From: an alpha proteobacterium U9-1i
GTDB lineage: Bacteria; Pseudomonadota; Alphaproteobacteria; Caulobacterales; Aquidulcibacteraceae
Direction of reading: 5' to 3'
DNA: 64,000 nucleotides
Assembly: GCA_000974665.1 (NCBI GenBank)
Contig: BBSY01000002.1
Coordinates: forward strand, 930,001 to 994,000
In this document: in pieces, positions 1-64,000 of the stretch
Layout of the letters: each line of letters starts with the position of its first letter
Position numbering within the stretch: the first letter of the stretch is position 1
Made by a program: the position numbers and the translations under genes
The notes under the pieces: model-generated
Told to the model about the DNA's origin: nothing
The model's input: the letters and a program-made list of their open reading frames with translations, nothing else
The model's database searches: none

Positions 1-1
1 C

Positions 2-265
2 TGGGCGTTTGACGTATCGCCGCAATATCTCTTGTCGTTGCTGCACTTGGCGGTGAACGGCTCGGTGGTCGCGTTCATGATCTATTATTGGCTCGCGCGG
101 CGCCGCGGCTTCGCGCTCGCGTCTTACATCAGTGCGCTGACGCCGCCTGTGGCGATGATCGTTTCAAGCTTCTTCGAAGGCAAGACTTGGGGTGTTCTCG
201 CGCTTGCAGGCGTGGCGCTCGTTCTGGCGGGTCAGTGGCTCTTGCTGCGCACGCGCCGTGCTTAG
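2..265 (+). CDS. EamA/DMT-family transporter, C-terminal part (5' end outside window)
   Basis: The frame is open from the first bases of the window and ends at TAG 263-265, so only the last ~87 residues of a membrane protein are seen. They contain two hydrophobic helices separated by a short basic loop (Arg-Arg-Arg-Gly) and the segment SALTPPVAMIVSSFFEGK, which resembles the last helices of EamA (drug/metabolite transporter) proteins where a conserved Pro/Glu motif precedes the final helix. The C-terminus is basic (RTRRA). Substrate cannot be inferred. The stop overlaps by a few bases the stop of the convergent DUF2785 gene. Family assignment is from pattern recognition of the C-terminal repeat only. 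Confidence 0.7.
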   Translation, partial: WAFDVSPQYLLSLLHLAVNGSVVAFMIYYWLARRRGFALASYISALTPPVAMIVSSFFEGKTWGVLALAGVALVLAGQWLLLRTRRA

Positions 266-1176
266 GGCAACGCGGCGAGCCCCGCGGCTACGCCCGGACG
301 CATCGGCGCGAACGCCGCATTGTCGCTGAGCGTGACATTGGCGTGCATGATGCCAAGAAACATCATGAGATTGTGCCGACGCGACAAGCCCGCTTGCGAT
401 TGAAACCATCCATCCCAGGATTGACCGAGCGGCCCCGGACCGGCGAGTTGCGTGAACCAGGCCGTCCATTCGGCTTCGCTAAATACATTGCGCTGCGCCA
501 TGTACAAAATTGGCCGCGCCAATCGCTCGCTTTCGCCAGTGATGTAGGACACGCCCTCCGGCGCAATCTGCGCGCCGACGGCATCGCGCACGCGGACCAA
601 GGCAGCCTTGTCGTAATTGGTGTTGAGCACGATCTGCATCATCAGATCGCCGGCATGCGCCGGCGCGTGGCGGTAACCTTCGCGCGGATCGAAGCCGCGA
701 TGGTCGCGCAGATTGGTCAGATAACGCACCGCACCGTCGAGGAGCTGCGTGCGCTGCGCGGGCGTCATCCAGGCTTCGATACGATCGGTGCGCACAACGT
801 CCGCCAGCACCAAAGCCGAGAACGAACTACGGAAGCCTTGAGGGTCCGGCGCCGCCAGATTGCTGAGCAATTGCGCGCGCAAGCCATCAAGCGTCGTCGC
901 GTTGAGTTGCCGATTGCGCATCAGATGCTGCAAGCCTTCGAACGCCAGCCCGTCTCGCACCGCTGGATCGGGATCGCCCAGGCATTCGGCCAGCGCCAGC
1001 GCGAACGCATTGCGCCGCGCTTCGTCTGCGATCGCCCATTCCGCCGCCTTCAGCGCATCGACTTCAGCGCGAGACATGCCAAGCGGGGCGCACGCGGCTG
1101 CGCGGGGTTGCGCGCTGGCGGGCGCCGTGGCGCAAGCGGACAGAGCGAGCAGGGCGGCAAGTGCTAAGGTTTTCAT
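262..1176 (-). CDS. DUF2785 family lipoprotein
   Basis: 304 residues from the ATG at 1176, chosen because it begins a lipoprotein signal peptide (MKTLALAALLALSACA, lipobox cysteine about residue 15); the longer upstream frame has no coding character. The body matches the DUF2785 pattern: a DPDPAVRDGLAFE-type repeat near the start, the FSALVLADVV segment, RDHRGFDPREG, and HAPAHAGDLM. These proteins look like helical-repeat proteins and have no assigned activity. It is probably anchored to the outer membrane or periplasmic face. It stands alone, divergent from the BNR-repeat lipoprotein at 1315 and convergent with the transporter fragment. Confidence 0.75.
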   Translation of the reverse strand: MKTLALAALLALSACATAPASAQPRAAACAPLGMSRAEVDALKAAEWAIADEARRNAFALALAECLGDPDPAVRDGLAFEGLQHLMRNRQLNATTLDGLRAQLLSNLAAPDPQGFRSSFSALVLADVVRTDRIEAWMTPAQRTQLLDGAVRYLTNLRDHRGFDPREGYRHAPAHAGDLMMQIVLNTNYDKAALVRVRDAVGAQIAPEGVSYITGESERLARPILYMAQRNVFSEAEWTAWFTQLAGPGPLGQSWDGWFQSQAGLSRRHNLMMFLGIMHANVTLSDNAAFAPMRPGVAAGLAALP

Positions 1177-1314
1177 GCCCTCCGTTGTGCGCACGCGAAA
1201 CAGCGATACAAGGACTTTCAGACCAAATGCGCGCTCGATCACGCGGACGTTAGCGAAATCCTGACATCCGCTGTCGCGGGCCTCGGATAGGATGCAGTCT
1301 CGGGGAGACGGATC

Positions 1315-2406
1315 ATGGATAGACGTGTGTTCGCGGCCGGCTTGGTGGGTTTGCCGTTGGCAGCGTGCGCTGGCGCCGGTGAAACGCCGCCGCCGTCGGC
1401 GCCAACTGTGTGGCGCGCGCTGCCGACCGAGCCATACCCAGGCAAACAGGACGACATTCATTTCGTTTCATCTGATATCGGCTGGTACGGCAACGGCGCC
1501 GGCAAACTGTATCGCACCGCCGACGGCGGCGAGACGTGGGAGAAGGTGTGGGATCAGCCAGGCACGTTCATACGCGCGCTCGGCTTCATCGACGCCGAGA
1601 ACGGCTTTCTCGGAAATGTCGGCGTTGAGGCCTATCCGAATGTCACCGATCCGCGCCCGCTCTATCGCACGCGCGATGCTGGCCGCACGTGGTCGCCCGT
1701 CCAAGCCGAGGGCATGGAAGCCGTGCGCGGAATTTGCGGCATTGACGTCATCCAGCGCCGGCGGATCGTGCAGGGCGAGCTGCGCGATACGGCCATCATA
1801 CACGCCGCTGGCCGTGTTGGCGGCCCAGCCGCGATTTTACGTTCGGTGGATGGGGGCGAAAGCTGGACGACGCTCGATCTCACCGCGCAAGCCGGCATGA
1901 TCCTCGACGTCAAATTTTTTGATGCGATGCACGGCCTCGTTTGCGCCTCCACCGCGAGCGACATCAGCGAGGCGCGCGCCCTTATTTTACGCACGGCCGA
2001 CGGGGGCCGCACTTGGCTGCGAGCCTACGAGTCCAATCGCCCGTTTGAGAATTGCTGGAAGATGAACTTCCCTTCGCGCGACGTCGGCTACGCGACGGTT
2101 CAGAATTACCAGGACGGCCAAACCCAACGTGTGTTGATCAAAACAACGGACGGCGGCGCAAGCTGGCGCGAACTGCCGTTGGTCGATGATGCGCGCGTGC
2201 GCGAATTCGGCATCGGCTTCGTCAATGAGAATTGGGGTTGGATCGGCGCGAGCACCACGGGGTTCGAAACGCGTGATGGCGGCCTAAGCTGGGCGCCGAT
2301 CGAAATGGGCCGCGCCGTGAACAAGATTCGCGTTCTGCACGACGGCGATGCGGTTCGCGCCTTCGCCATCGGCGTTGAAGTGCGGAGATTCGACGCAGTC
2401 GTTTAG
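1315..2406 (+). CDS. BNR/YCF48-like beta-propeller lipoprotein
   Basis: 363 residues. The N-terminus MDRRVFAAGLVGLPLAACAG is a lipoprotein (or Tat-like, with Arg-Arg) signal with a lipobox Cys at about 19. The mature part carries at least six Asp-box/BNR repeats of the form S/T-x-D-G-G-x-x-W (for example TADGGETW, TRDAGRTW, SVDGGESW, TADGGRTW, TTDGGASW, TRDGGLSW), spaced as in sialidase-like or YCF48-like propellers. No sialidase active-site Arg triad is evident. A GGGGAGA ribosome-binding site precedes the ATG. Function unknown; likely a periplasmic or outer-membrane-anchored propeller. It ends 10 bp from the convergent rpoN. Confidence 0.75.
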   Translation: MDRRVFAAGLVGLPLAACAGAGETPPPSAPTVWRALPTEPYPGKQDDIHFVSSDIGWYGNGAGKLYRTADGGETWEKVWDQPGTFIRALGFIDAENGFLGNVGVEAYPNVTDPRPLYRTRDAGRTWSPVQAEGMEAVRGICGIDVIQRRRIVQGELRDTAIIHAAGRVGGPAAILRSVDGGESWTTLDLTAQAGMILDVKFFDAMHGLVCASTASDISEARALILRTADGGRTWLRAYESNRPFENCWKMNFPSRDVGYATVQNYQDGQTQRVLIKTTDGGASWRELPLVDDARVREFGIGFVNENWGWIGASTTGFETRDGGLSWAPIEMGRAVNKIRVLHDGDAVRAFAIGVEVRRFDAVV

Positions 2407-2416
2407 CGCAGCGGGT

Positions 2417-3892
2417 TCAAAACCCGTTCGCCAGCTTCCGTTTGCGCTCAACGCTGCTCGGAATCCGCAGGCTCTCGCGATACTTCGCCACCGTTCGCCG
2501 CGCGATCTCTATGCCTTTTTCGCGCAAGATCTCGACGATGCGGTCGTCGCTCAGAATTTCGCTCGGCCCTTCACCGTCGATCATGCTCTTGATCTGATGG
2601 CGCACCGCCTCGGCTGAATGGGCTTCGCCGCCGTCCGCGCTCGCGATCGAGGCGGTGAAGAAGTATTTCAACTCGAACAGGCCGCGCGGGCAGGAGAGGT
2701 ATTTGTTCGACGTCACCCGCGAGACGGTGCTCTCGTGCATCTCAATCGCGGTGGCGACTGTCTTCAAATTCAGCGGCCGCAATTGGGAGACGCCGTACGC
2801 GAAGAACCCGTCTTGCTGGCGCACGATCTCACGCGCCACTTTCAGGATCGTCTTCGCGCGTTGATCAAGGCTCTTGACCAACCAGCTTGCGTTGGCGGCG
2901 CATTCGGACAGAAACGCTTTGTCCTCTTCGCGTTTCGCGCCCTTCGACACGGTTGCGTAGTAGCGCTGGTTCATCAGCACGCGCGGCATCGTGTCGGTGT
3001 TGAGTTCCACCACCCACGAACCATCCGGCGCAGCGCGGATGTAAACGTCCGGCGCAACACTCTGCACCACGCCGCCGCCGAACGCGGCGCCGGGCTTTGG
3101 CGTCAGCGCGCGCACTTCGCCGATCATGTCGGCCAAGTCTTCGCGATCGACTTCGCAGATGTGCGCCAACCGCTCCATGTGGCCCTTGGCCAGCAGATCG
3201 AGGTTCGCCAGCAGCTTTTCCATCGCTGGATCGAAGCGACCACGCTCTTTCAACTGCAACGCCAGACAGTCCGGAATGTCGCGCGCCATCACGCCGGTGG
3301 GCTCGAAACCCTGCATGATCTTCAGCACGCCCATCACACGCGCTTCGTCGGCGCCAATGCGATCGGCGATTTCGCGCACGTCGGCGCGCATATAGCCCCA
3401 ATCGTCGACCGCATCGATCAGCACGCCGCCAATCATGCGATCCACTGGATTAAGCCCAGCTTGCGTCAATTGCGCATCGAGGTGCTCGCTGAGGGTGACT
3501 TCGCTGGCGAGCGTCTCATCCAGGCCGGGCAAGTCGTCGAAGCTTTTCCCAGATGAAGCCTTGCTCCAATCGGTCAGTGGCGCGGCGCCGGCCTCGGCCA
3601 ACTCACCTGCGCTCAAGTCCGGATTGAGATCGCTCGCATGAACGTCCGTTGCGTCCGAATGGATCGCGCCGTCATCGAAGCTCAACGCTTCGGCATCGCC
3701 CGATGTCTCAGCCTTCTTGTCGTCGCCTTCGGTTTCTGTGCGTTCGAGCAGCGGATTGCGCTCAAGTTCGCTCTCAACGAATTCCGCGAGTTCGACATTG
3801 GACAATTGCAACAGCTTGATCGCTTGCTGCAGCTGTGGGGTCATCACCAGAGCTTGGCCCTGGCGCATCTCCAATCGAGGGATCATCGCCAT
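2417..3892 (-). CDS. rpoN: RNA polymerase sigma-54 factor
   Basis: 491 residues, the usual length. The N-terminal region I (LEMRQGQALVMTPQLQQAIK, then LLQLSNVELAEFVE, ELERNPLLE) is the glutamine/leucine-rich activator-contact region; an acidic linker follows (about residues 55-110); the core-binding domain and the C-terminal DNA-binding domain end with the RpoN box ARRTVAKYRESL about 15 residues from the C-terminus. It directs transcription from -24/-12 promoters with AAA+ enhancer-binding proteins. It lies 12 bp downstream of lptB on the same strand, the arrangement normal in alphaproteobacteria; the usual downstream hibernation factor/ptsN genes are absent, replaced by a convergent lipoprotein gene. 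Confidence 0.97.
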   Translation of the reverse strand: MAMIPRLEMRQGQALVMTPQLQQAIKLLQLSNVELAEFVESELERNPLLERTETEGDDKKAETSGDAEALSFDDGAIHSDATDVHASDLNPDLSAGELAEAGAAPLTDWSKASSGKSFDDLPGLDETLASEVTLSEHLDAQLTQAGLNPVDRMIGGVLIDAVDDWGYMRADVREIADRIGADEARVMGVLKIMQGFEPTGVMARDIPDCLALQLKERGRFDPAMEKLLANLDLLAKGHMERLAHICEVDREDLADMIGEVRALTPKPGAAFGGGVVQSVAPDVYIRAAPDGSWVVELNTDTMPRVLMNQRYYATVSKGAKREEDKAFLSECAANASWLVKSLDQRAKTILKVAREIVRQQDGFFAYGVSQLRPLNLKTVATAIEMHESTVSRVTSNKYLSCPRGLFELKYFFTASIASADGGEAHSAEAVRHQIKSMIDGEGPSEILSDDRIVEILREKGIEIARRTVAKYRESLRIPSSVERKRKLANGF

Positions 3893-3904
3893 CGCGGTCC
3901 CCGA

Positions 3905-4672
3905 TCAGTTAAACGTGTCGCCGAGATACACCTTGCGCACGTCATCGTTCGAGCGAACCTCGTCAGGGGTTCCTTCGAACAGCACACGTCCATCGAACAT
4001 GATCGAAGCCCGATCCACGATCTGCAGCGTTTCGCGCACATTGTGGTCGGTGATCAGGATGCCCAGTCCGCGTTCCTTGAGGAACAGGATGAGCTCACGA
4101 ATGTCGTTGATGGCGAGCGGGTCGATGCCGGCGAAAGGCTCGTCAAGCAACATGAAGTTCGGCCGCGTCGCCAAGGCGCGCGCGATCTCAACACGACGGC
4201 GCTCACCGCCCGAAAGGGCGTTGGCCGGCGAATTCTTGAGATGATCCACGCGCAGCTCGGAGAGCAGGTTGTCGACGATCTCGCGCCGGCGCGAATGGTT
4301 GCGCTCGGTCAGCTCGACCACCGACATCACGTTTTGCTCGACGGTCAGACCACGGAAGATCGACGGCTCTTGCGGGAGATAGCCCACGCCAAGCCGTGCC
4401 CGCTGGTACATGGGCAGTGTTGTGACGTCCTGGCCGTCCAACAAAATTTGCCCCTGGTCCACGCGTACGAGCCCCGTAATCATGTAGAAGCAGGTGGTTT
4501 TGCCTGCTCCGTTGGGGCCCAACAGACCAACGACCTCGCCGCGCCGAAGGAAGAGCGAAACATCCTTCACCACAGTGCGGCCGCGATAGGATTTGCCTAT
4601 CTCGACTGCGCCCAGGCCCATTTCTGCGGCCTCGGACTTGATCGAACGGCTTGATGCGCCCTCGGGGCTCAT
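3905..4672 (-). CDS. lptB: LPS export ABC transporter ATP-binding protein LptB
   Basis: 255 residues. It has Walker A GPNGAGKTT (about residue 55), Q-loop PQEPSIFRGLT, the ABC signature LSGGERRRVEIARAL, Walker B LLDEPFAGIDP and the switch histidine in ITDHNVRET, all intact. LptB powers extraction of lipopolysaccharide from the inner membrane with LptF/LptG, which are not in this window. An alternative start at the internal Met (MGLGAVEIG, position 4621), preceded by GAGG, would remove a 17-residue N-terminal extension. It sits between lptA and rpoN in one minus-strand operon. Confidence 0.96.
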   Translation of the reverse strand: MSPEGASSRSIKSEAAEMGLGAVEIGKSYRGRTVVKDVSLFLRRGEVVGLLGPNGAGKTTCFYMITGLVRVDQGQILLDGQDVTTLPMYQRARLGVGYLPQEPSIFRGLTVEQNVMSVVELTERNHSRRREIVDNLLSELRVDHLKNSPANALSGGERRRVEIARALATRPNFMLLDEPFAGIDPLAINDIRELILFLKERGLGILITDHNVRETLQIVDRASIMFDGRVLFEGTPDEVRSNDDVRKVYLGDTFN

Positions 4673-4724
4673 ATGACCTGACTGCCGCTAAGATTTCGTG
4701 AAGACTTGGTCAACGGACGACTGC

Positions 4725-5300
4725 TTACTGGCCGCTACCGCCTGGATTGTTTGAAGAATTGTTGCCGCCCGAGCCGCTGCGCGGGACGAACACGCCGCGC
4801 ACCCGCTCGCCGGAATTAGGCCGGATCGAGGTACGCCGCGAGCCCACTTCAAGCACCAACGTTTCGCCGCGGATCACGTTCTCATCGCTCGCCACGACAA
4901 CGTTGCCGGTGAAGGTCACGCTGTCGGAGGACACTTCGTACACAGCCCGGTTGCCGCGCGCTGATTGTTGCGGGCGCACGTAGTAGACCTCGCCCTCGGC
5001 GATCATGCGCTGGATGTCGCCAGAACCGAGGCCGCCGGCGCTTGCTTGATCGCCGCTCGTTTGCGCCGTGGACTGCGAGAAGAAGAGCGTGATGCGATCG
5101 GCGCGCAGCCGCGCGTCGTTCTGCACGACATCGACATCGCCGGTGAGCACCAAGCGGCGCTCGCCGTCGAAATATTCGAGATTGTTGGCTGAGTATGAAA
5201 CCGGCCCGCCGGATTGGCTGAGCTGCGCATGCGCAGGCGCCGCCAGGCTCGCCATGGCCAGGAAGGCTCCGGCCATCAATACGAGCGCGCTTCTACGCAT
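4725..5300 (-). CDS. lptA: LPS transport periplasmic protein LptA
   Basis: 191 residues from the ATG at 5300, which has an AGGAG 7 nt upstream; the ATG at 5315, overlapping the lptC stop as ATGA, is also possible and adds five residues. A Sec signal peptide ending AAPAHA is followed by the OstA-like beta-jellyroll domain (YFDGERRLVLTGDV, then RLRADRITLFF, and NVIRGETLVLEV). The C-terminal tail is Gly/Ser/Asn-rich and low-complexity. LptA forms the periplasmic bridge that passes LPS from LptC to LptD. It belongs to the lptC-lptA-lptB-rpoN operon. Confidence 0.9.
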   Translation of the reverse strand: MRRSALVLMAGAFLAMASLAAPAHAQLSQSGGPVSYSANNLEYFDGERRLVLTGDVDVVQNDARLRADRITLFFSQSTAQTSGDQASAGGLGSGDIQRMIAEGEVYYVRPQQSARGNRAVYEVSSDSVTFTGNVVVASDENVIRGETLVLEVGSRRTSIRPNSGERVRGVFVPRSGSGGNNSSNNPGGSGQ

Positions 5301-5311
5301 TGGTCCGCTCC

Positions 5312-5989
5312 TCATTGTCCCCCCGATCCCGAACTCTGGGCCGCTGGCTGAGCCTCATTGTCGGGGATCTGGCCACGCACGTTGCCGCGCAGAACCACCG
5401 CGCGGTCGGTCTCACGTAATTCATACGTGTCCGCCTGGAGCACGCCAAGGGGCCCGGCGCCGGTGACCCCCCCGCGGCCCGCCAAAGTGCCCTGGCCCAG
5501 ATCGACCCGCATGTCAGGCGTGGTGAATCTGTTGCCGCCCCGGTCCGAAAACAGGACTTCGCCTTCGAACACGAGGCTCTGCGCCGCTTCGTCATAAACA
5601 CCGCGAGGGGCAAGCATGATTGTCCCGGCATCTGTACGGTATACCGGCGCCACAAGTTCGATCGGACCATCGCCCCGCGGCCGCTCGGCCATCTCGGCGG
5701 TAATCTGATACGGCCCGCCAGATTCCGTGCGGCCGATGAAGCGGGGATTGATCATCCGCAAGGGCTCGGCGGCCGCATACTGGTTCTGGTTGAACCCGCC
5801 TTCGACAGCATAAAGCGCCATGAACACAAAGACCGAGGCGAAAGACGCTCCCGCCGCGCCGACGAAGAAGCGCCGCAGGCCGGCGATCAAGCGCGAGCGC
5901 CGCCGGGCGGCGCGCAGCGAGGCGGCGCGTTGTGGCTCCCAGGCGGAATTGGTTGCGACAGCGGCGGTCATCGGCGGCGCTTGTCGCAT
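5312..5989 (-). CDS. lptC: LPS export ABC transporter periplasmic protein LptC
   Basis: 225 residues. A cytoplasmic N-terminus of about 40 basic residues precedes one membrane helix (FFVGAAGASFASVFVFMALYA-like segment, about residues 41-61). The periplasmic part has the LptC/YrbK pattern: NPRFIGRTESGGPYQITAE, APRGVYDE, SLVFEGEVLF, MRVDLGQGTLAGRGGV, TYELRETDRAVVLRGNV. It docks LptA to the LptBFG complex. It is the first clear lpt gene of the operon; 42 bp separate it from the anchored protein upstream. The alphaproteobacterial rnd gene that often precedes lptC is not here but at 19107. Confidence 0.92.
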   Translation of the reverse strand: MRQAPPMTAAVATNSAWEPQRAASLRAARRRSRLIAGLRRFFVGAAGASFASVFVFMALYAVEGGFNQNQYAAAEPLRMINPRFIGRTESGGPYQITAEMAERPRGDGPIELVAPVYRTDAGTIMLAPRGVYDEAAQSLVFEGEVLFSDRGGNRFTTPDMRVDLGQGTLAGRGGVTGAGPLGVLQADTYELRETDRAVVLRGNVRGQIPDNEAQPAAQSSGSGGQ

Positions 5990-6031
5990 TTGAGTGAGGG
6001 CGGAAGCAAGGCGCTGCGGCGCACGCGCGAG

Positions 6032-6898
6032 CTAGCGCACTGGCGTTGGCGCCGGCGCCGGCGTTGCGCGTTCAACCCGCGAACGGTCGATCAGAGCCGG
6101 CTCTCGGAGCAGAACGCGTGGGCGTGGCGGCAGCACAATGTCGACGCGCTCGGCAGTGTACTCGCCTTGGGCGGGCAGCGCGACGCCGCGCAATTGCACC
6201 GCCCAAGGGGCGATCTCGTAGCGGCGCGCTGCGTCGTTGAATTGCTGCACCAACGCTGCGGCGGCGCGGCCTTGGCGGCCATCGAAATAGGCATATCCAT
6301 TTTCGCGGCGATCGTTGGTTTGCATCTCGTCAATCACGACGCGCACGCCTGCCGATCGTTCAAGTTCGGCCGCGAGGCGGCGCGCATTGTCGTCGACGTC
6401 GCCATTGCGGACATGCAGCACCAAAGTGTTAAGTGCTGGCGGGCGCGCAAAGATGACGCCCACGTCGAACGGCGCGCGCTCGGCGGTGGTTGGTCGCTCG
6501 CCTGTAACGTCACCGCGCACGCCGCCGGTTGCACCGGTGTTCGGATCGCGGGTCGGCGGATCGTTGGGCGTTGGCGTTTGATCGGCTGGGGCGGGGGCAT
6601 CCGCCGGTCTTTCTTCCACAGGCTCTGGAAGCGTCGTTGACGGTGGATACGTCGTTTCTGTTGGCGCTGGCGCGACGTCGGCTTGATCCACCACCGGCGG
6701 CGGCACGATGTTGTTGCGCGCAAGTTCCTCTTCCAGCTGAATCACGCGCGTATTGAGTGTATCGCGCTCGCGGATCAGGTCGTTGGTGATTCCAAGCGTC
6801 CAGCCGGCGAGGCCAACCGCGCCAACGCTGATGAACAATTGCACCGCGAGCACTTGTCGCGTGCCGCTTACAAACGAACCCAGGACGGACTTGGCCAT
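6032..6898 (-). CDS. membrane-anchored periplasmic protein, possible LytR C-terminal-like domain
   Basis: 288 residues. One N-terminal membrane helix (about residues 13-37), a short coiled-coil-like stretch (LIRERDTLNTRVIQLEEELA), a long Pro/Thr/Ala-rich linker (about 65-135), and a C-terminal domain of about 110 residues starting near FDVGVIFARPP. That domain has the layout of LytR_C domains (LVLHVRNG, LAAELERSAGVRV, YAYFDGRQG), but the match is weak. The gene starts 4 bp after the stop of the TIR gene with a GGGAGG ribosome-binding site inside the TIR 3' end, so the two are translated together. A role in envelope sensing with the TIR protein is inferred from position only. Confidence 0.55.
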   Translation of the reverse strand: MAKSVLGSFVSGTRQVLAVQLFISVGAVGLAGWTLGITNDLIRERDTLNTRVIQLEEELARNNIVPPPVVDQADVAPAPTETTYPPSTTLPEPVEERPADAPAPADQTPTPNDPPTRDPNTGATGGVRGDVTGERPTTAERAPFDVGVIFARPPALNTLVLHVRNGDVDDNARRLAAELERSAGVRVVIDEMQTNDRRENGYAYFDGRQGRAAAALVQQFNDAARRYEIAPWAVQLRGVALPAQGEYTAERVDIVLPPRPRVLLREPALIDRSRVERATPAPAPTPVR

Positions 6899-6902
6899 CT
6901 GC

Positions 6903-7538
6903 TTAGCCTCCCGCGCGCGCGATCGAGAACAGACGCTCCGCCGTCAATGTCGCTGAAGCGCTGGCGACGCCGACCACGCCTGTCAGCACCAATTGCATTT
7001 GCTCCGGCGACATCGCGCCGTTGTAAGTGGCGGACAGTGCGCCCGCATACGCGGCGAGCGAAGCGCCCGTCGCGGTCGACAAGAGTTTCGGAGAACCCGC
7101 AACTGCAGGCGTCGCTAGCGGACCAAGGCCGCGCAACCGCGAAGGCGGATCGGGCGGAGCGCCCTGGCGCACGAGGCGCGTCAACGCCTGCTCGAGCGGG
7201 CCCCATTGCGCGCCGCGTGAACTCAGATCGGTGACCTGCAGCGCATCGAACGGCAGCGGCAATTGCACCGTGTCGATCCGTGCTTGGATGAACTTGTTCG
7301 CGTCAAGCCCGCGTGAGCTCTCCGCGTACACCCAAGTCGAGTTGCGAGCGTTGAAACTCCACGCCGTGAACACTGCGCGCGCGGCGGAAAGCTGGCGCTC
7401 AATTTCATCGACGAACACTTGCCCGGCGCGCAAGTGCTTGTCCCACCATATGGAGTATCCAAGTGAGCTGATGCGGTCCACGATCGGCTTCACCCGATCA
7501 TGGTCGGCGCGTGAGTAGGAAATGAAGACGTCGGCCAT
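6903..7538 (-). CDS. TIR-domain protein with C-terminal membrane segments
   Basis: 211 residues from ATG 7538 (GGGGGA 7 nt upstream; a GTG at 7553 would add five residues). The first ~130 residues are a TIR fold: MADVFISYSRAD (beta-A with box 1), YSIWWDKHLRAG (BB loop), VFTAWSFNARNSTWVYAE, in which Glu after W-V-Y-A lies where TIR NADases carry the catalytic Glu. After a Pro-rich linker come two hydrophobic Ala/Gly-rich segments (about 150-200). Bacterial TIR proteins include NAD-degrading defence effectors and scaffold proteins; which applies here is unknown. It heads a minus-strand run that continues into lptC. Confidence 0.8.
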   Translation of the reverse strand: MADVFISYSRADHDRVKPIVDRISSLGYSIWWDKHLRAGQVFVDEIERQLSAARAVFTAWSFNARNSTWVYAESSRGLDANKFIQARIDTVQLPLPFDALQVTDLSSRGAQWGPLEQALTRLVRQGAPPDPPSRLRGLGPLATPAVAGSPKLLSTATGASLAAYAGALSATYNGAMSPEQMQLVLTGVVGVASASATLTAERLFSIARAGG

Positions 7539-7644
7539 CGGCGCGTCCCCCACGGCTCCAATGACAGAAGCTTAACCCACGCCTGAGGCGTCCGCGAGCG
7601 GATTCGACGTTGACCCGCAACGTCATTGTGGGCGTTCATTGGCC

Positions 7645-8838
7645 ATGCGCACACTGATCATTGTTGCTTCCCTTGGCCTATTCGTGGCTTGCGCCGAACC
7701 GAGCGCGATTGCCCAGAACGAGCCGCCGCCAAACGCAGAAAACCAAACCCCGGCGTTTCCCGAGCAAACGCGTGCAACGCGCGTGTCCTCTGGGCTCGAT
7801 TTGCAGGTGCGGGAGATCGCCGCCGGGCTGTCGCATCCCTGGGCGATCGCGTTTCTGCCGAGCGGTGACGCCCTGGTCACCGAACGCGCGGGCCGGCTGC
7901 GTTTCGTCGCCAGCGCCGGCATTGTCGCCGCCGCGGCGATCAGCGGCGTGCCGGAGGTCGATGCACGCAACCAAGGCGGCTTGCTCGACGTGGCCGTATC
8001 GCCGACGTTCGCGACCGATCGCTTGGTATATTTGAGTTATGCCGAACCGCGCGGCAACGGCGAGAACGGCACGAGCGTCGTGCGCGCCCGCCTCAACGAG
8101 CGCAACGCCGCGCTTGAGAACCTTCAAGTCATCTTCCGCCAGCAACCAAGCTGGCGTTCGCAGCACCATTTCGGCTCGCGGCTCGTGTTCGACCGCGAAG
8201 GGCGCCTATACGTAACGCTCGGTGAACGCGCCCGCGCCGCGTCGCGCGCGCAGGAGATCGACAACCACATCGGCAAGGTCGTGCGCATCAATGCAGATGG
8301 CTCTACGCCGGCTGACAACCCTTTCGTCGGCCGCGCCGGCGCTGCGCCGGAAGTTTGGTCTTACGGCCATCGCAACGTGCAAGGGGCCGATCTTCATCCC
8401 GACACCGGAGAATTGTGGACGGTCGAGCACGGCGCGCAGGGCGGCGACGAACTCAACATCCCGCGCGCTGGGCGCAACTACGGCTGGCCAATCATAACCT
8501 ACGGTGAGGATTACGGCGGCGGCCGCATCGGCGCTGGCGAGACGCAGCGCGCGGGCATGGAGCAGCCCATCTATTATTGGGATCCGGTTATTGCGCCTGG
8601 CGATATCGATTTCTATCGAGGCACACTCTTTCCCTGGCGCGGCGATTTGTTGGTTTCCGGCATGAAGGTGCGCGCGCTCGTTCGGCTCGACATAGAAGGC
8701 GAGCGTGTGGTGGGTGAGGAACGTCTGGATTTGGGGATCGGCCGAGTCCGCGACGTGAGTGAAGCGCCAGATGGCTCGCTCTGGATCGTCACCGATGAAG
8801 ACAATGGCCGCATTGTCCGCATCGCTCCCCGCAGCTGA
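7645..8838 (+). CDS. PQQ-dependent aldose sugar dehydrogenase-like (YliI/Asd family) propeller protein
   Basis: 397 residues from ATG 7645; a TTG two codons earlier is less likely. The N-terminus (MRTLIIVASLGLFVACAEP) is a lipoprotein-type signal. The mature protein has the soluble glucose/sorbosone dehydrogenase motifs: GLSHPWAIAFLP, TERAGRLRFV, NQGGLLDVAVSP, HHFGSRLVF, GKVVRINADGS, YGHRNVQG, HGAQGGDELN, GRNYGWP. The HHFG histidine and the YGHRN and HGxxGGDE motifs line the PQQ site in this family. It would oxidise aldose sugars in the periplasm and pass electrons to the respiratory chain. It is divergent from the TIR gene and not part of an evident operon. Confidence 0.88.
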   Translation: MRTLIIVASLGLFVACAEPSAIAQNEPPPNAENQTPAFPEQTRATRVSSGLDLQVREIAAGLSHPWAIAFLPSGDALVTERAGRLRFVASAGIVAAAAISGVPEVDARNQGGLLDVAVSPTFATDRLVYLSYAEPRGNGENGTSVVRARLNERNAALENLQVIFRQQPSWRSQHHFGSRLVFDREGRLYVTLGERARAASRAQEIDNHIGKVVRINADGSTPADNPFVGRAGAAPEVWSYGHRNVQGADLHPDTGELWTVEHGAQGGDELNIPRAGRNYGWPIITYGEDYGGGRIGAGETQRAGMEQPIYYWDPVIAPGDIDFYRGTLFPWRGDLLVSGMKVRALVRLDIEGERVVGEERLDLGIGRVRDVSEAPDGSLWIVTDEDNGRIVRIAPRS

Positions 8839-8849
8839 GAAGGAAGTGT

Positions 8850-8896
8850 GCGTTGCCATCCTGACCAGCGGGGGGAGTAGGCCAGGATGACAACGC
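8850..8896. terminator. hairpin between convergent genes
   Basis: GCGTTG-c-CATCCTG at 8850-8863 pairs with CAGGATG-a-CAACGC at 8883-8896 (13 pairs, one opposed mismatch), with a G-rich loop. It sits exactly between the stops of the sugar dehydrogenase (8838) and the small secreted protein (8910). There is no T-run, so it may be a REP-like repeat rather than an intrinsic terminator. Confidence 0.45.
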
Positions 8897-8909
8897 TCAC
8901 ACAGCGCCC

Positions 8910-9308
8910 TTATTGCGGGCTGGCGGGAGGCGCCGGGTGATCTGTCGTATGCGCCTCGCCAGCTTGGCGAAGCGTGTTGATGCGGGCCGCGAGTGCAGTG
9001 TCAGTCTGCGCGCTGGTGGCGATTGAGTTGTAGTCCGCGGCACTGATGTTGTGACGCGTCAGCGCCGCGCCGATTTGCGCGGTCGTCGCGGTTCGCGCTT
9101 CAGGTGTTGCCCCAGCGAGGCTTTCGGTCAGCGGCTGAACCTCGGCGCTCGCGGCGACAAAGGCGCTCAATTGAGCATCTGTGTAGGCTGCGGTCGCACC
9201 AGATTGCGCCGCCGGCGGAGAAGCGGGCTGGCTCTGCGCACCTGCCGGCGCAGCGATGCCCAGCGCGGCAAAAGCAGTCAACGCAGCCATGGAATTTCGA
9301 TAGTGCAT
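8910..9308 (-). CDS. small secreted protein, DUF4168-like
   Basis: 132 residues from ATG 9308, which has AGGAG 10 nt upstream; a GTG at 9332 would add eight residues. A Sec signal peptide ends at about APAGAQ. The mature domain (YTDAQLSAFVAASAEVQPL followed by helices with INTLRQAGEAH) resembles the DUF4168 family of short helical periplasmic proteins. The linker after the signal and the C-terminus are Pro/Ala/Ser/Gln-rich. No activity is known. It is transcribed alone, convergent with the sugar dehydrogenase. Confidence 0.65.
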   Translation of the reverse strand: MHYRNSMAALTAFAALGIAAPAGAQSQPASPPAAQSGATAAYTDAQLSAFVAASAEVQPLTESLAGATPEARTATTAQIGAALTRHNISAADYNSIATSAQTDTALAARINTLRQAGEAHTTDHPAPPASPQ

Positions 9309-9423
9309 GAGGGAGATGCTCCTAGTGCGCACCCCCAGGAACGTCTCAAACTTGGCGCCTGTTCCGAGAAATCAAACCCGTTAGCGCAGCAATTTGCGTT
9401 TCGATCTTGTCATACGGGCGCGA

Positions 9424-9909
9424 TCAGATCGATTTCGCGGCGACAAGAAGGCGATCGATCAATGCATCAAGTGTAGTGCGCTCGTTCGCGTTGAGCGCAT
9501 CGAGCAAACGCGCCTCGCAGGCGAGCGCGACCGGCGCGATCTTCGCATGCAGCGCATTGCCTTGCGTTGTGAGCGACAGCATTTGCCGGCGCGCGTCTTG
9601 TCGATCGCTCTCCGCTGCAATGCGGCGCTTGGCCGTAAGCCGCGCGACTGCGCGCGACACCGCGACCTTATCCATCTCTGTCGCTTCAGCGACTTCCTTA
9701 GCCGTGAGCCCAGGGCGACGCCCGAGCACCGCGATGACGCGCCATTCAGGAATGGTGAGATCGAACGCGTCGGCGTAACGCGCCGCGATCGCCCGCGAGA
9801 TGCGGTTAGACAGGATCGACAGCCGGTAAGGCAAGAACGCCTCGAGTGCGAGTCGTTCGACCGGGCTCTGCGCCTGTTTCGCTCTCGTTCTTAAACCAAC
9901 GCTTGCCAT
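9424..9909 (-). CDS. MarR-family regulator, likely repressor of hppD
   Basis: 161 residues. A winged helix-turn-helix runs from about 45 to 120: LTIPEWRVIAVLG, LTAKEVAEATEMDKVAVSRAVARL (recognition helix), KRRIAAESDRQDARRQMLSLT (wing). N- and C-terminal helices would form the dimer interface. It is divergent from hppD, and a perfect 7-2-7 palindrome (9911-9926) begins 1 bp upstream of its ATG. That position leaves no room for a ribosome-binding site, so the message is either leaderless or starts further inside. By analogy with other divergently placed MarR regulators of hppD, 4-hydroxyphenylpyruvate or homogentisate is the probable ligand (inference). Confidence 0.88.
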   Translation of the reverse strand: MASVGLRTRAKQAQSPVERLALEAFLPYRLSILSNRISRAIAARYADAFDLTIPEWRVIAVLGRRPGLTAKEVAEATEMDKVAVSRAVARLTAKRRIAAESDRQDARRQMLSLTTQGNALHAKIAPVALACEARLLDALNANERTTLDALIDRLLVAAKSI

Positions 9910-9931
9910 CAGTTTCAGATGAAACTATCAC
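9903..9931 (+). promoter_or_regulatory. hppD promoter with MarR operator in its spacer
   Basis: TTGCCA (9903-9908) and TATCAC (9926-9931) are separated by exactly 17 bp, a good sigma-70 promoter. The spacer is filled by the perfect palindrome AGTTTCA-GA-TGAAACT (9911-9926), whose last base is the first base of the -10 box. A dimer bound here would block RNA polymerase at hppD and also cover the 5' end of the divergent marR gene. Predicted start about 9938, then AGGGAG and the ATG at 9960. Confidence 0.75.
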
Positions 9932-9959
9932 GGAGAAAATTGCAAGGGAGCGCCCCACG

Positions 9960-11036
9960 ATGGCTGACCTGTTCGAGAACCCAATCGGCACCGATGGGTT
10001 TGAGTTCGTCGAATTCACGGGGCCAGATCCGGAAGCGATCGCCCGCTATTTTGAGCTGATGGGCTTCACCGCGGTGTCGAAGCATCGTTCGAAAAACGTC
10101 ATCCGCTACAAACAGGGCGACATCAATTTCATCCTCAACATGGAGCCGTCCGGCCAGCCGGCGGATTTCCGCGCGACCCACGGCCCCAGCGCCAACGGCA
10201 TGGCGTTTCGGGTGAAGGACGCAAAGGCGGCGTTCGAGGAAGCGGTGAAGCGCGGCGCCAAGCCCGTCGATATGGCCATCGGGCCGATGGAGCTCGACAT
10301 TCCCTGCATTGAGGGCATTGGCGGCGCGTACATCTATCTGGTCGATCGCTACGGCGCGCAAACCATTTATGACGTGGATTTCAAACCGATCGAAGGCGCG
10401 GACGAAACCAAAAACAGCGTCGGCCTCACCTATCTCGATCACCTGACGCACAACGTCTATCGCGGCAACATGGCCAAGTGGGCCGAGTACTATGAGCGCA
10501 TCTTCAATTTCCGCGAGATCCGCTATTTCGACATCGAAGGCAAAGTCACGGGCCTGTTCTCCAAAGCGATGACAAGCCCCTGCGGCAAAATTCGCATCCC
10601 GCTGAACGAGTCGAAAGGCGATCCCGGCAAAGTCGATCAGATCGAAGAATACCTGCAACGCTATCGCGGCGAAGGCATTCAGCATTTGGCCTTCGGCACG
10701 GACAACCTCTACGCCGTGGTTGATCGTTTGCGCGCGCGCGGCGTCGAATTGCAGGACACGATCGAAGCCTATTTCGATCTCATCGACAAGCGCTTGCCGG
10801 GCCACGGCGAGCCCGTTGAGGAACTGCGTAAACGCCGCATCCTGATCGACGGTGCGCCGAGCGAAGGGCAGGGCCTGCTTCTGCAAATCTTTGGCAAGGA
10901 TGCGATCGGCCCGATCTTCTTCGAGTTCATTCAGCGCAAAGGCAATGAAGGATTCGGCGAGGGCAATTTCAAAGCCCTGTTCGAGTCGATCGAACTCGAC
11001 CAAATCCGCCGTGGCGTGCTGAAGGAAAGCGCGTAA
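9960..11036 (+). CDS. hppD: 4-hydroxyphenylpyruvate dioxygenase
   Basis: 358 residues from ATG 9960 (AGGGAG 9 nt upstream). It converts 4-hydroxyphenylpyruvate to homogentisate using Fe(II) and O2. The N-terminal half is a vicinal-oxygen-chelate domain (GTDGFEFVEFTGPDPE); the C-terminal half holds the metal triad: His in YLDHLTHNV, His in GIQHLAFGTDN, Glu in PIFFEFIQRKG near the C-terminus. It opens a plus-strand series with maiA and fahA; its TAA overlaps the next ATG (TAATG). Regulation by the divergent MarR protein is strongly suggested by the operator inside its promoter. Confidence 0.96.
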   Translation: MADLFENPIGTDGFEFVEFTGPDPEAIARYFELMGFTAVSKHRSKNVIRYKQGDINFILNMEPSGQPADFRATHGPSANGMAFRVKDAKAAFEEAVKRGAKPVDMAIGPMELDIPCIEGIGGAYIYLVDRYGAQTIYDVDFKPIEGADETKNSVGLTYLDHLTHNVYRGNMAKWAEYYERIFNFREIRYFDIEGKVTGLFSKAMTSPCGKIRIPLNESKGDPGKVDQIEEYLQRYRGEGIQHLAFGTDNLYAVVDRLRARGVELQDTIEAYFDLIDKRLPGHGEPVEELRKRRILIDGAPSEGQGLLLQIFGKDAIGPIFFEFIQRKGNEGFGEGNFKALFESIELDQIRRGVLKESA

Positions 11037-12067
11037 TGCGGATATTGACGCTCATCGCGCTACTAACGCTCAGCGCCTGCGCCACGGCGCCTGCGCCGCG
11101 TTGGTCGATCGCCATCCATGGCGGCGCCGGGGTGATCGAGCGCGCAAGTCTAACGCCGGAGGTCGAGGCCCAATACCGCGCGGCAATGAACGCTGCGTTG
11201 GTGCGAGGCACAACGACGCTTGATGGTGGCGGCAGCGCACTGGACGCGATCGAAGCCGTGATCACCGGCCTGGAGGACGATCCGCTGTTCAACGCGGGGC
11301 GCGGCGCAGTGTTCACGGCGGAGGGCCGCAATGAACTCGACGCGTCGATCATGGACGGCAGCACGCGCGCCGCTGGCGCCGTCGCGGGGGTTACGCGCAC
11401 GCGTCACCCCATCACCCTCGCGCGGCGCGTGATGGAGCAATCGCCGCACGTGATGATGATGGGCGAGGGCGCCGAGACATTCGCCCGGTCGCAGAACATC
11501 GAGGCAGTCGACCCGTCATATTTCTTTACGGAGCGTCGTTGGCGTCAGCTTGAACAATTCCTGCGCGCCAACAATCTTCCCATTCCTGCGCGCCCCGCCG
11601 GCTCGCCCGCGCCGACCGCCGCGAACGAAAGCTTCGCCGACGATCACCGTTTCGGCACGGTCGGTGTCGTTGCGCTCGATACTCACGGCAACGTCGCCGC
11701 CGGTACATCGACGGGCGGGACAACCGGCAAACGCTGGGGCCGCGTTGGCGATGCGCCCATTATCGGAGCGGGCACGTACGCGCAGAACGGCGTCTGCGCC
11801 GTGTCAGCGACCGGTACGGGAGAGTACTTTATTCGCGTCGGCGTCGCTCGCGATATTTGCGCGCGGATGGAGTTTGAGGGGCTGTCCGCGCAAGCGGCGG
11901 CCGACGCCGTGATCGCCGAGGTCGGGGCCATTCGCGGCGATGGCGGCGTGATCGTTATCGATGGCCGCGGCACGCCGGCGTTTTCCATGAACACGCCGGG
12001 TATGTACCGCGCCCGGCAAGTCTCCGGCGGCGCGCCCATCGTTCAAATTTTCGCGGACGAACCATGA
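11036..12067 (+). CDS. isoaspartyl peptidase/L-asparaginase (Ntn hydrolase), lipoprotein signal
   Basis: 343 residues. A lipoprotein signal (MRILTLIALLTLSACATAPA) puts it in the periplasm. The type 2 asparaginase/beta-aspartyl peptidase fold is shown by WSIAIHGGAGVI, LEDDPLFNAGRGAVFT, NELDASIMDG, AGAVAGV, and the autocleavage site DDHRFGTVGVVALD, where Thr becomes the N-terminal nucleophile; TSTGGTTGKRWGRVGDAPI follows with the substrate-binding Gly-rich loop. It overlaps the hppD stop by one base. Why a peptidase sits in the tyrosine operon is unclear; it may supply amino acids. Confidence 0.88.
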   Translation: MRILTLIALLTLSACATAPAPRWSIAIHGGAGVIERASLTPEVEAQYRAAMNAALVRGTTTLDGGGSALDAIEAVITGLEDDPLFNAGRGAVFTAEGRNELDASIMDGSTRAAGAVAGVTRTRHPITLARRVMEQSPHVMMMGEGAETFARSQNIEAVDPSYFFTERRWRQLEQFLRANNLPIPARPAGSPAPTAANESFADDHRFGTVGVVALDTHGNVAAGTSTGGTTGKRWGRVGDAPIIGAGTYAQNGVCAVSATGTGEYFIRVGVARDICARMEFEGLSAQAAADAVIAEVGAIRGDGGVIVIDGRGTPAFSMNTPGMYRARQVSGGAPIVQIFADEP

Positions 12068-12145
12068 ATCGCACGGCGACCACGGCGCCAAAAGCTGAGT
12101 TGAGCGTTGTTGGACCAATACTTCGCGGTCCAACAGGAGTGCGTC

Positions 12146-12325
12146 ATGTCGACGTTCGTCATTTATTCTATTGGTTACGTCATTCTACTCGCTGGCCTGA
12201 TCTACGGCGCGGTTTTGCTCAATGTGCCGACACAATGGATTGTCGTCGGCGGCTTGGTGATGTTGGGGCTCGGCATCGCCATGGGAGTCGGCAAGACGCG
12301 GCAAAAAGATACCCCCGAACAATAA
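12146..12325 (+). CDS. small two-helix membrane protein
   Basis: 59 residues from ATG 12146, with CAGGAG 6 nt upstream. Two hydrophobic helices (IYSIGYVILLAGLIYGAVLL and WIVVGGLVMLGLGIAMGV) are joined by NVPTQ, followed by a charged tail KTRQKDTPEQ. It has no recognisable family function. The Shine-Dalgarno site and the hydrophobic composition make it a credible real gene, placed between the isoaspartyl peptidase and the VOC protein in the same direction. Confidence 0.65.
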   Translation: MSTFVIYSIGYVILLAGLIYGAVLLNVPTQWIVVGGLVMLGLGIAMGVGKTRQKDTPEQ

Positions 12326-12365
12326 CGCGCGTGGCTCGTCCTGCGTGCAAGCAGGAGCGCGCCCG

Positions 12366-12941
12366 ATGGCTGATCCCGTGAATCTGCGTGGCATCCACCA
12401 CGTCGCCTATCGCTGCAAGGACGCGAAAGAGACGGTCGAGTTCTATCAAGACGTCTTTGGCATGGAATTCACCACCGCGTTCGCGGAAGATCATGTGCCC
12501 TCTACGGGCGCGTACGATCCCTACATGCACGTGTTCCTTGAGGCCGGAAACGGCAACGTCATCGCCTTTTTCGAGCTGCCAGAGCAGCCGCAGATGGGGC
12601 GCGACGAAAACACACCGCAATGGGTCCAGCACATCGCCTTCAAGGTCGATAGTGTCGACGATTTGCTCGTTGCGAAAGCGCGCGCCGAAGCGAGGGGACT
12701 CGATGTGCTCGGCCCCACCGATCACGGCATCTTCAAGTCGATTTATTTCTTCGATCCGAATGGGCATCGCCTTGAACTCGCCGCCAACACAGGAACCGAC
12801 GCTGAACTCGCCGAACTGAAGCGCGTGGCGCCTCTGATGTTGGAAGAGTGGAGCCGCACAAAGAAGGCGCCCAATCATGCAGCCTGGTTGCACGAGAAAG
12901 CCCGCGCCGCGCACGCCGCGAAATCGCGCCTCGGAGAATGA
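12366..12941 (+). CDS. VOC-superfamily protein (glyoxalase/extradiol dioxygenase fold)
   Basis: 191 residues from ATG 12366 with AGGAG upstream. Paired beta-alpha-beta-beta-beta modules carry a 2-His-1-carboxylate pattern: His in GIHHVAYRCKD, His in WVQHIAFKVD, Glu in GHRLELAAN. The YDPYMHVFLEAG and NVIAFFELP segments complete the first module. A helical C-terminal tail (EWSRTKKAPNHAAWLHEKA) is an extra. It lies between hppD and maiA, where a step from homogentisate to maleylacetoacetate would be needed, but classical HmgA is an unrelated fold and much longer. It could act on another aromatic or a dicarbonyl. Its stop overlaps the ribosome-binding region of maiA. Confidence 0.8.
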   Translation: MADPVNLRGIHHVAYRCKDAKETVEFYQDVFGMEFTTAFAEDHVPSTGAYDPYMHVFLEAGNGNVIAFFELPEQPQMGRDENTPQWVQHIAFKVDSVDDLLVAKARAEARGLDVLGPTDHGIFKSIYFFDPNGHRLELAANTGTDAELAELKRVAPLMLEEWSRTKKAPNHAAWLHEKARAAHAAKSRLGE

Positions 12942-12943
12942 GG

Positions 12944-13594
12944 ATGCTGAAACTCTATGAATATTGGCGCTCGTCTGCGGCCTATCGTGTGCGCATCGGC
13001 CTCAACCTCAAAGGCGTCGACTACCAATCCGTTCCGGTAAACATTATGCCCGGCGTCGACGAGCAGATGCGCGAGCCGTACCGCAGCCTCAATCCGCAAA
13101 TGCGCGTGCCAGCGCTCGAGACCGAGAAAGGGCTCATAACGCAATCGCTCTCTATCCTGGTTTGGCTGGATCAAACCTATCCAGACCCGCGCTTGATGCC
13201 TGCCGATCCGTGGCTCGGCGCGCAAGTGCGCTCCTTCGCCACCACCATCGCCACGGACATTCACCCCCTGAACAACACGAGCGTGCTCACTCGCCTCAAA
13301 CTCGAATTCGGCGCGAACGAAGATCACGTCGGCGAATGGTATCGCCATTGGATCAAGCTCGGCTTCAACGCGCTTGAGCACCAAGTCGCAAAACACCCAG
13401 ACACGAAATATGTGTTCGGCGACGAGCCCACACTCGCTGACGTGATGCTTGTGCCGCAAATGGCAAACGCTCGGCGCTTCGATACCGATCTCAGCCCGTT
13501 CCCGCGCCTCGTCGCCTGGGACAACGCCGCACGTGCGCATCCAGCCTTCGTGAAGGCAGCGCCCGAAAATCAGAAGGACGCGGTTAAAGCATGA
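12944..13594 (+). CDS. maiA: maleylacetoacetate isomerase (zeta-class GST)
   Basis: 216 residues; ATG 12944 is preferred because GGAG lies 7 nt before it (the ATG at 12938 has no room for one). The zeta-class glutathione transferase signature S-S-x-x-x-R-V-R is present as YWRSSAAYRVRIGLNLKG; NPQMRVPALET and ITQSLSILVWLDQTYP complete the thioredoxin-like domain, and the helical domain has NALEHQVAK and PTLADVMLVPQ. It isomerises maleylacetoacetate to fumarylacetoacetate with glutathione. It is followed by a 4-bp overlap with the lipoprotein gene and then fahA. Confidence 0.93.
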   Translation: MLKLYEYWRSSAAYRVRIGLNLKGVDYQSVPVNIMPGVDEQMREPYRSLNPQMRVPALETEKGLITQSLSILVWLDQTYPDPRLMPADPWLGAQVRSFATTIATDIHPLNNTSVLTRLKLEFGANEDHVGEWYRHWIKLGFNALEHQVAKHPDTKYVFGDEPTLADVMLVPQMANARRFDTDLSPFPRLVAWDNAARAHPAFVKAAPENQKDAVKA

Positions 13595-14499
13595 GACGTT
13601 CAATCGGAATCATGAGTGCGGCGATCACACTCTCGCTCGCCGCGTGCGTGACTGCGCCAACAATTCCAGCCGATACACCTGTGGCTTTCGTCGCCGTTGA
13701 GGACGGCAATCAGGACATTTTTATAGGCGCGCAGGATGGCTCATGGCGGCGCAGGATTACCAACGACGCTGCCATCGATCGATTTCCGCGCTGCTCCGAA
13801 GATGGCCGGCGAATGGTTTTCGTGCGCGGCTCGGAAGGGCAGGGCGAGATCTACGTCGTCGATTTGCGGACCTTGGTTGAGACACGCCTGACTACCAACG
13901 ATTGGGAGGACTACACGCCGTCGTGGTCGCCAAACGGGGATCGTATCGTATTCACGCGCGCCATAAACGGCGACGACCGCTTGGCCCTTATGGACGCCGA
14001 CGGCGACAATGCGGCCGACCTTGCCCCGCACGGGGCCCGAGACGTCATGGCGAGCTTCGCCCCAAACGGCGAGTCCATCGTGTTTCATTCCTATCGTGAC
14101 GGCGCCGGCAACGTGGAAATCTATTCGCGTCAGCTCTCAACGGGCGTCGAGACGCGCTTAACCGACGACCCCAATCGCGACTACGAGGTGTCGTACTCGC
14201 CGGATGGCCGCCGCGTTGTGTTCTCGTCCAATCGCGCCGGCGGCCCTTGGCAGCTTCATGAGGCGCCTGCCGATGCGTTGGGAGAGGCGCGCCTATTGCT
14301 CGAAACCCCTTATCACGTTTGGGGGCCGCGCTACGCACCGAACGGTGCAAGCATCTTGTTCAACGGCGGGCCGTCGGATCGTGCGCGCCTGTTTGTGCTA
14401 GAGGCGAGTGGCGCCGTGCGCGAATTGCCGATGGCCATTCATCTCGCGGGCGCCGATTGGTGTCCGGTGGCCCCAGCACGCGGAGAGCGACAACCATGA
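13591..14499 (+). CDS. TolB-like WD40/PD40 propeller lipoprotein
   Basis: 302 residues. A lipoprotein signal (MRRSIGIMSAAITLSLAACV) is followed by PD40-type repeats of a TolB-like propeller: WSPNGDRIVFTR, FAPNGESIVFHS, YSPDGRRVVFSS, YAPNGASILFN. The protein is shorter than TolB and lacks its N-terminal domain. It is translationally coupled to both neighbours (ATGA with maiA upstream and with fahA downstream), so it belongs to the tyrosine operon although no catabolic role is known for such propellers. Confidence 0.8.
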   Translation: MRRSIGIMSAAITLSLAACVTAPTIPADTPVAFVAVEDGNQDIFIGAQDGSWRRRITNDAAIDRFPRCSEDGRRMVFVRGSEGQGEIYVVDLRTLVETRLTTNDWEDYTPSWSPNGDRIVFTRAINGDDRLALMDADGDNAADLAPHGARDVMASFAPNGESIVFHSYRDGAGNVEIYSRQLSTGVETRLTDDPNRDYEVSYSPDGRRVVFSSNRAGGPWQLHEAPADALGEARLLLETPYHVWGPRYAPNGASILFNGGPSDRARLFVLEASGAVRELPMAIHLAGADWCPVAPARGERQP

Positions 14500-15506
14500 A
14501 ACTCGCATCGCTTCGCCACGGCCGTGACGGCAAACTCGTTGTCGTCTCCGACGATCTCGCCTGGTTCGCGCACGCCGGGCCGGAAGTGCCCACGATGCAG
14601 GCAGCGTTAGATGATTGGCTGCGCGCCGAGCCCCGTCTCCGCGTTATCAGCGAACAGCTCAACGCCAATGCGATCCTACGCGAGCGCTTTCACGAACGCG
14701 AAGCGGCCTCGCCCTTGCCGCGCGCCTACCAATGGGCGGATGGTTCGGCGTACGTGAACCACGTTGAACTCGTGCGCAAAGCGCGCGGCGCAAAAATGCC
14801 CGACACGTTTTGGACGGATCCGTTGATGTACCAGGGCGGTTCGGACGCTTTTCTCGGTCCGCGCGACGCGATCCCGCTGAAGGACGAGGCGTGGGGCTGC
14901 GACTGCGAGGCCGAGGTCGCGGTGATTGTCGATGACGTGGAAATGGGCGTCACACCGGAGGCCGCGCGCGAGCGCGTCCGGCTTGTCATGCTGGTCAACG
15001 ACGTCAGTTTGCGCGGCCTCATTCCCGGCGAGTTGGAGAAGGGGTTCGGCTTTTTCCAATCCAAACCATCGTCGGCATTCTCGCCCGTCGCCGTCACGCC
15101 CGATACGCTCGGCGCCGCATGGCGCGACGGCAAATTGCATCTGCCGATTCACGTCACTTTGAACGGAAAGTCCTTCGGCGCCGCCAACGCCGGTGAGGAC
15201 ATGACCTTCGATTTCGGCACACTCATCGCGCACGCCGCGAAGACGCGCGATCTCGCCGCCGGCACGATCATCGGCTCCGGCACAGTCTCAAACCGCGACG
15301 CCGATGGCGGGCCGGGCAAGCCTATTGCCGAGGGCGGCCGCGGCTATTCGTGCATCGCCGAGCAGCGCATGATCGAGACAATCAATTCCGGCAAACCGAT
15401 CACGCCGTTTCTCAAGTACGGAGACCGTGTCGAGATCGAAATGCGTGACGCCCGGAATCACTCGATCTTCGGGCGCATCGACCAAGTGGTGGAGAGGCGC
15501 GGCTAG
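14496..15506 (+). CDS. fahA: fumarylacetoacetate hydrolase family protein
   Basis: 336 residues. The C-terminal FAH domain is clear: metal ligands in GCDCEAEVAVIVDD (two Glu) and MLVNDVSLRG (Asp), FFQSKPSSAFSPVAV, the GTIIGSGTVSNRD loop, and a final IEMRDARNHSIFGRIDQ strand. The N-terminal ~100 residues form the SH3-like extension seen in true fumarylacetoacetases. It would split fumarylacetoacetate into fumarate and acetoacetate, the last step of tyrosine breakdown; the placement downstream of hppD and maiA supports this over other FAH-family activities. Confidence 0.9.
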   Translation: MKLASLRHGRDGKLVVVSDDLAWFAHAGPEVPTMQAALDDWLRAEPRLRVISEQLNANAILRERFHEREAASPLPRAYQWADGSAYVNHVELVRKARGAKMPDTFWTDPLMYQGGSDAFLGPRDAIPLKDEAWGCDCEAEVAVIVDDVEMGVTPEAARERVRLVMLVNDVSLRGLIPGELEKGFGFFQSKPSSAFSPVAVTPDTLGAAWRDGKLHLPIHVTLNGKSFGAANAGEDMTFDFGTLIAHAAKTRDLAAGTIIGSGTVSNRDADGGPGKPIAEGGRGYSCIAEQRMIETINSGKPITPFLKYGDRVEIEMRDARNHSIFGRIDQVVERRG

Positions 15507-15552
15507 CGGGCCTCCAATTGCCAAGCGGCTTCTGCAGACGGTCGCGCGCCCA

Positions 15553-15591
15553 TTGACGCCCATTGCACAAGCGATATACAAGTGCTTGTAT
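15553..15591 (+). promoter_or_regulatory. promoter and autoregulatory operator overlapping the marR start codon
   Basis: TTGACG (15553-15558), 16 bp, then TATACA (15575-15580). The perfect palindrome ATACAAG-TG-CTTGTAT (15576-15591) starts inside the -10 box and ends inside the ATG (15590-15592) of the downstream MarR gene. The predicted start site (about 15587-15590) falls at the start codon, so the message would be leaderless or nearly so. Confidence 0.7.
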
Positions 15592-16114
15592 GTCGTTCAA
15601 CTACGCTCAGTTCGGCAGCGCGTTCCTTGCGATGAGGTTGCACTGCCTGAGGGCGGCTGTGACCGAGCAATGCGACCGCGCCTTTGCCGCGTTCGGTGTC
15701 GAAATTCCCTCGCCGTGCAGTTCCGTGGCGCTCTTCCTGGCCGAGCGGGGCGAGGCCAGCATTGCGGAGATCGCCCGTGCCACGGGATATTCGCATCAAT
15801 TGATCAGTCAGCGACTGGCGCTGCTTGAGTCTTTGAGCTTCTGCGAACGGATCGGCAGCGCGACCGACAAACGTAAGTTGCGTGTTCAATTGAGCCGCAA
15901 GGGTCGCGCGCAGGTCAAGAAATTAGAGCAAGCCTTGGCGCGATTGTCTGACGCGGTCGAGGGCTTGAACGCCGAGATCGGGGTTGATCTGGGCGCGGCA
16001 GCTAGCGCGATGCAACGCGCTCTCGACGCATCACCGCTGATCGAACGCATGACAAGCAAGAGCGTGAGCGCACCAAACGCGGCGGCCGGCAAAAATAGGG
16101 GAAGGCAAGAATGA
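15590..16114 (+). CDS. MarR-like winged-helix regulator
   Basis: 174 residues from ATG 15590. The HTH is visible as ASIAEIARATGYSHQLISQRLALLESL (about 60-87), followed by a wing with DKRKLRVQLSRKGRAQ; the remainder is helical and would dimerise. No Shine-Dalgarno site precedes the ATG, in keeping with a leaderless transcript. A perfect palindrome covers its start codon, so negative autoregulation is likely. The stop overlaps the ATG of the TPR/lipocalin-like gene (ATGA), and that gene is the best candidate target. Confidence 0.8.
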   Translation: MSFNYAQFGSAFLAMRLHCLRAAVTEQCDRAFAAFGVEIPSPCSSVALFLAERGEASIAEIARATGYSHQLISQRLALLESLSFCERIGSATDKRKLRVQLSRKGRAQVKKLEQALARLSDAVEGLNAEIGVDLGAAASAMQRALDASPLIERMTSKSVSAPNAAAGKNRGRQE

Positions 16115-17007
16115 AGAACGCGCACTTGTGGGCGGCCGTGGCGCTGAGCGTCTGTTTGGGCTTCGCGGATCCGGCGTTCGCAGTTACCCAGCAGGAGGCG
16201 GACGCGATGCTGGCGGCGCAGAATTGGAATGGCGCCGAGAACGCCTATGAGGAATTGTTGCGCGATGACGCCAGCAACGCTGGCAATTGGTTCAGCCTCG
16301 GCCAAGCTCGCTTTCGCCTTGGTGATCTTTCGGGCGGTCGGCGGGCATATCTGCGAGCGCTTGAAAACAATCATCCAACGCCCGGCCGTGTGCGGGTTCA
16401 GCTCGCACGCCTGCTCATGACGATGGGGCGGCGGGACGACGCTCTGCGCGAGATTCAGCAACTGGTCGGCACTGCCGTTTCTCATCGCACCTTGTTGTCC
16501 ACCCCGGAATTCGCGCCGCTTGCCAATGCGCCCGAATTTATCGCGGTGGTGGCCAGTCAAACGCCGTGCGCAACGCCCCAGTATCGGCAGTTCGATTTCT
16601 GGCTCGGTGAATGGGACATCATAGTGGCCCCATCGACGGCCCTGAGCGGCTTCAATAACTCAATAACCGCGCAGCAAGATGGTTGCGTCGTGATGGAGCA
16701 ATACACTGCTGGCGCCTTCACCGGGATGAGCATCAATTTCTATGATTCCGCGCGACAGGTTTGGCATCAAACCTGGATGTCGAACCAAGGCGGCATGCTC
16801 TATCTGGAGGGCGGCATCAACGCGGATGGCGCGATGGAAATGAGTGATCGCGGCCTGCCTGGCGCCACGCCCGGCACGATTAACCGCACAGTTTGGACGC
16901 CGCTGCAGGAGGGCGGCCTAAGGCAGCATTGGGAAGTCTCAAGTGACAACGGTGTGACCTGGAACACGGTGTTCGATGGCCGCTATGTGCGGCGCGCCCC
17001 TCGCTAG
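16111..17007 (+). CDS. secreted protein with TPR-like repeats and a DUF1579/lipocalin-like domain
   Basis: 298 residues. A Sec signal peptide (ending ADPAFA) is followed by TPR-like helices (about 25-130: QNWNGAENAYEELLRDD, NWFSLGQARFRLGDLSGGRRAYLRAL). The second half (from YRQFDFWLGEWDI) is a beta-rich domain with QDGCVVMEQY, WHQTWMSNQGGMLYLEGG and a C-terminal WNTVFDGRYVRR. The same domain recurs alone in the next gene. Predicted periplasmic; ligand unknown. It is coupled to the MarR gene. Confidence 0.75.
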   Translation: MKNAHLWAAVALSVCLGFADPAFAVTQQEADAMLAAQNWNGAENAYEELLRDDASNAGNWFSLGQARFRLGDLSGGRRAYLRALENNHPTPGRVRVQLARLLMTMGRRDDALREIQQLVGTAVSHRTLLSTPEFAPLANAPEFIAVVASQTPCATPQYRQFDFWLGEWDIIVAPSTALSGFNNSITAQQDGCVVMEQYTAGAFTGMSINFYDSARQVWHQTWMSNQGGMLYLEGGINADGAMEMSDRGLPGATPGTINRTVWTPLQEGGLRQHWEVSSDNGVTWNTVFDGRYVRRAPR

Positions 17008-17029
17008 CCCAGCCGGCAGGGCGGGCGCA

Positions 17030-17542
17030 TTGGCCAAGCGCGTTCTTTTTGCTGTGCTGCTTGCGGGCTTCGCCGTCGCGTCGGCGCACGCGCAGCGGCC
17101 CCAAGCTTGCGCCGGAGCGGAATTCCGGCAGTTTGACTTCTGGGTTGGCGCCTGGGAAATCACGCCAAGAAACGCTGAGCAACCCACTGGCCGCAGCACA
17201 ATCACTCTGTCGCAGGACGGCTGCGTGATTGTTGAAGCCTACAGTGCCGCTAGCGGCAATGGGGCGGTAAGCCTCAGCGGCTACGACGCAAGGCGCGGCG
17301 TTTGGCGTCAAACCTGGTCTTCCAGCACTGGCAGCACCGCTTATCTGGAGGGGGGCGTTCATGCGGACGGTGCGATGGAGTTGACCGATCGCGGCCAGCC
17401 TTGGGCCACTGCGACCGGCGCGATGAACCGCGTGCGTTGGCGTGCTGATGCAGATGGCGCCGTTTGGCAGTCGTGGGAAATTTCGCGCGATGGCGGCATC
17501 ACTTGGACGGCCATTTTCGACGACCGCTACGTGCGCAGATAA
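17030..17542 (+). CDS. secreted single-domain paralogue of the preceding C-terminal domain
   Basis: 170 residues if started at TTG 17030, which gives a compact signal peptide (AKRVLFAVLLAGFAVASAHA) and has AGGG 8 nt upstream; an ATG at 16985 overlapping the previous gene is the alternative. The mature domain repeats the neighbour's motifs in order: FRQFDFWVGAWEI, QDGCVIVEAY, WRQTWSS, YLEGGVHADGAMELTDRG, ITWTAIFDDRYVRR. A tandem duplication is the simplest origin. Confidence 0.72.
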   Translation: MAKRVLFAVLLAGFAVASAHAQRPQACAGAEFRQFDFWVGAWEITPRNAEQPTGRSTITLSQDGCVIVEAYSAASGNGAVSLSGYDARRGVWRQTWSSSTGSTAYLEGGVHADGAMELTDRGQPWATATGAMNRVRWRADADGAVWQSWEISRDGGITWTAIFDDRYVRR

Positions 17543-17588
17543 GATCGAAGCCCGCGCGCCACCGCATTAGCGCTGCGCCGCCACCATG

Positions 17589-19103
17589 CTAGGCTTTGCT
17601 TGCAGCGTAGCCGTCGCGCAGCTCGCGTTTCAGCACTTTACCGATGTGGCTGCGCGGCAAATCATCCAACAGAACCACGTCGCTGACGCGTTGCATCTTG
17701 CCAAGCTTGGCATTGGCGAACGCCTTCAACGCCGCTGCATCGGCGCCGCGTGAGACGACAAACGCTACTGGCGTTTCGCCCCATTCCGCCGACGGTGCGC
17801 CGATGACGGCCACATCGACGACGTCCGCGTGCTCCCGCAGCACCGCCTCAAGGTCGCTCGGATAGATATTGAAGCCGCCGGAAATGATCATGTCCTTCTT
17901 GCGGTCCATGAGCTCGAGGAAGCCATCGGCGTCGAAGCGGCCGACATCGCCCGTGCGAAGGAATAGCGTCCCATCAGGTGCGCGCCACGTTGCCGCTTCG
18001 GTTTGGTCTGGGCGATTGTGATAGCCGCTCATCATGATCGGCGAACGGCCAACGATTTCGCCTGCTTCGCCGCGCGGCAGTTCGCGGCCCTCCTCGTCGA
18101 TCACGCGGATGTCGTGCCCGGGCACAGGTATGCCCACTGTGTGCAGCTTGTTCGGAAACAGGTGCGCCGCCAGCATGCACGTGCCGCCGCCTTCGGTGAG
18201 CCCGAAGAATTCGATCAGCCCGCCGGGCCAGCGCTTTAGGATGTCGCTCTTCAACGCCGCGGAGAATGGCGCCGAGGTGCAGAATTTCACCATGAAGCTC
18301 GAAAGGTCGTAACTTTCGAAATCCGGGCGCGCCATCAGGCGGCTATACTGCACCGGCACCAGCATCGTGTGCGTCACGCGATGGCTTTGCGCCAGCGCGA
18401 GAAATGCGCCTGCCTCGAACTTCTTCATCAGCACCGCCGTGCCGCCGAGGCCGATGGTCGGAAAGAAGCTGACGAGCGTCGTGTTGGAATAGAGCGGCGT
18501 CGACAGCAATGTCACCGCATTAGGGCCATAGCCCATGCCGATCGCACGCTCGATGTGGCCAAAGCGCATGCCGTGGCTTTGAACGATCCCCTTGGGCGCG
18601 CCGGTCGTGCCTGAGGAATAGATAATGTTGAACGGCATCTCGGCCGTAACGTGCACTGGCGCGGGTGGGGCGCTTTCCGGCGCAAGCCAAGCCGCAAACC
18701 CACTGTCGATATCGACCAGCCGCGCATTGATCTGATCGCCGACGCCAGCAATCGCCGCGCGTACGTCAGGATCGACGAAAAACAATTCCGCGCCGCTGTC
18801 GGCTACCATCACAGCGATGCTTTCCGGCGTCGAGGAGGGCGCGATCGGCGCGACCGCGACGCCGGCCCGCAAAGCGCCAGCAAACAATACTGCGTATTCG
18901 ATCGACGTCGCCGCGCAGATCGCTATGCACGCGCCCACACCCAATCCATCGCGCTGCAACGCTGCGGCGATGCGGTCCATCAGAGCGTCGAGTTGGCGAT
19001 ACGTGAGCTGGCGTTCGTCCTGGATCAGCGCCGCTTTGTCAGGCGCGGACACCGCATTCTCGCGGATCATCTGCGACAACGATTTGAACGGCGGCGCGTT
19101 CAT
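17589..19103 (-). CDS. AMP-dependent acyl-CoA synthetase/ligase
   Basis: 504 residues with all ANL-superfamily motifs: the phosphate loop IYSSGTTGAPKGIVQSH (about 160), EFFGLTEGGG, the hinge RTGDVGRFDADGFLELMDRKKDM and the C-terminal catalytic Lys in SHIGKVLKREL. It activates a carboxylic acid to an acyl-CoA through an acyl adenylate; chain length is not predictable. The stop of RNase D lies 3 bp upstream of its ATG on the same strand, an association with no obvious functional meaning. Confidence 0.88.
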   Translation of the reverse strand: MNAPPFKSLSQMIRENAVSAPDKAALIQDERQLTYRQLDALMDRIAAALQRDGLGVGACIAICAATSIEYAVLFAGALRAGVAVAPIAPSSTPESIAVMVADSGAELFFVDPDVRAAIAGVGDQINARLVDIDSGFAAWLAPESAPPAPVHVTAEMPFNIIYSSGTTGAPKGIVQSHGMRFGHIERAIGMGYGPNAVTLLSTPLYSNTTLVSFFPTIGLGGTAVLMKKFEAGAFLALAQSHRVTHTMLVPVQYSRLMARPDFESYDLSSFMVKFCTSAPFSAALKSDILKRWPGGLIEFFGLTEGGGTCMLAAHLFPNKLHTVGIPVPGHDIRVIDEEGRELPRGEAGEIVGRSPIMMSGYHNRPDQTEAATWRAPDGTLFLRTGDVGRFDADGFLELMDRKKDMIISGGFNIYPSDLEAVLREHADVVDVAVIGAPSAEWGETPVAFVVSRGADAAALKAFANAKLGKMQRVSDVVLLDDLPRSHIGKVLKRELRDGYAASKA

Positions 19104-19106
19104 CTT

Positions 19107-19760
19107 CTACGAGTGCGCGAAAATATCGACGTCTTCCCAGCCCGCGAGATCGAGCGCGGCGCGCGAGGGCAGGAAGTCGAAGCACGCCTGCGCGATTTCG
19201 GTGCGGCCTTCGCGCGCCAGCATTGTGTCGAGTTTGTCCTTCAGAGCATGCAAATGAAGCACGTCCGAGGCCGCGTAGGCGAGCTGTGCGTCAGACAAAT
19301 CCGGCGCGCCCCAATCGGACGATTGCTGCTCCTTCGAGAGATCGCGGCCCAACAATTCCTTCGTGAGCTCTTTCAGTCCGTGCTTGTCGGTGTAAGTGCG
19401 CACAAGTTTGGAAGCGATTTTTGTGCAATAGATCGGCGCGCAAACGATCGAGAGATCGCGCATAAACATCGCCACGTCGAAGCGTGCGAAATGGAACAGC
19501 TTCAGCGTGCTCGTGTCCGTCAGCACGCGCTTCAGATTCGGGGCGTCGTAGGCAGCCCTGTCGAGTTGCACCAAATGGGCCTCGCCGCCGCCATCGGAGA
19601 GCTGAACCAGGCAAAGCGCGTCGCGCACCAGCGATAGGCCCAGCGTCTCGCTATCGACGGCGATCGCGCCGTGGAAACCCACGCTCTCGGGCAGGTCGCC
19701 CTTGTGCAAATGCACCGCCACATTGCGCCCGTCAGCGGTCAAGGAGATTTTTCTGCTCAT
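19107..19760 (-). CDS. rnd: ribonuclease D-like 3'-5' exonuclease (short form)
   Basis: 217 residues, a single DEDDy exonuclease domain: Asp and Glu in AVDSETLGL (Exo I), Asp in FHFARFDVAMF (Exo II), Tyr and Asp in LAYAASDVLHLHALKD (Exo III). The HRDC domains of full-length RNase D are missing, as is usual for the short alphaproteobacterial form. It trims RNA 3' ends. In many alphaproteobacteria this gene precedes lptC; here it is about 13 kb away. Confidence 0.88.
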   Translation of the reverse strand: MSRKISLTADGRNVAVHLHKGDLPESVGFHGAIAVDSETLGLSLVRDALCLVQLSDGGGEAHLVQLDRAAYDAPNLKRVLTDTSTLKLFHFARFDVAMFMRDLSIVCAPIYCTKIASKLVRTYTDKHGLKELTKELLGRDLSKEQQSSDWGAPDLSDAQLAYAASDVLHLHALKDKLDTMLAREGRTEIAQACFDFLPSRAALDLAGWEDVDIFAHS

Positions 19761-19807
19761 CGGCGAGCGGAATAATCCAATTTGACCGCCCGCGCCAGCC
19801 CAAGCGG

Positions 19808-21577
19808 CTACCGCGTCTGCGGCCCGTCTAGCGCTTCGTAGGTCACGAGATTAAAGCGATAGCGTTCGGTTTCTCGCATACGTTGGGCGATGACTTCGTG
19901 GAGGTCCGATCGCCAGGTCGTCCATTGGTCGACGAATGCATTGGCGCGGGCCCGGTCGCCGGCGCGCTGGATCGCCAGCGTCTCGCGCAGCAGCGATTCC
20001 ACGGCGGCTGGGTAGCGCGCGTAATTGATCGCCAAACGCCCACCTTCGAACCGCAAGACGCCATGCTGCAGGAACCAGTTCCATTGGATCAGCTGCATGG
20101 TTTGATACGGCTGTTCGCGGCGCGGCCGGTTTTTCTGCAACACGCGGCGAATGCCGCTCGCGTAGATGCCGCGCATCTGCGCGTCGCTGAATTGGCCGCG
20201 ATCGTGCAGGATGCGCGCGGCGGTGAGCGAGACGAGGTCCGCCTTCATCTCCTCCAGCAGATCGGCCGTATCCTCAAGCGCGGCGTCGAGTTCGCGTCCA
20301 TCCGCGGTTTGGTCGACGCCCAGATAATGGCCGATCTCGTGCCACAAGGTACGATAGAACCCGCCCTCGGCGGTGAGGTGGCCGCGATTGGCGTCCGCGA
20401 CCGCGGCATCGAACGCGCGCTGCGTTTCCGCAGAAATGTCCTCGTTGAGCAAGATATTGCCGCGCATCAGGATGGTGCGGCCGTATTGGCGCGTCAGATA
20501 CGCATCGTTCGGCAGGATGGTCGCCGTATTCACACCGCGCGCTTGGCCGAAATCGGCGACGATATTGTAGACGCTCACCGGAATGCGACTGCGGACCTCG
20601 CGATCGGATTGGTAGGGCAGCGCATCTTCGATCGCCTGCAATCCACTGAGGCCCGCCGCCAGTTCCCGCGAGCGCGGAATGTCGCGGATAAGCAGCGACA
20701 GCGCGTAGAACGTTTTCACGCCATAGAGCGCATCGTCATACGTCTCGTACGCGCCAATCTGGGCGTTGAGATTGCCTGTGAACTCGCCTGTCACCCACGC
20801 CGCGTCGCCGCCTTCGTAATCGTCCGCGAGGATATCGCGCGCCCGCAGCCGCAGATAGCGCGCGAACGCCGGATCGCCATCGGCGACATGATCCGCCGCA
20901 GCGTTGAGTTTTTCGAAGATGAACAGCGTATCGTGCGCGAACGTCACCGAGTACGGCACCGCGAAATAATCCTGCGCCGCGCGGGTACGGTCGGCCAGGC
21001 CCGGATGCAACGTATCGAACACCGGATGGTGGTCGAGGATGGTCAGGATGCGTTGGCGATTCACATCCGTGGCCGGCCAAACCACCGTGCGCGAATCCAA
21101 CAATTCCGCCCGCCGCTCCGGATGCGCCGCGATATACGCGTCGAGTGTCGCGCGCGTCGTCCCCGCCGGATACATGTTGCGCGATGGGCTCTCCGGCGAC
21201 ACAGAGAGAAACGCCTCGCGTGTGTTGTCGAGCGTCGTGGCGATCGGGCCGACATTCATGCGGAAGAGGTCGCGTTCGCGCGTCAGCTCCGGATGCGCCG
21301 CGATGAACGCATTCGCGGCGCGGGCGTCGGGATGGCGCTGCACCATGTAGAGCAGATGCATACGCTCGCCCGCGGCCATCAGCTCTGTCACCGCGGCGCG
21401 CTCACCCGGCGTCAGCGCGCTCATGTCCGGCGCCAGATGCACACGCTGGGTGCGCGCCAGCACCGCGTCGGCCTGTTCGGCCGTCCAGCTGGCGGCGATG
21501 GTCGGCGCCGGCGCTTCCGGCGGGTGGCTGGCGCAAGCGCTGAGGAGGAGGGCGGCGGCAAGGGTCAAAATACGCAT
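19808..21577 (-). CDS. zinc metallopeptidase lipoprotein, M49 (dipeptidyl-peptidase III)-like
   Basis: 589 residues from ATG 21577, selected for its lipoprotein signal (MRILTLAAALLLSACASH). Near residue 410 lies LWHEIGHYLGV and about 40 residues later DLLEEMKADLVSL; HExxH plus EExxAD is the metal-site arrangement of M49-like enzymes, though classical DPP III has one extra residue (HExxGH). Other conserved stretches are YFAVPYSVTF and VYNIVADFGQARG. It probably removes dipeptides in the periplasm (inference). The tRNA-Leu gene lies upstream on the opposite strand. Confidence 0.75.
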   Translation of the reverse strand: MRILTLAAALLLSACASHPPEAPAPTIAASWTAEQADAVLARTQRVHLAPDMSALTPGERAAVTELMAAGERMHLLYMVQRHPDARAANAFIAAHPELTRERDLFRMNVGPIATTLDNTREAFLSVSPESPSRNMYPAGTTRATLDAYIAAHPERRAELLDSRTVVWPATDVNRQRILTILDHHPVFDTLHPGLADRTRAAQDYFAVPYSVTFAHDTLFIFEKLNAAADHVADGDPAFARYLRLRARDILADDYEGGDAAWVTGEFTGNLNAQIGAYETYDDALYGVKTFYALSLLIRDIPRSRELAAGLSGLQAIEDALPYQSDREVRSRIPVSVYNIVADFGQARGVNTATILPNDAYLTRQYGRTILMRGNILLNEDISAETQRAFDAAVADANRGHLTAEGGFYRTLWHEIGHYLGVDQTADGRELDAALEDTADLLEEMKADLVSLTAARILHDRGQFSDAQMRGIYASGIRRVLQKNRPRREQPYQTMQLIQWNWFLQHGVLRFEGGRLAINYARYPAAVESLLRETLAIQRAGDRARANAFVDQWTTWRSDLHEVIAQRMRETERYRFNLVTYEALDGPQTR

Positions 21578-21688
21578 GCGCGCGCCGTAGCATGGCGGCC
21601 AAGCCGGGGCCACGTCGCCCGTCGCGCAGGTGCGCCCGGCCACCAAGTTGACGGCGCGCAACCGCTCCACTACACCCCCGCGCTCAGT

Positions 21689-21775
21689 GCCCGGATGGCG
21701 GAATTGGTAGACGCACCAGCTTCAGGTGCTGGCGCTCGCAAGGGCGTGGAGGTTCGAGTCCTCTTCCGGGCACCA
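21689..21775 (+). tRNA. tRNA-Leu (anticodon CAG)
   Basis: An 87-nt cloverleaf with acceptor GCCCGGA/TCCGGGC, discriminator A and encoded CCA. The anticodon stem CCAGC/GCTGG encloses TTCAGGT, giving anticodon CAG. A long variable arm (GGCGCTCGCAAGGGCGT region) and GGTTCGAGTCC T-loop are typical of a class II leucine tRNA. Confidence 0.97.
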
Positions 21776-21910
21776 CTTGCTTTTTCCGGGCGGCTGGAGC
21801 GCCCCCCAGCGCGCCGGACCGCCGCCAAACGCGCTCCAAAGCCACGTCAACACCCCTCCAACAGCGCTTAACCTTGGCGTTGGGCGCGGGCTGATATACC
21901 TCCCCGCCAA

Positions 21911-23716
21911 ATGACTCCCCGGGACAGAATCCGCAATTTCTCCATCGTGGCGCACATCGACCACGGCAAGTCCACGCTCTCCGATCGGCTGATCCAGGAG
22001 ACGGGTGGCCTCACCGCGCGCGAAATGACCGAGCAAGTGCTCGACAATATGGACATCGAGAAGGAGCGCGGGATCACCATCAAGGCGCAGACCGTGCGCC
22101 TCGATTACAAGGCCAAGGACGGCAAGGATTACGTCCTGAATCTGATGGACACGCCCGGCCACGTGGACTTCGCCTACGAGGTCTCCCGCTCGCTCGCCGC
22201 CTGCGAAGGCGCGCTGCTGATCGTGGACGCCAGCCAAGGCGTCGAAGCGCAGACGCTCGCCAACGTCTATCAGGCGCTCGACAACAATCTCGAGATCGTG
22301 CCCGTCCTCAACAAGATCGATCTGCCGGCCGCCGAGCCCGATCGCGTGCGCGCGCAGATCGAAGAGGTGATCGGCCTCGACGCGAGCGAAGCCATTCTCG
22401 CCTCCGGCAAAACGGGCGAGGGCATCCAGGACTTGTTAGAGGCCATCGTCACGCGCCTGCCGCCGCCAACCAAAGGCGATTCCAACGCGCCGCTGAAAGC
22501 GCTGCTGGTGGACGCCTGGTACGACACGTATCTCGGCGTCGTTGTGCTCTTCCGCGTCATTGATGGCGTGATGAAGAAGGGCATGCGCGTCAAGCTGATG
22601 CAGACTGGCGCCGATTACGGCATCGATACGCTCGGCGTGCTGCGCCCGAAGCGCGAGGAGGTGGCCGAACTCGGCCCCGGCGAGATCGGCATCCTCACCG
22701 CGAGCATCAAGGAAGTTGGTGACGCCCGCGTCGGCGACACCATCACCGAATATCGCCGCGAGACGGCCGCGGCTTTGCCAGGCTTCAAGCCCGCGCAGCC
22801 CGTGGTGTTCTGCGGCCTCTTTCCGCAAGACGCGGCGAACTTCGAGGACCTCCGCGCCGCCATGGGCCGGCTGCGTCTCAACGACGCGAGCTTTTCCTTC
22901 GAAATGGAATCCTCCGCCGCGCTCGGCTTTGGCTTCCGATGTGGATTCCTTGGCCTCTTGCACCTTGAGATCATCCAGGAGCGGCTGACGCGCGAGTTCA
23001 ATCTCGAACTCATCGCCACCGCGCCGAGCGTTGTTTATCGCGTGCACATGAACAACGGCGATTTGCTGGAGCTGCACAATCCGGCGGACCTGCCGGACGT
23101 TGTGCACATCAAGGAAATCGAAGAGCCCTGGATCAAGGCGACGATCCTCACGCCGGACGAATATCTGGGCTCGATCCTGAAGCTCTGCCAGGATCGGCGC
23201 GGCATCCAGAAGGATCTCTCTTATGTCGGCTCGCGGGCGATGCTGGTGTACGAGCTGCCGCTCAACGAAGTCGTGTTCGATTTCTACGATCGCTTGAAGA
23301 GCGTCAGCCGTGGCTATGCGAGTTTCGATTATCAGATCATCGATCACCGCGCCGGCAATCTGGTGAAGATGTCGATCCTGGTGAATGACGAGCCGGTCGA
23401 TGCGCTGTCCATGCTGGTGCACGCTGGGCGCGCTGAATCACGCGGCCGCGCCATGTGCGAGAAGCTCAAGGAGCTGATCCCGCAGCACCTGTTCAAAATT
23501 CCAATCCAAGCCGCCATCGGCGGCCGCATCATCGCCCGCGAGACCATCAGCGCGCTCCGCAAGGACGTGACCGCCAAATGCTACGGCGGCGACGCCTCCC
23601 GCAAACGCAAGCTCCTCGACAAGCAAAAAGAGGGCAAGAAAAAGATGCGCCAGTTCGGGAAGGTCGATATCCCGCAGGAAGCGTTCATCGCGGCGCTGAA
23701 GATGGATTCTGATTGA
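21911..23716 (+). CDS. lepA: elongation factor 4 (back-translocating GTPase)
   Basis: 601 residues, the standard length. GTPase motifs are intact: G1 [10 protein letters not shown]2 RGITIKAQ, G3 DTPGHVDF, G4 NKIDLP, and switch elements. Domains II-V follow the EF-G order without domain IV, and the LepA-specific C-terminal domain ends with [16 protein letters not shown]. It remodels stalled ribosomes. The protein starts [20 protein letters not shown] 12-bp inverted repeat spans its stop codon. Confidence 0.97.
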
Positions 23717-23749
23717 GGCTTGCGAAGCGCGCGTCAGTCAGAATCCATC
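23701..23749 (+). terminator. 12-bp inverted repeat across the lepA stop
   Basis: GATGGATTCTGA (23701-23712, the last lepA codons) is perfectly complementary to TCAGAATCCATC (23738-23749), with a 25-nt loop that contains a smaller GCTT-GCG-AAGC hairpin. There is no T-run, so it may stabilise the 3' end rather than terminate; a weaker C5/G5 hairpin follows at 23758-23778. Confidence 0.5.
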
Positions 23750-23797
23750 CTGGACGACCCCCGGCGCGAACCTGGGGGCAATCCGGGATCACCTGCG

Positions 23798-23986
23798 CTA
23801 GCGCGCCATCAACTTCGCCTTTTCCATCACGTCCGTGCTCTGACACTGGGGATTCTGGCAGGTAACTGGGCCGAATCCTTGGTCCGGGTTCTTGCGGCGA
23901 GCTTCCTTCTGTTCCTCGACGGTGAACGTGGAAACATCGAACTCCGCCTCGCAGCGAAGGCATTTGTAGCGTTTCTGAGTGGGCAT
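23798..23986 (-). CDS. small zinc-ribbon protein
   Basis: 62 residues with two Cys pairs: YKCLRCEAEFDV at the N-terminus and VTCQNPQCQSTDV near the C-terminus, separated by a charged helix (EEQKEARRKNPDQ). The spacing fits a zinc ribbon. The protein begins MPTQKRY. Its partner is unknown. It is convergent with lepA and divergent from the TIR gene at 24084. Confidence 0.7.
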   Translation of the reverse strand: MPTQKRYKCLRCEAEFDVSTFTVEEQKEARRKNPDQGFGPVTCQNPQCQSTDVMEKAKLMAR

Positions 23987-24083
23987 TTGCCTTTTTCCTA
24001 GACGCGCGTTCGCGCTAACCTAGGGGCATTGCCTCACGATTCGCCTAGCGTTGCGAGTCGAGCTTAGCCAGCGCGGATCGACG

Positions 24084-25025
24084 ATGGGTCAGAAGAAACT
24101 GTTCATATCATACTCGCACGCCGACTCAGCGCTGTTGGCGGTGCTCAGAACCCATCTCAAGCCGCTCGAGCGCACCGGCGTGATCGCACCTTGGTTTGAC
24201 GGGTATCTGGTCCCCGGCGACGACATCGACGCCCAAGTTCGTCGCGCCCTTGAAACGGCGGAGCTAGTCGCGCTGTTGGTGAGCCCAGACTTCCTTGCAT
24301 CCGACTATTGCTACGACGTTGAAATGCAGTCGGCAGTCCGCCGTCACGAGGCGGGTGCGGCGCGCGTTGTTCCAATCATTGCACGGGAATGCCAATGGCA
24401 CGGCGCGCCGTTCGGCAGGCTTGTGGCTGTGCCTTCCGATGGGAAGCCGATCATGTCGGCGCATTGGCCGGACAAGGATGCTGCGTGGACCATTGTTGCA
24501 AAAGGCATTGAGAGCGCCGCGAAGGCCGAGGTTGTCGCTTCGCGAAACGAAGCTCGCGCGACGCCGGCGCCGGCTGCCGCTCCTCTGGGCGGTCAAGCGC
24601 CGATGCGGGTTGCCGCCAAGAAGAGATTTACAGATCGTGATAAGGACGAATTCAAAGGCTCAGCATTTGATCATATTGCGCGCATGTTTGAGATTTCCAT
24701 CGGTGTTCTCGACGGTGAACTGTCAGGATCGTTTCGCCGCATCGACGCAAACAAATTTACAGCCACCATCTACAAATCTGGCACCAAGGTAGCTGGATGC
24801 ACGCTTTGGATGGGAGGCGCGTTTTCCAGTGACTCGATTTGCTATGTAGGCAATGATCGGGGCGAAACGAACAGCATGAACAACTGGCTGAGCATCGAGA
24901 CCAATGGTGACGCGCTCGCTCTCAAGCCCCAAATGACTCTCGCTAGGGGCGGTGATGACGTGATGCTGGATCCTCACGGCGCCGCGCAGTTCCTCTGGGC
25001 CGAGTTTGTTGCTCGTTTGCAGTGA
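24084..25025 (+). CDS. TIR-domain protein with uncharacterised C-terminal domain
   Basis: 313 residues from ATG 24084. Residues 1-140 form a TIR domain: KKLFISYSHADSALL, WFDGYLVPGDDI (BB loop), VALLVSPDFLASDYCYDVEM, whose C-x-x-x-E pattern matches the catalytic Glu region of NAD-cleaving TIRs. An Ala/Pro-rich linker (about 160-190) leads to a ~115-residue beta-rich C-terminal domain (FDHIARMFEISIGVLDGELSG, KFTATIYKSG, LKPQMTLARG) that I do not recognise. TIR proteins of this shape are often immune or stress effectors whose second domain senses a signal. It stands alone, beside a pseudogene and a repeat-rich region. Confidence 0.78.
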   Translation: MGQKKLFISYSHADSALLAVLRTHLKPLERTGVIAPWFDGYLVPGDDIDAQVRRALETAELVALLVSPDFLASDYCYDVEMQSAVRRHEAGAARVVPIIARECQWHGAPFGRLVAVPSDGKPIMSAHWPDKDAAWTIVAKGIESAAKAEVVASRNEARATPAPAAAPLGGQAPMRVAAKKRFTDRDKDEFKGSAFDHIARMFEISIGVLDGELSGSFRRIDANKFTATIYKSGTKVAGCTLWMGGAFSSDSICYVGNDRGETNSMNNWLSIETNGDALALKPQMTLARGGDDVMLDPHGAAQFLWAEFVARLQ

Positions 25026-25032
25026 TAGCTTT

Positions 25033-25346
25033 GTGAAAGTCGTCTACACCACCCGCCTCCGTCTCCGTTCGCGGCTCATGATCCCGCGTTTCTTCTTCGC
25101 CAACATTCCCATCACCCTGCAACTCATCCGCGCGCCTGGGTTTTTGGGCGGCGCGTCGATCATGGAGGGCCACGCGTCGCCGGCTGACCGCGCGATACGC
25201 TGCCCAGCTGGGACGAAGCGCACGCGTGCCTAATCGCCCGCCGCCGCGCCACACCCGTGCGCAAACCCACGCTAGATCACGCCACGCGCAATTACGCCCC
25301 GCCGCGGCCGTCGATGCGGTTCGAATTTCCATCGCGCCGTGCCTAA
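25033..25346 (+). pseudogene. decayed ABM-fold / spheroidene-monooxygenase-like gene
   Basis: From GTG 25033 the frame reads KVVYTTRLRLRSRLMIPRFF then RAPGFLGGASIMEG, like the start of small DUF3291/spheroidene monooxygenase-like proteins. It then loses sense and stops at 25231-25233. A second frame resumes at about 25194 with LPSWDEAHACLIARRRATPV and ends FEFPSRRA at TAA 25344-25346, like the end of the same family. The middle (about 60-80 residues including the W/F-rich core) is missing, so an internal deletion that also shifted the frame is inferred. Family identity is from memory and moderate. Confidence 0.55.
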
Positions 25347-25400
25347 CGCATCAGTCATCCCGGACCCGCGCAGCGCGATGATCGAAGCTTGCAAGCGCCC

Positions 25401-25426
25401 ACCTCTACCCCGTGAGGGGGAGAGGT
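25401..25426. repeat. short palindromic element
   Basis: ACCTCT and AGAGGT (25401-25406, 25421-25426) plus CCCC/GGGG form a hairpin with loop GTGA and one mismatch. GATCGC-GGCA-GCGATC (25427-25442) follows directly. The CCTCTCCC...GGGAGAGG pattern is a common dispersed repeat in this bacterial class. Confidence 0.55.
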
Positions 25427-25532
25427 CGATCGCGGCAGCGATCGGGTGAGGGGGCGCGGCGCATGCACGTGCGCAGCGCTCTATCCTGAAACGCACCCCT
25501 CATCCGTCCGCCTTCGCTGCGCTCGCCGGACA

Positions 25533-25558
25533 CCTTCTCCCCTACACAGGGGAGAAGG
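25533..25558. repeat. perfect 10-bp hairpin
   Basis: CCTTCTCCCC (25533-25542), loop TACACA, GGGGAGAAGG (25549-25558). The arms are perfect. A purine-rich tract follows (GAAAAGGGGGA). It is probably another copy of the same dispersed repeat class rather than a terminator, since there is no adjacent gene end. Confidence 0.6.
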
Positions 25559-26135
25559 GAAAAGGGGGATACGCTGCGCTCTATCCCCGCGCACGCCACG
25601 CGCAATGCGTTGACTCTCAAGAGCTTCACAAAATGTCTGCGCAAACTGTCCGACCGACTTCTCCCCGCGTTACACTCGCTCTGCCCACGCAGGGAGGATT
25701 TCGAAGAGCTCCGAAAGCTTCTGAAAGGCGAGGGCGGTGTTCGGTGCGGATTCTGTTCGCGGGGCGTGAAACCGCGAAGTCCAAGGTTCGGAGCCTTGCG
25801 CATGGAACCGGCGAATTGGGCATGGAGCTAAGCCCCAAGGGAAGCATCACTCGATGGGTGGTTCTCTCGGAAAGTCCATCGTCCAGGAGGCGAGCCTCGC
25901 GGCGAAAATCGCGGGGCCTTGTTCAACTCCTCTGTCCCAGGCCGGGAAAAACGAACGCAAAACGGGGCGCGTGCAAGCGCAGATGCTGTGTTGAGCAGCA
26001 TCACACCTCGGAACGACCCGGCGCGAACCACGCGCCCCGCCTCCCCACGGAGGGAAAGCACTGTGTTTCAAACTCGACGCGAATGCGCGGAGTTGCACCT
26101 TCGCGCGTCCGGAATGACGATGTAGAGGTGGCGCC

Positions 26136-26549
26136 ATGAGAGTCCTCATCCTCGCCCTAGCGCTCACCGCCTGCGCCCCCGCATCGGCGCCCACCGAAAC
26201 CTCGTCCTGCTCCGCCGACGAAGCCGAGCGCGTGGTCGCGTCCATGTATTTCGGCCGCAACATCGGCGGGACGCTTGGCGTCGACGACGCGGAATGGGCC
26301 GCGTTCCTCGACACCGAGGTGACGCCGCGTTTCCCCGATGGCCTCACCGTCTCCGACGCCGACGGCCAATGGCGCGACAGCACCAGCGGCGCGATCGTGC
26401 GCGAGCCGTCGAAAGTACTCACGCTATTCCTCGGCGACGAGGCCGCCGACCGCGAAAAGCTCGAACTGATCGCCCACGCCTACAAGGAGCAATTCCAGCA
26501 ACAGGCCGTGGCTTTGGTGGTCGAGCGCTCCTGCGTGACATTCGAGTGA
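26136..26549 (+). CDS. DUF3574 family lipoprotein
   Basis: 137 residues with a short lipoprotein signal (MRVLILALALTACAP). The DUF3574 pattern is clear: VASMYFGRNI, EWAAFLDTEVTPRFPDGLTV, DGQWRD, REPSKVLTLFLGD, AYKEQFQQQAV. Function is unknown. AGAGG lies 7 nt before the ATG. It follows the repeat-rich stretch and probably has its own promoter there. Confidence 0.85.
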   Translation: MRVLILALALTACAPASAPTETSSCSADEAERVVASMYFGRNIGGTLGVDDAEWAAFLDTEVTPRFPDGLTVSDADGQWRDSTSGAIVREPSKVLTLFLGDEAADREKLELIAHAYKEQFQQQAVALVVERSCVTFE

Positions 26550-26668
26550 TCCAAGCCGTGACCCGGGGCACAGCCCAAGTTTCGTAACGCCGTCACCAAG
26601 GCCGCCGTTTACAGGTTCTGCGCCCCGGTCTAGGGCTGGCGGCGGAACAAGCGTGAAGGGGAGTTCCT

Positions 26669-27229
26669 ATGATGCGTCGCATGATGTTGGCCGCAATGGC
26701 GGCCTTGAGCTTGGCTGCGTGTAACCAGGGCGGCACGGGCCCGTCGCTGCCGCCCGTGCAGGCAGGCGCGCAGGCGCCGTCCACGCAAACGCCGCAGCCT
26801 GGCGTGCAGCAAGCCAACGTTACCGACGAAGTACGTCAGCAGCTGATCACGAATATCGGCCAGCAACTCGACCAATTGGCGCAAAATTTCGCCGCCGGCT
26901 CCGCCCCTCCGCAAGGCGCGACGGATGAAGTCGTGCCGATGCAACCGGCCACAGACCACCGCTGGAACGTCACCATGACGGCCAACACCGCCTACACAAT
27001 CATCGGCGCGTGCGACGGCGATTGCACCAATGTCGATATCGAACTGATCGACACGCAAACCGGCGGCGTCGTGGCGAGCGATATGCTGCCCGACGATTAT
27101 CCGGTGGTGAATTTCACACCGACCGCGAACGGCACCTATATCGCGCGCTTGCTGATGCAAACCTGCACGATGGCGCCGTGCTACGCTGGCGGCCGCGTGC
27201 TCGCCGCAACCGGCGCCGCGCCAAAATAA
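26669..27229 (+). CDS. uncharacterised lipoprotein
   Basis: 186 residues. Lipoprotein signal MMRRMMLAAMAALSLAACNQ with Cys about 18, a Pro/Gln/Thr-rich linker, a helical segment (DEVRQQLITNIGQQLDQLAQNF) and a C-terminal beta-sandwich-like domain (WNVTMTANTAYTIIGACDGDC, VDIELIDTQTGGVVASD, FTPTANGTYIARLLM) that resembles pre-peptidase C-terminal type domains binding surface structures. Two Cys pairs may form disulphides. A strong intrinsic terminator follows at 27246. Confidence 0.7.
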   Translation: MMRRMMLAAMAALSLAACNQGGTGPSLPPVQAGAQAPSTQTPQPGVQQANVTDEVRQQLITNIGQQLDQLAQNFAAGSAPPQGATDEVVPMQPATDHRWNVTMTANTAYTIIGACDGDCTNVDIELIDTQTGGVVASDMLPDDYPVVNFTPTANGTYIARLLMQTCTMAPCYAGGRVLAATGAAPK

Positions 27230-27245
27230 CGCGACGCATTCGCTT

Positions 27246-27275
27246 AAACGCCACTCCGCAAGGAGTGGCGTTTTT
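27246..27275. terminator. bidirectional intrinsic terminator
   Basis: AAACGCCACTCC (27246-27257), loop GCAA, GGAGTGGCGTTT (27262-27273) with a five-T run to 27275. The flanking A residues also give a U-tract on the other strand, so it ends both the lipoprotein transcript and the convergent gene at 27280. Confidence 0.9.
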
Positions 27276-27279
27276 GCCT

Positions 27280-27702
27280 TTAGCCATACGGGTAGCAATT
27301 CTCGCGCTTCAACTCGATGCCCAGATGCTGCGCCAATGTCTCGATCGCATCGGCGTGCTCAGCATAAGGATCTGCATTGCCTGGCCCGACAATGATTGAG
27401 CGGAAATGCGCTTGATTGCGCCCCAGCGGCGGCAGCATCGCCGTCGCCAGACCTTGGCCTTCTCCATCACGCAGCGTGAGGAACAGCGGCGCGCTTTTCG
27501 CGAGGTGATCCTTCAAGCCGATGTCGCGCTCGAACGCCGCCAAACCTGGGCGCGGCACGTAAGCATCGCGGGCCATTTCCAGCGCGCGATGGAAATATTT
27601 GTCGACTGCGTGTTGCATCAACGAAGCTTCGGCTTCCGCCTCTGCTTCGGTGTCGAGCGCGAACCACGTCCGCCCGCCAGGCGCGTCGCATACATATCGC
27701 AT
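27280..27702 (-). CDS. conserved hypothetical protein
   Basis: 140 residues from ATG 27702 (a longer frame to 27762 has no better start). The sequence begins MRYVCDAPGGRTWFALDTE, has a Glu/Ala-rich helix (AEAEAEASLMQHAVDKYFHRALEMA) and ends with HLGIELKRENCYPYG. No signal peptide or membrane segment. I do not recognise the family. It shares a bidirectional terminator with the lipoprotein at 26669. Confidence 0.6.
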   Translation of the reverse strand: MRYVCDAPGGRTWFALDTEAEAEAEASLMQHAVDKYFHRALEMARDAYVPRPGLAAFERDIGLKDHLAKSAPLFLTLRDGEGQGLATAMLPPLGRNQAHFRSIIVGPGNADPYAEHADAIETLAQHLGIELKRENCYPYG

Positions 27703-27800
27703 AGGCCGAAGGTAGCGCGAATTCCCGTCGCAGCTAAGCGCGCCGCTGCTGAATCTTTTCAACAGTGGCGCGCCCGCCCGCTCGTACGCCGTGACGTCCA

Positions 27801-27838
27801 GAAAGCCTTAGCAGGGCCCGAAAGCCTTAGCAGGGAAC
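27801..27838. repeat. 19-bp tandem duplication across a stop codon
   Basis: GAAAGCCTTAGCAGGG occurs twice (27801-27816 and 27820-27835), separated by CCC, as a 19-bp direct repeat. The second copy contains the stop codon of the minus-strand gene 27827-28309; the first lies just downstream of it. Confidence 0.85.
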
Positions 27839-28309
27839 GTCAACGACCACGTATCGATCCGCGTAGCGATCCCATTGACGCTCGCGGCGCGTGCAGGATG
27901 GTTCACCGCGGTACTCTTCATAATAGCCTTGTGGCGGAGGCGGGGCGCCGTAGTCCCGCGCGTAGGCTGAGCCTTGGTCGTAATAGCCCTGCTGTTGCGG
28001 GTAATATTGTTGCTGGTAGCCCTGGTTGTAATAGCCAGGCGGCGGACCGCAGCGATCGTAGCAGCCTTGACGCGGCTGACGCGGTTGGCTGGCCGCGGCG
28101 CCAAGCGCCATGCCCAGCACCAGACCGATCACGCCAGCGGCGACGGCCTCACCGTCATCGTGGTTGCCGCGGCGCCCGCGATCATAATGGCGGTCATAGC
28201 CGCGTCCGTAATAGCCGTGGCGATCGCGATCATAGGCGGATGCGGTCGGCGCGGCGGCGCCCAGCGCCAAGGCCAAAGCAGTCGCGACAGCGATAATCTT
28301 GCGTTTCAT
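27827..28309 (-). CDS. Tyr/Gly/Gln-rich exported protein with glycine-zipper segment
   Basis: 160 residues from ATG 28309. Sec signal MKRKIIAVATALALALGAAA ending ASA; then a Tyr/Arg/Asp-rich region (YDRDRHGYYGRGYDRHYDRG), a glycine-zipper-like helix (AAGVIGLVLGMALGAAA), a Tyr/Gln/Pro low-complexity stretch, and a C-terminal segment with three Cys. Proteins of this layout are envelope-associated with no assigned function. The last codons lie in a tandem 19-bp duplication. Confidence 0.7.
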   Translation of the reverse strand: MKRKIIAVATALALALGAAAPTASAYDRDRHGYYGRGYDRHYDRGRRGNHDDGEAVAAGVIGLVLGMALGAAASQPRQPRQGCYDRCGPPPGYYNQGYQQQYYPQQQGYYDQGSAYARDYGAPPPPQGYYEEYRGEPSCTRRERQWDRYADRYVVVDVPC

Positions 28310-28423
28310 GACAGTCTCCCAGCCTGAGGTTGCGACGGCGTGCCTGAACGCTAGCTGAATCGAACCTGAACGGGCTTGCGCGCCGCCGCGAACCGGGGAT
28401 GCTGCGCGCGATCTGGAGGGCAC

Positions 28424-29089
28424 ATGAACCGAGTTCTCATGGCGTTCGCGATGCTCGCGGTCGTCTTTGCCTGTTCGCCGCGCGCGGCCAGCACGCCGGA
28501 AGCTGTGGTGACGGAGATTTACGCTACCGCGTCCGCCGCGATCGCTCGCGGCGACGTGCCCTACGATTACATCCCGTTCTCGGATCCGCTAGCCGCCGCC
28601 ATCAATGAAGGATCGCGTCTCGCCAGCGAACGCAACGAGCCGTTTATCGAAGGCGACCTCGCCACCGGCTGTCAGGATTGCCAGACCTTCACCGATCTCG
28701 TGATCAGCGTGGTCTCGCCGCCAGCGAATGGCCAAGCTCTTGTCCGCGCGGCGTTCGCCACTGACGGCCGTCCGCGCGAAATGAATTTCGCGATGGTGCA
28801 GACCCCGCAAGGCTGGCGCGTCGACAACATCACCAGCCCTGACGGCTACGACCTTCGCGCCAGCGTCGCCCTCTATTCAAGCGAAGCCGCGCCTGCAGCC
28901 GAAGGGTCATGCGCGGCTGAGCGCGGGCCGCAACCGGCGCAATTGCTGGTCGATCAATGCATCGCCGTTTCACCGGCGACCCACCCGCCGTGCAACGCCG
29001 CCAATTCGTGCGCGATGATGGAGGCGGAAGTCGCACGCGCCTGCGGTCTGCTCGATGCCGCGCAACGCCCGATGTTCTGCCCGCGCTAG
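28424..29089 (+). CDS. uncharacterised lipoprotein, DUF3828-like
   Basis: 221 residues from ATG 28424 with GGAGG upstream. Lipoprotein signal MNRVLMAFAMLAVVFACSP. The N-terminal half (TPEAVVTEIYATASA, then YIPFSDPLAAAINEG, LVISVVSPPANGQALVRAAF, MVQTPQGWRVDNI) fits the NTF2-like layout of DUF3828 proteins; the C-terminal ~60 residues are Cys-rich (eight or so) and unlike that family. Its stop overlaps by 4 bp the stop of the convergent purine nucleoside phosphorylase. Confidence 0.65.
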   Translation: MNRVLMAFAMLAVVFACSPRAASTPEAVVTEIYATASAAIARGDVPYDYIPFSDPLAAAINEGSRLASERNEPFIEGDLATGCQDCQTFTDLVISVVSPPANGQALVRAAFATDGRPREMNFAMVQTPQGWRVDNITSPDGYDLRASVALYSSEAAPAAEGSCAAERGPQPAQLLVDQCIAVSPATHPPCNAANSCAMMEAEVARACGLLDAAQRPMFCPR

Positions 29090-29901
29090 CGCGGCAAACG
29101 CGGGATGATTGCTTCCACCAGCGCGCTGAAGCGCGCGGCGGCGGATTTGCCGGTTTCGATCACGTGTTCGCCGTTCAGCACCGCGTCAGTCATGCCCGCG
29201 CCCATATTGGTGACGCAGGAGATGGCGATGCACTTCTTGCCCATGTGCCGCGCCGCGATCACTTCGTGCACCGTGGACATGCCGACGAGATCGCCGCCGA
29301 GAACCCGCGCCATGCGCACCTCCGCGAACGTCTCGTAGGTCGGACCAAGCAAGCCGAGATACACGCCTTCCTTCAGGGTTTGCCCAACGGCCTTCGCCGC
29401 GTCGTGCGTGATCGCGCGCAAATCCTTGTCGTAGCAATTGCCCATATCGGGGAAGCGAGGCCCCAGCGCATCGTCGTTTGGGCCGGAAAGCGGATTGGCC
29501 CCGGTCATGTTGATGTGGTCGTTCAGCAAAATCAGGTCGCCCGGCGCGTATGCCGCGTTCACTGCGCCGGCCGCGTTGGTGAACATAAATGTTTCGACGC
29601 CCAGCGCCGCCAGCGCCCGAACGCCAAATACGACCTTCGCCGGCGCATGGCCCTCATACAAATGAGCGCGTCCTTTCATCGCCGCGATGGGCACACCCTT
29701 GAGCGTGCCGACAATCAGTTTGCCCGCGTGCCCAATCGCGGTTGAAACCGGCCACCCGGGAATATCGGAATAGGGGATCGCAACCGCGCTCTCGAGCCGG
29801 TCTGCGAAATCCCCGAGCCCCGATCCCAAAACGATGGCGATCTTCGGCGCGAGATCGGTGCGCTGGCGAATGGCGGCGGCTGCTTTTGCATAGTCGGACA
29901 T
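29086..29901 (-). CDS. punA: purine nucleoside phosphorylase
   Basis: 271 residues. Trimeric PNP signatures: IVLGSGLGDFAD (phosphate loop), GHAGKLIVG, MKGRAHLYEGH, NAAGAVN, LLGPTYETFAEVRMARVLG, GMSTVHEVIAARH and CVTNMGAGM. The NAAGAVN and GMST segments hold base- and ribose-binding residues. It phosphorolyses inosine/guanosine-type nucleosides in purine salvage. It is a monocistronic minus-strand gene; the upstream hairpin at 29948 ends the Dcp transcript before it. Confidence 0.94.
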   Translation of the reverse strand: MSDYAKAAAAIRQRTDLAPKIAIVLGSGLGDFADRLESAVAIPYSDIPGWPVSTAIGHAGKLIVGTLKGVPIAAMKGRAHLYEGHAPAKVVFGVRALAALGVETFMFTNAAGAVNAAYAPGDLILLNDHINMTGANPLSGPNDDALGPRFPDMGNCYDKDLRAITHDAAKAVGQTLKEGVYLGLLGPTYETFAEVRMARVLGGDLVGMSTVHEVIAARHMGKKCIAISCVTNMGAGMTDAVLNGEHVIETGKSAAARFSALVEAIIPRLPR

Positions 29902-29947
29902 AACGTGAGCTTAGCATCAAACCGAACGCGAGTGTCCCGCCCGCAAA

Positions 29948-29978
29948 CAAAAACGGCCGAGCTTGCGCCCGGCCGTTT
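29948..29978 (-). terminator. intrinsic terminator of the Dcp-like gene
   Basis: Read on the minus strand, AAACGGCCG (29978-29970), a 10-nt loop and CGGCCGTTT (29959-29951) are followed by TTGTTTG, a U-rich tail. It begins about 20 nt past the stop codon at 29998. Confidence 0.85.
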
Positions 29979-29997
29979 CGGTGTCTTTAGCTGGGCC

Positions 29998-32199
29998 TTA
30001 ATTGCCCGTTGTGCCTTCCGCCGGCACTGGGAAGCCACGATTGCGCAGCAATGCATTCACGTCCGGATCGCGTCCGCGGAAGCGCCGGTAGGCCTCCGCG
30101 CGGTCTGACGCGTTGCCTTCGCCGAGGATGATGTTGCGCATGCCTGCGGCGATGGTGGGATCGAATACGTTGCCGGAGCTTTCAAAATATTCCCACGTGT
30201 CGGCGTCCATCACTTCCGACCACAGATACGAATAGTAACCGGCCGAGTAATTGTCGCTCGAGAACAAGTGCCCGAACTGCGGCAGGCGGTGACGCATGGC
30301 GATCTCGCGCGGCATGCCCATCGAGGCCAACGTGTCGCGCTCGAACGCATCCGGATCGGCGACGGCGGTGGCGCGATTGTGCAAAGCCATGTCCACTAAT
30401 GCCGACGACATATACTCGATCGTCTCGTAACCCTGATTGAAGGTCGCGGCGCTGTGTACGCGTTCGACCAAGGCTTGCGGCATCGGTTGGCCGGTTTGGT
30501 AGTGTCGCGCGAATTGATCGAGGATCGGACGCGTCAGCACCCAGTGCTCGTGCACTTGGCTCGGGAACTCCACGTAATCACGCGGCGTCGTGGCGAGGCC
30601 CGGATAATTGCCTTCCGACAACAGGCCATGCAGGGCGTGGCCGAATTCGTGGAACAGCGTACGCGCGTCGTCCAATGAGATGAGCACTGGCTGGCCGGGC
30701 GCTGCTTTCACGAAATTGTTGTTGTTGGAAATGATTGGCGTCACCGTCGTGCCGGTGAAGGTCTCTCGGCCTTGATAGCCTTGCGCCCACGCGCCTGAAC
30801 CTTTTCCAGCGCGCGCGAAATAATCGCCGTAGAACAAGCCCTGATAGGAGCCGTCACGGTCGCGGACTTCCCAAACGCGGATGTCTGGATGGAACACAGG
30901 CACCGTGCCTGTCACTTCCGTGAAGCTCAGCCCATAAAGCTGGTTGGCCATGTGGAAGGAGGCCGCGATCATGTTGTCGAGCGCAAAGTACGGGCGCAGC
31001 TCGTTCTGATCGAGATTGTAGCGCGCGCGGCGCACTTGCTCGGCGTAATAGAGGTAATCCCAGGGCTCGATGGTGATGTTGGCGCGCTGGCGATTGGCGA
31101 TCGCCTGCATGTCGCGCACTTCCTCAGCGACGCGCGCCACGGCCGGGTGCCACACGCGCATCATCAGATCCTGCGCGCGTTCCGGGTCGTGCGCCATGGT
31201 GTCGTCCATGCGGAAGTGAGCGTGGGTGGGGAAACCCAAAATCTGCGCCCGCTCGGCACGCAACGCCAGAATTTGCGTGATGATCGCGTTGGTGTCGCTT
31301 TCACCGCCATTGTCGCCACGGTTCTTGAATGCGCGCCACACACGCTCGCGCAGCGCACGGTTGGATGAGAAGGTGAGGAAAGGATCGACGCTGGAGCGCG
31401 TGTTCACCACCGCCCACTGGCCGGCGTGGCCGCGTTCGGCCGCGGCGGAAGCAAACGCCGCGCGCATGCTGTCCGGCAGGCCGGCCAGATCGCGCTCGCG
31501 TTCGATGAACACAGCGGTGTTTTCGTCGATCAGCACGCGGCGGTCGAACTCCGCGAAATGGCCGGCGAGCGCTTCGTTGATCTGCCCAACCCGCGCCTGT
31601 TGCTCCGGCGTCAGCGCGGCGCCTGCGCGAACGAAGCCCGCATGCGTGCGCTCAAGCAGGCGCAATTGCTCAGCGTTGAGGTTCAAAGTCGCGCGCTGCT
31701 GATAGAGCGCGTCAACGCGCTGGAAGAGCGGGCGGTTAAATGTGATGGCGTTGCCCGCGGCGGTCAGGCGTGGAGACCACTCCGCCTGCACCGCCTGGAA
31801 CGCATCATCGGACATATTTTGCGTCATCACCGCGAGCAGCAGGCCCACACGGTTCAGATGCCGGCCGGAATCCTGCATCGCGCCAATCGTATTGTCGAAT
31901 GTTGGCGCAGCTGGATTGTTGGCGATCGCTTGGGTTTCGGCTTCCTGCAAACGGATGCCCAGATCGAGCGCCGCCGGAAACGCCGCCGCTTGCGCGCGAT
32001 CCCACGGCGGCACGCCGCCATACGGGCCCGTCCATGCTTGCAGCAAACCGTTTTGGTTTGCTTCGGCGGTCATGCGCGCGACGTCGGTCTGCGCTTGCGT
32101 GTAGGCGGCGGAGGCGACCGGTTCATTGCTCACACTCGTAGCGCAGCCGGTCAGCGCTGTCGTCGCAAGCAGCGCCGCTGCAAGGATGCGATGTTTCAT
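29998..32199 (-). CDS. dcp: M3-family peptidyl-dipeptidase (Dcp-like) lipoprotein
   Basis: 733 residues from ATG 32199, which starts a lipoprotein signal (MKHRILAAALLATTALTGCA). The M3 zinc site is intact: TLFHEFGHALHGLLSEG, with the downstream Glu in YVEFPSQVHEHWV. Other Dcp hallmarks: FLTFSSNRALRERVWRAF, FGHLFSSDNYSAGYYSYLWSEV. It removes C-terminal dipeptides; the signal places it in the periplasm. Ends with an intrinsic terminator. Confidence 0.93.
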   Translation of the reverse strand: MKHRILAAALLATTALTGCATSVSNEPVASAAYTQAQTDVARMTAEANQNGLLQAWTGPYGGVPPWDRAQAAAFPAALDLGIRLQEAETQAIANNPAAPTFDNTIGAMQDSGRHLNRVGLLLAVMTQNMSDDAFQAVQAEWSPRLTAAGNAITFNRPLFQRVDALYQQRATLNLNAEQLRLLERTHAGFVRAGAALTPEQQARVGQINEALAGHFAEFDRRVLIDENTAVFIERERDLAGLPDSMRAAFASAAAERGHAGQWAVVNTRSSVDPFLTFSSNRALRERVWRAFKNRGDNGGESDTNAIITQILALRAERAQILGFPTHAHFRMDDTMAHDPERAQDLMMRVWHPAVARVAEEVRDMQAIANRQRANITIEPWDYLYYAEQVRRARYNLDQNELRPYFALDNMIAASFHMANQLYGLSFTEVTGTVPVFHPDIRVWEVRDRDGSYQGLFYGDYFARAGKGSGAWAQGYQGRETFTGTTVTPIISNNNNFVKAAPGQPVLISLDDARTLFHEFGHALHGLLSEGNYPGLATTPRDYVEFPSQVHEHWVLTRPILDQFARHYQTGQPMPQALVERVHSAATFNQGYETIEYMSSALVDMALHNRATAVADPDAFERDTLASMGMPREIAMRHRLPQFGHLFSSDNYSAGYYSYLWSEVMDADTWEYFESSGNVFDPTIAAGMRNIILGEGNASDRAEAYRRFRGRDPDVNALLRNRGFPVPAEGTTGN

Positions 32200-32399
32200 C
32201 GGAATTGATCCCCAAAAAATCGGGCGCCACCTGGACGGCGCCAATTGCCATGGGTTTTGGCCGGGGCGGGCGCCGGCGGCAAGGTTCGCTGGCGCCCGCG
32301 CGGCGGGCAGGCACGGTTTTGCGACGAGCCGGTCTCGCCTTGCCAAGCCAGTCTGCGCCGCTAGCATCCGCGCTCACAAAATTTGAGCGGGAGGCGCTT

Positions 32400-33029
32400 G
32401 TGCGCAGAATTGGTCTGGCCGCGGCGGCGGCGTTGGTGCTGGCGGCCTGTAATCCGAGCGCGCCCTCGGGCGAAGGCGGCGCGGCCGGCGGCGCGCCAAG
32501 CGTGTTCCCGAACCTGTTTCAGGCCGCGTACCGCGCTGAAGCCACCATCACCAATCCTGAAAGCGGCCAAACCATGCCGGTGGTGATCGTTCGCGATGGC
32601 CAGAAAGTCCGCATGGAGATGAACGGGCCGCAGGGCGCGATGGTTGTCATCAGCAACCCCGAGACCGGTGAAACCTTCAGCATTATCAGCGGCGGCGGCC
32701 GGCAAATGGCGATCCGCGCCAACACCGACGACGTGTCGGACCCCAACCGGGATTGGACGGCGGAAGCGGGGACGACATTCGTCGGGCCGTGCTCCGTTGG
32801 CAGCGAATCCGGCAACGAATGGACCCGCACTGACGAGAACGGGACGAGCACCGGCTGCGTCACTCAGGACGGAATCATCCTCCGCGCCGCGCAAAACGGT
32901 CAAACGACGTGGGAAACCACCAGCATCAGCCGCGGCCCCCAGGACGCCAGCTTGTTTGCACTGCCGGCCGGCGTCGAAGTCATGGACCTGAGTAACATGC
33001 GCGGAAACTTCAAGATTCCAGGTCAGTAG
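32400..33029 (+). CDS. uncharacterised lipoprotein (DUF4412-like)
   Basis: 209 residues from GTG 32400, preceded by GGGAGG. Lipoprotein signal (MRRIGLAAAAALVLAACNP). The mature part reads as a beta-rich domain (YRAEATITNPESGQTMPVVI, GQKVRMEMNGPQGAMVVIS, GETFSIISGGGRQMAI, GIILRAAQNGQTTWETTSIS, LFALPAGVEVMDL) like LolA/DUF4412 proteins. A longer upstream frame exists but has no signal peptide. It is divergent from the Dcp gene. Confidence 0.68.
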   Translation: MRRIGLAAAAALVLAACNPSAPSGEGGAAGGAPSVFPNLFQAAYRAEATITNPESGQTMPVVIVRDGQKVRMEMNGPQGAMVVISNPETGETFSIISGGGRQMAIRANTDDVSDPNRDWTAEAGTTFVGPCSVGSESGNEWTRTDENGTSTGCVTQDGIILRAAQNGQTTWETTSISRGPQDASLFALPAGVEVMDLSNMRGNFKIPGQ

Positions 33030-33183
33030 ACGCTCCGCGCTCGGACGGACTCGCGCCCGGCGCGGGTTCGCCTGAGCCAAGCTGCGCATCAAGCGAAAAC
33101 CCAGACGCTTCTGGCGCCTAGGGCCGTTGTGCGGCGCCGCGCGGCGGTGCTACAGGTCGAGGCTCGACGGGGTAACTGCCTGA

Positions 33184-34299
33184 ATGGTTAACATTTCCCA
33201 AGCCGCAGCCTGGGCGCCTGAAGCGGCGTCCAATCTGATGCGGCTGCTTCCCAGGGACTTTCAGGACGCGTTCGTCCAGTCGCCCAACGTGTTCATGCTG
33301 TTCATGTCGATGGGCGTGGCGGCGGTGGCGATCAGCATCTTCTGGGTGCTGAACGGGATGATGCGCGCCAGCCGCGCCGCCCGCGTTGCCCTGCGCGCGC
33401 AAGCGTTGCGCCGCACCAAGGATCATCGCGCGCTCGTGTTGATCGGCGACATTCCCGGCGGCGGTCACTCGCTACGCCAGGAAATGAAGGAAGCGATCGA
33501 AGACAATTTCGGCCTCTTCTCGTTTGAGCAGGATGTGCAAGTCGATCTGTTCCCGGTTGGCCTCAAGGTTGTGCCGTCTAACGCGCACCCCGAAACACGC
33601 CGCCGGGTCGCGGTCGAAGCCGCTGACGCGCTGGAGCGCTCGGCCGGTGAAGTGATCATCTGGGGCAAGCGCAATTTCCTCGGCAAACTCGATCTCCGCA
33701 TCATGACGTTGCCCGGCTACGGGCGGACGCACGACGTCCAGGATCTGCAACTGAACTGGCGCACCGGCCGCCCCGATGAGCTGGTGCAGCGCGCGCTCGC
33801 GTTTGCCTTGGCGCGCAAGGCGCGCCCGGTGCTGAACCGTCCGCAGGATTATAAGCCCGAGCGTTTGCAGCCGATCGTCGAAAGCCTCGACAAGATGGTC
33901 GATGCGTCGCCCAGCGATGTCAGCGAAGGATTGCAGCTCGATCTGCTGAGCGATTTCGCTTCCGGCGCATTGAGTCTCGGCGAACGTGGTGGCGATGTGA
34001 AATGGCTGCGCAAGGCGCTCGACGCCCGCCAGCGTTACATCGATCGCGTCGATCGCACCACGGACCCAGGCGCATGGGGTTCCGCGCAGCAGGAAATCGG
34101 CCGCGCGCTCACCGCCTTGGGGGAACGCGAAGGCGCGCGTGACAAGCTGGAAGAGGGTGTCTCGCGCCTTCGCATCGCTATGGACGCTTTGCGCTCCACG
34201 GATTCGCTGCAGCAGGCGGAAGTGGCGCTGCGCGCGTTGCAGCGCGCCGAAAACACGCTGCAGCAGCGCCGCAAGATTGGCCTGCGCTGGCCGGTCTGA
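33184..34299 (+). CDS. membrane-anchored protein of unknown function with TPR-like C-terminus
   Basis: 371 residues. One membrane helix at about 37-58 (VFMLFMSMGVAAVAISIFWVL) after a short exterior N-terminus, then a basic stretch (MMRASRAARVALRAQALRR), a globular domain beginning ALVLIGDIPGGGHSLRQEM that includes VIIWGKRNFLGKLDLRIM, and a helical C-terminus (GSAQQEIGRALTALGEREGARDKLEEGVSRLRIAM) resembling TPRs. I do not recognise the central domain. It is convergent with the hybrid kinase; their stops are adjacent. Confidence 0.65.
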   Translation: MVNISQAAAWAPEAASNLMRLLPRDFQDAFVQSPNVFMLFMSMGVAAVAISIFWVLNGMMRASRAARVALRAQALRRTKDHRALVLIGDIPGGGHSLRQEMKEAIEDNFGLFSFEQDVQVDLFPVGLKVVPSNAHPETRRRVAVEAADALERSAGEVIIWGKRNFLGKLDLRIMTLPGYGRTHDVQDLQLNWRTGRPDELVQRALAFALARKARPVLNRPQDYKPERLQPIVESLDKMVDASPSDVSEGLQLDLLSDFASGALSLGERGGDVKWLRKALDARQRYIDRVDRTTDPGAWGSAQQEIGRALTALGEREGARDKLEEGVSRLRIAMDALRSTDSLQQAEVALRALQRAENTLQQRRKIGLRWPV

Positions 34300-36219
34300 T
34301 CAGATCAAATTGTCGAGCTTGTCGCGCACGCGCCTCGCCAACTCGGCGAGGCGATAGGGTTTGGACAACAACGTCGCGTTCGGATCAAGGTCGGCGCGTC
34401 CCGACAACGCTTCCAAAGGATAGCCGGACGTATAGAGCACCTTGAGCTTGGGCATCAGTGCCCGTGCCTCAATAGCGAGCTGCCATCCATTCACGCCGCC
34501 TGGCATGACGATGTCCGTGAACAAGAGGTCGGGCACGGCGCCGGCCTGCAGCAACGCCAGAGCCTGGCGCCCGTCGGCGGCTACCATAACGCGATAGCCG
34601 AGTGACTCGAGCGACGTGATCGCGTGCCCGCGTACGAACGCATCGTCCTCGACAACGAGGATGGTCTCGGTCCCACGCGGCGCCATGTCTCGAACGAGGT
34701 CGCTCCGAGGCGCGCTCGCTTCGGCGTCAATGGCGACCGGCAGGTAGAGCCGAACGCTCGTTCCAAGACCAGGCTCGCTGTAGATCGTCACGTGCCCGTT
34801 CGATTGCTTGGTGAAGCCGTACACCATCGACAAACCGAGCCCCGAGCCCTTGCCCACTTCCTTGGTGGTGAAGAATGGCTCGAACGCGCGCTCCAAGGTT
34901 TCGCGGTCCATGCCGCTGCCGTCATCTGTGACGCACACCATGACGTAGCGACCAGCTTTCGCTTCAATCGCTGCCCCAAGAATCGTCGGATCGAGTTCGA
35001 TCTCGGCGGTCGTCAAGGTGAGCAGCCCGCCGCCAGGCATGGCGTCTTGAGCGTTGAGCGCCAGGTTCAAAATGGCGGATTCAAGCTGTGCCGGATCAGC
35101 CAAGGCATGCACCGAGGCGGGCGTCGTGGCGATTTTGAGCTCGATGTCCTCGCGCAGCATGCGCCGCAACAACACCTGCATGTTGTTCACCAGCGCGTTG
35201 CAATCGATCGAGGAGGGTTGCAGCACTTGCCTACGGCTAAACGCCAACAGGCGTTGTGTCAGTTCAGCGCCTCGCTCCGCCGCTGACATGATCGTGTCGG
35301 CAAGGCTGCGCAGATCCTCCCGAGATTTCAGACGAACGCCCAGTGCTTCTGCGTTCCCGAGAATGACGGTGAGGAGGTTGTTGAAGTCGTGCGCGATGCC
35401 GCCGGAGAGCTGGCCGACGATCTCCATCTTCTGCGCTTGGGCCAGCTGTTCCTCCGTGCGCTTGCGGCTCGAAAGGTCGTGCAGGATGCCTACGAATATG
35501 GATTCGCCTTCTTGTCGCGCCTCGCCAACCGAAAGGTCCATCGGAAAGGTCGAGCCATCCTTGCGTAGCCCCGTAACCTCTCGTCCGATGCCGATAACCT
35601 TCGGATCGCGCGTGCGAATGTAATTGCTGAGATAGCCGTCATGCTCCGCTTGATATTGACGCGGCATCAGCATTTTGACGTTCTGCCCGATCACCTCGCG
35701 CGCCATGTAGCCAAACAGCCGCTCGCACGCGGGATTGAACATAATCACAACGCCGCGTGCATCGATCAGGATCACGCCATCGACCGCGGTTTCCACCAGC
35801 GCCTGCAAGCGCGACGATTGCTCGCGCAACGCGGCTTCCGCTGTCTTGCGCTCCGTCAGATCACGAATGATCCCAACGAAAATCGGCGCGCCGTCCTCTT
35901 CGGCTTCGCCAACGGACAGATCCATTGGAAACGTCGTTCCATCCTTCCGCCGGCCCGTGACTTCGCGACCTATGCCGATGATCTTGCGCTCGCCGGTGCG
36001 GCGGTAATTCCGCAAATAGCCATCATGCTCGCCCTGATACGGCGCGGGCATCAGCATCTTGACGTTCTGACCAACCACCTCGGCGGCGGCGTATCCGAAC
36101 AAGCGCTCGCACGCTGGATTGAACATCAATACCGCGCCGTCGGCGTCGATGAGGATAACGCCGTCAACCGCGGTGTCGACGAGCGCACGGAGGCGTGATT
36201 CCTCGTTGCGCGTCGTCAT
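34300..36219 (-). CDS. hybrid histidine kinase with two FixL-type PAS domains and a receiver
   Basis: 639 residues, soluble. Two near-identical PAS domains (about 8-130 and 136-258) are followed by HisKA (phospho-acceptor His277 in GGIAHDFNNLL), HATPase (DDGSGMDRETLERAFEPFF, GKGSGLGLSMVYGF) and a receiver (518-639, phospho-acceptor Asp569 in LLFTDIVMPGG). Each PAS has EHDGYL-x-NY and IGIGREVTG, placing His65/Arg85 and His193/Arg213 twenty residues apart, the same spacing as the proximal haem His200 and Arg220 of Bradyrhizobium FixL. Both are therefore predicted haem oxygen sensors. It follows a single-domain response regulator in the same operon. Confidence 0.9.
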   Translation of the reverse strand: MTTRNEESRLRALVDTAVDGVILIDADGAVLMFNPACERLFGYAAAEVVGQNVKMLMPAPYQGEHDGYLRNYRRTGERKIIGIGREVTGRRKDGTTFPMDLSVGEAEEDGAPIFVGIIRDLTERKTAEAALREQSSRLQALVETAVDGVILIDARGVVIMFNPACERLFGYMAREVIGQNVKMLMPRQYQAEHDGYLSNYIRTRDPKVIGIGREVTGLRKDGSTFPMDLSVGEARQEGESIFVGILHDLSSRKRTEEQLAQAQKMEIVGQLSGGIAHDFNNLLTVILGNAEALGVRLKSREDLRSLADTIMSAAERGAELTQRLLAFSRRQVLQPSSIDCNALVNNMQVLLRRMLREDIELKIATTPASVHALADPAQLESAILNLALNAQDAMPGGGLLTLTTAEIELDPTILGAAIEAKAGRYVMVCVTDDGSGMDRETLERAFEPFFTTKEVGKGSGLGLSMVYGFTKQSNGHVTIYSEPGLGTSVRLYLPVAIDAEASAPRSDLVRDMAPRGTETILVVEDDAFVRGHAITSLESLGYRVMVAADGRQALALLQAGAVPDLLFTDIVMPGGVNGWQLAIEARALMPKLKVLYTSGYPLEALSGRADLDPNATLLSKPYRLAELARRVRDKLDNLI

Positions 36220-36224
36220 TCGCC

Positions 36225-36617
36225 CTAACCTTGCTTCGCCAAGAGCGTTGAGAGCAGATTCGCCAGCTCACGCGCGCGGAACGGCTTCACCATTGCGCCG
36301 TTTGCGCCCAGCCAGCGCGCGATTTCTTCGGTGGGTTTGCCGTCGATGATCCCTGCGCCGGAAATAGCGATGATCGGCATGTCCGGCCAACGCTCGCGTA
36401 TCTGGGTGATGAATTGGGCCCCGCCCGAGCCAGGCATGTACATGTCGGTGATGATCGCATCGACGCCTTCGCGCTCGGCGATGTCAAGGCCCGCCGCCGC
36501 GCCTGGCGCGGTGACCACTTCGAAGCCGGCATCATTCAAGCCAAGCGCAAGCGCGTCGCGGACGAAGATGTCGTCATCGACCAAGCAGACCCGTGCGCGA
36601 GCGGACGGTGCGGTCAC
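36225..36617 (-). CDS. single-domain response regulator
   Basis: 130 residues, one CheY-like receiver: acidic pocket VCLVDDDIFVRDAL, phospho-acceptor Asp in AIITDMYMPGSGG, Ser in IIAISGAG and Lys in AMVKPFRAREL. No output domain. It ends 5 bp before the hybrid kinase starts and probably shuttles phosphate with it. The final ~15 residues (LANLLSTLLAKQG) are a standard alpha-5 helix. Confidence 0.9.
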   Translation of the reverse strand: MTAPSARARVCLVDDDIFVRDALALGLNDAGFEVVTAPGAAAGLDIAEREGVDAIITDMYMPGSGGAQFITQIRERWPDMPIIAISGAGIIDGKPTEEIARWLGANGAMVKPFRARELANLLSTLLAKQG

Positions 36618-36877
36618 AGCGAAACGCTAGCACGCGATTCTCGCCCCGTCCGCCAACAAATGATAGGTGCTTGGAGCGGGCCGGGAGACGCGCGCCATTT
36701 ACGAAGCGCTTGTTATCTGCGCACTACTGCCGCGCTCAGGTTTGGAACAATAGAAGCGTACACCCTCGAAGCATCCGGGAAATGTCCGGTGCGCCGGCCA
36801 GCCAGGCCAACGATCTCGCCGCCACGGCGCACAGGCCCCTTTACGCCCCGCCCGCCAGCCCCCATAAACCCGCCGCC

Positions 36878-36967
36878 GGACAGGTGGCCGAGTGGCTGAA
36901 GGCGCACGCTTGGAAAGCGTGTTTAGGCGCAAGTCTAACGAGGGTTCGAATCCCTCTCTGTCCGCCA
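36878..36967 (+). tRNA. tRNA-Ser (anticodon GGA)
   Basis: A 90-nt class II tRNA: acceptor GGACAGG/TCTGTCC, anticodon stem CACGC/GCGTG around TTGGAAA (anticodon GGA), a long variable arm (TTTAGGCGCAAGTCTAAC region), T-arm GAGGGTTCGAATCCCTC, discriminator G and encoded CCA. Confidence 0.97.
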
Positions 36968-37081
36968 GACAACACAGCCCATTGATTTCAAAGAGTGTTT
37001 GGTGCTCAACGCTTGAGAGTCGAGAGGGCGGGCTCGATCAACTACTGTGTCCGTCCTTGTCCGGGTCGTGGGCGGCTGAAG

Positions 37082-37097
37082 CCTGTCGGTTGACAGG
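37082..37097. promoter_or_regulatory. palindromic box 1 of the catabolic island
   Basis: CCTGTC-GGTT-GACAGG. It ends 34 nt before the ATG at 37132 (centre at -42.5 from the A). It is the same 6-4-6 design as the boxes at 45602 and 56234 with a matched A/T to G/C change in both arms. A further GACAGG half-site follows at 37101-37106. Confidence 0.75.
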
Positions 37098-37131
37098 TGT
37101 GACAGGCGTTCAACGTCCTAGGCATGGACAC

Positions 37132-39228
37132 ATGCCCGATCACGTTTCCATCACGCGTTTACCGGACGGCGTGGCGCTGCTGACTTTGGACTCGCGTTCC
37201 ACGGCGATGAATGTGGTGTCGCCGGACTGGCTTTCGGAGATGGAATCCGCCGTTGACGAGATTGCGGCGGACAAGACCTGCGTCGGCGCCGTGATCACGT
37301 CCGCCAAACCGACATTCATGGCGGGCGCGGATCTGAAACATATCCTCGCGTGGTGTGAGGCGGGCGTCAGCGAAGCCGAAGCTCTGGCATATTCTGAGCG
37401 CGCGACGGTGCTGCACCGCCGAATTGAGACAAGCGGACAGTCGTTCGTCGCTGCCATCAATGGATTGGCGCTCGGTGGGGGATTCGAACTCGCTCTTGCT
37501 TGCCATGCGCGTGCAGTGGCGGACGCGCATGGCGTGGTCGTGGGATTGCCCGAAGTTACTGTCGGGCTGTTGCCGGGTTCCGGAGGAACGCAACGCCTCG
37601 CACGCATCACGCCACCCGCAGTCGCGCTTGATCTGTTGCTCAGTGGCCGGGCTGTAAAGCCGAAGGAGGCGCTAAATCTCGGGATTATCGACATCATCGC
37701 GCCGACCGATGCGCTGATCGAGCGCGCGGCCGCTTGGGTCCGAGCAAACCCCGGCGCTAAGCGATCGTGGGATCAGAGCGCGCCCGAGCATGGCGCTGTG
37801 CCGGATGCTCCGCAAACGCACCCAAAATACCCCGCGCAGGCAGCCATTGTGCGCTGTGTTCGAGAGGGAATAGCGTTGCGCTTCGATGACGCTTTAGCGC
37901 TGGAGTCACGCGAATTTGCGCGGCTGCTCACTGGCCCGGTCGCGCGCAACATCATCCGCACGCAGTTCGTGAACAAGGGTTTGGCGGAGAAGGGCGCGCG
38001 CCGTCCCGAAGGCTTCGAAAAACGTTGCGTGACGCGCATCGGCGTTTTAGGCGCGGGCATGATGGGTGCGGGCATCGCCCACGTTTCCGCGTGCGCGGGT
38101 ATGGACGTCACACTGATAGACATCGCCGATGACGTGGCCGAACGCGGGAAGGACCATTCAGCGCGCCTTCTGGGCAAGGATGTCGATAAAGGTAAGCGCA
38201 CGAGGGCTGATCGCGACAATGTCCTAGCCCGTATCCACACCTCGTCGCGCTTCGATGACCTTGAACGCTGCGAACTTGTTGTCGAGGCCATTTTCGAGAA
38301 CAAAGCCGCCAAGGCAGAGGTGACGCGCAAAGCCGAGGCGGCGGTGGTTGGCGAATTTATCTTTGCGTCCAACACATCAACCTTGCCGATCACCGGGCTG
38401 GCTGCCGCCTCGCGCACGCCCGAGAGCTTTATCGGCCTCCACTTCTTTTCGCCCGTAGAGCGGATGGCGTTGGTGGAGGTCATCGTCGGCAAACACACTT
38501 CCCCACAAACTTTGGCATGGGCGCTCGATTTCGTCGCGCAGCTGCGAAAGACGCCTATTGTCGTCAACGACTCCCGAGGCTTTTACACAAGCCGCGTGTT
38601 CCAGACCTACATACACGAGGGTATGGCCTTGCTGCAGGAAGGTGTGTCGCCGAGGCGCATCGAAGATTGCGCAGTGGCGGCAGGTATGCCTATCGGTCCG
38701 TTGGCATTGCTTGACGAGGTCACACTTGAGCTGCCGATGAAGATTGTGCGTGAGGCCGAAGCGGAGCTGGGCGCTACTTTCAAGCGTCCCGTCTCGTACG
38801 ATGTCATGCGCCGCATGTTGGATGAGTTTCACCGCCCGGGACGAAAAGCCGGCGGCGGGTTTTATGAGTACGATGGGAAAGGCAAGGCGCTCTGGCGAGG
38901 TCTGGCGGCCGCCTTCCCCGAAGCCGCAAGTCAGCCAAACGACGCCGAGATTGAAGCCCGGCTCCTCTACATTCAGGCGCTTGAGGCGGCGCGATGCTTT
39001 GAGGAAGGCGTGCTCAGCACGGCGGCCGACGCCGACCTGGGCAGTGTCCTCGGTTGGAACTTCCCGATTTGGACCGGGGGGACGCTGTCACTCATAGATA
39101 CGATCGGCGCGTCCGCCTTCGTGACGGCTTGCATTGAGCTGTCCGAACGTTGCGGCGAACGATTTGCGCCGTCGCCTTGGCTCCGGCAACGCGCCGCCGC
39201 CGGCCTGCGCTTCCATGAAAGTGCATAA
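37132..39228 (+). CDS. FadJ-like fusion: enoyl-CoA hydratase / 3-hydroxyacyl-CoA dehydrogenase
   Basis: 698 residues from ATG 37132; the conserved box spacing (34 nt) also supports this start. Residues ~1-190 are a crotonase domain (AGADLKHI oxyanion loop, ALGGGFELALACHARAV, LPEVTVGLLPGSGGTQRL with the catalytic Glu). From ~300 comes the NAD-binding Rossmann motif GVLGAGMMGAGIAHVSA, then IGLHFFSPVERMALVEVI with the catalytic His, and two C-terminal HAD domains (DSRGFYTSRVFQTYIHEG). It performs hydration and NAD oxidation steps of beta-oxidation. First gene of a two-gene operon with an acyl-CoA dehydrogenase. Confidence 0.93.
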   Translation: MPDHVSITRLPDGVALLTLDSRSTAMNVVSPDWLSEMESAVDEIAADKTCVGAVITSAKPTFMAGADLKHILAWCEAGVSEAEALAYSERATVLHRRIETSGQSFVAAINGLALGGGFELALACHARAVADAHGVVVGLPEVTVGLLPGSGGTQRLARITPPAVALDLLLSGRAVKPKEALNLGIIDIIAPTDALIERAAAWVRANPGAKRSWDQSAPEHGAVPDAPQTHPKYPAQAAIVRCVREGIALRFDDALALESREFARLLTGPVARNIIRTQFVNKGLAEKGARRPEGFEKRCVTRIGVLGAGMMGAGIAHVSACAGMDVTLIDIADDVAERGKDHSARLLGKDVDKGKRTRADRDNVLARIHTSSRFDDLERCELVVEAIFENKAAKAEVTRKAEAAVVGEFIFASNTSTLPITGLAAASRTPESFIGLHFFSPVERMALVEVIVGKHTSPQTLAWALDFVAQLRKTPIVVNDSRGFYTSRVFQTYIHEGMALLQEGVSPRRIEDCAVAAGMPIGPLALLDEVTLELPMKIVREAEAELGATFKRPVSYDVMRRMLDEFHRPGRKAGGGFYEYDGKGKALWRGLAAAFPEAASQPNDAEIEARLLYIQALEAARCFEEGVLSTAADADLGSVLGWNFPIWTGGTLSLIDTIGASAFVTACIELSERCGERFAPSPWLRQRAAAGLRFHESA

Positions 39229-39231
39229 AGA

Positions 39232-40389
39232 ATGCGTCGATTGATCTTTGACTCCGACCACGACCTCTTCCGTCAGCAAGCAAGGCGCTTCTTTGAACGC
39301 GAGATTGCTCCAAATGCGGGGACGTGGCGCGCGCAGGGCTTCGTGGACCGTGAGGCTTATCTCAAAGCCGGCGCGGTGGGCTATTTGTTGATGTGGGCGC
39401 CGGAGGAATATGGCGGCGCCGGCATTGATGATTTTCGCTATGAGCAGATCGTTTACGAGGAAAACATTCGCCACGGGGAGCCGGGCTTTTACATCAATCT
39501 GCACTCCGGTTTGGTCGCGCCCTATATCGGCAAGCTCGGCAGCGCTGCGCAGAAGTCGAAGTATCTTCCTACCTGCGCGCGCGGAGAAACGATCCTCGCT
39601 GTCGCCATGACCGAGCCGTCAACGGGCAGCGATCTCGCCGGCATCACCACGCGCGCGGAGCGCCGCGGCGAAGGCTGGGTGCTCAATGGGGCGAAAACCT
39701 ACATCTCAAACGGTCAATTGGCCGACATCGTGATCGTCGCGGCGCGCACGGATCCGAACGCGCGTCACGGCATCGGTCTCTTCATTGTTGAGCGTGGGAT
39801 GGCCGGCTTCGAGCGCGGCCGGCGGCTTGCAAAGATGGGCCTGCACGCACAGGACACGTCCGAATTGTTTTTCGAGAATGTCGAGCTTTCAGCGAGCCAT
39901 GCTCTCGGTGATCCGAGCAAGGGGTTTGCCTACCTGTCGCAATTTCTCGCCGGCGAGCGTTTGATCGCCGCTATTGGCTCGACGGCGGCGGCGCAAACCG
40001 CCTTTGATGTGACGTTGGAATACGTTCAGCAGCGCCGCGCTTTCGGCCGGCCGATTGGGACGTTTCAGAATGCGCGGTTCATACTAGCGTCGCTGCGGGC
40101 GCAACTGGACGCGGTGCAAACGCTCGTGGATCAATGCGTGCTGCTCTACAATTCCAGCGAATTGACGCCGGAATTGGCGGCGGAGGCAAAACTTCTCTCC
40201 AGCGAAATCGAAGCGGCGTGCGTGGACGAAGGCGTTCAGCTGCACGGCGGCGCAGGCTACATGGAGGAATTCCGCATCAGCCGGCTCTACACCGATGCGC
40301 GCGTTTCAAGAATATTCGCGGGATCAAGCGAGATCATGAAGGAGATCATCGGGCGCGGCCTCGGTCTTGACGAGCGAAAGCTGCGCTAG
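39232..40389 (+). CDS. acyl-CoA dehydrogenase (short/branched-chain type)
   Basis: 385 residues. FAD-binding and active-site motifs: LAVAMTEPSTGSDLAGI, GWVLNGAKTYISNG, YVQQRRAFGRPIGTFQ, QLHGGAGYMEEFRISRLYTDARVSRIFAGSSEIMK. It introduces the alpha-beta double bond in an acyl-CoA and passes electrons to ETF. It starts 3 bp after the FadJ-like gene. The stop overlaps that of the convergent flavoprotein gene by 4 bp. Confidence 0.93.
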   Translation: MRRLIFDSDHDLFRQQARRFFEREIAPNAGTWRAQGFVDREAYLKAGAVGYLLMWAPEEYGGAGIDDFRYEQIVYEENIRHGEPGFYINLHSGLVAPYIGKLGSAAQKSKYLPTCARGETILAVAMTEPSTGSDLAGITTRAERRGEGWVLNGAKTYISNGQLADIVIVAARTDPNARHGIGLFIVERGMAGFERGRRLAKMGLHAQDTSELFFENVELSASHALGDPSKGFAYLSQFLAGERLIAAIGSTAAAQTAFDVTLEYVQQRRAFGRPIGTFQNARFILASLRAQLDAVQTLVDQCVLLYNSSELTPELAAEAKLLSSEIEAACVDEGVQLHGGAGYMEEFRISRLYTDARVSRIFAGSSEIMKEIIGRGLGLDERKLR

Positions 40390-41495
40390 CTGTTGAGGTC
40401 GATCTCCCCGTTGACGCGCTCCATCGTGTCGACGACTTCGCGCATCATTTCGTCCAGCACGGCTTTGCAGGGGCGGCGCGCGTTAAGCAGCCCAACCGCC
40501 TGGCCGACAGCGTGGCTCATCAAGGTTTTCACGCCATTCTGGTAGACGCGGTGATAGAGCGGCCGCATGAGCATGCCCTGTTGCGGGGCGGGCAGAGTCG
40601 GCGGGGCGCCTTCTTCAAGCCAAACTTGCTCCAGTGGCGTGTGCAGCATTCGCACAGGCTTACCGGTGACGCTTTTGGTGCGCACGGTTTGCGCGGAATC
40701 CGCAGCCAGCAGCTTGTCGATCATGCGCGGATCGGTGTCGCTTTCATGGACGGTAAGCCAGAGCGAACCCGTCCATGCGCCTTGAGCGCCGAGTGCAAGC
40801 ACGGCCGCAAGTTGCCGCCCCGTGGCGATGCCGCCCGCGGCAAGCACGGGGATCGGCGCAACGGCGTCCACGACCTGCGGCGTGAGCACCAAAGTCGAAA
40901 TTTCACCGGTGTGGCCGCCGGCTTCACTGCCTTGCGCAATGATGACGTCGGCGCCGGCCGCCGCGTGCAGTCGCGCGTGCTTTACCGAGCCGCACATGCC
41001 GCCGATCAAAACGCCTTGATTCTTCGCTTGCGCCATGATTTCGGGGCTGAACGGGCCGAGTGCGCTGACAAGGAACTTGATCGGGTGCGAGAGCGCGAGG
41101 CGAACGTGTGCATCAAGCGTCGCGCGGCTCACGATGATGCCGCTGAATTCCTGCGGCGTTGGCCCGTCCGTTTCCGGCGGAATGCGCAGCCGCTCTTCAA
41201 TCTGTGCGACAAACTCGCGATGCTCTTTCGGGATCGAGTGCTCAAGCGCCGTTAGATCGGCATCCTCTGTCGCCGGCGAGAGCGAGGGGGCCAGCACGTC
41301 AACGCCGTATGGTCGCCCATCAACGTGTGCGTCGATCCAGTTCAGTTCGATCTCAAGCTGCTCGGGCGTGAATTTCGCGGCGCCGAGAACGCCAATGCCA
41401 CCCGCTTTGCTGACAGCCGCAACGACGTCACGGCAATGCGTAAACGCGACGATCGGATAGTCGATGCCGACCAGTTTGCAGAATTGCGTTGTCAC
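40386..41495 (-). CDS. nitronate monooxygenase-family FMN flavoprotein
   Basis: 369 residues, a TIM barrel of the 2-nitropropane dioxygenase family: DYPIVAFTHCRDVVAAVSKAGGIGVLG at the N-terminus, GVLIGGMCGSVKHARLHAAAGADVII, GSEAGGHTGE with the active-site His, and PVLAAGGIATGRQLAAVLALGAQGAWTGS for FMN phosphate. Relatives include nitronate monooxygenases and enoyl reductases of fatty acid and steroid pathways; within this island a reductase or CoA-ester role is as likely as nitronate oxidation. Its ATG overlaps the MFS stop. Confidence 0.82.
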   Translation of the reverse strand: MTTQFCKLVGIDYPIVAFTHCRDVVAAVSKAGGIGVLGAAKFTPEQLEIELNWIDAHVDGRPYGVDVLAPSLSPATEDADLTALEHSIPKEHREFVAQIEERLRIPPETDGPTPQEFSGIIVSRATLDAHVRLALSHPIKFLVSALGPFSPEIMAQAKNQGVLIGGMCGSVKHARLHAAAGADVIIAQGSEAGGHTGEISTLVLTPQVVDAVAPIPVLAAGGIATGRQLAAVLALGAQGAWTGSLWLTVHESDTDPRMIDKLLAADSAQTVRTKSVTGKPVRMLHTPLEQVWLEEGAPPTLPAPQQGMLMRPLYHRVYQNGVKTLMSHAVGQAVGLLNARRPCKAVLDEMMREVVDTMERVNGEIDLNS

Positions 41496-42766
41496 GCGGG
41501 CTGCTCGGCGGCGCCGACAGTGCGCTCCTGCGCCGGCGCGGCGGGGTACGGCGACAGCATGAACATCAGCAATGAGGCCAGCAGCGAAATGCCAATCGCG
41601 GACATCACAAGCAGATCGTATGTGCCGGTCCGGTCATGGATGAGGCCGCCGAGCACTGGCCCGATACCGGCGCCTGTGGTGAGCGTCGCCGCATAAAGGC
41701 CGAACAGGACCCCGTACGATTTCAGCCCGAAATAGCGCGTGGTCGAGTAGGAGAGCACGTCCGCCTCGGCGCCGAGCGCCAAGCCAAACGAAATCGCGGC
41801 GGGATACCAAAGCAGCGGCTCGCCATCGCTGAACAGCACAAGCGTGCAAGCGATCGCTGGCAGCAATGAGAACGAGCCGCCGACAAAACGTGCGTGAACG
41901 CGATCGATTAGAAAGCCGCTGATCAAGCGACCGGCAACCGAGGACAGGCCGATGAGCCCCGCGATGGCGGCGGCGGTTGTGCGCGGCACGCCTTCCTCCG
42001 TCAGCATCGGCACGAAGTGAACGATGAGGCCGAGCAGTGCGGCGATGAGAAACAGCGCCGCGAACAGCAGCTGCCAAAATGTGACCGTACGCAGCGCCTG
42101 CGCGACCGTGACGCCTTCCGGCGTCCAGGCATTTACGGCGCGTCCCTTCTTTCCCTTCGCCGCAAGGCTTCGGCGATCGTGGAAGAGAAAGAAAGTCGCT
42201 GGCAAAATGAGCACCGCCGCGATCAGGCCAAGGCCGATATAGGCGCCGTCCCATCCGAAGCGTTCAACCAACGCATTCGCGACCGTCGGCAATGTTGCCG
42301 TGGCGATGCCGGCGCCTGTGAGCGAGATGCCGAGCGCCAGGCCGCGCTTTTTGTCGAAGCGGCTGGCGACGCCGCTTGTCCAAACCGTGATGCCCGCCAT
42401 GACGTGGCCAATATTGACGAGCGCGTAGCCGATCCACCACTTATAGAGTTCCGGCCCCACTTGGCTCAGGAGAGCAAGCGCCGGGCAGAAGATGAGCATG
42501 CCGAGCAAGGCGACGTTGCGCGCGCCAATTCTGTCCAACAGAATGCCGACCAACGGATAGCCGATCACACCAACAATCGCGCTCACGATCGTGGCGCTTG
42601 TAATCTGGGTCCTCGTCCACCCGAACGCTTGCTCAAGCGGCTCGATAAAGATCGTCAATGAGTAGACGTGGAAATTGGTGACGACCAAACCGAGGACGGC
42701 GCAAAAGATGACCGGCCAACCGTCTCGAAACTCGCGCGTCGGCGTAGTGTCAGTGTGTGCGGTCAT
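41492..42766 (-). CDS. MFS transporter (OFA-like carboxylate carrier)
   Basis: 424 residues with about 12 membrane helices. The helix 2-3 loop motif GYPLVGILLDRIGARNVALLG and the helix 8-9 GRLISGFLIDRVHARFVGG are typical of the major facilitator superfamily; the first helices (WPVIFCAVLGLVVTNFHVYSLTIFIEPLEQAFGWT) resemble oxalate/formate and monocarboxylate carriers. It probably imports the carboxylic acid substrate of the island. Cotranscribed with the flavoprotein downstream. Confidence 0.85.
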   Translation of the reverse strand: MTAHTDTTPTREFRDGWPVIFCAVLGLVVTNFHVYSLTIFIEPLEQAFGWTRTQITSATIVSAIVGVIGYPLVGILLDRIGARNVALLGMLIFCPALALLSQVGPELYKWWIGYALVNIGHVMAGITVWTSGVASRFDKKRGLALGISLTGAGIATATLPTVANALVERFGWDGAYIGLGLIAAVLILPATFFLFHDRRSLAAKGKKGRAVNAWTPEGVTVAQALRTVTFWQLLFAALFLIAALLGLIVHFVPMLTEEGVPRTTAAAIAGLIGLSSVAGRLISGFLIDRVHARFVGGSFSLLPAIACTLVLFSDGEPLLWYPAAISFGLALGAEADVLSYSTTRYFGLKSYGVLFGLYAATLTTGAGIGPVLGGLIHDRTGTYDLLVMSAIGISLLASLLMFMLSPYPAAPAQERTVGAAEQPA

Positions 42767-42877
42767 GGTTGCTCAGTAAGCTGCTAATGGGGCGCCAAGC
42801 GTGTCGCGAAGTGTGGCAGACATGGCAGGGTTCGCGCCTGCCGGCCGGTAGGTGCGCCGCGCGCCTGCAGCGCCTCG

Positions 42878-45544
42878 CTAATGCAGCATGCCGAGCTGAC
42901 GAGCTCGCTCAACCGCCTGCGGCCGTCGACGCACGCCGATCTTGTCGTAAATCTGCTGCATATACCATTTCACGGTGCCTTCGGTCAGGCCGAGCCGTGC
43001 GCCGATCTCACCGTTGCGCATGCCGCGTCCAACCAGCCGCAAAATCTCCACTTCGCGCGCATTGATCGCTCCGGCAACGCCTGGATCGTCCTCTTCCGGA
43101 GGTGGAGGCGTGCTGGACGCCATGTTGGAAGCATCGGGGGACCGAGCAAAGATTTCTCGCGCGAATTGCTCGATCGGCCCGTTTGTCTCGATCTGCCCGC
43201 AATAGCCTTCGGCGATGAGCCGCTGGATGAACGGCCCTTCGTCAAGGAAACTGCGGATGAAACGGCCTGCGACAGCGTTGCTCAGTGCCTCGTGCAGCAT
43301 TCGCTTTGCCGCTGCGACGTCGCCCCGCGCGCCGTGGATCTGCGCGGCGATAATGCACCAGCGGACCAATGTGCGCAGAGCACCGCGACTCATGCAGAAG
43401 TGCCGCCAGCGCTTGGTGACCGTAAGCGCTTCGTTCATGCGATCCCGGCTCGCCGCCAAACGTGTCCAAGCGATCGCGCGAATTTCGTCGCGCTGATTGG
43501 AGCGTGCGTTCGGCGAGACCGCGTCAATATCCACGTCCAAATGCTCGCGTCTGCCTTCCCGGAGCGCCAGATCCGGGCGTCCGTTGCGAATCCATATGCG
43601 GATGCGCTCGGCGGAGGCGCTGATGCTCAAGCGATCGAGATTGCATTCGAGCGCGACGCGTTTGCCTTCATCCAAGACGCGAAGCGCCGCCTCCACGTCG
43701 CCTTCAGCTTGGTGCAGGCGATTCAACGTGATGTAGCCACTATGGAGTTGTTCCGAAAAGCCGAACTCACGTGCGACCGGCAAGTGATCCCGGACCAACT
43801 GATCGGCTTCCGCGCGCTCGTCGACTTCAAACAAGATGCGCGCAAGCGGCAACGCGGCCAAAGCCGCCTGGCCGGAACGGCCGCCTGAGATGCGATTCGC
43901 TTCCGCCAAGGCTTGCTCAAGTGATTCGCGCGCAGCTTGCGTGCGGCCCGAATGAAACAAGCCGATGCCCAACGCAGCTTGCAGGCCAATCGCCGCGAAC
44001 CGATACCCTGAGCGCGACAGCGCCGAGCGCGCGCTCGATTCAATGCGCGTAAAATCATCCAGCCGATACTGCGTGTAACGCGCGGTCAGCATCTGGCCGT
44101 AAAGCGTGCAGGTTAGATAAGGGCGCGAGTCCCCAAGTTCGCGCAGCAAATCTTCCGATTGGGCATCGACATCCGCCATCTCGTCGTCTTTGGCGGTCGC
44201 AAGCACGGTCTGACGGTGCTTCAACATGAGCCGCAGCATCGCAATCGTTGCGTCGGGCGCCTCGTGCTCACGTTCCATCTCGTCAATGCGCCGCGCGGCC
44301 TGATCGAGCACGCGTTGCGTTTCATCGAAGCGAAGCTGGCGCGTGTGTAGCCAAGCCATCATAAGCAATGTCTTTGGAAGGGTGTTGAGCAGCTCCTTTG
44401 GCAGTGCTTCCGCGTGCCGTGCGACCCAGGGCAGGGCGCCTTGGTAGGTCATCTCCTCGCTATTGGCTTCGAGGAAATCGGCCACTTTGCTTGGGTCGCG
44501 CGCCTGCGCCACATGCTCGAGCGCGGCGATGAGTTGGCCGTCGCGCGCAAGCCACATGCTCGCCCTTTGATGCAAGGCGGCGAGCTTTTGGTCGTGTCCA
44601 GCTTGTAGCTTCTCTTTTAGGAAGGCAGCGAACATTGGATGCAAACGATACTTCGCGTCCGCGGTGTTGCTGAGTTCTAGAAAAAAGCCGGTTTGCTCCA
44701 GCCGCCTCAGGCGCGCCCGGCTGTCGGTGTCTTCCGTGACCGCGTCGCACAGGGCGGGGCAAAGTTCGTCCAGGATACTGACGCTCAACAAGAAGACGCG
44801 GTCTGCCGCGCTTACTTCGGCGAACACCTCTTCCTCAAAGAAGTCAGCGATCGCGTGCGCGGCCCGTGGATCGTTGGTGCGTGTGAGCGCGTCCAGGCCA
44901 AGACGAACGCCGACGGGCCAGCCGTGCGCGCTCTCCAATAACTGTGCTGTGTCTTCTGGCAGGCGTTGCGCGGCTTTGACCATCGCCGCGCACTCAGCGT
45001 CGCCTAGGGCGAGCTGAGCTGCGCCAAGTTCCGCGAGCGCGCCATGCGCCCGCAGACGCGCGAGCGAAAGGCCCGCCACGCTTCGCGTCGCGAAGACGAA
45101 CCGGGCGCCAGCCGGTGCAAGGCTGACGACACGCATGAGGAGATCCGCCCCGGATTTTGCCAACACATGCACGTCGTCGATGAAAACTGTGAAACTCTCC
45201 CGCCCCGTCAGCGCGTTGGCGATGAGTTCAGCCAATGCAGTTTCGTGTGGCGCAATGGCAGCGCCGGTAATGCCGTAATGGAGCTGCTGCGCGAATTCAG
45301 CGGCGTCACGAGCGTCTCTGTCGCATGTGATCCAGCAGGAGGGCGCGCCAGAATTCTGCAGCACCGTTGCCCATTGCGACATGAGCGTCGTCTTGCCATA
45401 GCCGGCGGGCGCGGCGAGCATGGTGAGCAGCACCTCCGGCGCCTGTGCGAGCGTAGCCGAACGCGAAACCACACCGGGTGGGATTGGCGGCGGTATGAGG
45501 CGGGTTCTTACGGCTCCCTCCGGTTCGTTTCCTCCACGCCTCAT
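42878..45544 (-). CDS. large ATP-binding LuxR-family (MalT/LAL) regulator
   Basis: 888 residues from ATG 45544 (the frame extends to 45595 without better support). Walker A APAGYGKTT at residues 45-53, Walker B FTVFIDDVHVL near 130, a helical arm with TPR-like superhelix (about 330-790), and a C-terminal LuxR HTH (NAREVEILRLVGRGMRNGEI, then GLTEGTVKWYMQQIYDKIG). This is the architecture of STAND activators such as MalT, where an inducer triggers ATP-dependent assembly on tandem boxes. It is the only regulator gene in the island and is divergent from the SDR operon with the nested palindromes in between. Confidence 0.9.
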   Translation of the reverse strand: MRRGGNEPEGAVRTRLIPPPIPPGVVSRSATLAQAPEVLLTMLAAPAGYGKTTLMSQWATVLQNSGAPSCWITCDRDARDAAEFAQQLHYGITGAAIAPHETALAELIANALTGRESFTVFIDDVHVLAKSGADLLMRVVSLAPAGARFVFATRSVAGLSLARLRAHGALAELGAAQLALGDAECAAMVKAAQRLPEDTAQLLESAHGWPVGVRLGLDALTRTNDPRAAHAIADFFEEEVFAEVSAADRVFLLSVSILDELCPALCDAVTEDTDSRARLRRLEQTGFFLELSNTADAKYRLHPMFAAFLKEKLQAGHDQKLAALHQRASMWLARDGQLIAALEHVAQARDPSKVADFLEANSEEMTYQGALPWVARHAEALPKELLNTLPKTLLMMAWLHTRQLRFDETQRVLDQAARRIDEMEREHEAPDATIAMLRLMLKHRQTVLATAKDDEMADVDAQSEDLLRELGDSRPYLTCTLYGQMLTARYTQYRLDDFTRIESSARSALSRSGYRFAAIGLQAALGIGLFHSGRTQAARESLEQALAEANRISGGRSGQAALAALPLARILFEVDERAEADQLVRDHLPVAREFGFSEQLHSGYITLNRLHQAEGDVEAALRVLDEGKRVALECNLDRLSISASAERIRIWIRNGRPDLALREGRREHLDVDIDAVSPNARSNQRDEIRAIAWTRLAASRDRMNEALTVTKRWRHFCMSRGALRTLVRWCIIAAQIHGARGDVAAAKRMLHEALSNAVAGRFIRSFLDEGPFIQRLIAEGYCGQIETNGPIEQFAREIFARSPDASNMASSTPPPPEEDDPGVAGAINAREVEILRLVGRGMRNGEIGARLGLTEGTVKWYMQQIYDKIGVRRRPQAVERARQLGMLH

Positions 45545-45582
45545 GTTTGGGCGCGTATTTTGGTTGTTTCGGACTATGCCGG

Positions 45583-45637
45583 CGATAGGCGCCACGCAAA
45601 CCCTATCTACAGATAGGTGGCCCGTCTGCGCCTATCG
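45583..45637. promoter_or_regulatory. nested palindromic box 2
   Basis: The core CCTATC-TACA-GATAGG (45602-45617, extending to a 7-2-7 dyad) ends 34 nt before the GTG at 45652. It is flanked by a perfect 10-bp inverted repeat, CGATAGGCGC (45583-45592) and GCGCCTATCG (45628-45637), with nearly the same centre, so four GATAGG half-sites lie in a symmetrical array. The left outer half-site is centred 42.5 bp from the LuxR ATG at 45544. Confidence 0.78.
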
Positions 45638-45651
45638 AGGGGAATGACGCA

Positions 45652-46590
45652 GTGCAGCAATCTTCCATTCGCTTTGACGGGCAAGTGGCCGTCGTAACCG
45701 GCGCAGGCCGTGGGCTCGGTCGCGCATTCGCGTTCGACTTGGCGAGACGCGGCGCGCGCGTTGTGGTGAACGGGCGTCCCGTTGCGGAAGGCGGTGGTGG
45801 CGAAGTGGAAACGGCGGTCGCCGAGATCAACGCCGGCGGTGGCGCGGCAATCGCAAATTACGCAAGCGTCGAGACGCCGGAGGGCGGCAAATCCATTATC
45901 GACGCGGCGCTCGATCGATACGGCCGCATCGATGTTCTCATCAACAACGCAGGCTTCTTACGCAACGGCGCCTTCGACGATCTGTCACAGGCCGATCTGG
46001 ACGCCGCGCTCCGCGTTCATCTGCTTGGCGCTTTTCACGTTGCCCAGCCCGCCTTCCGTTTGATGAAGGCGCAATCCTACGGGCGCATCATCAATGTCAC
46101 GTCGACGACCGGGCTCATCGCACTCCCGGGCCTTTCGAACTATGCCGCCGCCAAGGGTGGCGTTTCCGCGCTCACACGCGCGATGGCAGCGGAGGGCGCG
46201 GGCTTCGGCGTTTTCACCAACGCGATTGCGCCAAGTGCGATCGGCAAGATGCAAGCACAGAGCGCCATACCCGGCTTCAAGGATGCGTTTCAGAGCTTAC
46301 GCGAGAAACTATGGCCGCGTATGCAGCCCGAGACTGTCGCCCCGCTTGTGACCTACCTCGCAAGCACCTCGTGTCAGGAAAACGGCGCGGCCTACGTCGC
46401 GTGTGCTGGGCGTTTCGCGCGCGTGGGGCTGTTGTTCGCAAAGGGATGGATTGCGCCTGACGCTGACGCCGCCACGGCCGAAGACATCCAAGCGAACATC
46501 ACCACCATCAACGATTTAACAAACGGCTTTGAGCCGCTCACTTTGGCCGATATCTACACGGACATCATCGAGCGGCTGTCGCCATCATAG
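45652..46590 (+). CDS. SDR, (3R)-hydroxyacyl-CoA dehydrogenase-like
   Basis: 312 residues from GTG 45652, with GAGGGG about 9 nt upstream. NAD site TGAGRGLGRAFAFDLARRG, NNAGFLRNG, catalytic Ser in NVTSTTG and Y-x-x-x-K in NYAAAKGG. The pattern VAVVTGAGRGLG plus VVNGRPV and the C-terminal extension (about 60 residues, ANITTINDLTNGF) resemble the dehydrogenase part of peroxisomal multifunctional enzyme 2. It is alone in its transcript, and its stop overlaps by 6 bp the end of the long minus operon. Confidence 0.87.
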   Translation: MQQSSIRFDGQVAVVTGAGRGLGRAFAFDLARRGARVVVNGRPVAEGGGGEVETAVAEINAGGGAAIANYASVETPEGGKSIIDAALDRYGRIDVLINNAGFLRNGAFDDLSQADLDAALRVHLLGAFHVAQPAFRLMKAQSYGRIINVTSTTGLIALPGLSNYAAAKGGVSALTRAMAAEGAGFGVFTNAIAPSAIGKMQAQSAIPGFKDAFQSLREKLWPRMQPETVAPLVTYLASTSCQENGAAYVACAGRFARVGLLFAKGWIAPDADAATAEDIQANITTINDLTNGFEPLTLADIYTDIIERLSPS

Positions 46591-47073
46591 CCATCCGGCG
46601 CCGTTGCTGCGCAACAGGCCGGGCGGCAGCGGCGAATGCGCCAAATCGGCCGGCAACGGATCGACGCGCAGGCGCGTGAGGCGCAGCAAGCTGATCTTCC
46701 AGCCGTCGTCCTCCTTGCGATACTCTTCTTCATAATGGCCGTAGCCGACAAAGCCGCGTCCGCCATATGGCGTGTCGGCGGGGCGCGGCTCGCGAAATTG
46801 AACCATGTCGAACATGGCCCAGATCCCGCGCGCCGCTCGCGCGCCAGTTAGGACAATCTCCGGCATGTGTCCGTGATGGATCGTCACGGCATCGGCCAGC
46901 CATGCGCTAGTGCTCGCGCAGAATTCGTCTGGGCCCGAGAACGGCCGGCGCGTTCCATCGAAGCGGGCGTCGTCCGTGAACACCGCGCGCCATTCGGTCC
47001 ATTGCTTGGTGTCCAGCGTACGGAAGTAGCGCGCTTTCAATTGCTTGATCGCTTCAATATCTTCCAGCGACAT
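46585..47073 (-). CDS. SnoaL/NTF2-like protein
   Basis: 162 residues, alpha+beta barrel of the SnoaL-like group: LEDIEAIKQLKARYFRTLDTKQW, ARFDGTRRPFSGPDEFCA, HHGHMPEIVLTG, GYGHYEEEYRKEDDGWKISLLRLTRLRVD. The Asp and His pattern is like dehydratases and isomerases of steroid and polyketide metabolism (for example bile acid 7-alpha-dehydratase relatives). Last gene of the minus operon that starts with the Old Yellow Enzyme. Confidence 0.8.
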   Translation of the reverse strand: MSLEDIEAIKQLKARYFRTLDTKQWTEWRAVFTDDARFDGTRRPFSGPDEFCASTSAWLADAVTIHHGHMPEIVLTGARAARGIWAMFDMVQFREPRPADTPYGGRGFVGYGHYEEEYRKEDDGWKISLLRLTRLRVDPLPADLAHSPLPPGLLRSNGAGWL

Positions 47074-47079
47074 CGGCGA

Positions 47080-47994
47080 TCATCCCAAAGTGCGTTCGGC
47101 GACGCGCTCAAGCCACGCAGACGCCGCAGCGTCTGAAGCAAAGACCATATTGGCCTCGCGGCTCTGCAGCAGCGACACCCGATCGGCGCCGGCGTCAGCG
47201 TAACGTTGCAGCAGGGCGCGGTCGAGCGGATCCTCCGGCGCGTCGGCGATGATCGCGGTGATCTCGACAGAGCGCGGATCGCGTCCAGCTTGTTCGCACA
47301 GCTTATCCAAGTGTTCGCGGCCGCGCGCGACACGATCGATGCCGGCGCCACGAATTTCGTCCGGCTTGTAAACAGAGGGCAACCAGCCGTCCGCGTGCGC
47401 GACGATACGCGCGAACGCATTCTCCGTGTTCATGCCGAAAAGCAGGGGCGGGTGCGGCCGCTGCGCCGGTCGGGGCTGGCACATGATCGCCGGGAATTGG
47501 TAGAATTCGCCGCTATGGGCCACGAACTCACCGCTCCACAGCTTCTTGAGTACGGAAACAGCGTCCATCGTTTGCGCAACGCGGCGATCGAAATGTCCGC
47601 CCATCACCTCCATCTCTTGGCGATTCCAGCCAACGCCCACGCCGACCGAGAGGCGGCCGTTTGAGTCCGCGTCCAACGTTGCGAGCTGCTTGGCGAGATT
47701 GATCGGGTTGTGCTCGGGCAAGATCAGTATTGCCGTGCCGATGCGGAGCTTCGTCGTCGCCGCGGCGACGCCGGCGAGGCGTACGATGGAGGAGGGCATC
47801 GCCGGCACCCCCTCGCTGTGATAGCTGTGCGCGTTCTCGTCGGTTCGGGGCACAACGACGTGCTCGCCTGACCAGAGCGAGTCAAAGCCCAGCCTTTCGG
47901 CTTCCTTGGCAAAAAACCAGGGGTCGTCGCGGAGGCGCCCCGATGCGCCGCGCGCGAACGCCGTGCGCGAGATGCCAACCTTCAATGATCTCAT
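47080..47994 (-). CDS. LLM-class (F420-dependent type) oxidoreductase
   Basis: 304 residues, luciferase-like TIM barrel: FAKEAERLGFDSLWSGEHVVVP, LRIGTAILILPEHNPINLAKQLATLDADSNGRLSVGVGVGWN, FGMNTENAFARIVAHADGWLP. This matches the TIGR03619-type group of presumed F420 enzymes common in mycobacteria, though FMN-dependent members exist. Its ATG overlaps the stop of the Ddn-like gene (4 bp), so two F420-type proteins are translationally coupled. Confidence 0.85.
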   Translation of the reverse strand: MRSLKVGISRTAFARGASGRLRDDPWFFAKEAERLGFDSLWSGEHVVVPRTDENAHSYHSEGVPAMPSSIVRLAGVAAATTKLRIGTAILILPEHNPINLAKQLATLDADSNGRLSVGVGVGWNRQEMEVMGGHFDRRVAQTMDAVSVLKKLWSGEFVAHSGEFYQFPAIMCQPRPAQRPHPPLLFGMNTENAFARIVAHADGWLPSVYKPDEIRGAGIDRVARGREHLDKLCEQAGRDPRSVEITAIIADAPEDPLDRALLQRYADAGADRVSLLQSREANMVFASDAAASAWLERVAERTLG

Positions 47995-48521
47995 GTGCTC
48001 ACCGGCGTGATGACCACGAGCTCCGCGCGGCGCCCGTGTCGCGCCGCGTGCGCATCGTAATTGTAGATATGCGGCCGCTTTGCCGCGACAACCGGCAACA
48101 ACGCGGCGCGCTCGTCGTCCTCGGCGATATGCGCATGGGCTTCAATAGTCCGGCGCGCCACCCGAATCCGGCATTGCGGATTGGCTCGGGCATTTTCCAC
48201 CCACATCGGATTGCGGGCGCGCCCGGCATTTGATCCCACCACGATATAATCGGCCGCGTGGCGTACGTAAGGCAACACGCTGGTTCGGCGCTTTCCCGAT
48301 TTTCGCCCCGTTGTGGTGAGGAGCAACGAGGGTTGGTAGGCGATGCCGCGCAAGCGCGACGCTTCCCAACTGATGAACGACCAACCCAGCATGTAGATAG
48401 CGGCGATATCGATCTTATGGCCGACGTCGGTTGTCATTGCCCGAAGCCAGAAACTTGTCGGCACGGCCGCGATCGGTTCGGCGCCCGCGTCCATTTCCTC
48501 TCGAGTCGGATAGCGCGGCAC
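47991..48521 (-). CDS. Ddn-like nitroreductase/quinone reductase family protein
   Basis: 176 residues, split-barrel fold: LLLTTTGRKSGKRRTSVLPYVRHAADYIVVGSNAGRARNPMWVENARANPQCRIRV. The TTGRKSG-x-x-R, GSNAG and PxWxxNxxAxP motifs define the deazaflavin (F420)-dependent nitroreductase family. An N-terminal helix extension of about 60 residues is present. It lies between an acyl-CoA dehydrogenase and the LLM oxidoreductase. Confidence 0.85.
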   Translation of the reverse strand: MPRYPTREEMDAGAEPIAAVPTSFWLRAMTTDVGHKIDIAAIYMLGWSFISWEASRLRGIAYQPSLLLTTTGRKSGKRRTSVLPYVRHAADYIVVGSNAGRARNPMWVENARANPQCRIRVARRTIEAHAHIAEDDERAALLPVVAAKRPHIYNYDAHAARHGRRAELVVITPVST

Positions 48522-48524
48522 GGC

Positions 48525-49673
48525 CTATAAGCCGATGTGCCGCGCAATAACGTTGCGTAGCACTTGCGTGGTGCCTCCACCAATGGTTTGCACCAGGGTA
48601 CGCCGGAGATAACGCTGCAGGTCGAACTCCATCGAGTACCCATAGCCTCCCATCATCTGAATGCCGGTGAGGCACACCTTGTTGGCGGTTTCCGTCACGA
48701 ACACCTTGGCCATGGTGACCTCTTTGTCGTGCGGCTCGCCAGCCTCCATCAGCGCGGCGGCCCGATAAGTGAGCGCACGGCCGGCTTCGATCCGCGTGGC
48801 CATGTCGGCGGCCATATGTTGGATCGCCTGAAATTTTCCCACAGTTTGGCCGAACGCCTCGCGGTTGTTGACGAAGGCGATCGCATCATCGAGCGCGCGC
48901 TGCGCGAGACCCAATGTCATGGACGCAAGTTGCAGACGCTCCAGCGAAAGCGAGGCGTTGAGAAACCGCCAGCCGCGGTTCAAGCCGGAATCGCCGCCGA
49001 TCAGCCGGTCCGCCGGTATGCGCACGTCGTCGTAGAACACTTGGCACGTGCCTTGCGCCTTCGGGCCGAGCGTCGGGATACGCTGAATGGCAATCCCGGG
49101 CGTATTCTGATCGACGATGAAGCAACTGATGCCATGTTGCTTGGCGACGTCCGGATTGGTGCGTGCGGCGACGATCAAATGCGTGGCCACATCGGCGCCG
49201 CTTGACCACATCTTGCTGCCGCTGATCACCCACTCATCGCCGTCGCGAACAGCTTTCGTTTTCAAGGACGCAGCGTCAGAACCTGAATGCGGTTCTGACA
49301 AGCCGAATGAGGTACGAACCTTGCCGGCGGCGATCTGCGTCAGCCACTCACGTTTCTGTTCTTCCGTCCCGCCATGAAGGATCGTTTGCGTGCCTAATGA
49401 TGTTGGCATCAGAATCGAGGTCGATGTGATGCTGCCGTAGGTCAGTGTCTCCATCGCCAGCGCAATCGAGACCGGTCCCATGCCCTGTCCGCCATATTCC
49501 GGCGGAATGTAGAGACCGATCATGCCGAGGTCGGCGAGTTTCTGGAACAGGTCGTACGGATAATCCGCGCTCTCGTCGTAAGCGCGATCCTTTTCGCGCG
49601 GCACTTCTTTGCGTACGAAGTCGGAAAGCGCCTTGCGCAGCATTTCCTGTTCTGGGGAAAATCGAACGTCCAT
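48525..49673 (-). CDS. acyl-CoA dehydrogenase
   Basis: 382 residues: RFSPEQEMLRKALSDFVRKE, SFGLSEPHSGSDAASLKTKAVR, WVISGSKMWSSGADVATHLIV, FVNNREAFGQTVGKFQAIQ, GIQMMGGYGYSMEFDLQRYLR, IGGGTTQVLRNVIARHIGL. It is a standard FAD acyl-CoA dehydrogenase, one of three in the island. Gap of 9 bp to the ligase upstream and 3 bp to the Ddn-like gene downstream. Confidence 0.92.
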   Translation of the reverse strand: MDVRFSPEQEMLRKALSDFVRKEVPREKDRAYDESADYPYDLFQKLADLGMIGLYIPPEYGGQGMGPVSIALAMETLTYGSITSTSILMPTSLGTQTILHGGTEEQKREWLTQIAAGKVRTSFGLSEPHSGSDAASLKTKAVRDGDEWVISGSKMWSSGADVATHLIVAARTNPDVAKQHGISCFIVDQNTPGIAIQRIPTLGPKAQGTCQVFYDDVRIPADRLIGGDSGLNRGWRFLNASLSLERLQLASMTLGLAQRALDDAIAFVNNREAFGQTVGKFQAIQHMAADMATRIEAGRALTYRAAALMEAGEPHDKEVTMAKVFVTETANKVCLTGIQMMGGYGYSMEFDLQRYLRRTLVQTIGGGTTQVLRNVIARHIGL

Positions 49674-49682
49674 ATCGGCCTC

Positions 49683-51239
49683 TCAGGATGCCGCCGGAGC
49701 CCGCAGGCCCTGCAAGTAGGTGTCGCGCAACGTGCGCTTCAAAACTTTTCCGCCCCAGTTCAGCGGAATGTCGGCTTTGCTCAAGAACACGACAGTCCGT
49801 GGCCGCTTGTAACGGCCAAGCTTGTCAGCGCACCAATCTTGAACCTCGGCTTCGGTCAAGCTGCGGCCTTCATGCGCAACGACGAAGGCCAAAATGCTCT
49901 CGCCCCATTGTGGATCGGGGGCGCCGACAACATAAGCCGCATCGACGGCGTCGTGACGTTCGATCGCGACCTCCACTTCCTTGGAGTAAATGTTCAATCC
50001 GCCGCTGATGATCATGTCCTTCTTGCGATCGACGATGAAAAGGTAGCCGTCTTCGTCGTAACGGGCGATGTCACCCGTGCGATAATAGCCATCCTGGTCA
50101 ACCGGGGTCTCGCTCGCTGGCAGGCCCCAATAACCGATGAGCGCGCGACGGGTTCTGACAAAAACCTCGCCGGGCTCGCCGCGCGCGACTTCGCGTCCAT
50201 CATCATCGACAAGTTTGATGTCGCAATCGATCAATGGCCGGCCTACCGACTTGAGCTTCGGTGAAACATCGCCCCGCACAAAATGGTCTTCCGGGCCAGC
50301 GAACGTCACGGAGCCGCCTGCGATCTCGGTCATGCCATAGCTTTGCGTGAACTCGCAGCCGAGCACTTCCACCAATTGGCGCAAACGGTCTTCATTGAGC
50401 GGCGCGCCGCCCGAATTGATAAATTTCAGGGATGACAGATTGTGAGGCGATGCGGCCTGCGCATCCATCAGCCGATAGAGCATTGTCGGCACAACAAAAG
50501 CGTTGGTGACGTTGTACCGTTGCACGGCCGCAAGCGCCGCTTCCTCGTCGAAGCGCTGCACGATCACGATTGCCGCGCCCGCGAAGATCACTTCCATCGC
50601 GGCTTTGGTGCCGCCGGTGTAGCACATCGGCAGAATGCCCAGGAAAACCGTCTTGTCGGTGAAGCGCTTCAGCGGCGGTTGGATCAGGCACGATTGCACC
50701 CAAGCGCTTTGAATGCTGATCACGCCTTTGGATTCGCCAGTGGTGCCGCTTGTGTATTGGAGCATGGCTGGATCGTCGCGGCCCACCGTGACAACGGCCG
50801 GCCGATCGCTCGCTTGGCCGATCAAGTCATCGATGTCGGGAAAGCCCTTGCACGGCGCAAGCGTTACGATGGAGCAGCCTGCAAACGCAGGCGTGTGCGC
50901 GAGCACTCGCTCAAGTTGGCTCGGCTGCGCCAGCAGCACGCGGACGCTGGCCTTGGTCAACACATCGCTCAATTCCTCGCCGGACAACCGATAATTGAGC
51001 GGCACGAAGATCGCGCCAATCCGCACCGAGGCGAACAGCGCCACCAAAAACCACGGCGTATTTTCCGAGAGCAACGCAACACGGTCGCCAGGTTTCACGC
51101 CCAGCGCCAGCAACAGGCTGGCACAGCGTCGGCGCATCTCGCCGAGCTTGGCGTACGTCCAAACGTCGTCGCCATCGAAGATCGCCGGCCGATGCGGCTG
51201 GTTGCGTTCGTGGTGGGTGAGGGCATCGTCGATCAGCAC
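49683..51239 (-). CDS. acyl-CoA synthetase (AMP-forming)
   Basis: 518 residues: phosphate loop MLQYTSGTTGESKGVISI, QSYGMTEIAGG, hinge YRTGDIARYDEDGYLFIVDRKKDM, and catalytic Lys in LNWGGKVLKRTLRD. The N-terminus MLIDDALTHHERNQPHRPAI is typical of fatty-acid/aryl CoA ligases. It activates a carboxylic acid for the island. It overlaps the SDR stop by 7 bp. Confidence 0.92.
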   Translation of the reverse strand: MLIDDALTHHERNQPHRPAIFDGDDVWTYAKLGEMRRRCASLLLALGVKPGDRVALLSENTPWFLVALFASVRIGAIFVPLNYRLSGEELSDVLTKASVRVLLAQPSQLERVLAHTPAFAGCSIVTLAPCKGFPDIDDLIGQASDRPAVVTVGRDDPAMLQYTSGTTGESKGVISIQSAWVQSCLIQPPLKRFTDKTVFLGILPMCYTGGTKAAMEVIFAGAAIVIVQRFDEEAALAAVQRYNVTNAFVVPTMLYRLMDAQAASPHNLSSLKFINSGGAPLNEDRLRQLVEVLGCEFTQSYGMTEIAGGSVTFAGPEDHFVRGDVSPKLKSVGRPLIDCDIKLVDDDGREVARGEPGEVFVRTRRALIGYWGLPASETPVDQDGYYRTGDIARYDEDGYLFIVDRKKDMIISGGLNIYSKEVEVAIERHDAVDAAYVVGAPDPQWGESILAFVVAHEGRSLTEAEVQDWCADKLGRYKRPRTVVFLSKADIPLNWGGKVLKRTLRDTYLQGLRAPAAS

Positions 51240-52006
51240 TGGCTCAGCCCTCCGTCAACAGCCAGTTCAGCGCCTGTTATGTATGCGCTCGCGGGTCCAG
51301 CGAGGAAGAGGCACGCGCCCGCGATGTCGTTGGCTTGGCCAAGGCGACCCAGTGGAACGCGGGCCTGCAGGGCGGCCTCTTTGTCCGCTTCAGCGCGAAT
51401 GTGCGCCGTCATTTTTGTGGGAAAATACCCGGGAACGATTGTGTTCACGGCAATTCCGCGCGGCGCCAAATCGACTGCCAAGACGCGCGTCAGATGATGA
51501 ATGGCGGCCTTGCTCGCGGAATAGGAATAAGCGGACAATCTCTCAGCCGTCGAACCCGCAAGAGATCCGATGTTAATGACGCGCGCGGGATCGCCGGAGG
51601 CGCCGGCGCGTTCCAGCAGCGGAAGCAAATCGCGCACAAGCGTGAACGGCGCCTGCACATTCACGCTCATCACAGAGGCCCACGCTTTATCCGGAAATTT
51701 CTCGATCGGTGCGCCGAATGTTTTCCCGGCGTTGTTGACGAGAACATGGAGCGCGGGCTCCACGCCCGCGATGCGCTGTGCGAGCGCCGTCGCGCCTTCG
51801 GGCGTTGACATGTCGGCGGCCAGCCCGATGCAAGCGCCGTGCGCACTCATCTCGCGCGCCGCAGCTTCAACCGTCTCTGCCGCGCGTGATGTCACGTAGG
51901 TTTTCGCGCCCGCACGTACGAACGCCTCGGCGATCATGCGGCCCAGCCCCTGGCCGCCGCCGGTCACGAGGGCGACTTTGCCGCGGATGTCGAACAGGTG
52001 CTCCAT
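51233..52006 (-). CDS. SDR family oxidoreductase (FabG-like)
   Basis: 257 residues from ATG 52006 with GGGAG upstream. TGGGQGLGRMIAEAFVRAG, NNAG, catalytic Ser in NIGSLAGS, YSASKAA, and the C-terminal AVDGGLSQC. A classical short-chain dehydrogenase acting on a 3-hydroxyacyl-CoA or cyclic alcohol. Starts 8 bp after the quinone-reductase-like gene. Confidence 0.9.
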   Translation of the reverse strand: MEHLFDIRGKVALVTGGGQGLGRMIAEAFVRAGAKTYVTSRAAETVEAAAREMSAHGACIGLAADMSTPEGATALAQRIAGVEPALHVLVNNAGKTFGAPIEKFPDKAWASVMSVNVQAPFTLVRDLLPLLERAGASGDPARVINIGSLAGSTAERLSAYSYSASKAAIHHLTRVLAVDLAPRGIAVNTIVPGYFPTKMTAHIRAEADKEAALQARVPLGRLGQANDIAGACLFLAGPASAYITGAELAVDGGLSQC

Positions 52007-52013
52007 TTGCTCC

Positions 52014-53015
52014 CTAAATCGAAACGACGACTTTTCCGAACTGCCGTCCCTCATCGAGGTAGATCATCGCTTCTGTCGTTTCCTGCAACGAGAAGCTTTT
52101 GTCGATCACGGGCTTCAAGCCGTTTGCGGCGACGAAGTCGAGCATAGCGGCGAAGTCAGTCAGATCGCCCATGGCCGTGCCGTAAAGCGTCGCGTGCTTC
52201 AAAAACAGCTCAGGCGCGTTTACCTGAAATTGCGCCCCGCCGGTTGAGCCGTACACCACCACGCGCCCGCCCAGCTTCACCGCGCGCATATAGCCCGCAT
52301 AGCCAGCCACCGGCGCGCCGTCGAACACCACGTCAATGCCGCCGCTGGCGTCTGCAAGCTCCTTACGCCAAGTGTCACTCCGATAATTGAAGCCTGCCTT
52401 GGCGCCATGCGCGCACGCGCGCGCGATCGTGTCGTCGCTGCCGCTCGTGACGTAGACATGTGCGCCTAACGCACGCGCGAGGAGGATCGCGATGGTTGCG
52501 ACGCCCCCGCCGGCGCCAGTGATGAGAACGCTCTCGCCCGATTGCAGCGCGGCTTTGCCGATAAGGCCGCGCCATGCTGTCAGCGCCGTGGTGGGCAGCG
52601 CCGCCGCCTCTTCGAAAGACAATGTCGCGGGCTTCGGGAAAACGTTCTCCGCCGGAACGCAAATGTATTCGGCCACCGTGCCGGGGCCGGGCATGCCCAG
52701 CAGACCGAATGACTTGGAGGGAAAACGCCGATCGGCGCCCCAATCGAGCCCAGGGTAAATCACCACCTCGCGTCCGAGGAGGTCAGCATTCACGCCTTCG
52801 CCAACGTCATCGACAATCCCCGCGCCATCTGCGCCCATTGTGCAGGGCAGAGTGAGCTTCGGATATTGCCCGCGGCTGATCCACAGTTCGCGATGATTGA
52901 GTGACGCCGCTTTTACCGCGACGCGCACTTCGCCCTTTGCCGGCTTTGGGTCGGGATGATCGGTCAGTTGCGCGCTGGCCGGGCCGTCAGCGGTGAGAAG
53001 GGTGAGTGCTTTCAT
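52014..53015 (-). CDS. medium-chain dehydrogenase/reductase (quinone oxidoreductase-like)
   Basis: 333 residues from ATG 53015. GroES-like N-terminal domain (MKALTLLTADGPASAQL, SLNHRELWISRGQYP, MGADGAGIVDDVGEGV) and Rossmann domain with GAGGGVATIAILLARALGAHVYVTSGSD. The structural zinc Cys cluster of zinc alcohol dehydrogenases is absent, so it fits the zinc-free quinone/enoyl reductase branch using NADPH. Its ATG overlaps the stop of the short MaoC protein. Confidence 0.88.
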   Translation of the reverse strand: MKALTLLTADGPASAQLTDHPDPKPAKGEVRVAVKAASLNHRELWISRGQYPKLTLPCTMGADGAGIVDDVGEGVNADLLGREVVIYPGLDWGADRRFPSKSFGLLGMPGPGTVAEYICVPAENVFPKPATLSFEEAAALPTTALTAWRGLIGKAALQSGESVLITGAGGGVATIAILLARALGAHVYVTSGSDDTIARACAHGAKAGFNYRSDTWRKELADASGGIDVVFDGAPVAGYAGYMRAVKLGGRVVVYGSTGGAQFQVNAPELFLKHATLYGTAMGDLTDFAAMLDFVAANGLKPVIDKSFSLQETTEAMIYLDEGRQFGKVVVSI

Positions 53016-53407
53016 GGGGCGCCGTCCGGTGTAGGCGCGCAGACCGCCGCGCCGATTATGGCCTTCACGCCATCGTCCAGTGTGAGCGAGAACTTGCACT
53101 GGGCGTGATCGCCCTCCACGCTCGTGACGGCGCCGCTTGCTTCGACAACATCGCCCGCGCGAACATTGCCGGTGAAGGTGGCTTCCAGCGCTCGAATCTC
53201 GAGGCCGTTGCCCTCAAGCATGTTCAGGACGTAGGCGAGATTGGCGGGGCCTTGGTTGATCACCCGTTCTCCCAGCCCGGCGGCCCTAACAGCGCTCGCG
53301 TCGAGATGGATTGGATTAGGATCGTTCAAAACCTCCGCGAGCACGCGCATCGCATTCGCGTCGATCGGGCCAAAAGCCCAGGAGTTCAGCACGTCGTTGG
53401 CCTTCAT
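53012..53407 (-). CDS. MaoC-like hydratase, short subunit A
   Basis: 131 residues from ATG 53407. Hot-dog fold with hydratase-2 motif NDPNPIHLDASAVRAAGLGERVINQGP (D-x-x-N-P-x-H-x-D retained) and ATFTGNVRAGDVVEASG. The gene overlaps its partner at both ends (ATGA). Two adjacent half-size MaoC proteins suggest a heterodimeric enoyl-CoA hydratase of the kind used in steroid side-chain breakdown. Confidence 0.85.
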   Translation of the reverse strand: MKANDVLNSWAFGPIDANAMRVLAEVLNDPNPIHLDASAVRAAGLGERVINQGPANLAYVLNMLEGNGLEIRALEATFTGNVRAGDVVEASGAVTSVEGDHAQCKFSLTLDDGVKAIIGAAVCAPTPDGAP

Positions 53408-53838
53408 GACGCGGCCTTTCGCGGAAGCATCCACGCGTTGACGCATTCGGCGATCTGGTCGCCGCTCGGCGTCGCCAACCGCAAGGCGAACTCGAACAGG
53501 TCAGCGGCGCCAAACGTACGGCTGGGTTTGCGGGTGAGCCCGATAATCTCGCCGCTGACGACATAATCCGTGTCGGTTCTGATCGGCTGATGAAAAACCG
53601 CGCGCGTGCTCACCATCAGTGGCCCATCGGCGGGATCGAACTGGCAGAGATCGAACAGGTCGCCGACCGTGACGCCCATCCCGTTTTGGGTGGCGATGTA
53701 GAAGAAGATCGGATGCGCGCGCCCGTGCCGTGGCGCCGCGCCTACCGCTCCGCACACGGCTTCGTTCTCCGCTGTGGAAATGCGATACGGCCCGCCGGGC
53801 AGTTTATACGGAACGGCGAAAGGCGGTGAATGGGCCAT
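53404..53838 (-). CDS. MaoC-like hydratase, short subunit B (FAS1-type N-terminal domain)
   Basis: 144 residues from ATG 53838, which overlaps the stop of the acyl-CoA dehydrogenase (TGATG). Hot-dog fold of the MaoC_N type: HPIFFYIATQNGMGVTVGDLF, GPLMVSTRAVFHQPIRTDTDYVVSGEI, RTFGAADLFEFALRL. It lacks the catalytic D-x-x-N-P-x-H motif, so it is likely the structural or substrate-binding partner of the next gene's product. Confidence 0.8.
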   Translation of the reverse strand: MAHSPPFAVPYKLPGGPYRISTAENEAVCGAVGAAPRHGRAHPIFFYIATQNGMGVTVGDLFDLCQFDPADGPLMVSTRAVFHQPIRTDTDYVVSGEIIGLTRKPSRTFGAADLFEFALRLATPSGDQIAECVNAWMLPRKAAS

Positions 53839-55004
53839 CAAAACGACCGCGGCAATCCCATGCTCTCGGCGATGCTGTTGCGCGCCATCTCGTTGCTGAT
53901 CGGTCCGATGCGCCAGAGGCGAGCATCTCGCCAATAGCGCTGCATGTCGGTTTCCGCCGAATAGCCCATGCCGCCGAAGATCTGAATTCCGTGGTCGGCG
54001 GCTTTGACGGCCGCGTCCGATGCGAGCACTTTCAGCATGCTCGCTTCGGTGCCGCACGGCCGTCCGGTCGATTGCAGCCAGGCGGTGTAGTTGAGCATGA
54101 GCTCGACGGATTGGCGCCAAATCGCGATGTCGGCGACATAGTGCTGAAGCGATTGGAAGCGCCCGATCGGGCCGCCAAAGGCTTCGCGCACTTTCATGTA
54201 CTCAAGCGCGTCTTCGAGCACGCCATCGAGCACGCCGCAACAGAACGCGGCGACCATGATTCGTTCGTTGTTGAGCGTGGGCAGCAATGTGTACCACGCT
54301 GCGCCCGGTTCGCCCAAGACGGCCTCGTCCGGTACAAAAACATTGTTCATGTACACCGAGCAGGAGCCCATCGATCGCATGCCGAGCTTCGCAAGCGGTG
54401 TGATTTTCAGCCCTTCGGTGTCCTTGGTGGGAATGAAGAACAGCGTTAGGCCTTGGTGCCGTTTCGCGACGTCCTTGTCGCTACGTGCGAGCACAAGCAG
54501 GTAGTCCGCGACATGAGCCGACGATGACCAAATCTTCTCGCCACTTATGCGCCAGCCGTTCCCGGCGCGCACAGCGCTGGTGCGCATGGCGCCCAAAACA
54601 TCGGTGCCGCCGCCCGGCTCCGTAAAAGCGATGGCCGCGCGCAGTTTGCCCGCCGCGATTTGCGGCAAGTAGCGCTCCTTCTGCGCTTCCGAGCCGTAAA
54701 CGCCGATCGATTTTCCGCCCGCAAAGGAGGTTATGCCCCAGATCCAAGCCAGCCCCCCCAGGGACCGCGCCAGACCACGCGCCAACAGCATCTGCATAAC
54801 GACGTCGCCGCCTTGCCCGCCGTATTTCTCATCGATGCCAATACCGTGAAAGCCGGCCGCGGTGAATTTGTCCCAAAGCGCGAAGGGGTACTCCCATTCG
54901 TCACGCTCAAGTTCGCGGGCCCAGTGTTTCGGTGTCTCCACCTCCACCCAGCGGTGCACCATGTCACGGAAGGCCCGATGCTCTTCCGACAACTCGAAAT
55001 CCAT
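53838..55004 (-). CDS. acyl-CoA dehydrogenase (divergent type)
   Basis: 388 residues from ATG 55004 (MDFELSEEHRAFRDMV). AIAFTEPGGGTDVLGAMRT, WRISGEKIWSSSAHVADYLLV, GIQIFGGMGYSAETDMQRYWRDARLWRIGPISNEMARN. The C-terminal RIGPISNEMARN replaces the usual GGTSEI, as in one branch of FadE-like dehydrogenases. It lies 71 bp downstream of the Old Yellow Enzyme gene; the gap contains no clear terminator. Confidence 0.9.
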   Translation of the reverse strand: MDFELSEEHRAFRDMVHRWVEVETPKHWARELERDEWEYPFALWDKFTAAGFHGIGIDEKYGGQGGDVVMQMLLARGLARSLGGLAWIWGITSFAGGKSIGVYGSEAQKERYLPQIAAGKLRAAIAFTEPGGGTDVLGAMRTSAVRAGNGWRISGEKIWSSSAHVADYLLVLARSDKDVAKRHQGLTLFFIPTKDTEGLKITPLAKLGMRSMGSCSVYMNNVFVPDEAVLGEPGAAWYTLLPTLNNERIMVAAFCCGVLDGVLEDALEYMKVREAFGGPIGRFQSLQHYVADIAIWRQSVELMLNYTAWLQSTGRPCGTEASMLKVLASDAAVKAADHGIQIFGGMGYSAETDMQRYWRDARLWRIGPISNEMARNSIAESMGLPRSF

Positions 55005-55075
55005 AGATGGCTCCGCTTTCCTTGAGCTCAAGGATCGGGGGGAGGGCGCCTGCCAACACCTACCGGACGGCAGGC

Positions 55076-56182
55076 CTAGACCAGCGTGTCCAACGCGCTC
55101 CGATCAAAGGGCTTCAGGTCCGAGAACCTGCCCTCCTTGATCTTCAGCGCCCATTCCGCGTCGGCGATCATGACGCGACCGACCGCGACCATGTCGAACT
55201 CTCCCTTGCTCAGGCGTTCCAGTAGGCCATCGAGGCTTGCAGGGGTTGAGCTGCCGCCCTCGTAAAGGTCGGACATGAATTCGCCTGTGAGCCCGACGCT
55301 GCCCACCGTGATCACGTGTTTGCCGGTGAGTTGTTTGGTCCAGCCTGCAAGATTGAGCGGTGAGCCTTCGAACTCAGGTTCCCAGAAGCGCCGTTGCGAG
55401 CAATGGAAAACATCGACTCCAGCGGCGGAAAGCGGTGCGAGGAAGGCGCCCAATTCTCGCGGGTTGGACGCCAACTTCGCCGTGTAATCCTGTTGTTTCC
55501 ATTGCGAGTAGCGGAACACGATTGGAAATCCGGGGCCGGTCTCGCGCCTGATCGCCTCCACCACCTCCACCGCGAACCGCGTGCGCTGGACAAGATCGCC
55601 GCCATACTCGTCGTCGCGCAGGTTCAACTCACCCCAGAAGAACTGATCGATCAGATAGCCGTGCGCAGCGTGAATTTCGACGCCGTCAAAGCCAATCGCT
55701 TGAGCCGCGCCCGCCGCTTCGGCGTAGGCCCGCACAACGGCCTGAATTTCGGCCTTGGTCATTGGTTCGGCAATCTTCTTGCCGGGCTTGCGCATCCCGG
55801 ACGGTCCAGCGGCCGGCAGTTCGACATTAGGAACATTGCCCTCGCGCGGCCGCATCAGCCCCACATGCCAGATTTGCGGCATGATCCGCCCGCCCGCACC
55901 GTGGACTTCGTCCAGAACACGTCGCCACCCTGTGAGCGCTTCGCCATGAAAACGCGGCGTGTCGCCATGTTGCGACGCGACAGGATGATCGATCGTCGTT
56001 CCTTCGGTGATGATCAGTCCGCAATGATTTTCCGCGCGTCGCCGATAATAGGCGGCCACGTCCGGACCCGGTATTCCGTTCGGCGACCGCCAGCGCGTCA
56101 TCGGCGCCATGACGATCCGGTTCGGGAGGGTGAGGCCGCCGATTTGAAGCGGCTCAAACAACGGGGCGGTGGATAGGGTCAA
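55076..56182 (-). CDS. NADH:flavin oxidoreductase (Old Yellow Enzyme family)
   Basis: 368 residues; the only usable in-frame start is TTG 56182. FMN barrel motifs: NRIVMAPMTRWRSPNG, GLIITEGTTI, GFDGVEIHAAHGYLIDQFFWGELN with the His-x-x-His active-site pair, and FDMVAVGRVMIADAEW for the phosphate. It reduces activated C=C bonds, for example of 2,4-dienoyl-CoA or cyclic enones. It heads the 11-gene minus operon. An ATG at 56199 opens a 6-codon frame whose TGA overlaps this TTG. Confidence 0.88.
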   Translation of the reverse strand: MTLSTAPLFEPLQIGGLTLPNRIVMAPMTRWRSPNGIPGPDVAAYYRRRAENHCGLIITEGTTIDHPVASQHGDTPRFHGEALTGWRRVLDEVHGAGGRIMPQIWHVGLMRPREGNVPNVELPAAGPSGMRKPGKKIAEPMTKAEIQAVVRAYAEAAGAAQAIGFDGVEIHAAHGYLIDQFFWGELNLRDDEYGGDLVQRTRFAVEVVEAIRRETGPGFPIVFRYSQWKQQDYTAKLASNPRELGAFLAPLSAAGVDVFHCSQRRFWEPEFEGSPLNLAGWTKQLTGKHVITVGSVGLTGEFMSDLYEGGSSTPASLDGLLERLSKGEFDMVAVGRVMIADAEWALKIKEGRFSDLKPFDRSALDTLV

Positions 56183-56233
56183 CGCATCGACGCTTTCATT
56201 GAGCGCAATAAGCTCTCGCTCCGGTCTGCCTCG

Positions 56234-56249
56234 CCTATCCTGGGATAGG
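56234..56249. promoter_or_regulatory. palindromic box 3 in the divergent promoter
   Basis: CCTATC-CTGG-GATAGG, part of an 18-bp perfect dyad GCCTATCC-TG-GGATAGGC (56233-56250). It ends 34 nt before the ATG at 56284 on the plus strand and also lies 34 nt before the minus-strand ATG at 56199. It is centred in the 101-bp divergent region between the Old Yellow Enzyme and carboxylase operons. Confidence 0.82.
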
Positions 56250-56283
56250 CTTTCCCATCGGCATCTCGCGCTTAGGTCCTACC

Positions 56284-57849
56284 ATGGCCAAAAGCGTGCC
56301 CCCCGTTTCCTGGACGAGCAAGCTTGCCGACCTGGACGCGCGGCAAGAAAAGGCCCGCGCGATGGGTGGCGAGACCGGCCTCGCGCGCCATCGGGCGTCC
56401 GGCCGGTTGCCGGTCCGCGAGCGCATTGAGCGGCTGATCGATCCAGGATCTTGGTTCGAACTGGGGGCGCTCGGCCTGCCGGAGCTTCGGACGGATCGCC
56501 ACGTCCCCGGCGACGGGGTTGTCACCGGCTTTGCGATGCTCGACGGACGTCGTGTCGGCGTGGTCGGTATCGATTCAAGCGTGCTTGCGGGCACCACGGC
56601 GCCAACGTCGATGCGTAAGCAGGGACGCTTGATTGAGCGCGCGCAGGATTGTGGCTTGCCGATCGTGCTCCTGTGCGACGCCGACGGCGGCCGCATCCCC
56701 GATATCATGGGCTGGCGCTTCTCGCACCTCCCGCTCGACTTCGACACGTTCATCAAGCCACGCGCCAATCAGGCGCCGACACCGCGTGCCGCGGCGATCC
56801 TAGGGCCGTCCTACGGCGATTCCGCGCTGCACGCTTCGACAGCGCATTTCGTCGTTATGGTGCGTTCTGGCGCGGTGGCGCTCTCCGGTCCGTCCGTCGT
56901 CGCAAACGCGATCAGCGAAGAGGTGACCGACGCTGAGCTCGGCGGGCCTGAGGCGGCGCAGGCGGTCGGCAACGCGCACATGGCCGTTGAAACCGAAGAC
57001 GACGCCTTTGCCGCAGTGGCTGCCTTCCTGTCCTACCTCCCCGCCAACGCCGCGCTGCCGGCGCCGCTCGCCGCGGCAAGGCCGCCGTCAGTTTCGCCCG
57101 ATCAACTCACGCGCATCGTCCCGCTCGATCCTCGCACAGGCTACGACATGCGCGCCGTGATCGACGCGATCGTGGACGAGGCCACCGTGCTTCCGTGGGG
57201 CGCGGGCTGGGGGCAAAGCCTGATCACGGCGCTGGCGCGGATCGAAGGTCACCCCGTGGGCATCGTCGCCAATCAACCGCTTGTACGGGCTGGCGCGCTG
57301 GATCCGGCGGCGTTGGCGAAGCAGCGCGACTTCGTCGATCTCTGCGACACGTTCAATCTGCCGCTGGTGTTTTTGCAGGACGTGCCGGGTCTGATGATCG
57401 GCAGTCAGGCTGAGCGCGGCGGCATTCTCAAAGGTTATGAAAAGCTGGTGGCGCGCATCACCGAAGCGCGCGTGCCGAAAGTTGGAATTGTGCTGCGCAA
57501 AGCTTACGGCGGCGGCCATTTCGCAATGGGCGGCCGCCCCACGCATCCGCATTTCCTGTTCGCTTGGCCAAGCGCTGAAATGGGCTTCATGGCCCCGGAC
57601 ACAGGCGTGCAGACGGTTTATCGCCGCAAGCTTGAGCAAGTGCGTGCTGAGCAGGGTGACGCCGCGGCCGACGAACTTGCCGCGGTGATGGTGGCGGAAT
57701 GGACCACGGAGAGTGAGCCATGGGAGGCCGCGGCACATCTCGCTTTGGATGATGTCATCGCGCCGGCGCAAACGCGCCGCGTGATCGCGGAAAGTCTGGC
57801 GATCGCATGGGGAGAGCGGCCCGCGCGCGTCGCGAGACCGTGGCCATGA
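56284..57849 (+). CDS. acyl-CoA carboxylase carboxyltransferase (beta) subunit
   Basis: 521 residues, two crotonase-like halves: N-terminal RLPVRERIERLIDPGSWFELGAL and GVVTGFAMLDGRRVGVVGIDSSV; C-terminal FLQDVPGLMIGSQAERGGILKGYEKLVARITEARVPKVGIVLRKAYGGGHFAMGG, the biotin/CoA site of carboxyltransferases. It transfers CO2 from carboxybiotin to an acyl-CoA; the partner alpha subunit is at 61058-62812. Substrate could be methylcrotonyl-, geranyl- or propionyl-like. First gene of a four-gene operon. Confidence 0.9.
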   Translation: MAKSVPPVSWTSKLADLDARQEKARAMGGETGLARHRASGRLPVRERIERLIDPGSWFELGALGLPELRTDRHVPGDGVVTGFAMLDGRRVGVVGIDSSVLAGTTAPTSMRKQGRLIERAQDCGLPIVLLCDADGGRIPDIMGWRFSHLPLDFDTFIKPRANQAPTPRAAAILGPSYGDSALHASTAHFVVMVRSGAVALSGPSVVANAISEEVTDAELGGPEAAQAVGNAHMAVETEDDAFAAVAAFLSYLPANAALPAPLAAARPPSVSPDQLTRIVPLDPRTGYDMRAVIDAIVDEATVLPWGAGWGQSLITALARIEGHPVGIVANQPLVRAGALDPAALAKQRDFVDLCDTFNLPLVFLQDVPGLMIGSQAERGGILKGYEKLVARITEARVPKVGIVLRKAYGGGHFAMGGRPTHPHFLFAWPSAEMGFMAPDTGVQTVYRRKLEQVRAEQGDAAADELAAVMVAEWTTESEPWEAAAHLALDDVIAPAQTRRVIAESLAIAWGERPARVARPWP

Positions 57850-58631
57850 GCGCCAGTATGTTGCTTGTGAGCCGCGAGGGCGCGACCGCGACGCTCACAC
57901 TCTCGCGTCCCGAAAAGCGAAATTCGCTGACGCGCGAGTTCTGGGCGGAGATGCGTGCCTGTTTGAGCGCACTCGAGAATGACGGAGAAACGCGCACCGT
58001 CATCATCACCGGCGCCGGCGACACCACTTTTTGCGCCGGCGGAGATATCGCCAGCTTCAAGGCCCTCAAGGATGAAGCCGAGCGCAGGGCCTTCCAAATT
58101 GACGCGATGGCGACGTTCACCGCCATCGAGCAAACCCCACTGGTGGTTATCGCAGCGATTAATGGCCTCGCGTTCGGCGGCGGCTGCGAGCTTGCGCTGG
58201 CTTGCGACATTGTCGTTGCCGCCGACCACGCCCAATTCGCCATGCCGGAAGCCGCGCTGGGGCTCACGCCTGGTTTCGGCGTGCTGCGTGCGCCCGATGT
58301 GATTGGCCGGCACTGGACCAAGTTGATGGTGTTCGCCGGCGAAAGAATTTCGGCTGCGCGAGCGCTTGAGATTGGGCTCGTTCAAATCGTGACGCCGGCA
58401 GATGGCCTGATGGCGCGCGCTAAAGAGATCGCCGCGCGTGTCGCTGCCTCCGGGCCGCAGGCGCAGGCCGTCGGCAAGCAACTCATCAATCGTGAGATTG
58501 ACGCGAGCGGCGTCGATCATTCCGTTGATCTGCTCACGATGCTTCAAGGTTCAAGCGAATCCGCAGAGGGCGTCGCCGCGTTTCTCGAGCGGCGTAAGCC
58601 CAACTTTACGAAGGGCGTGAGGCGCCCATGA
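57846..58631 (+). CDS. enoyl-CoA hydratase/isomerase
   Basis: 261 residues from ATG 57846, overlapping the carboxylase stop (ATGA). Crotonase motifs: RPEKRNSLTREFWAEM, AGGDIASFKAL (oxyanion loop), GLAFGGGCELALACDIVVAA, MPEAALGLTPGFG with the first catalytic Glu position. It may hydrate the carboxylated enoyl-CoA, as LiuC/AtuE do in leucine and terpene pathways (inference from the neighbours). Confidence 0.9.
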   Translation: MSASMLLVSREGATATLTLSRPEKRNSLTREFWAEMRACLSALENDGETRTVIITGAGDTTFCAGGDIASFKALKDEAERRAFQIDAMATFTAIEQTPLVVIAAINGLAFGGGCELALACDIVVAADHAQFAMPEAALGLTPGFGVLRAPDVIGRHWTKLMVFAGERISAARALEIGLVQIVTPADGLMARAKEIAARVAASGPQAQAVGKQLINREIDASGVDHSVDLLTMLQGSSESAEGVAAFLERRKPNFTKGVRRP

Positions 58632-59425
58632 ATCCCTTCGTCTCGATCATGCGCCGCTACTGCACCAATTACGTGAATTGCCACGATTTCAGCGTGCTGC
58701 CCCAGATCATGGTGGATGATTATGGGCTTAGCATGGGTGAGCACGTCCTGCGCGGACGCGATACCCAATACCTGAACGCAGCCCGCATCCAGATGACGGA
58801 CATCTCCGGCATGCTGCTCACCGTGCATGAGATCGTCACCAACGGCGAGCGCTTGGCGATGCGCTTTTCCGAGCATGGCGCGTCGCGTCGCAACCACGGC
58901 AAGGTAGCGTCTTGGGCAGGCATTGCGCTCTACCAATGGGACGGCGAACGCCTGTTGCATTGTGCGGTCGAGCAGGATTACCGCGCCCGCAAGCGTCAAT
59001 ACGCCAACGCCGCCGCGGACTTGGTCGACACTCCCGCCGCTGCTCCGTGGGACACCGTGGCTGCGCCCGCGGATCAGGAAAGCGAACGCGTCGTTCGCGC
59101 GTGGCTCGCGGCGGGTATGCCGCGTCGGGGCGCCGTAAGCTTCGATGACGAATGGCTGGGCGTCGAGCCTGAGAGCGTTCTCGCGCCACAGGAAACAGAA
59201 GTGCTCGACCTGTTCTCCGCGGGCTCAACCGTTGCATTTCGTGTCAGGCAAGTCGGCGCGCTTGCTCCAGGTTTTCTTGATGGCGCACTCGCGGGCATAC
59301 CAGTGTTCTTGCACAGCGCCGGCATCGTAAGAACCGCGGGCGGCGGAATTGTGGGTGGGCGTATCGTGCGCGACCGCATGGGGCTTGAGCGCAGGCTTCG
59401 CAACAATATCGTGAAGGTGACGTGA
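58628..59425 (+). CDS. two-domain SnoaL/NTF2-like protein
   Basis: 265 residues. The first ~125 residues are an NTF2-like barrel (NCHDFSVLPQIMVDDYGLSMGEHVLRG, MRFSEHGASRRNHGKVASWAGIALYQWDGERL); after a linker of ~40 residues a second ~90-residue domain (LDLFSAGSTVAFRVRQVGAL, GIPVFLHSAGIVRTAGGGIVGGRIVRDRMGL) has the same kind of layout. Function is unknown; such proteins can be dehydratases or isomerases. Coupled to both neighbours (ATGA, TGATG). Confidence 0.72.
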   Translation: MNPFVSIMRRYCTNYVNCHDFSVLPQIMVDDYGLSMGEHVLRGRDTQYLNAARIQMTDISGMLLTVHEIVTNGERLAMRFSEHGASRRNHGKVASWAGIALYQWDGERLLHCAVEQDYRARKRQYANAAADLVDTPAAAPWDTVAAPADQESERVVRAWLAAGMPRRGAVSFDDEWLGVEPESVLAPQETEVLDLFSAGSTVAFRVRQVGALAPGFLDGALAGIPVFLHSAGIVRTAGGGIVGGRIVRDRMGLERRLRNNIVKVT

Positions 59426-61077
59426 TGGGCATGAAAGCGGCCGCGCATCAGCAACTCGACACATCGACAACGCTTGGCGCCTTGCTGATGCGGCAGGCGG
59501 CACGGCGCGGTGAGGCGCTGTGCGCGGCTTTCGACGCTGAAGGTGAGTTCAGTTATTCCGAAATCGCACGCCGCGCCACGCGCGCGGCGAAGGGCCTGTC
59601 AGCGCTGGGAATCGCGAAAGGTGATCGTGTCGCGATTCAAATGCCGAACTGCGTGGATTTCCTGATCGCGCACTATGCGGTGCAATTGCTGGGCGCAGTC
59701 AGCGTTCTCGTGAATGCGCGGTTTAAGACCCACGAGATGTCGCATGTTTTCCGACACTCCGGCGCGAAGGTGTTCTTCACGACCACGCTGATCGATGATC
59801 ATGTGAATTTCGCCGATCTGTTGTGGCAGACCTTGCCGGAGCTTGAAGGGGTATCGGGCGGCGCGCCTTTGACGCTTCGCGCCGCGCCCGACTTGCGGCA
59901 CGTCGTGTTGTGCGGCGCCGGCGCCCGCCCTCCGGCGATGACATTCGCCGCGCTGGAAGATGCCGGCCATGGAGTGAGCGACGCCGTTCTCGCGGGCGTC
60001 GACGAACGCAGCAACGCAGATGACATCGCCTTGATGCTCTACACCTCCGGCACGACCGCCGCGCCAAAGGGGTGCCAGCTCACGCATCGCGGCATGCTGG
60101 CGAGCTGGGCGGGTTATGCGGAGGTCGCGGGCGTCGCTGAAGGAGAGACGATTTGGGTGCCGTTGCCGTTTTTCCACGTCGGCGGCGTTGGCCCGTTCAC
60201 AGCCGCACTATCCTCCGGCGCGGCGTTCTTCACAGCCGCGCACTTCAACCCGACGAACGCGCTGGCGCAGATCAGGCGCTACAAGCCGGAGCACCTCTAT
60301 CCGGCCTTCTTCAATATCGCTCTGCCGCTCATGCGCGAACCGGACTTCAAGAAATCGGATGTTGCCGAGGCGCGCACCATGCTGTGTGTCGCGCCGAACA
60401 AAACGCAATACGTCATGCGAGAGCTAATGCCCGAACACATCGCCGTCATGCAGGTTTTCGGCATGACGGAAGCGTCCGGCATCGTCACGTTGACCCGTCC
60501 GGGCGCGTCGCTCGAGCATCGCCTAGAAACCAACGGCACGCCGCTGCCAGGCGCGGAAATCCGCATCGCCGACCCGGAAACAGGTGCGGTCCTCGGGCCG
60601 GATTCGCCGGGTGAAATTCAATTTCGGGGCGCGGGCGCGTTCCACTCCTATTATCGCGACGAGGAGGCGACGCGGCGCACCATTCTCGCCGGGGGCTGGG
60701 TCGCGACCGGTGATTACGGCAAGATCGACGCCAACGGCGCCACGCACTTCATAGGCCGCATCAAGGATATGCTGAAGGTCGGTGGCGAGAACGTTGCGGC
60801 GGCCGAAGTTGAAGCTTTCCTGAGCATGCACCCCGCGGTGAAGATGTCTCAGGTCGTCGGCAAAGCGGATGAGCGTTACGGCGAAGTGCCGGTGGCCTTT
60901 GTCGAGCTGCTGCCGGACCACGCCGCAAGCGAAAGCGAGTTGATCGAGTTCTTCGAAGGCAAGCTTGCGCGCTTCAAGACGCCGCGCCGAATTTTCTTCG
61001 TCACCGAGTGGCCGATGTCGGCGACCAAGATTCAGAAGTTCAAGCTGCGCGAACAGCTCACGCGGCTGGAGCAATAG
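59425..61077 (+). CDS. acyl-CoA synthetase (AMP-forming)
   Basis: 550 residues from ATG 59425. MLYTSGTTAAPKGCQLTH phosphate loop, VFGMTEASG, hinge ATGDYGKIDANGATHFIGRIKDMLKVGGENV, and catalytic Lys in ATKIQKFKLRE. Of the medium-chain/crotonobetaine-like ligase type. It is the last gene of the carboxylase operon, and its 3' end overlaps by 20 bp the convergent biotin carboxylase gene. Confidence 0.92.
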   Translation: MGMKAAAHQQLDTSTTLGALLMRQAARRGEALCAAFDAEGEFSYSEIARRATRAAKGLSALGIAKGDRVAIQMPNCVDFLIAHYAVQLLGAVSVLVNARFKTHEMSHVFRHSGAKVFFTTTLIDDHVNFADLLWQTLPELEGVSGGAPLTLRAAPDLRHVVLCGAGARPPAMTFAALEDAGHGVSDAVLAGVDERSNADDIALMLYTSGTTAAPKGCQLTHRGMLASWAGYAEVAGVAEGETIWVPLPFFHVGGVGPFTAALSSGAAFFTAAHFNPTNALAQIRRYKPEHLYPAFFNIALPLMREPDFKKSDVAEARTMLCVAPNKTQYVMRELMPEHIAVMQVFGMTEASGIVTLTRPGASLEHRLETNGTPLPGAEIRIADPETGAVLGPDSPGEIQFRGAGAFHSYYRDEEATRRTILAGGWVATGDYGKIDANGATHFIGRIKDMLKVGGENVAAAEVEAFLSMHPAVKMSQVVGKADERYGEVPVAFVELLPDHAASESELIEFFEGKLARFKTPRRIFFVTEWPMSATKIQKFKLREQLTRLEQ

Positions 61078-62812
61078 TACAAAGCCGGGCGCCGGTCGTC
61101 ACCGCATCGCCCGCTCGAACGTTGACCGCCGCCACCTGACCTGCGCGCTGCGCCAGAATGGGCATTTCCATTTTCATCGCTTCAAGCGTGGCGATGAGAT
61201 CACCGGCCGTAACGATGTCTCCGACATTCACGGCTACACTGATTACCAGGCCATCCATAGGTGAAATTGGGTCGGCGCTCGCAGCAGCGCGCGCGTCGGC
61301 GTGTGCTGTCTGCCGGCCGGCGACGCCGCCCGTGGCTGCTGCGGCTGCGGTGTGAGCAAGACCGCCAATGCGAACATTGAGCACGCCGCGATCGGTGGCG
61401 ATGTTCACGCGCCGCTCTGCAGGGCGTATAGAGGTCGGTGATGGAGCCGGTTCTCGCTGCTCGCCCTCTGGCGCCCAATCGCGCTCCACCGATCCTGTGT
61501 CGTGCGTTGCGGCGGCAAAATCCGGTTTTACCAGGACCTGCGCGAGATAGGGAGCGGTCGTGACCACGCCATCGGCCGAAAACTCCGTCAGCGCGCTGAC
61601 AAGTTTCGCGCAAGCGCTTTCGCGGTCATCGGACACAACAAGAATTTTACCAAACATCGAATCATACTCAGCCGCGATCGCATCGTTTGACTCGATGCCG
61701 AAATCGCAGCGAACGCCGCGTCCGCCTGGCAGTCGCAGCGCGCCGCAACGGCCCGGCTGAGGCGCGAAGCGTCGCCACGGGTCTTCGGCCGCGATACGCG
61801 CTTGAATGGCGTGCCCGCTGACGCGCACCTGCTTTTGAGTAAGCCCGAGGCGTTCACCCGCGGCGATCCGCAGTTGCAGTTTTACGATGTCCCGGCCGGT
61901 CACCAATTCGGTTACGCCGTGCTCAACTTGAAGCCGCGTATTCATCTCCAAAAAATAGAACGCCGTAAGCGCGTGATCGACCAGGAACTCAACCGTCCCA
62001 GCGCCCACATATTTGACCGATTGCGCGAGTGTGACCGCGGCGCGAAGCATCTCTTCGCGCAAGGCTGTCGGCAAGTTCGGCGCTGGCGCTTCCTCGACAA
62101 GTTTTTGGTGGCGGCGTTGGACGGAGCAATCTCGATCGCCGAGATGCAGAACGTTGCCGTGATTGTCAGCCACGATCTGTACTTCCACGTGCCTGGGGCG
62201 ATCTAAGTATCGTTCGAGATAGATCTCGCCACGCCCAAAGGCGTTGATGGATTCGCGCACGGCTGAGGCGAAGGCGGCGTCCAATTCGGTTGCGTCGTGC
62301 ACTGCGCGGATGCCACGTCCACCACCGCCAAAGCAGGCTTTGACCGCAATCGGATAGCCGATGCGTTCCGCGTTGTGGTGCGTACCTGCCGCATCGCTGT
62401 CGATGACGTCGGCGCCGGGCAAGATCGGCAGCCCGCACGCATGCGCTGCGGCGCGCGCTGCAACTTTGTCGCCCATCACGCCGATAACGTCCGCTGGCGG
62501 ACCGATAAAGATGAGCCCGGCATCGGCAACAGCTTGCGCAAATGCGGCGTTCTCACTCAGCATGCCGTAGCCAGGGTGCACGGCGTCCGCGCCCGACGCG
62601 CGCGCGGCGGCAATAATCGCATCAATGTTCAAATAAGAGTCACGCGCTGGCGCTGGGCCAAGGCGAAAGGCGGCGTCGGCCAGGCGGACATGCAGCGCAT
62701 GCTCGTCCGCATCACTGTACACGGCGACCGTGCCCACCTTGAGGTCACGGCATGCGCGAATGATGCGCACCGCGATCTCGCCTCGATTGGCAATGAGGAC
62801 GTTTTTGAGCAC
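61058..62812 (-). CDS. acyl-CoA carboxylase alpha subunit (biotin carboxylase + biotin carrier)
   Basis: 584 residues. Biotin carboxylase: NVLIANRGEIAVRIIRACRDL, HPGYGMLSENAAFA, GDKVAARAAA, ATP-grasp loop KACFGGGGRGIRAV, LGDRDCSVQRRHQKLVEEAPAP, FYFLEMNTRLQVEHGVTE. After a variable linker the C-terminal carrier domain has the biotinylated Lys in LEAMKMEMP. It is shorter than many alpha subunits (about 650-670) because the linker domain is reduced. It pairs with the carboxyltransferase at 56284. Confidence 0.93.
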   Translation of the reverse strand: MLKNVLIANRGEIAVRIIRACRDLKVGTVAVYSDADEHALHVRLADAAFRLGPAPARDSYLNIDAIIAAARASGADAVHPGYGMLSENAAFAQAVADAGLIFIGPPADVIGVMGDKVAARAAAHACGLPILPGADVIDSDAAGTHHNAERIGYPIAVKACFGGGGRGIRAVHDATELDAAFASAVRESINAFGRGEIYLERYLDRPRHVEVQIVADNHGNVLHLGDRDCSVQRRHQKLVEEAPAPNLPTALREEMLRAAVTLAQSVKYVGAGTVEFLVDHALTAFYFLEMNTRLQVEHGVTELVTGRDIVKLQLRIAAGERLGLTQKQVRVSGHAIQARIAAEDPWRRFAPQPGRCGALRLPGGRGVRCDFGIESNDAIAAEYDSMFGKILVVSDDRESACAKLVSALTEFSADGVVTTAPYLAQVLVKPDFAAATHDTGSVERDWAPEGEQREPAPSPTSIRPAERRVNIATDRGVLNVRIGGLAHTAAAAATGGVAGRQTAHADARAAASADPISPMDGLVISVAVNVGDIVTAGDLIATLEAMKMEMPILAQRAGQVAAVNVRAGDAVTTGARLCTIAPAA

Positions 62813-62818
62813 GCTCCC

Positions 62819-63274
62819 TCAGCCAGCCTTCGGTCGCGTCAACATAAGGACCGACCATTCGCCCGTCTGCACCACCTCGTCCCGTTGATTGAGAACGTCG
62901 AGCTGCCGAACGAGCACGCCGCGGTCGGGCTTGGAAGCGCTCGCGCGCGCTTCTTTGACAATGATGCGCACGTGGATGGTGTCGCCGGCGCGAATGACGC
63001 CAGTGTACCGCCAAGTCATGCCGAGAAAACCGAGGGCGGTTCCTCGTAAATGACCCAGCTGGCTTACAAGCCCGCTGGCGATCGAGGCGCCAAGCAGGCC
63101 CTGGGCGATGCGCGTGCCGTGCTGGGTTTGCTTGGCATACTCCTCGTCAACGTGGAGCGGATTAAAGTCACCAGAAAGCCCGGTGAATATGACAATGTCG
63201 GCCTCCGTGACTGTGCGCGCGGCGGTGATAAATTCTTGGTCGGGACTGAAATCTTCCAGGTACATGCCGCTCAT
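62819..63274 (-). CDS. MaoC-family (R)-specific enoyl-CoA hydratase
   Basis: 151 residues. Hydratase-2 motif with catalytic Asp and His intact: TGLSGDFNPLHVDEEYAKQTQHGTRIAQGLL; N-terminal EDFSPDQEFITAARTVTEADI; C-terminal DTIHVRIIVKEARAS. It hydrates a trans-2-enoyl-CoA. Located between the DUF35 protein and the carboxylase alpha subunit on the minus strand with gaps of 3 and 6 bp. Confidence 0.9.
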   Translation of the reverse strand: MSGMYLEDFSPDQEFITAARTVTEADIVIFTGLSGDFNPLHVDEEYAKQTQHGTRIAQGLLGASIASGLVSQLGHLRGTALGFLGMTWRYTGVIRAGDTIHVRIIVKEARASASKPDRGVLVRQLDVLNQRDEVVQTGEWSVLMLTRPKAG

Positions 63275-63277
63275 GCC

Positions 63278-63696
63278 TTAGCGTACCTCCGTGGGTCGGA
63301 ATTGCGGAATTGCGATCTCCGCGCCGCGTAGCTCGAACCAGACGCTGACCGGCATGCCGATGTGAACGTCGTCCGGTGCGCAATCCGTAACGTTCGCCAT
63401 AATCCGCGGACCTTCCGCGAGATCGATCAGCGCGAGGATGTAAGGGACACGACTGCGGAAGGTTTGATCCGGCGCCCGGTGTACGACGGTGCAGGCGTGC
63501 ACCACGCCACGGCCACTTGCTTCGCGCCACTCAAGCGCGCCGCTTCCGCATGAGGGGCAGAGGAGGCGTGGGTAGAACATCGCCTCGCCACACGTTTGGC
63601 ACGTACGCAGCACGAGCTTTCCTTGAGCTGCCTTGCTCCAATACTCGTCGGAATCACCCGTCGGTCTGGGCGCTGGAAGCGTCGGTTCGGTCATGA
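63278..63696 (-). CDS. DUF35 / Zn-ribbon OB-fold acyl-CoA-associated protein
   Basis: 138 residues; the ATG lies at 63692-63694, so the true 5' end is 63694. Zn ribbon with two Cys pairs (TCQTCGEAMFYPRLLCPSCGS) followed by an OB fold (GRGVVHACTVVHRAP, VPYILALIDLAEGPRIMANV). DUF35 proteins bind and stabilise SCP2-type thiolases or retro-aldolases, as ChsH2 does for Ltp2 in steroid degradation. Its start overlaps the thiolase stop. Confidence 0.88.
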
Positions 63697-64000
63697 CGCG
63701 CCTCCGAGGATCAGGCTTGAATGGGTCGAGAGAATGCCGCCATTGCCGTGAACGAAGGCCAGTGACGCATCGGTGACTTGCCGCTTGTCGCACTGGCCGC
63801 GCAGCTGGCGCACGGCCTCTACAATGTGAAACACGCCGCCGGGCCGACCTGGGTGGCCGTGCGAGAGCAGACCGCCATGTGTGTTGACCGGGAGCGCGCC
63901 ACCGAGACCGATTGCGCCGCTTTCTACATATGCCCCGGCTTCTCCACGCTTGCAGAAGCCGAGATCCTCCAGGAGCAGCAGCACGGTTATCGTGAAGCAA
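63691..64000 (-). CDS. SCP2-type thiolase/aldolase, C-terminal part (5' end outside window)
   Basis: About 103 C-terminal residues, continuing past the window end. FTITVLLLLEDLGFCKRGEAG, PVNTHGGLLSHGHPGRPGGVFHIVEAVRQLRG (active-site His in SHGHPG) and AFVHGNGGILSTHSSLIL. The C-terminal HGNGG replaces the CxGGG of ordinary thiolases, as in SCP2-type lipid-transfer thiolases and the retro-aldolase Ltp2. The pairing with a DUF35 gene supports an aldolase or specialised thiolase role. First visible gene of the minus operon that ends with the carboxylase alpha subunit. Confidence 0.85.
   Translation of the reverse strand, partial: CFTITVLLLLEDLGFCKRGEAGAYVESGAIGLGGALPVNTHGGLLSHGHPGRPGGVFHIVEAVRQLRGQCDKRQVTDASLAFVHGNGGILSTHSSLILGGAS

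Follow-up and report, generated by a model that had tools for sequence, protein, structure and literature searches.

An unusual acyl-CoA island beside a tRNA-Ser gene in an alphaproteobacterium: a rare carboxylase module next to a putative thiolase-fold aldolase

Which acyl-CoA is broken down by a dense run of catabolic genes in the alphaproteobacterium U9-1i, and does that run encode one pathway or several? The window analysed here is the whole 64,000-nucleotide stretch of contig BBSY01000002.1 from 930,001 to 994,000; positions are counted from its first letter, with + or - for the strand. A sequence-only reading had described positions 37132-64000 as more than 20 tightly overlapping genes in five transcription units. 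Domain searches bore out its enzyme inventory (ligases, acyl-CoA dehydrogenases or ACADs, hydratases, a carboxylase and others) and the tight spacing, neighbouring genes overlapping by 1 to 43 bp or being separated by short gaps, but gave six units rather than five and about 28 catabolic genes, counting the 5.5 kb beyond the window end, where a TonB receptor, a TIGR03617 LLM protein and a crotonase extend the island to about 69490. The view that this is one dense and unusual catabolic island, probably for a branched or cyclic acyl-CoA, is supported, and on balance the island appears to provide the acyl-CoA phase in the catabolism of a carboxylic acid that is branched or alicyclic and probably terpenoid-like, as a mosaic and accessory set of genes.

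The left edge is marked by a tRNA-Ser(GGA) gene (36878-36967, +), at which gene content varies across the genus: in nine congeners the order kinase-regulator-tRNA-Ser is kept and other genes then follow. An orthologue of the island carboxyltransferase is present in only 2 of the 299 genomes of the order, the present genome included, and GC3 is lower in the island (P about 7e-5). Given this rarity, the variable tRNA-Ser site and the lower GC3, the region is probably an accessory, horizontally assembled island. A duplicated tRNA-Ser was considered as the right end and rejected: no second copy of at least 14 bases of the tRNA-Ser 3' end was found in the 140-kb region, which leaves the right end of the island and an integrase-type insertion without support.

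Carboxylation past methyl branches is established for leucine and acyclic terpenes, via MCC and GCC, and the carboxylase had been linked to these Liu/Atu pathways. In both a ligase, an ACAD, a biotin-dependent carboxylase and a crotonase are encoded together, as in the island, whose ACAD-carboxyltransferase-crotonase-biotin carboxylase set resembles their operons. It could be that the island holds an ordinary MCC (leucine), GCC (geranyl) or propionyl-CoA carboxylase (PCC) combined with generic beta-oxidation, the more so as its carboxyltransferase (CT, beta subunit; 56284-57849, +; Carboxyl_trans 342.7 bits) stays within the general carboxyltransferase family, at 36-38% to PCC-type proteins. 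However, this is hardly credible for three reasons: first, in a tree built with the genome's own MCC, Pseudomonas MCC, human MCC and PCC-type references, the island CT forms a separate clade outside those of MCC and PCC (support 100/99), it falls outside the PCC-type reference group (94/93), and GCC, which was compared by score only and stands outside the tree, scores below both MCC and PCC. Second, the genome has its own MCC locus elsewhere (CT at C2:921456), so that leucine degradation is accounted for, and it also encodes an ordinary PCC-like CT. Third, no match to an HMG-CoA-lyase-type lyase was found by domain search among the island proteins scanned, and an aldolase-like protein is encoded instead. 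The linker of the alpha subunit, a biotin carboxylase-BCCP protein (BC; 61058-62812, -), is shorter as well, the QVEH-to-AMKM distance being about 46 residues below that of the genome's own MCC alpha. The phylogeny that the sequence-only reading had proposed was thus obtained for MCC and PCC, with GCC placed by score, and it does not sustain the Liu/Atu link as far as carboxylase type is concerned. The reading as an ordinary carboxylase is largely refuted by the tree, and a leucine, geranyl-CoA or plain propionyl-CoA enzyme was rejected on the tree, the scores and the separate own copies together. The closest solved relatives of CT by score are PCC, YCC (5inf), an AccD4-like protein (9t97) and transcarboxylase 12S; these carry a VMGAEGA-like sequence where the island CT, on its separate branch, has FMAPDTGV. 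Both CT and BC are intact in sequence, and the phylogenetic placement argues that the carboxylase belongs to a rare group and would be distinct from the enzymes of leucine and propionate metabolism.

This carboxylase has companions of its own. CT is followed by a crotonase (57858-58631, +), a double SnoaL/NTF2-like protein (SnoaL2; 58628-59425, +) and acyl-CoA ligase 2 (FadD; 59425-61077, +; assigned by domain search, 52% in PRO2), and CT, BC, crotonase and SnoaL2 form a rare module met in a single congener and at three loci of Pseudonocardiales. The crotonase lies beside CT in all three of these loci (50-59%), SnoaL2 is conserved near CT (48-51%) and BC is at 51-59% to its module partners. 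At 48-69%, the full set of four is conserved together in L097 and L099, and L098 has CT, BC and crotonase; ene-reductases occur in each of these loci and P450s in L097. In PRO2, CT is paired with ACAD 1 (76%), SnoaL2, BC, a ligase and an SDR. AlphaFold modelled the double SnoaL protein with low confidence (mean pLDDT 65), and a fold search with the model points at most to an NTF2/SnoaL-type fold, the hits of lowest E-value being kinetochore chains, which are unrelated and have poor TM-scores. A literature search for the gene mixture, or for a Pseudonocardia carboxylase cluster, returned nothing.

At the end of the window a second set of genes is found: a MaoC hydratase with a GDFNPLHVD motif (62819-63274, -; domain search), a stand-alone DUF35 protein with a C4 zinc ribbon, CQTC...CPSC (63278-63694, -; OB_ChsH2_C and zf-ChsH2), and, overlapping it by 4 bp, a thiolase-fold gene (63691-64860, -, of which 63691-64000 is in the window). 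This last pair had been taken for DUF35 and an SCP2 thiolase; DUF35 and the thiolase fold stand, but thiolytic cleavage does not, for the nucleophilic Cys is replaced by Gly, whereas CAS is intact in the L103 and L046 thiolases. The protein has YDCF at residue 286, where the bile-acid aldolase of Comamonas testosteroni (CtSal) has YDCY, and among solved structures it scores 331 bits with 4u4e, 239 with CtSal (9myr) and 198 with Ltp2 (6ok1). Sal, with its DUF35 partner Shy, is itself of thiolase fold, with Gly for Cys, the Tyr-Asp-Cys residues and a hydratase encoded next door (PMC12329534). Given the Gly for Cys and the Tyr-Asp-Cys residues shared with Sal, retro-aldol cleavage is likelier than thiolysis for the island protein, and a gene annotated as 'thiolase' in a cluster of this kind can in fact encode an aldolase.

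The fold, the DUF35 partner, the Cys-to-Gly exchange, Tyr-Asp-Cys and the neighbouring hydratase gene are common to the island, Sal/Shy and Ltp2-ChsH2, so that the earlier likeness to steroid side-chain enzymes holds for hydratase and aldolase. This raises the possibility that the island is a steroid or bile-acid side-chain cluster, in which MaoC, DUF35 and aldolase trim the chain, releasing propionyl-CoA as a substrate for the carboxylase; CtSal and Ltp2 are among the best-matching solved structures, and the catalytic residues are as in CtSal. The edc estrogen cluster of Caenibius tardaugens likewise brings together a ChsH2-like and a lipid-transfer protein, ACADs, two MaoC proteins and a TonB receptor (PMC7793797), content similar to the island's hydratase, lipid-transfer-type, ACAD, two-MaoC and TonB genes; this likeness is by published description, not by sequence, and edc has ring-cleavage genes, with a carboxylase unmentioned in the paper (PMC7793797). 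Nevertheless, a steroid or bile-acid role is very unlikely. An HsaA-type monooxygenase does not reach the cut-off anywhere in the genome (best 92.6 bits against 450), with which the 9,10-seco steroid pathway was rejected; an ordinary PCC-like CT is already available in the genome, and the island CT lies outside the PCC reference group. Furthermore, the DUF35 protein stands alone, with a C4 ribbon unlike the Cys3His1 of Shy and no fusion to MaoC, which is a separate protein, and the positions of Sal Gln347 and Gln352 are Leu and His in the alignment of the island protein.

The left and central parts of the island have their relatives on sphingomonad plasmids. A FadB-like enoyl-CoA hydratase/3-hydroxyacyl-CoA dehydrogenase (37132-39228, +) is at 56% to its homologue on Novosphingobium resinovorum pSA2 and 54% to that on Croceicoccus marinus pCME4A9I, and ACAD 1 (39232-40389, +; 76% to PRO2, where it lies beside CT) is at 64-68% to proteins near the plasmid FadB. 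A LuxR/MalT-type (LAL) regulator (42878-45595, -) matches regulators in both plasmid clusters at 35-36%, an SDR dehydrogenase (51233-52006, -) matches plasmid homologues beside a Zn-dehydrogenase at 58-59%, and the Zn-type (MDR) quinone oxidoreductase/dehydrogenase (52014-53015, -) matches both plasmids at 54%. ACAD 3 (53838-55004, -) is at up to 74% to plasmid homologues and an Old Yellow Enzyme (OYE) type ene-reductase (55076-56182, -) at 46-49% to both plasmids. The split MaoC pair of the sequence-only reading survives in one half: the protein at 53012-53446 (-) has a DPNPIHLD motif and is predicted to be catalytic, whereas that at 53404-53838 (-) is divergent, with no hydratase motif and no Pfam match even at E=1; it is a probable inert MaoC partner, given its fixed position adjoining a MaoC on several plasmids.

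FadB-ACAD, ACAD-MaoC pair, OYE, Zn-dehydrogenase-SDR and regulator recur on these plasmids beside ring-dioxygenase clusters that contain Rieske dioxygenase, P450, VOC and FAA hydrolase genes. The clusters of N. resinovorum SA1 and C. marinus E4A9, called dit-like (after the diterpenoid/resin acid dit genes) by gene content only, thus have FadB, two ACAD types, a MaoC pair, OYE, SDR, Zn-dehydrogenase and LAL in common with the island at 35-74%. A classical thiolase adjoins FadB on the related plasmids and is absent from the island, where tRNA-Ser takes that place, a gap that weighs against the reading preferred here, and no carboxylase module was seen in the plasmid stretches fetched. The genome holds no close homologue of the plasmid-type ring dioxygenase alpha (best match 65 bits, partial), and HsaA stays below its cut-off, so the label 'terpenoid-like' derives from the genes that surround the homologues elsewhere. 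Abscisic acid was considered as a substrate and dropped, no supporting literature having been found.

Three modules would therefore be joined in the island, as judged from homology: CT/BC-crotonase-SnoaL2, the FadB/ACAD/MaoC-pair/OYE/SDR kit, and the MaoC-DUF35-aldolase cassette. Outside this island, no locus in the data has both the carboxylase module and the aldolase cassette, so the two may belong to different pathways, and it is conceivable that two or three independent catabolic modules, each with its own substrate, accreted at a tRNA hotspot. The relatives are indeed separate: Pseudonocardiales for CT, BC, crotonase and SnoaL2, sphingomonad plasmids for the kit, and an Achromobacter plasmid for the MaoC-DUF35-thiolase-fold cassette; the tRNA-Ser site is, moreover, variable in congeners. 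Such accretion carries an appreciable but minor probability: ACAD 1 of the kit is directly coupled to the CT module in PRO2, the island units interleave on both strands, and in actinobacteria too the CT module is accompanied by OYE-type enzymes, ligases and SDRs. The claim that no described cluster has this mixture was too broad in view of edc and of a Cupriavidus plasmid with carboxylase, DUF35-thiolase and MaoC together, but the exact combination with the CT module and F420 proteins was met, among the loci found, only in the present genome. None of the syntenic loci found has a proven ordinary function.

In the favoured reading, a single route for a branched or alicyclic acid, the substrate would be taken up by the TonB receptor and an MFS transporter of the lactate/oxalate-formate type (41492-42766, -) and, on family-level assignment, be made a thioester by the FadD ligases, of which ligase 1 is FadD-like (49683-51239, -). 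ACADs, among them ACAD 2 (48525-49673, -), would desaturate it, and OYE, Zn-dehydrogenase and F420-type enzymes may reduce enones. The dedicated biotin-dependent carboxylase would then act on an acyl- or enoyl-CoA with a branch that blocks beta-oxidation; crotonase and MaoC could hydrate, and FadB and SDRs, including a short-chain dehydrogenase at 45652-46590 (+), could oxidise the product. Finally, the Gly/YDCF thiolase-fold protein with DUF35 may, judging by its catalytic residues, cleave a beta-hydroxyacyl-CoA by a retro-aldol reaction. A bolder form of this proposal is unlikely to hold as a whole: that a branched or alicyclic terpenoid-type acid is degraded by a route dependent on carboxylation, the new carboxylase clade and the double SnoaL protein activating the blocked carbon and a Sal-like DUF35 aldolase cleaving the product in place of a thiolase or HMG-CoA lyase; that reductions depend on F420; and that the carboxylase core has moved between actinobacteria and alphaproteobacteria. 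If true, a distinct mobile carboxylase module with crotonase and double SnoaL partners in two phyla would offer a new handle on the degradation of recalcitrant branched and ring natural products, and the module is a small, testable gene set.

The remaining genes include, by domain search, a nitronate-monooxygenase/FabK-like flavoprotein (40386-41495, -; 43% to a Massilia plasmid homologue), a SnoaL_4 (NTF2-like) protein (46585-47073, -) and an F420H2-dependent quinone reductase/Ddn-like protein (47991-48521, -). The last adjoins an LLM class F420-type oxidoreductase (TIGR03619; 47080-47994, -) that scores 229 bits (cut-off 167). The LLM family also includes FMN users, and the island LLM proteins are, by family score, candidates for F420 use. 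F420 biosynthesis genes are present in the genome, the CofD-family (185 bits), CofE (236 bits) and CofG/FbiC (468 bits) proteins all scoring above cut-off and CofC being assigned by its position and start sequence.

The island opens at a tRNA-Ser(GGA) gene (window 36878-36967) and its genes fall into six units, each held together by overlaps or short intergenic gaps. These are FadB and an acyl-CoA dehydrogenase (ACAD 1, 39232..40389); NMO-like, MFS and LAL regulator genes; an SDR gene alone; SnoaL_4, LLM, Ddn-like, ACAD 2 (48525..49673), FadD, SDR, Zn-dehydrogenase, MaoC (53012..53446), a divergent partner (53404..53838), ACAD 3 (53838..55004) and OYE; carboxyltransferase (CT, 56284..57849, +), crotonase, double SnoaL and ligase; and biotin carboxylase (BC, 61058..62812, -), MaoC, DUF35 (63278..63694) and a thiolase-fold gene (63691-64860, -). 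The acyl-CoA island proposed by the sequence-only reading is real by gene content, but it comprises six units rather than five and the gene run extends beyond the window, to a TonB receptor, a TIGR03617 LLM protein and a crotonase. Each component is of a familiar type, and the island stands out as a variant through the way they are combined and through the clade of its carboxylase. The whole island may form a single pathway, for which any substrate class would be a prediction.

The window (C2:930001-994000) lies in a genome of 4.05 Mb in five contigs; the named genome closest to it, 'Hyphomonadaceae bacterium PRO2' (G142), is a congener. The kinase, response regulator and tRNA-Ser are kept in nine congeners, in which the fetched kilobases beyond the tRNA carry other genes; given this differing content, the tRNA gene is a hotspot for accessory genes. 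GC3 of the island genes is 0.731 against 0.763 (P about 7e-5) and their coding scores are lower, a figure that is only a guide given that the score model was trained on the same region. No repeat of the tRNA end marking the right boundary of the island was found. As judged from sequence comparison, the position of the island is accessory.

Gene order points to a kit common to the island and two sphingomonad plasmids, pSA2 and pCME4A9I. On both, FadB then ACAD 1, and ACAD 3, divergent partner and MaoC, keep the same order, the Zn-dehydrogenase, SDR and LAL regulator genes adjoin, and OYE shares 46-49% identity with that of the window. The divergent partner would be an inert partner of MaoC. A Massilia plasmid carries related FadB, ACAD and NMO-like genes; FadB has a thiolase gene beside it there and on both sphingomonad plasmids, and a tRNA in the window. 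Companions of the kit on the two sphingomonad plasmids are Rieske dioxygenase, P450, VOC and FAA-hydrolase genes, and a homologue search of the window genome for the Rieske dioxygenase returned no close homologue. The described gene content of dit clusters (PMC13063091) resembles that of the plasmid clusters, a likeness judged on gene content.

The carboxylase genes belong to a module that is conserved across loci. In two Pseudonocardiales loci (L097 and L099) CT is followed by crotonase and a double SnoaL protein, with BC adjoining CT on the opposite strand; a third (L098) has CT, crotonase and BC, the SnoaL protein being absent within the stretch. The module proteins share 48-69% identity with those of the window, and a ligase, an LLM protein and a two-domain ene-reductase lie nearby in all three, with two P450s and a ferredoxin in addition in L097. 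Identities between PRO2 and the window are 76% for ACAD 1, 69% for CT, 49% for the double SnoaL, 55% for BC, 52% for the ligase and 55% for the SDR. In PRO2 (L045, about 9662-9829) a remnant that matches the C-terminal 56 residues of FadB lies beside ACAD 1, a sign of rearrangement. The CT of a Pseudonocardia locus (L046) is less closely related (54%); a MaoC-type pair, an LLM protein and a separate biotin protein accompany it. The biotin motif is present in the window BC, whose linker is some 46 residues shorter than the one in the MCC alpha of this genome. A cluster on a conjugative plasmid of Cupriavidus oxalaticus (L103, 3207-20000) includes BC, MaoC genes, two CTs and a DUF35-thiolase pair keeping the nucleophilic Cys.

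The genome contains two shorter Pfam matches besides four full CT-type genes; the CT at C2:921456 can be aligned with MCC over its entire length and that at C3:486041 is PCC-like. PCC-type proteins, which occur in nearly all genomes of the order, share about 33-38% identity with the window CT, and PRO2, with the 69% relative, is the sole other carrier among 299 genomes of the order. With a strict cut-off no other genome passed among 385 sampled across the class, while 3 of 299 passed in the order to which the Pseudonocardia genome belongs. Solved structures ranked against the window CT in the order transcarboxylase 12S, YCC, AccD4-like, PCC, then MCC and GCC. In a tree with MCC and PCC-type references, represented by the aligned parts of their sequences, the window, PRO2 and Pseudonocardiales CTs share one branch (100/99), apart from both the MCC branch (100/100) and the PCC-type references (94/93), with uncharacterised CTs from a Cupriavidus plasmid and a Rhodococcus plasmid and the fourth CT of the genome on the window-CT side. 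By sequence, the window CT lies in a separate clade; the substrate on which the carboxylase acts would likewise be a prediction. The fourth CT (C3:1294388-1295812) is very divergent and groups with a Cupriavidus oxalaticus plasmid CT.

The thiolase-fold gene of the sixth unit had been read as an SCP2 thiolase. Alignment to CtSal (9myr) and Ltp2 (6ok1) places Gly at the position of the thiolase nucleophilic Cys; by sequence the nucleophile is missing, and a YDCF motif is present. CtSal has Gly at the same position and carries out retro-aldol cleavage via Tyr302 and Cys304 of YDCY (PMC12329534). An Achromobacter relative (54%) has the same Gly/YDCF pattern; the L046 thiolase and the one linked to DUF35 on the Cupriavidus plasmid have kept the nucleophilic Cys. 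Given the replaced Cys and the YDCF motif, the protein is more likely an aldolase than a thiolase and would perform retro-aldol cleavage.

The window genome has F420 genes, with CofD-family, CofE and CofG/FbiC genes above the cut-off and a CofC-like gene adjoining CofD; because the CofD profile also matches in E. coli, the argument is carried by CofE and CofG. These genes lie at C4:68957-71186, amid type III CoA-transferase and acyl-CoA dehydrogenase genes, and at C4:99405-101426, on a 188-kb contig. It is possible that island proteins use F420. On the Croceicoccus marinus plasmid (L113, 1-1881) cofH/fbiC adjoins an LLM gene close to the shared kit, which suggests that F420 genes travel with clusters of this type.
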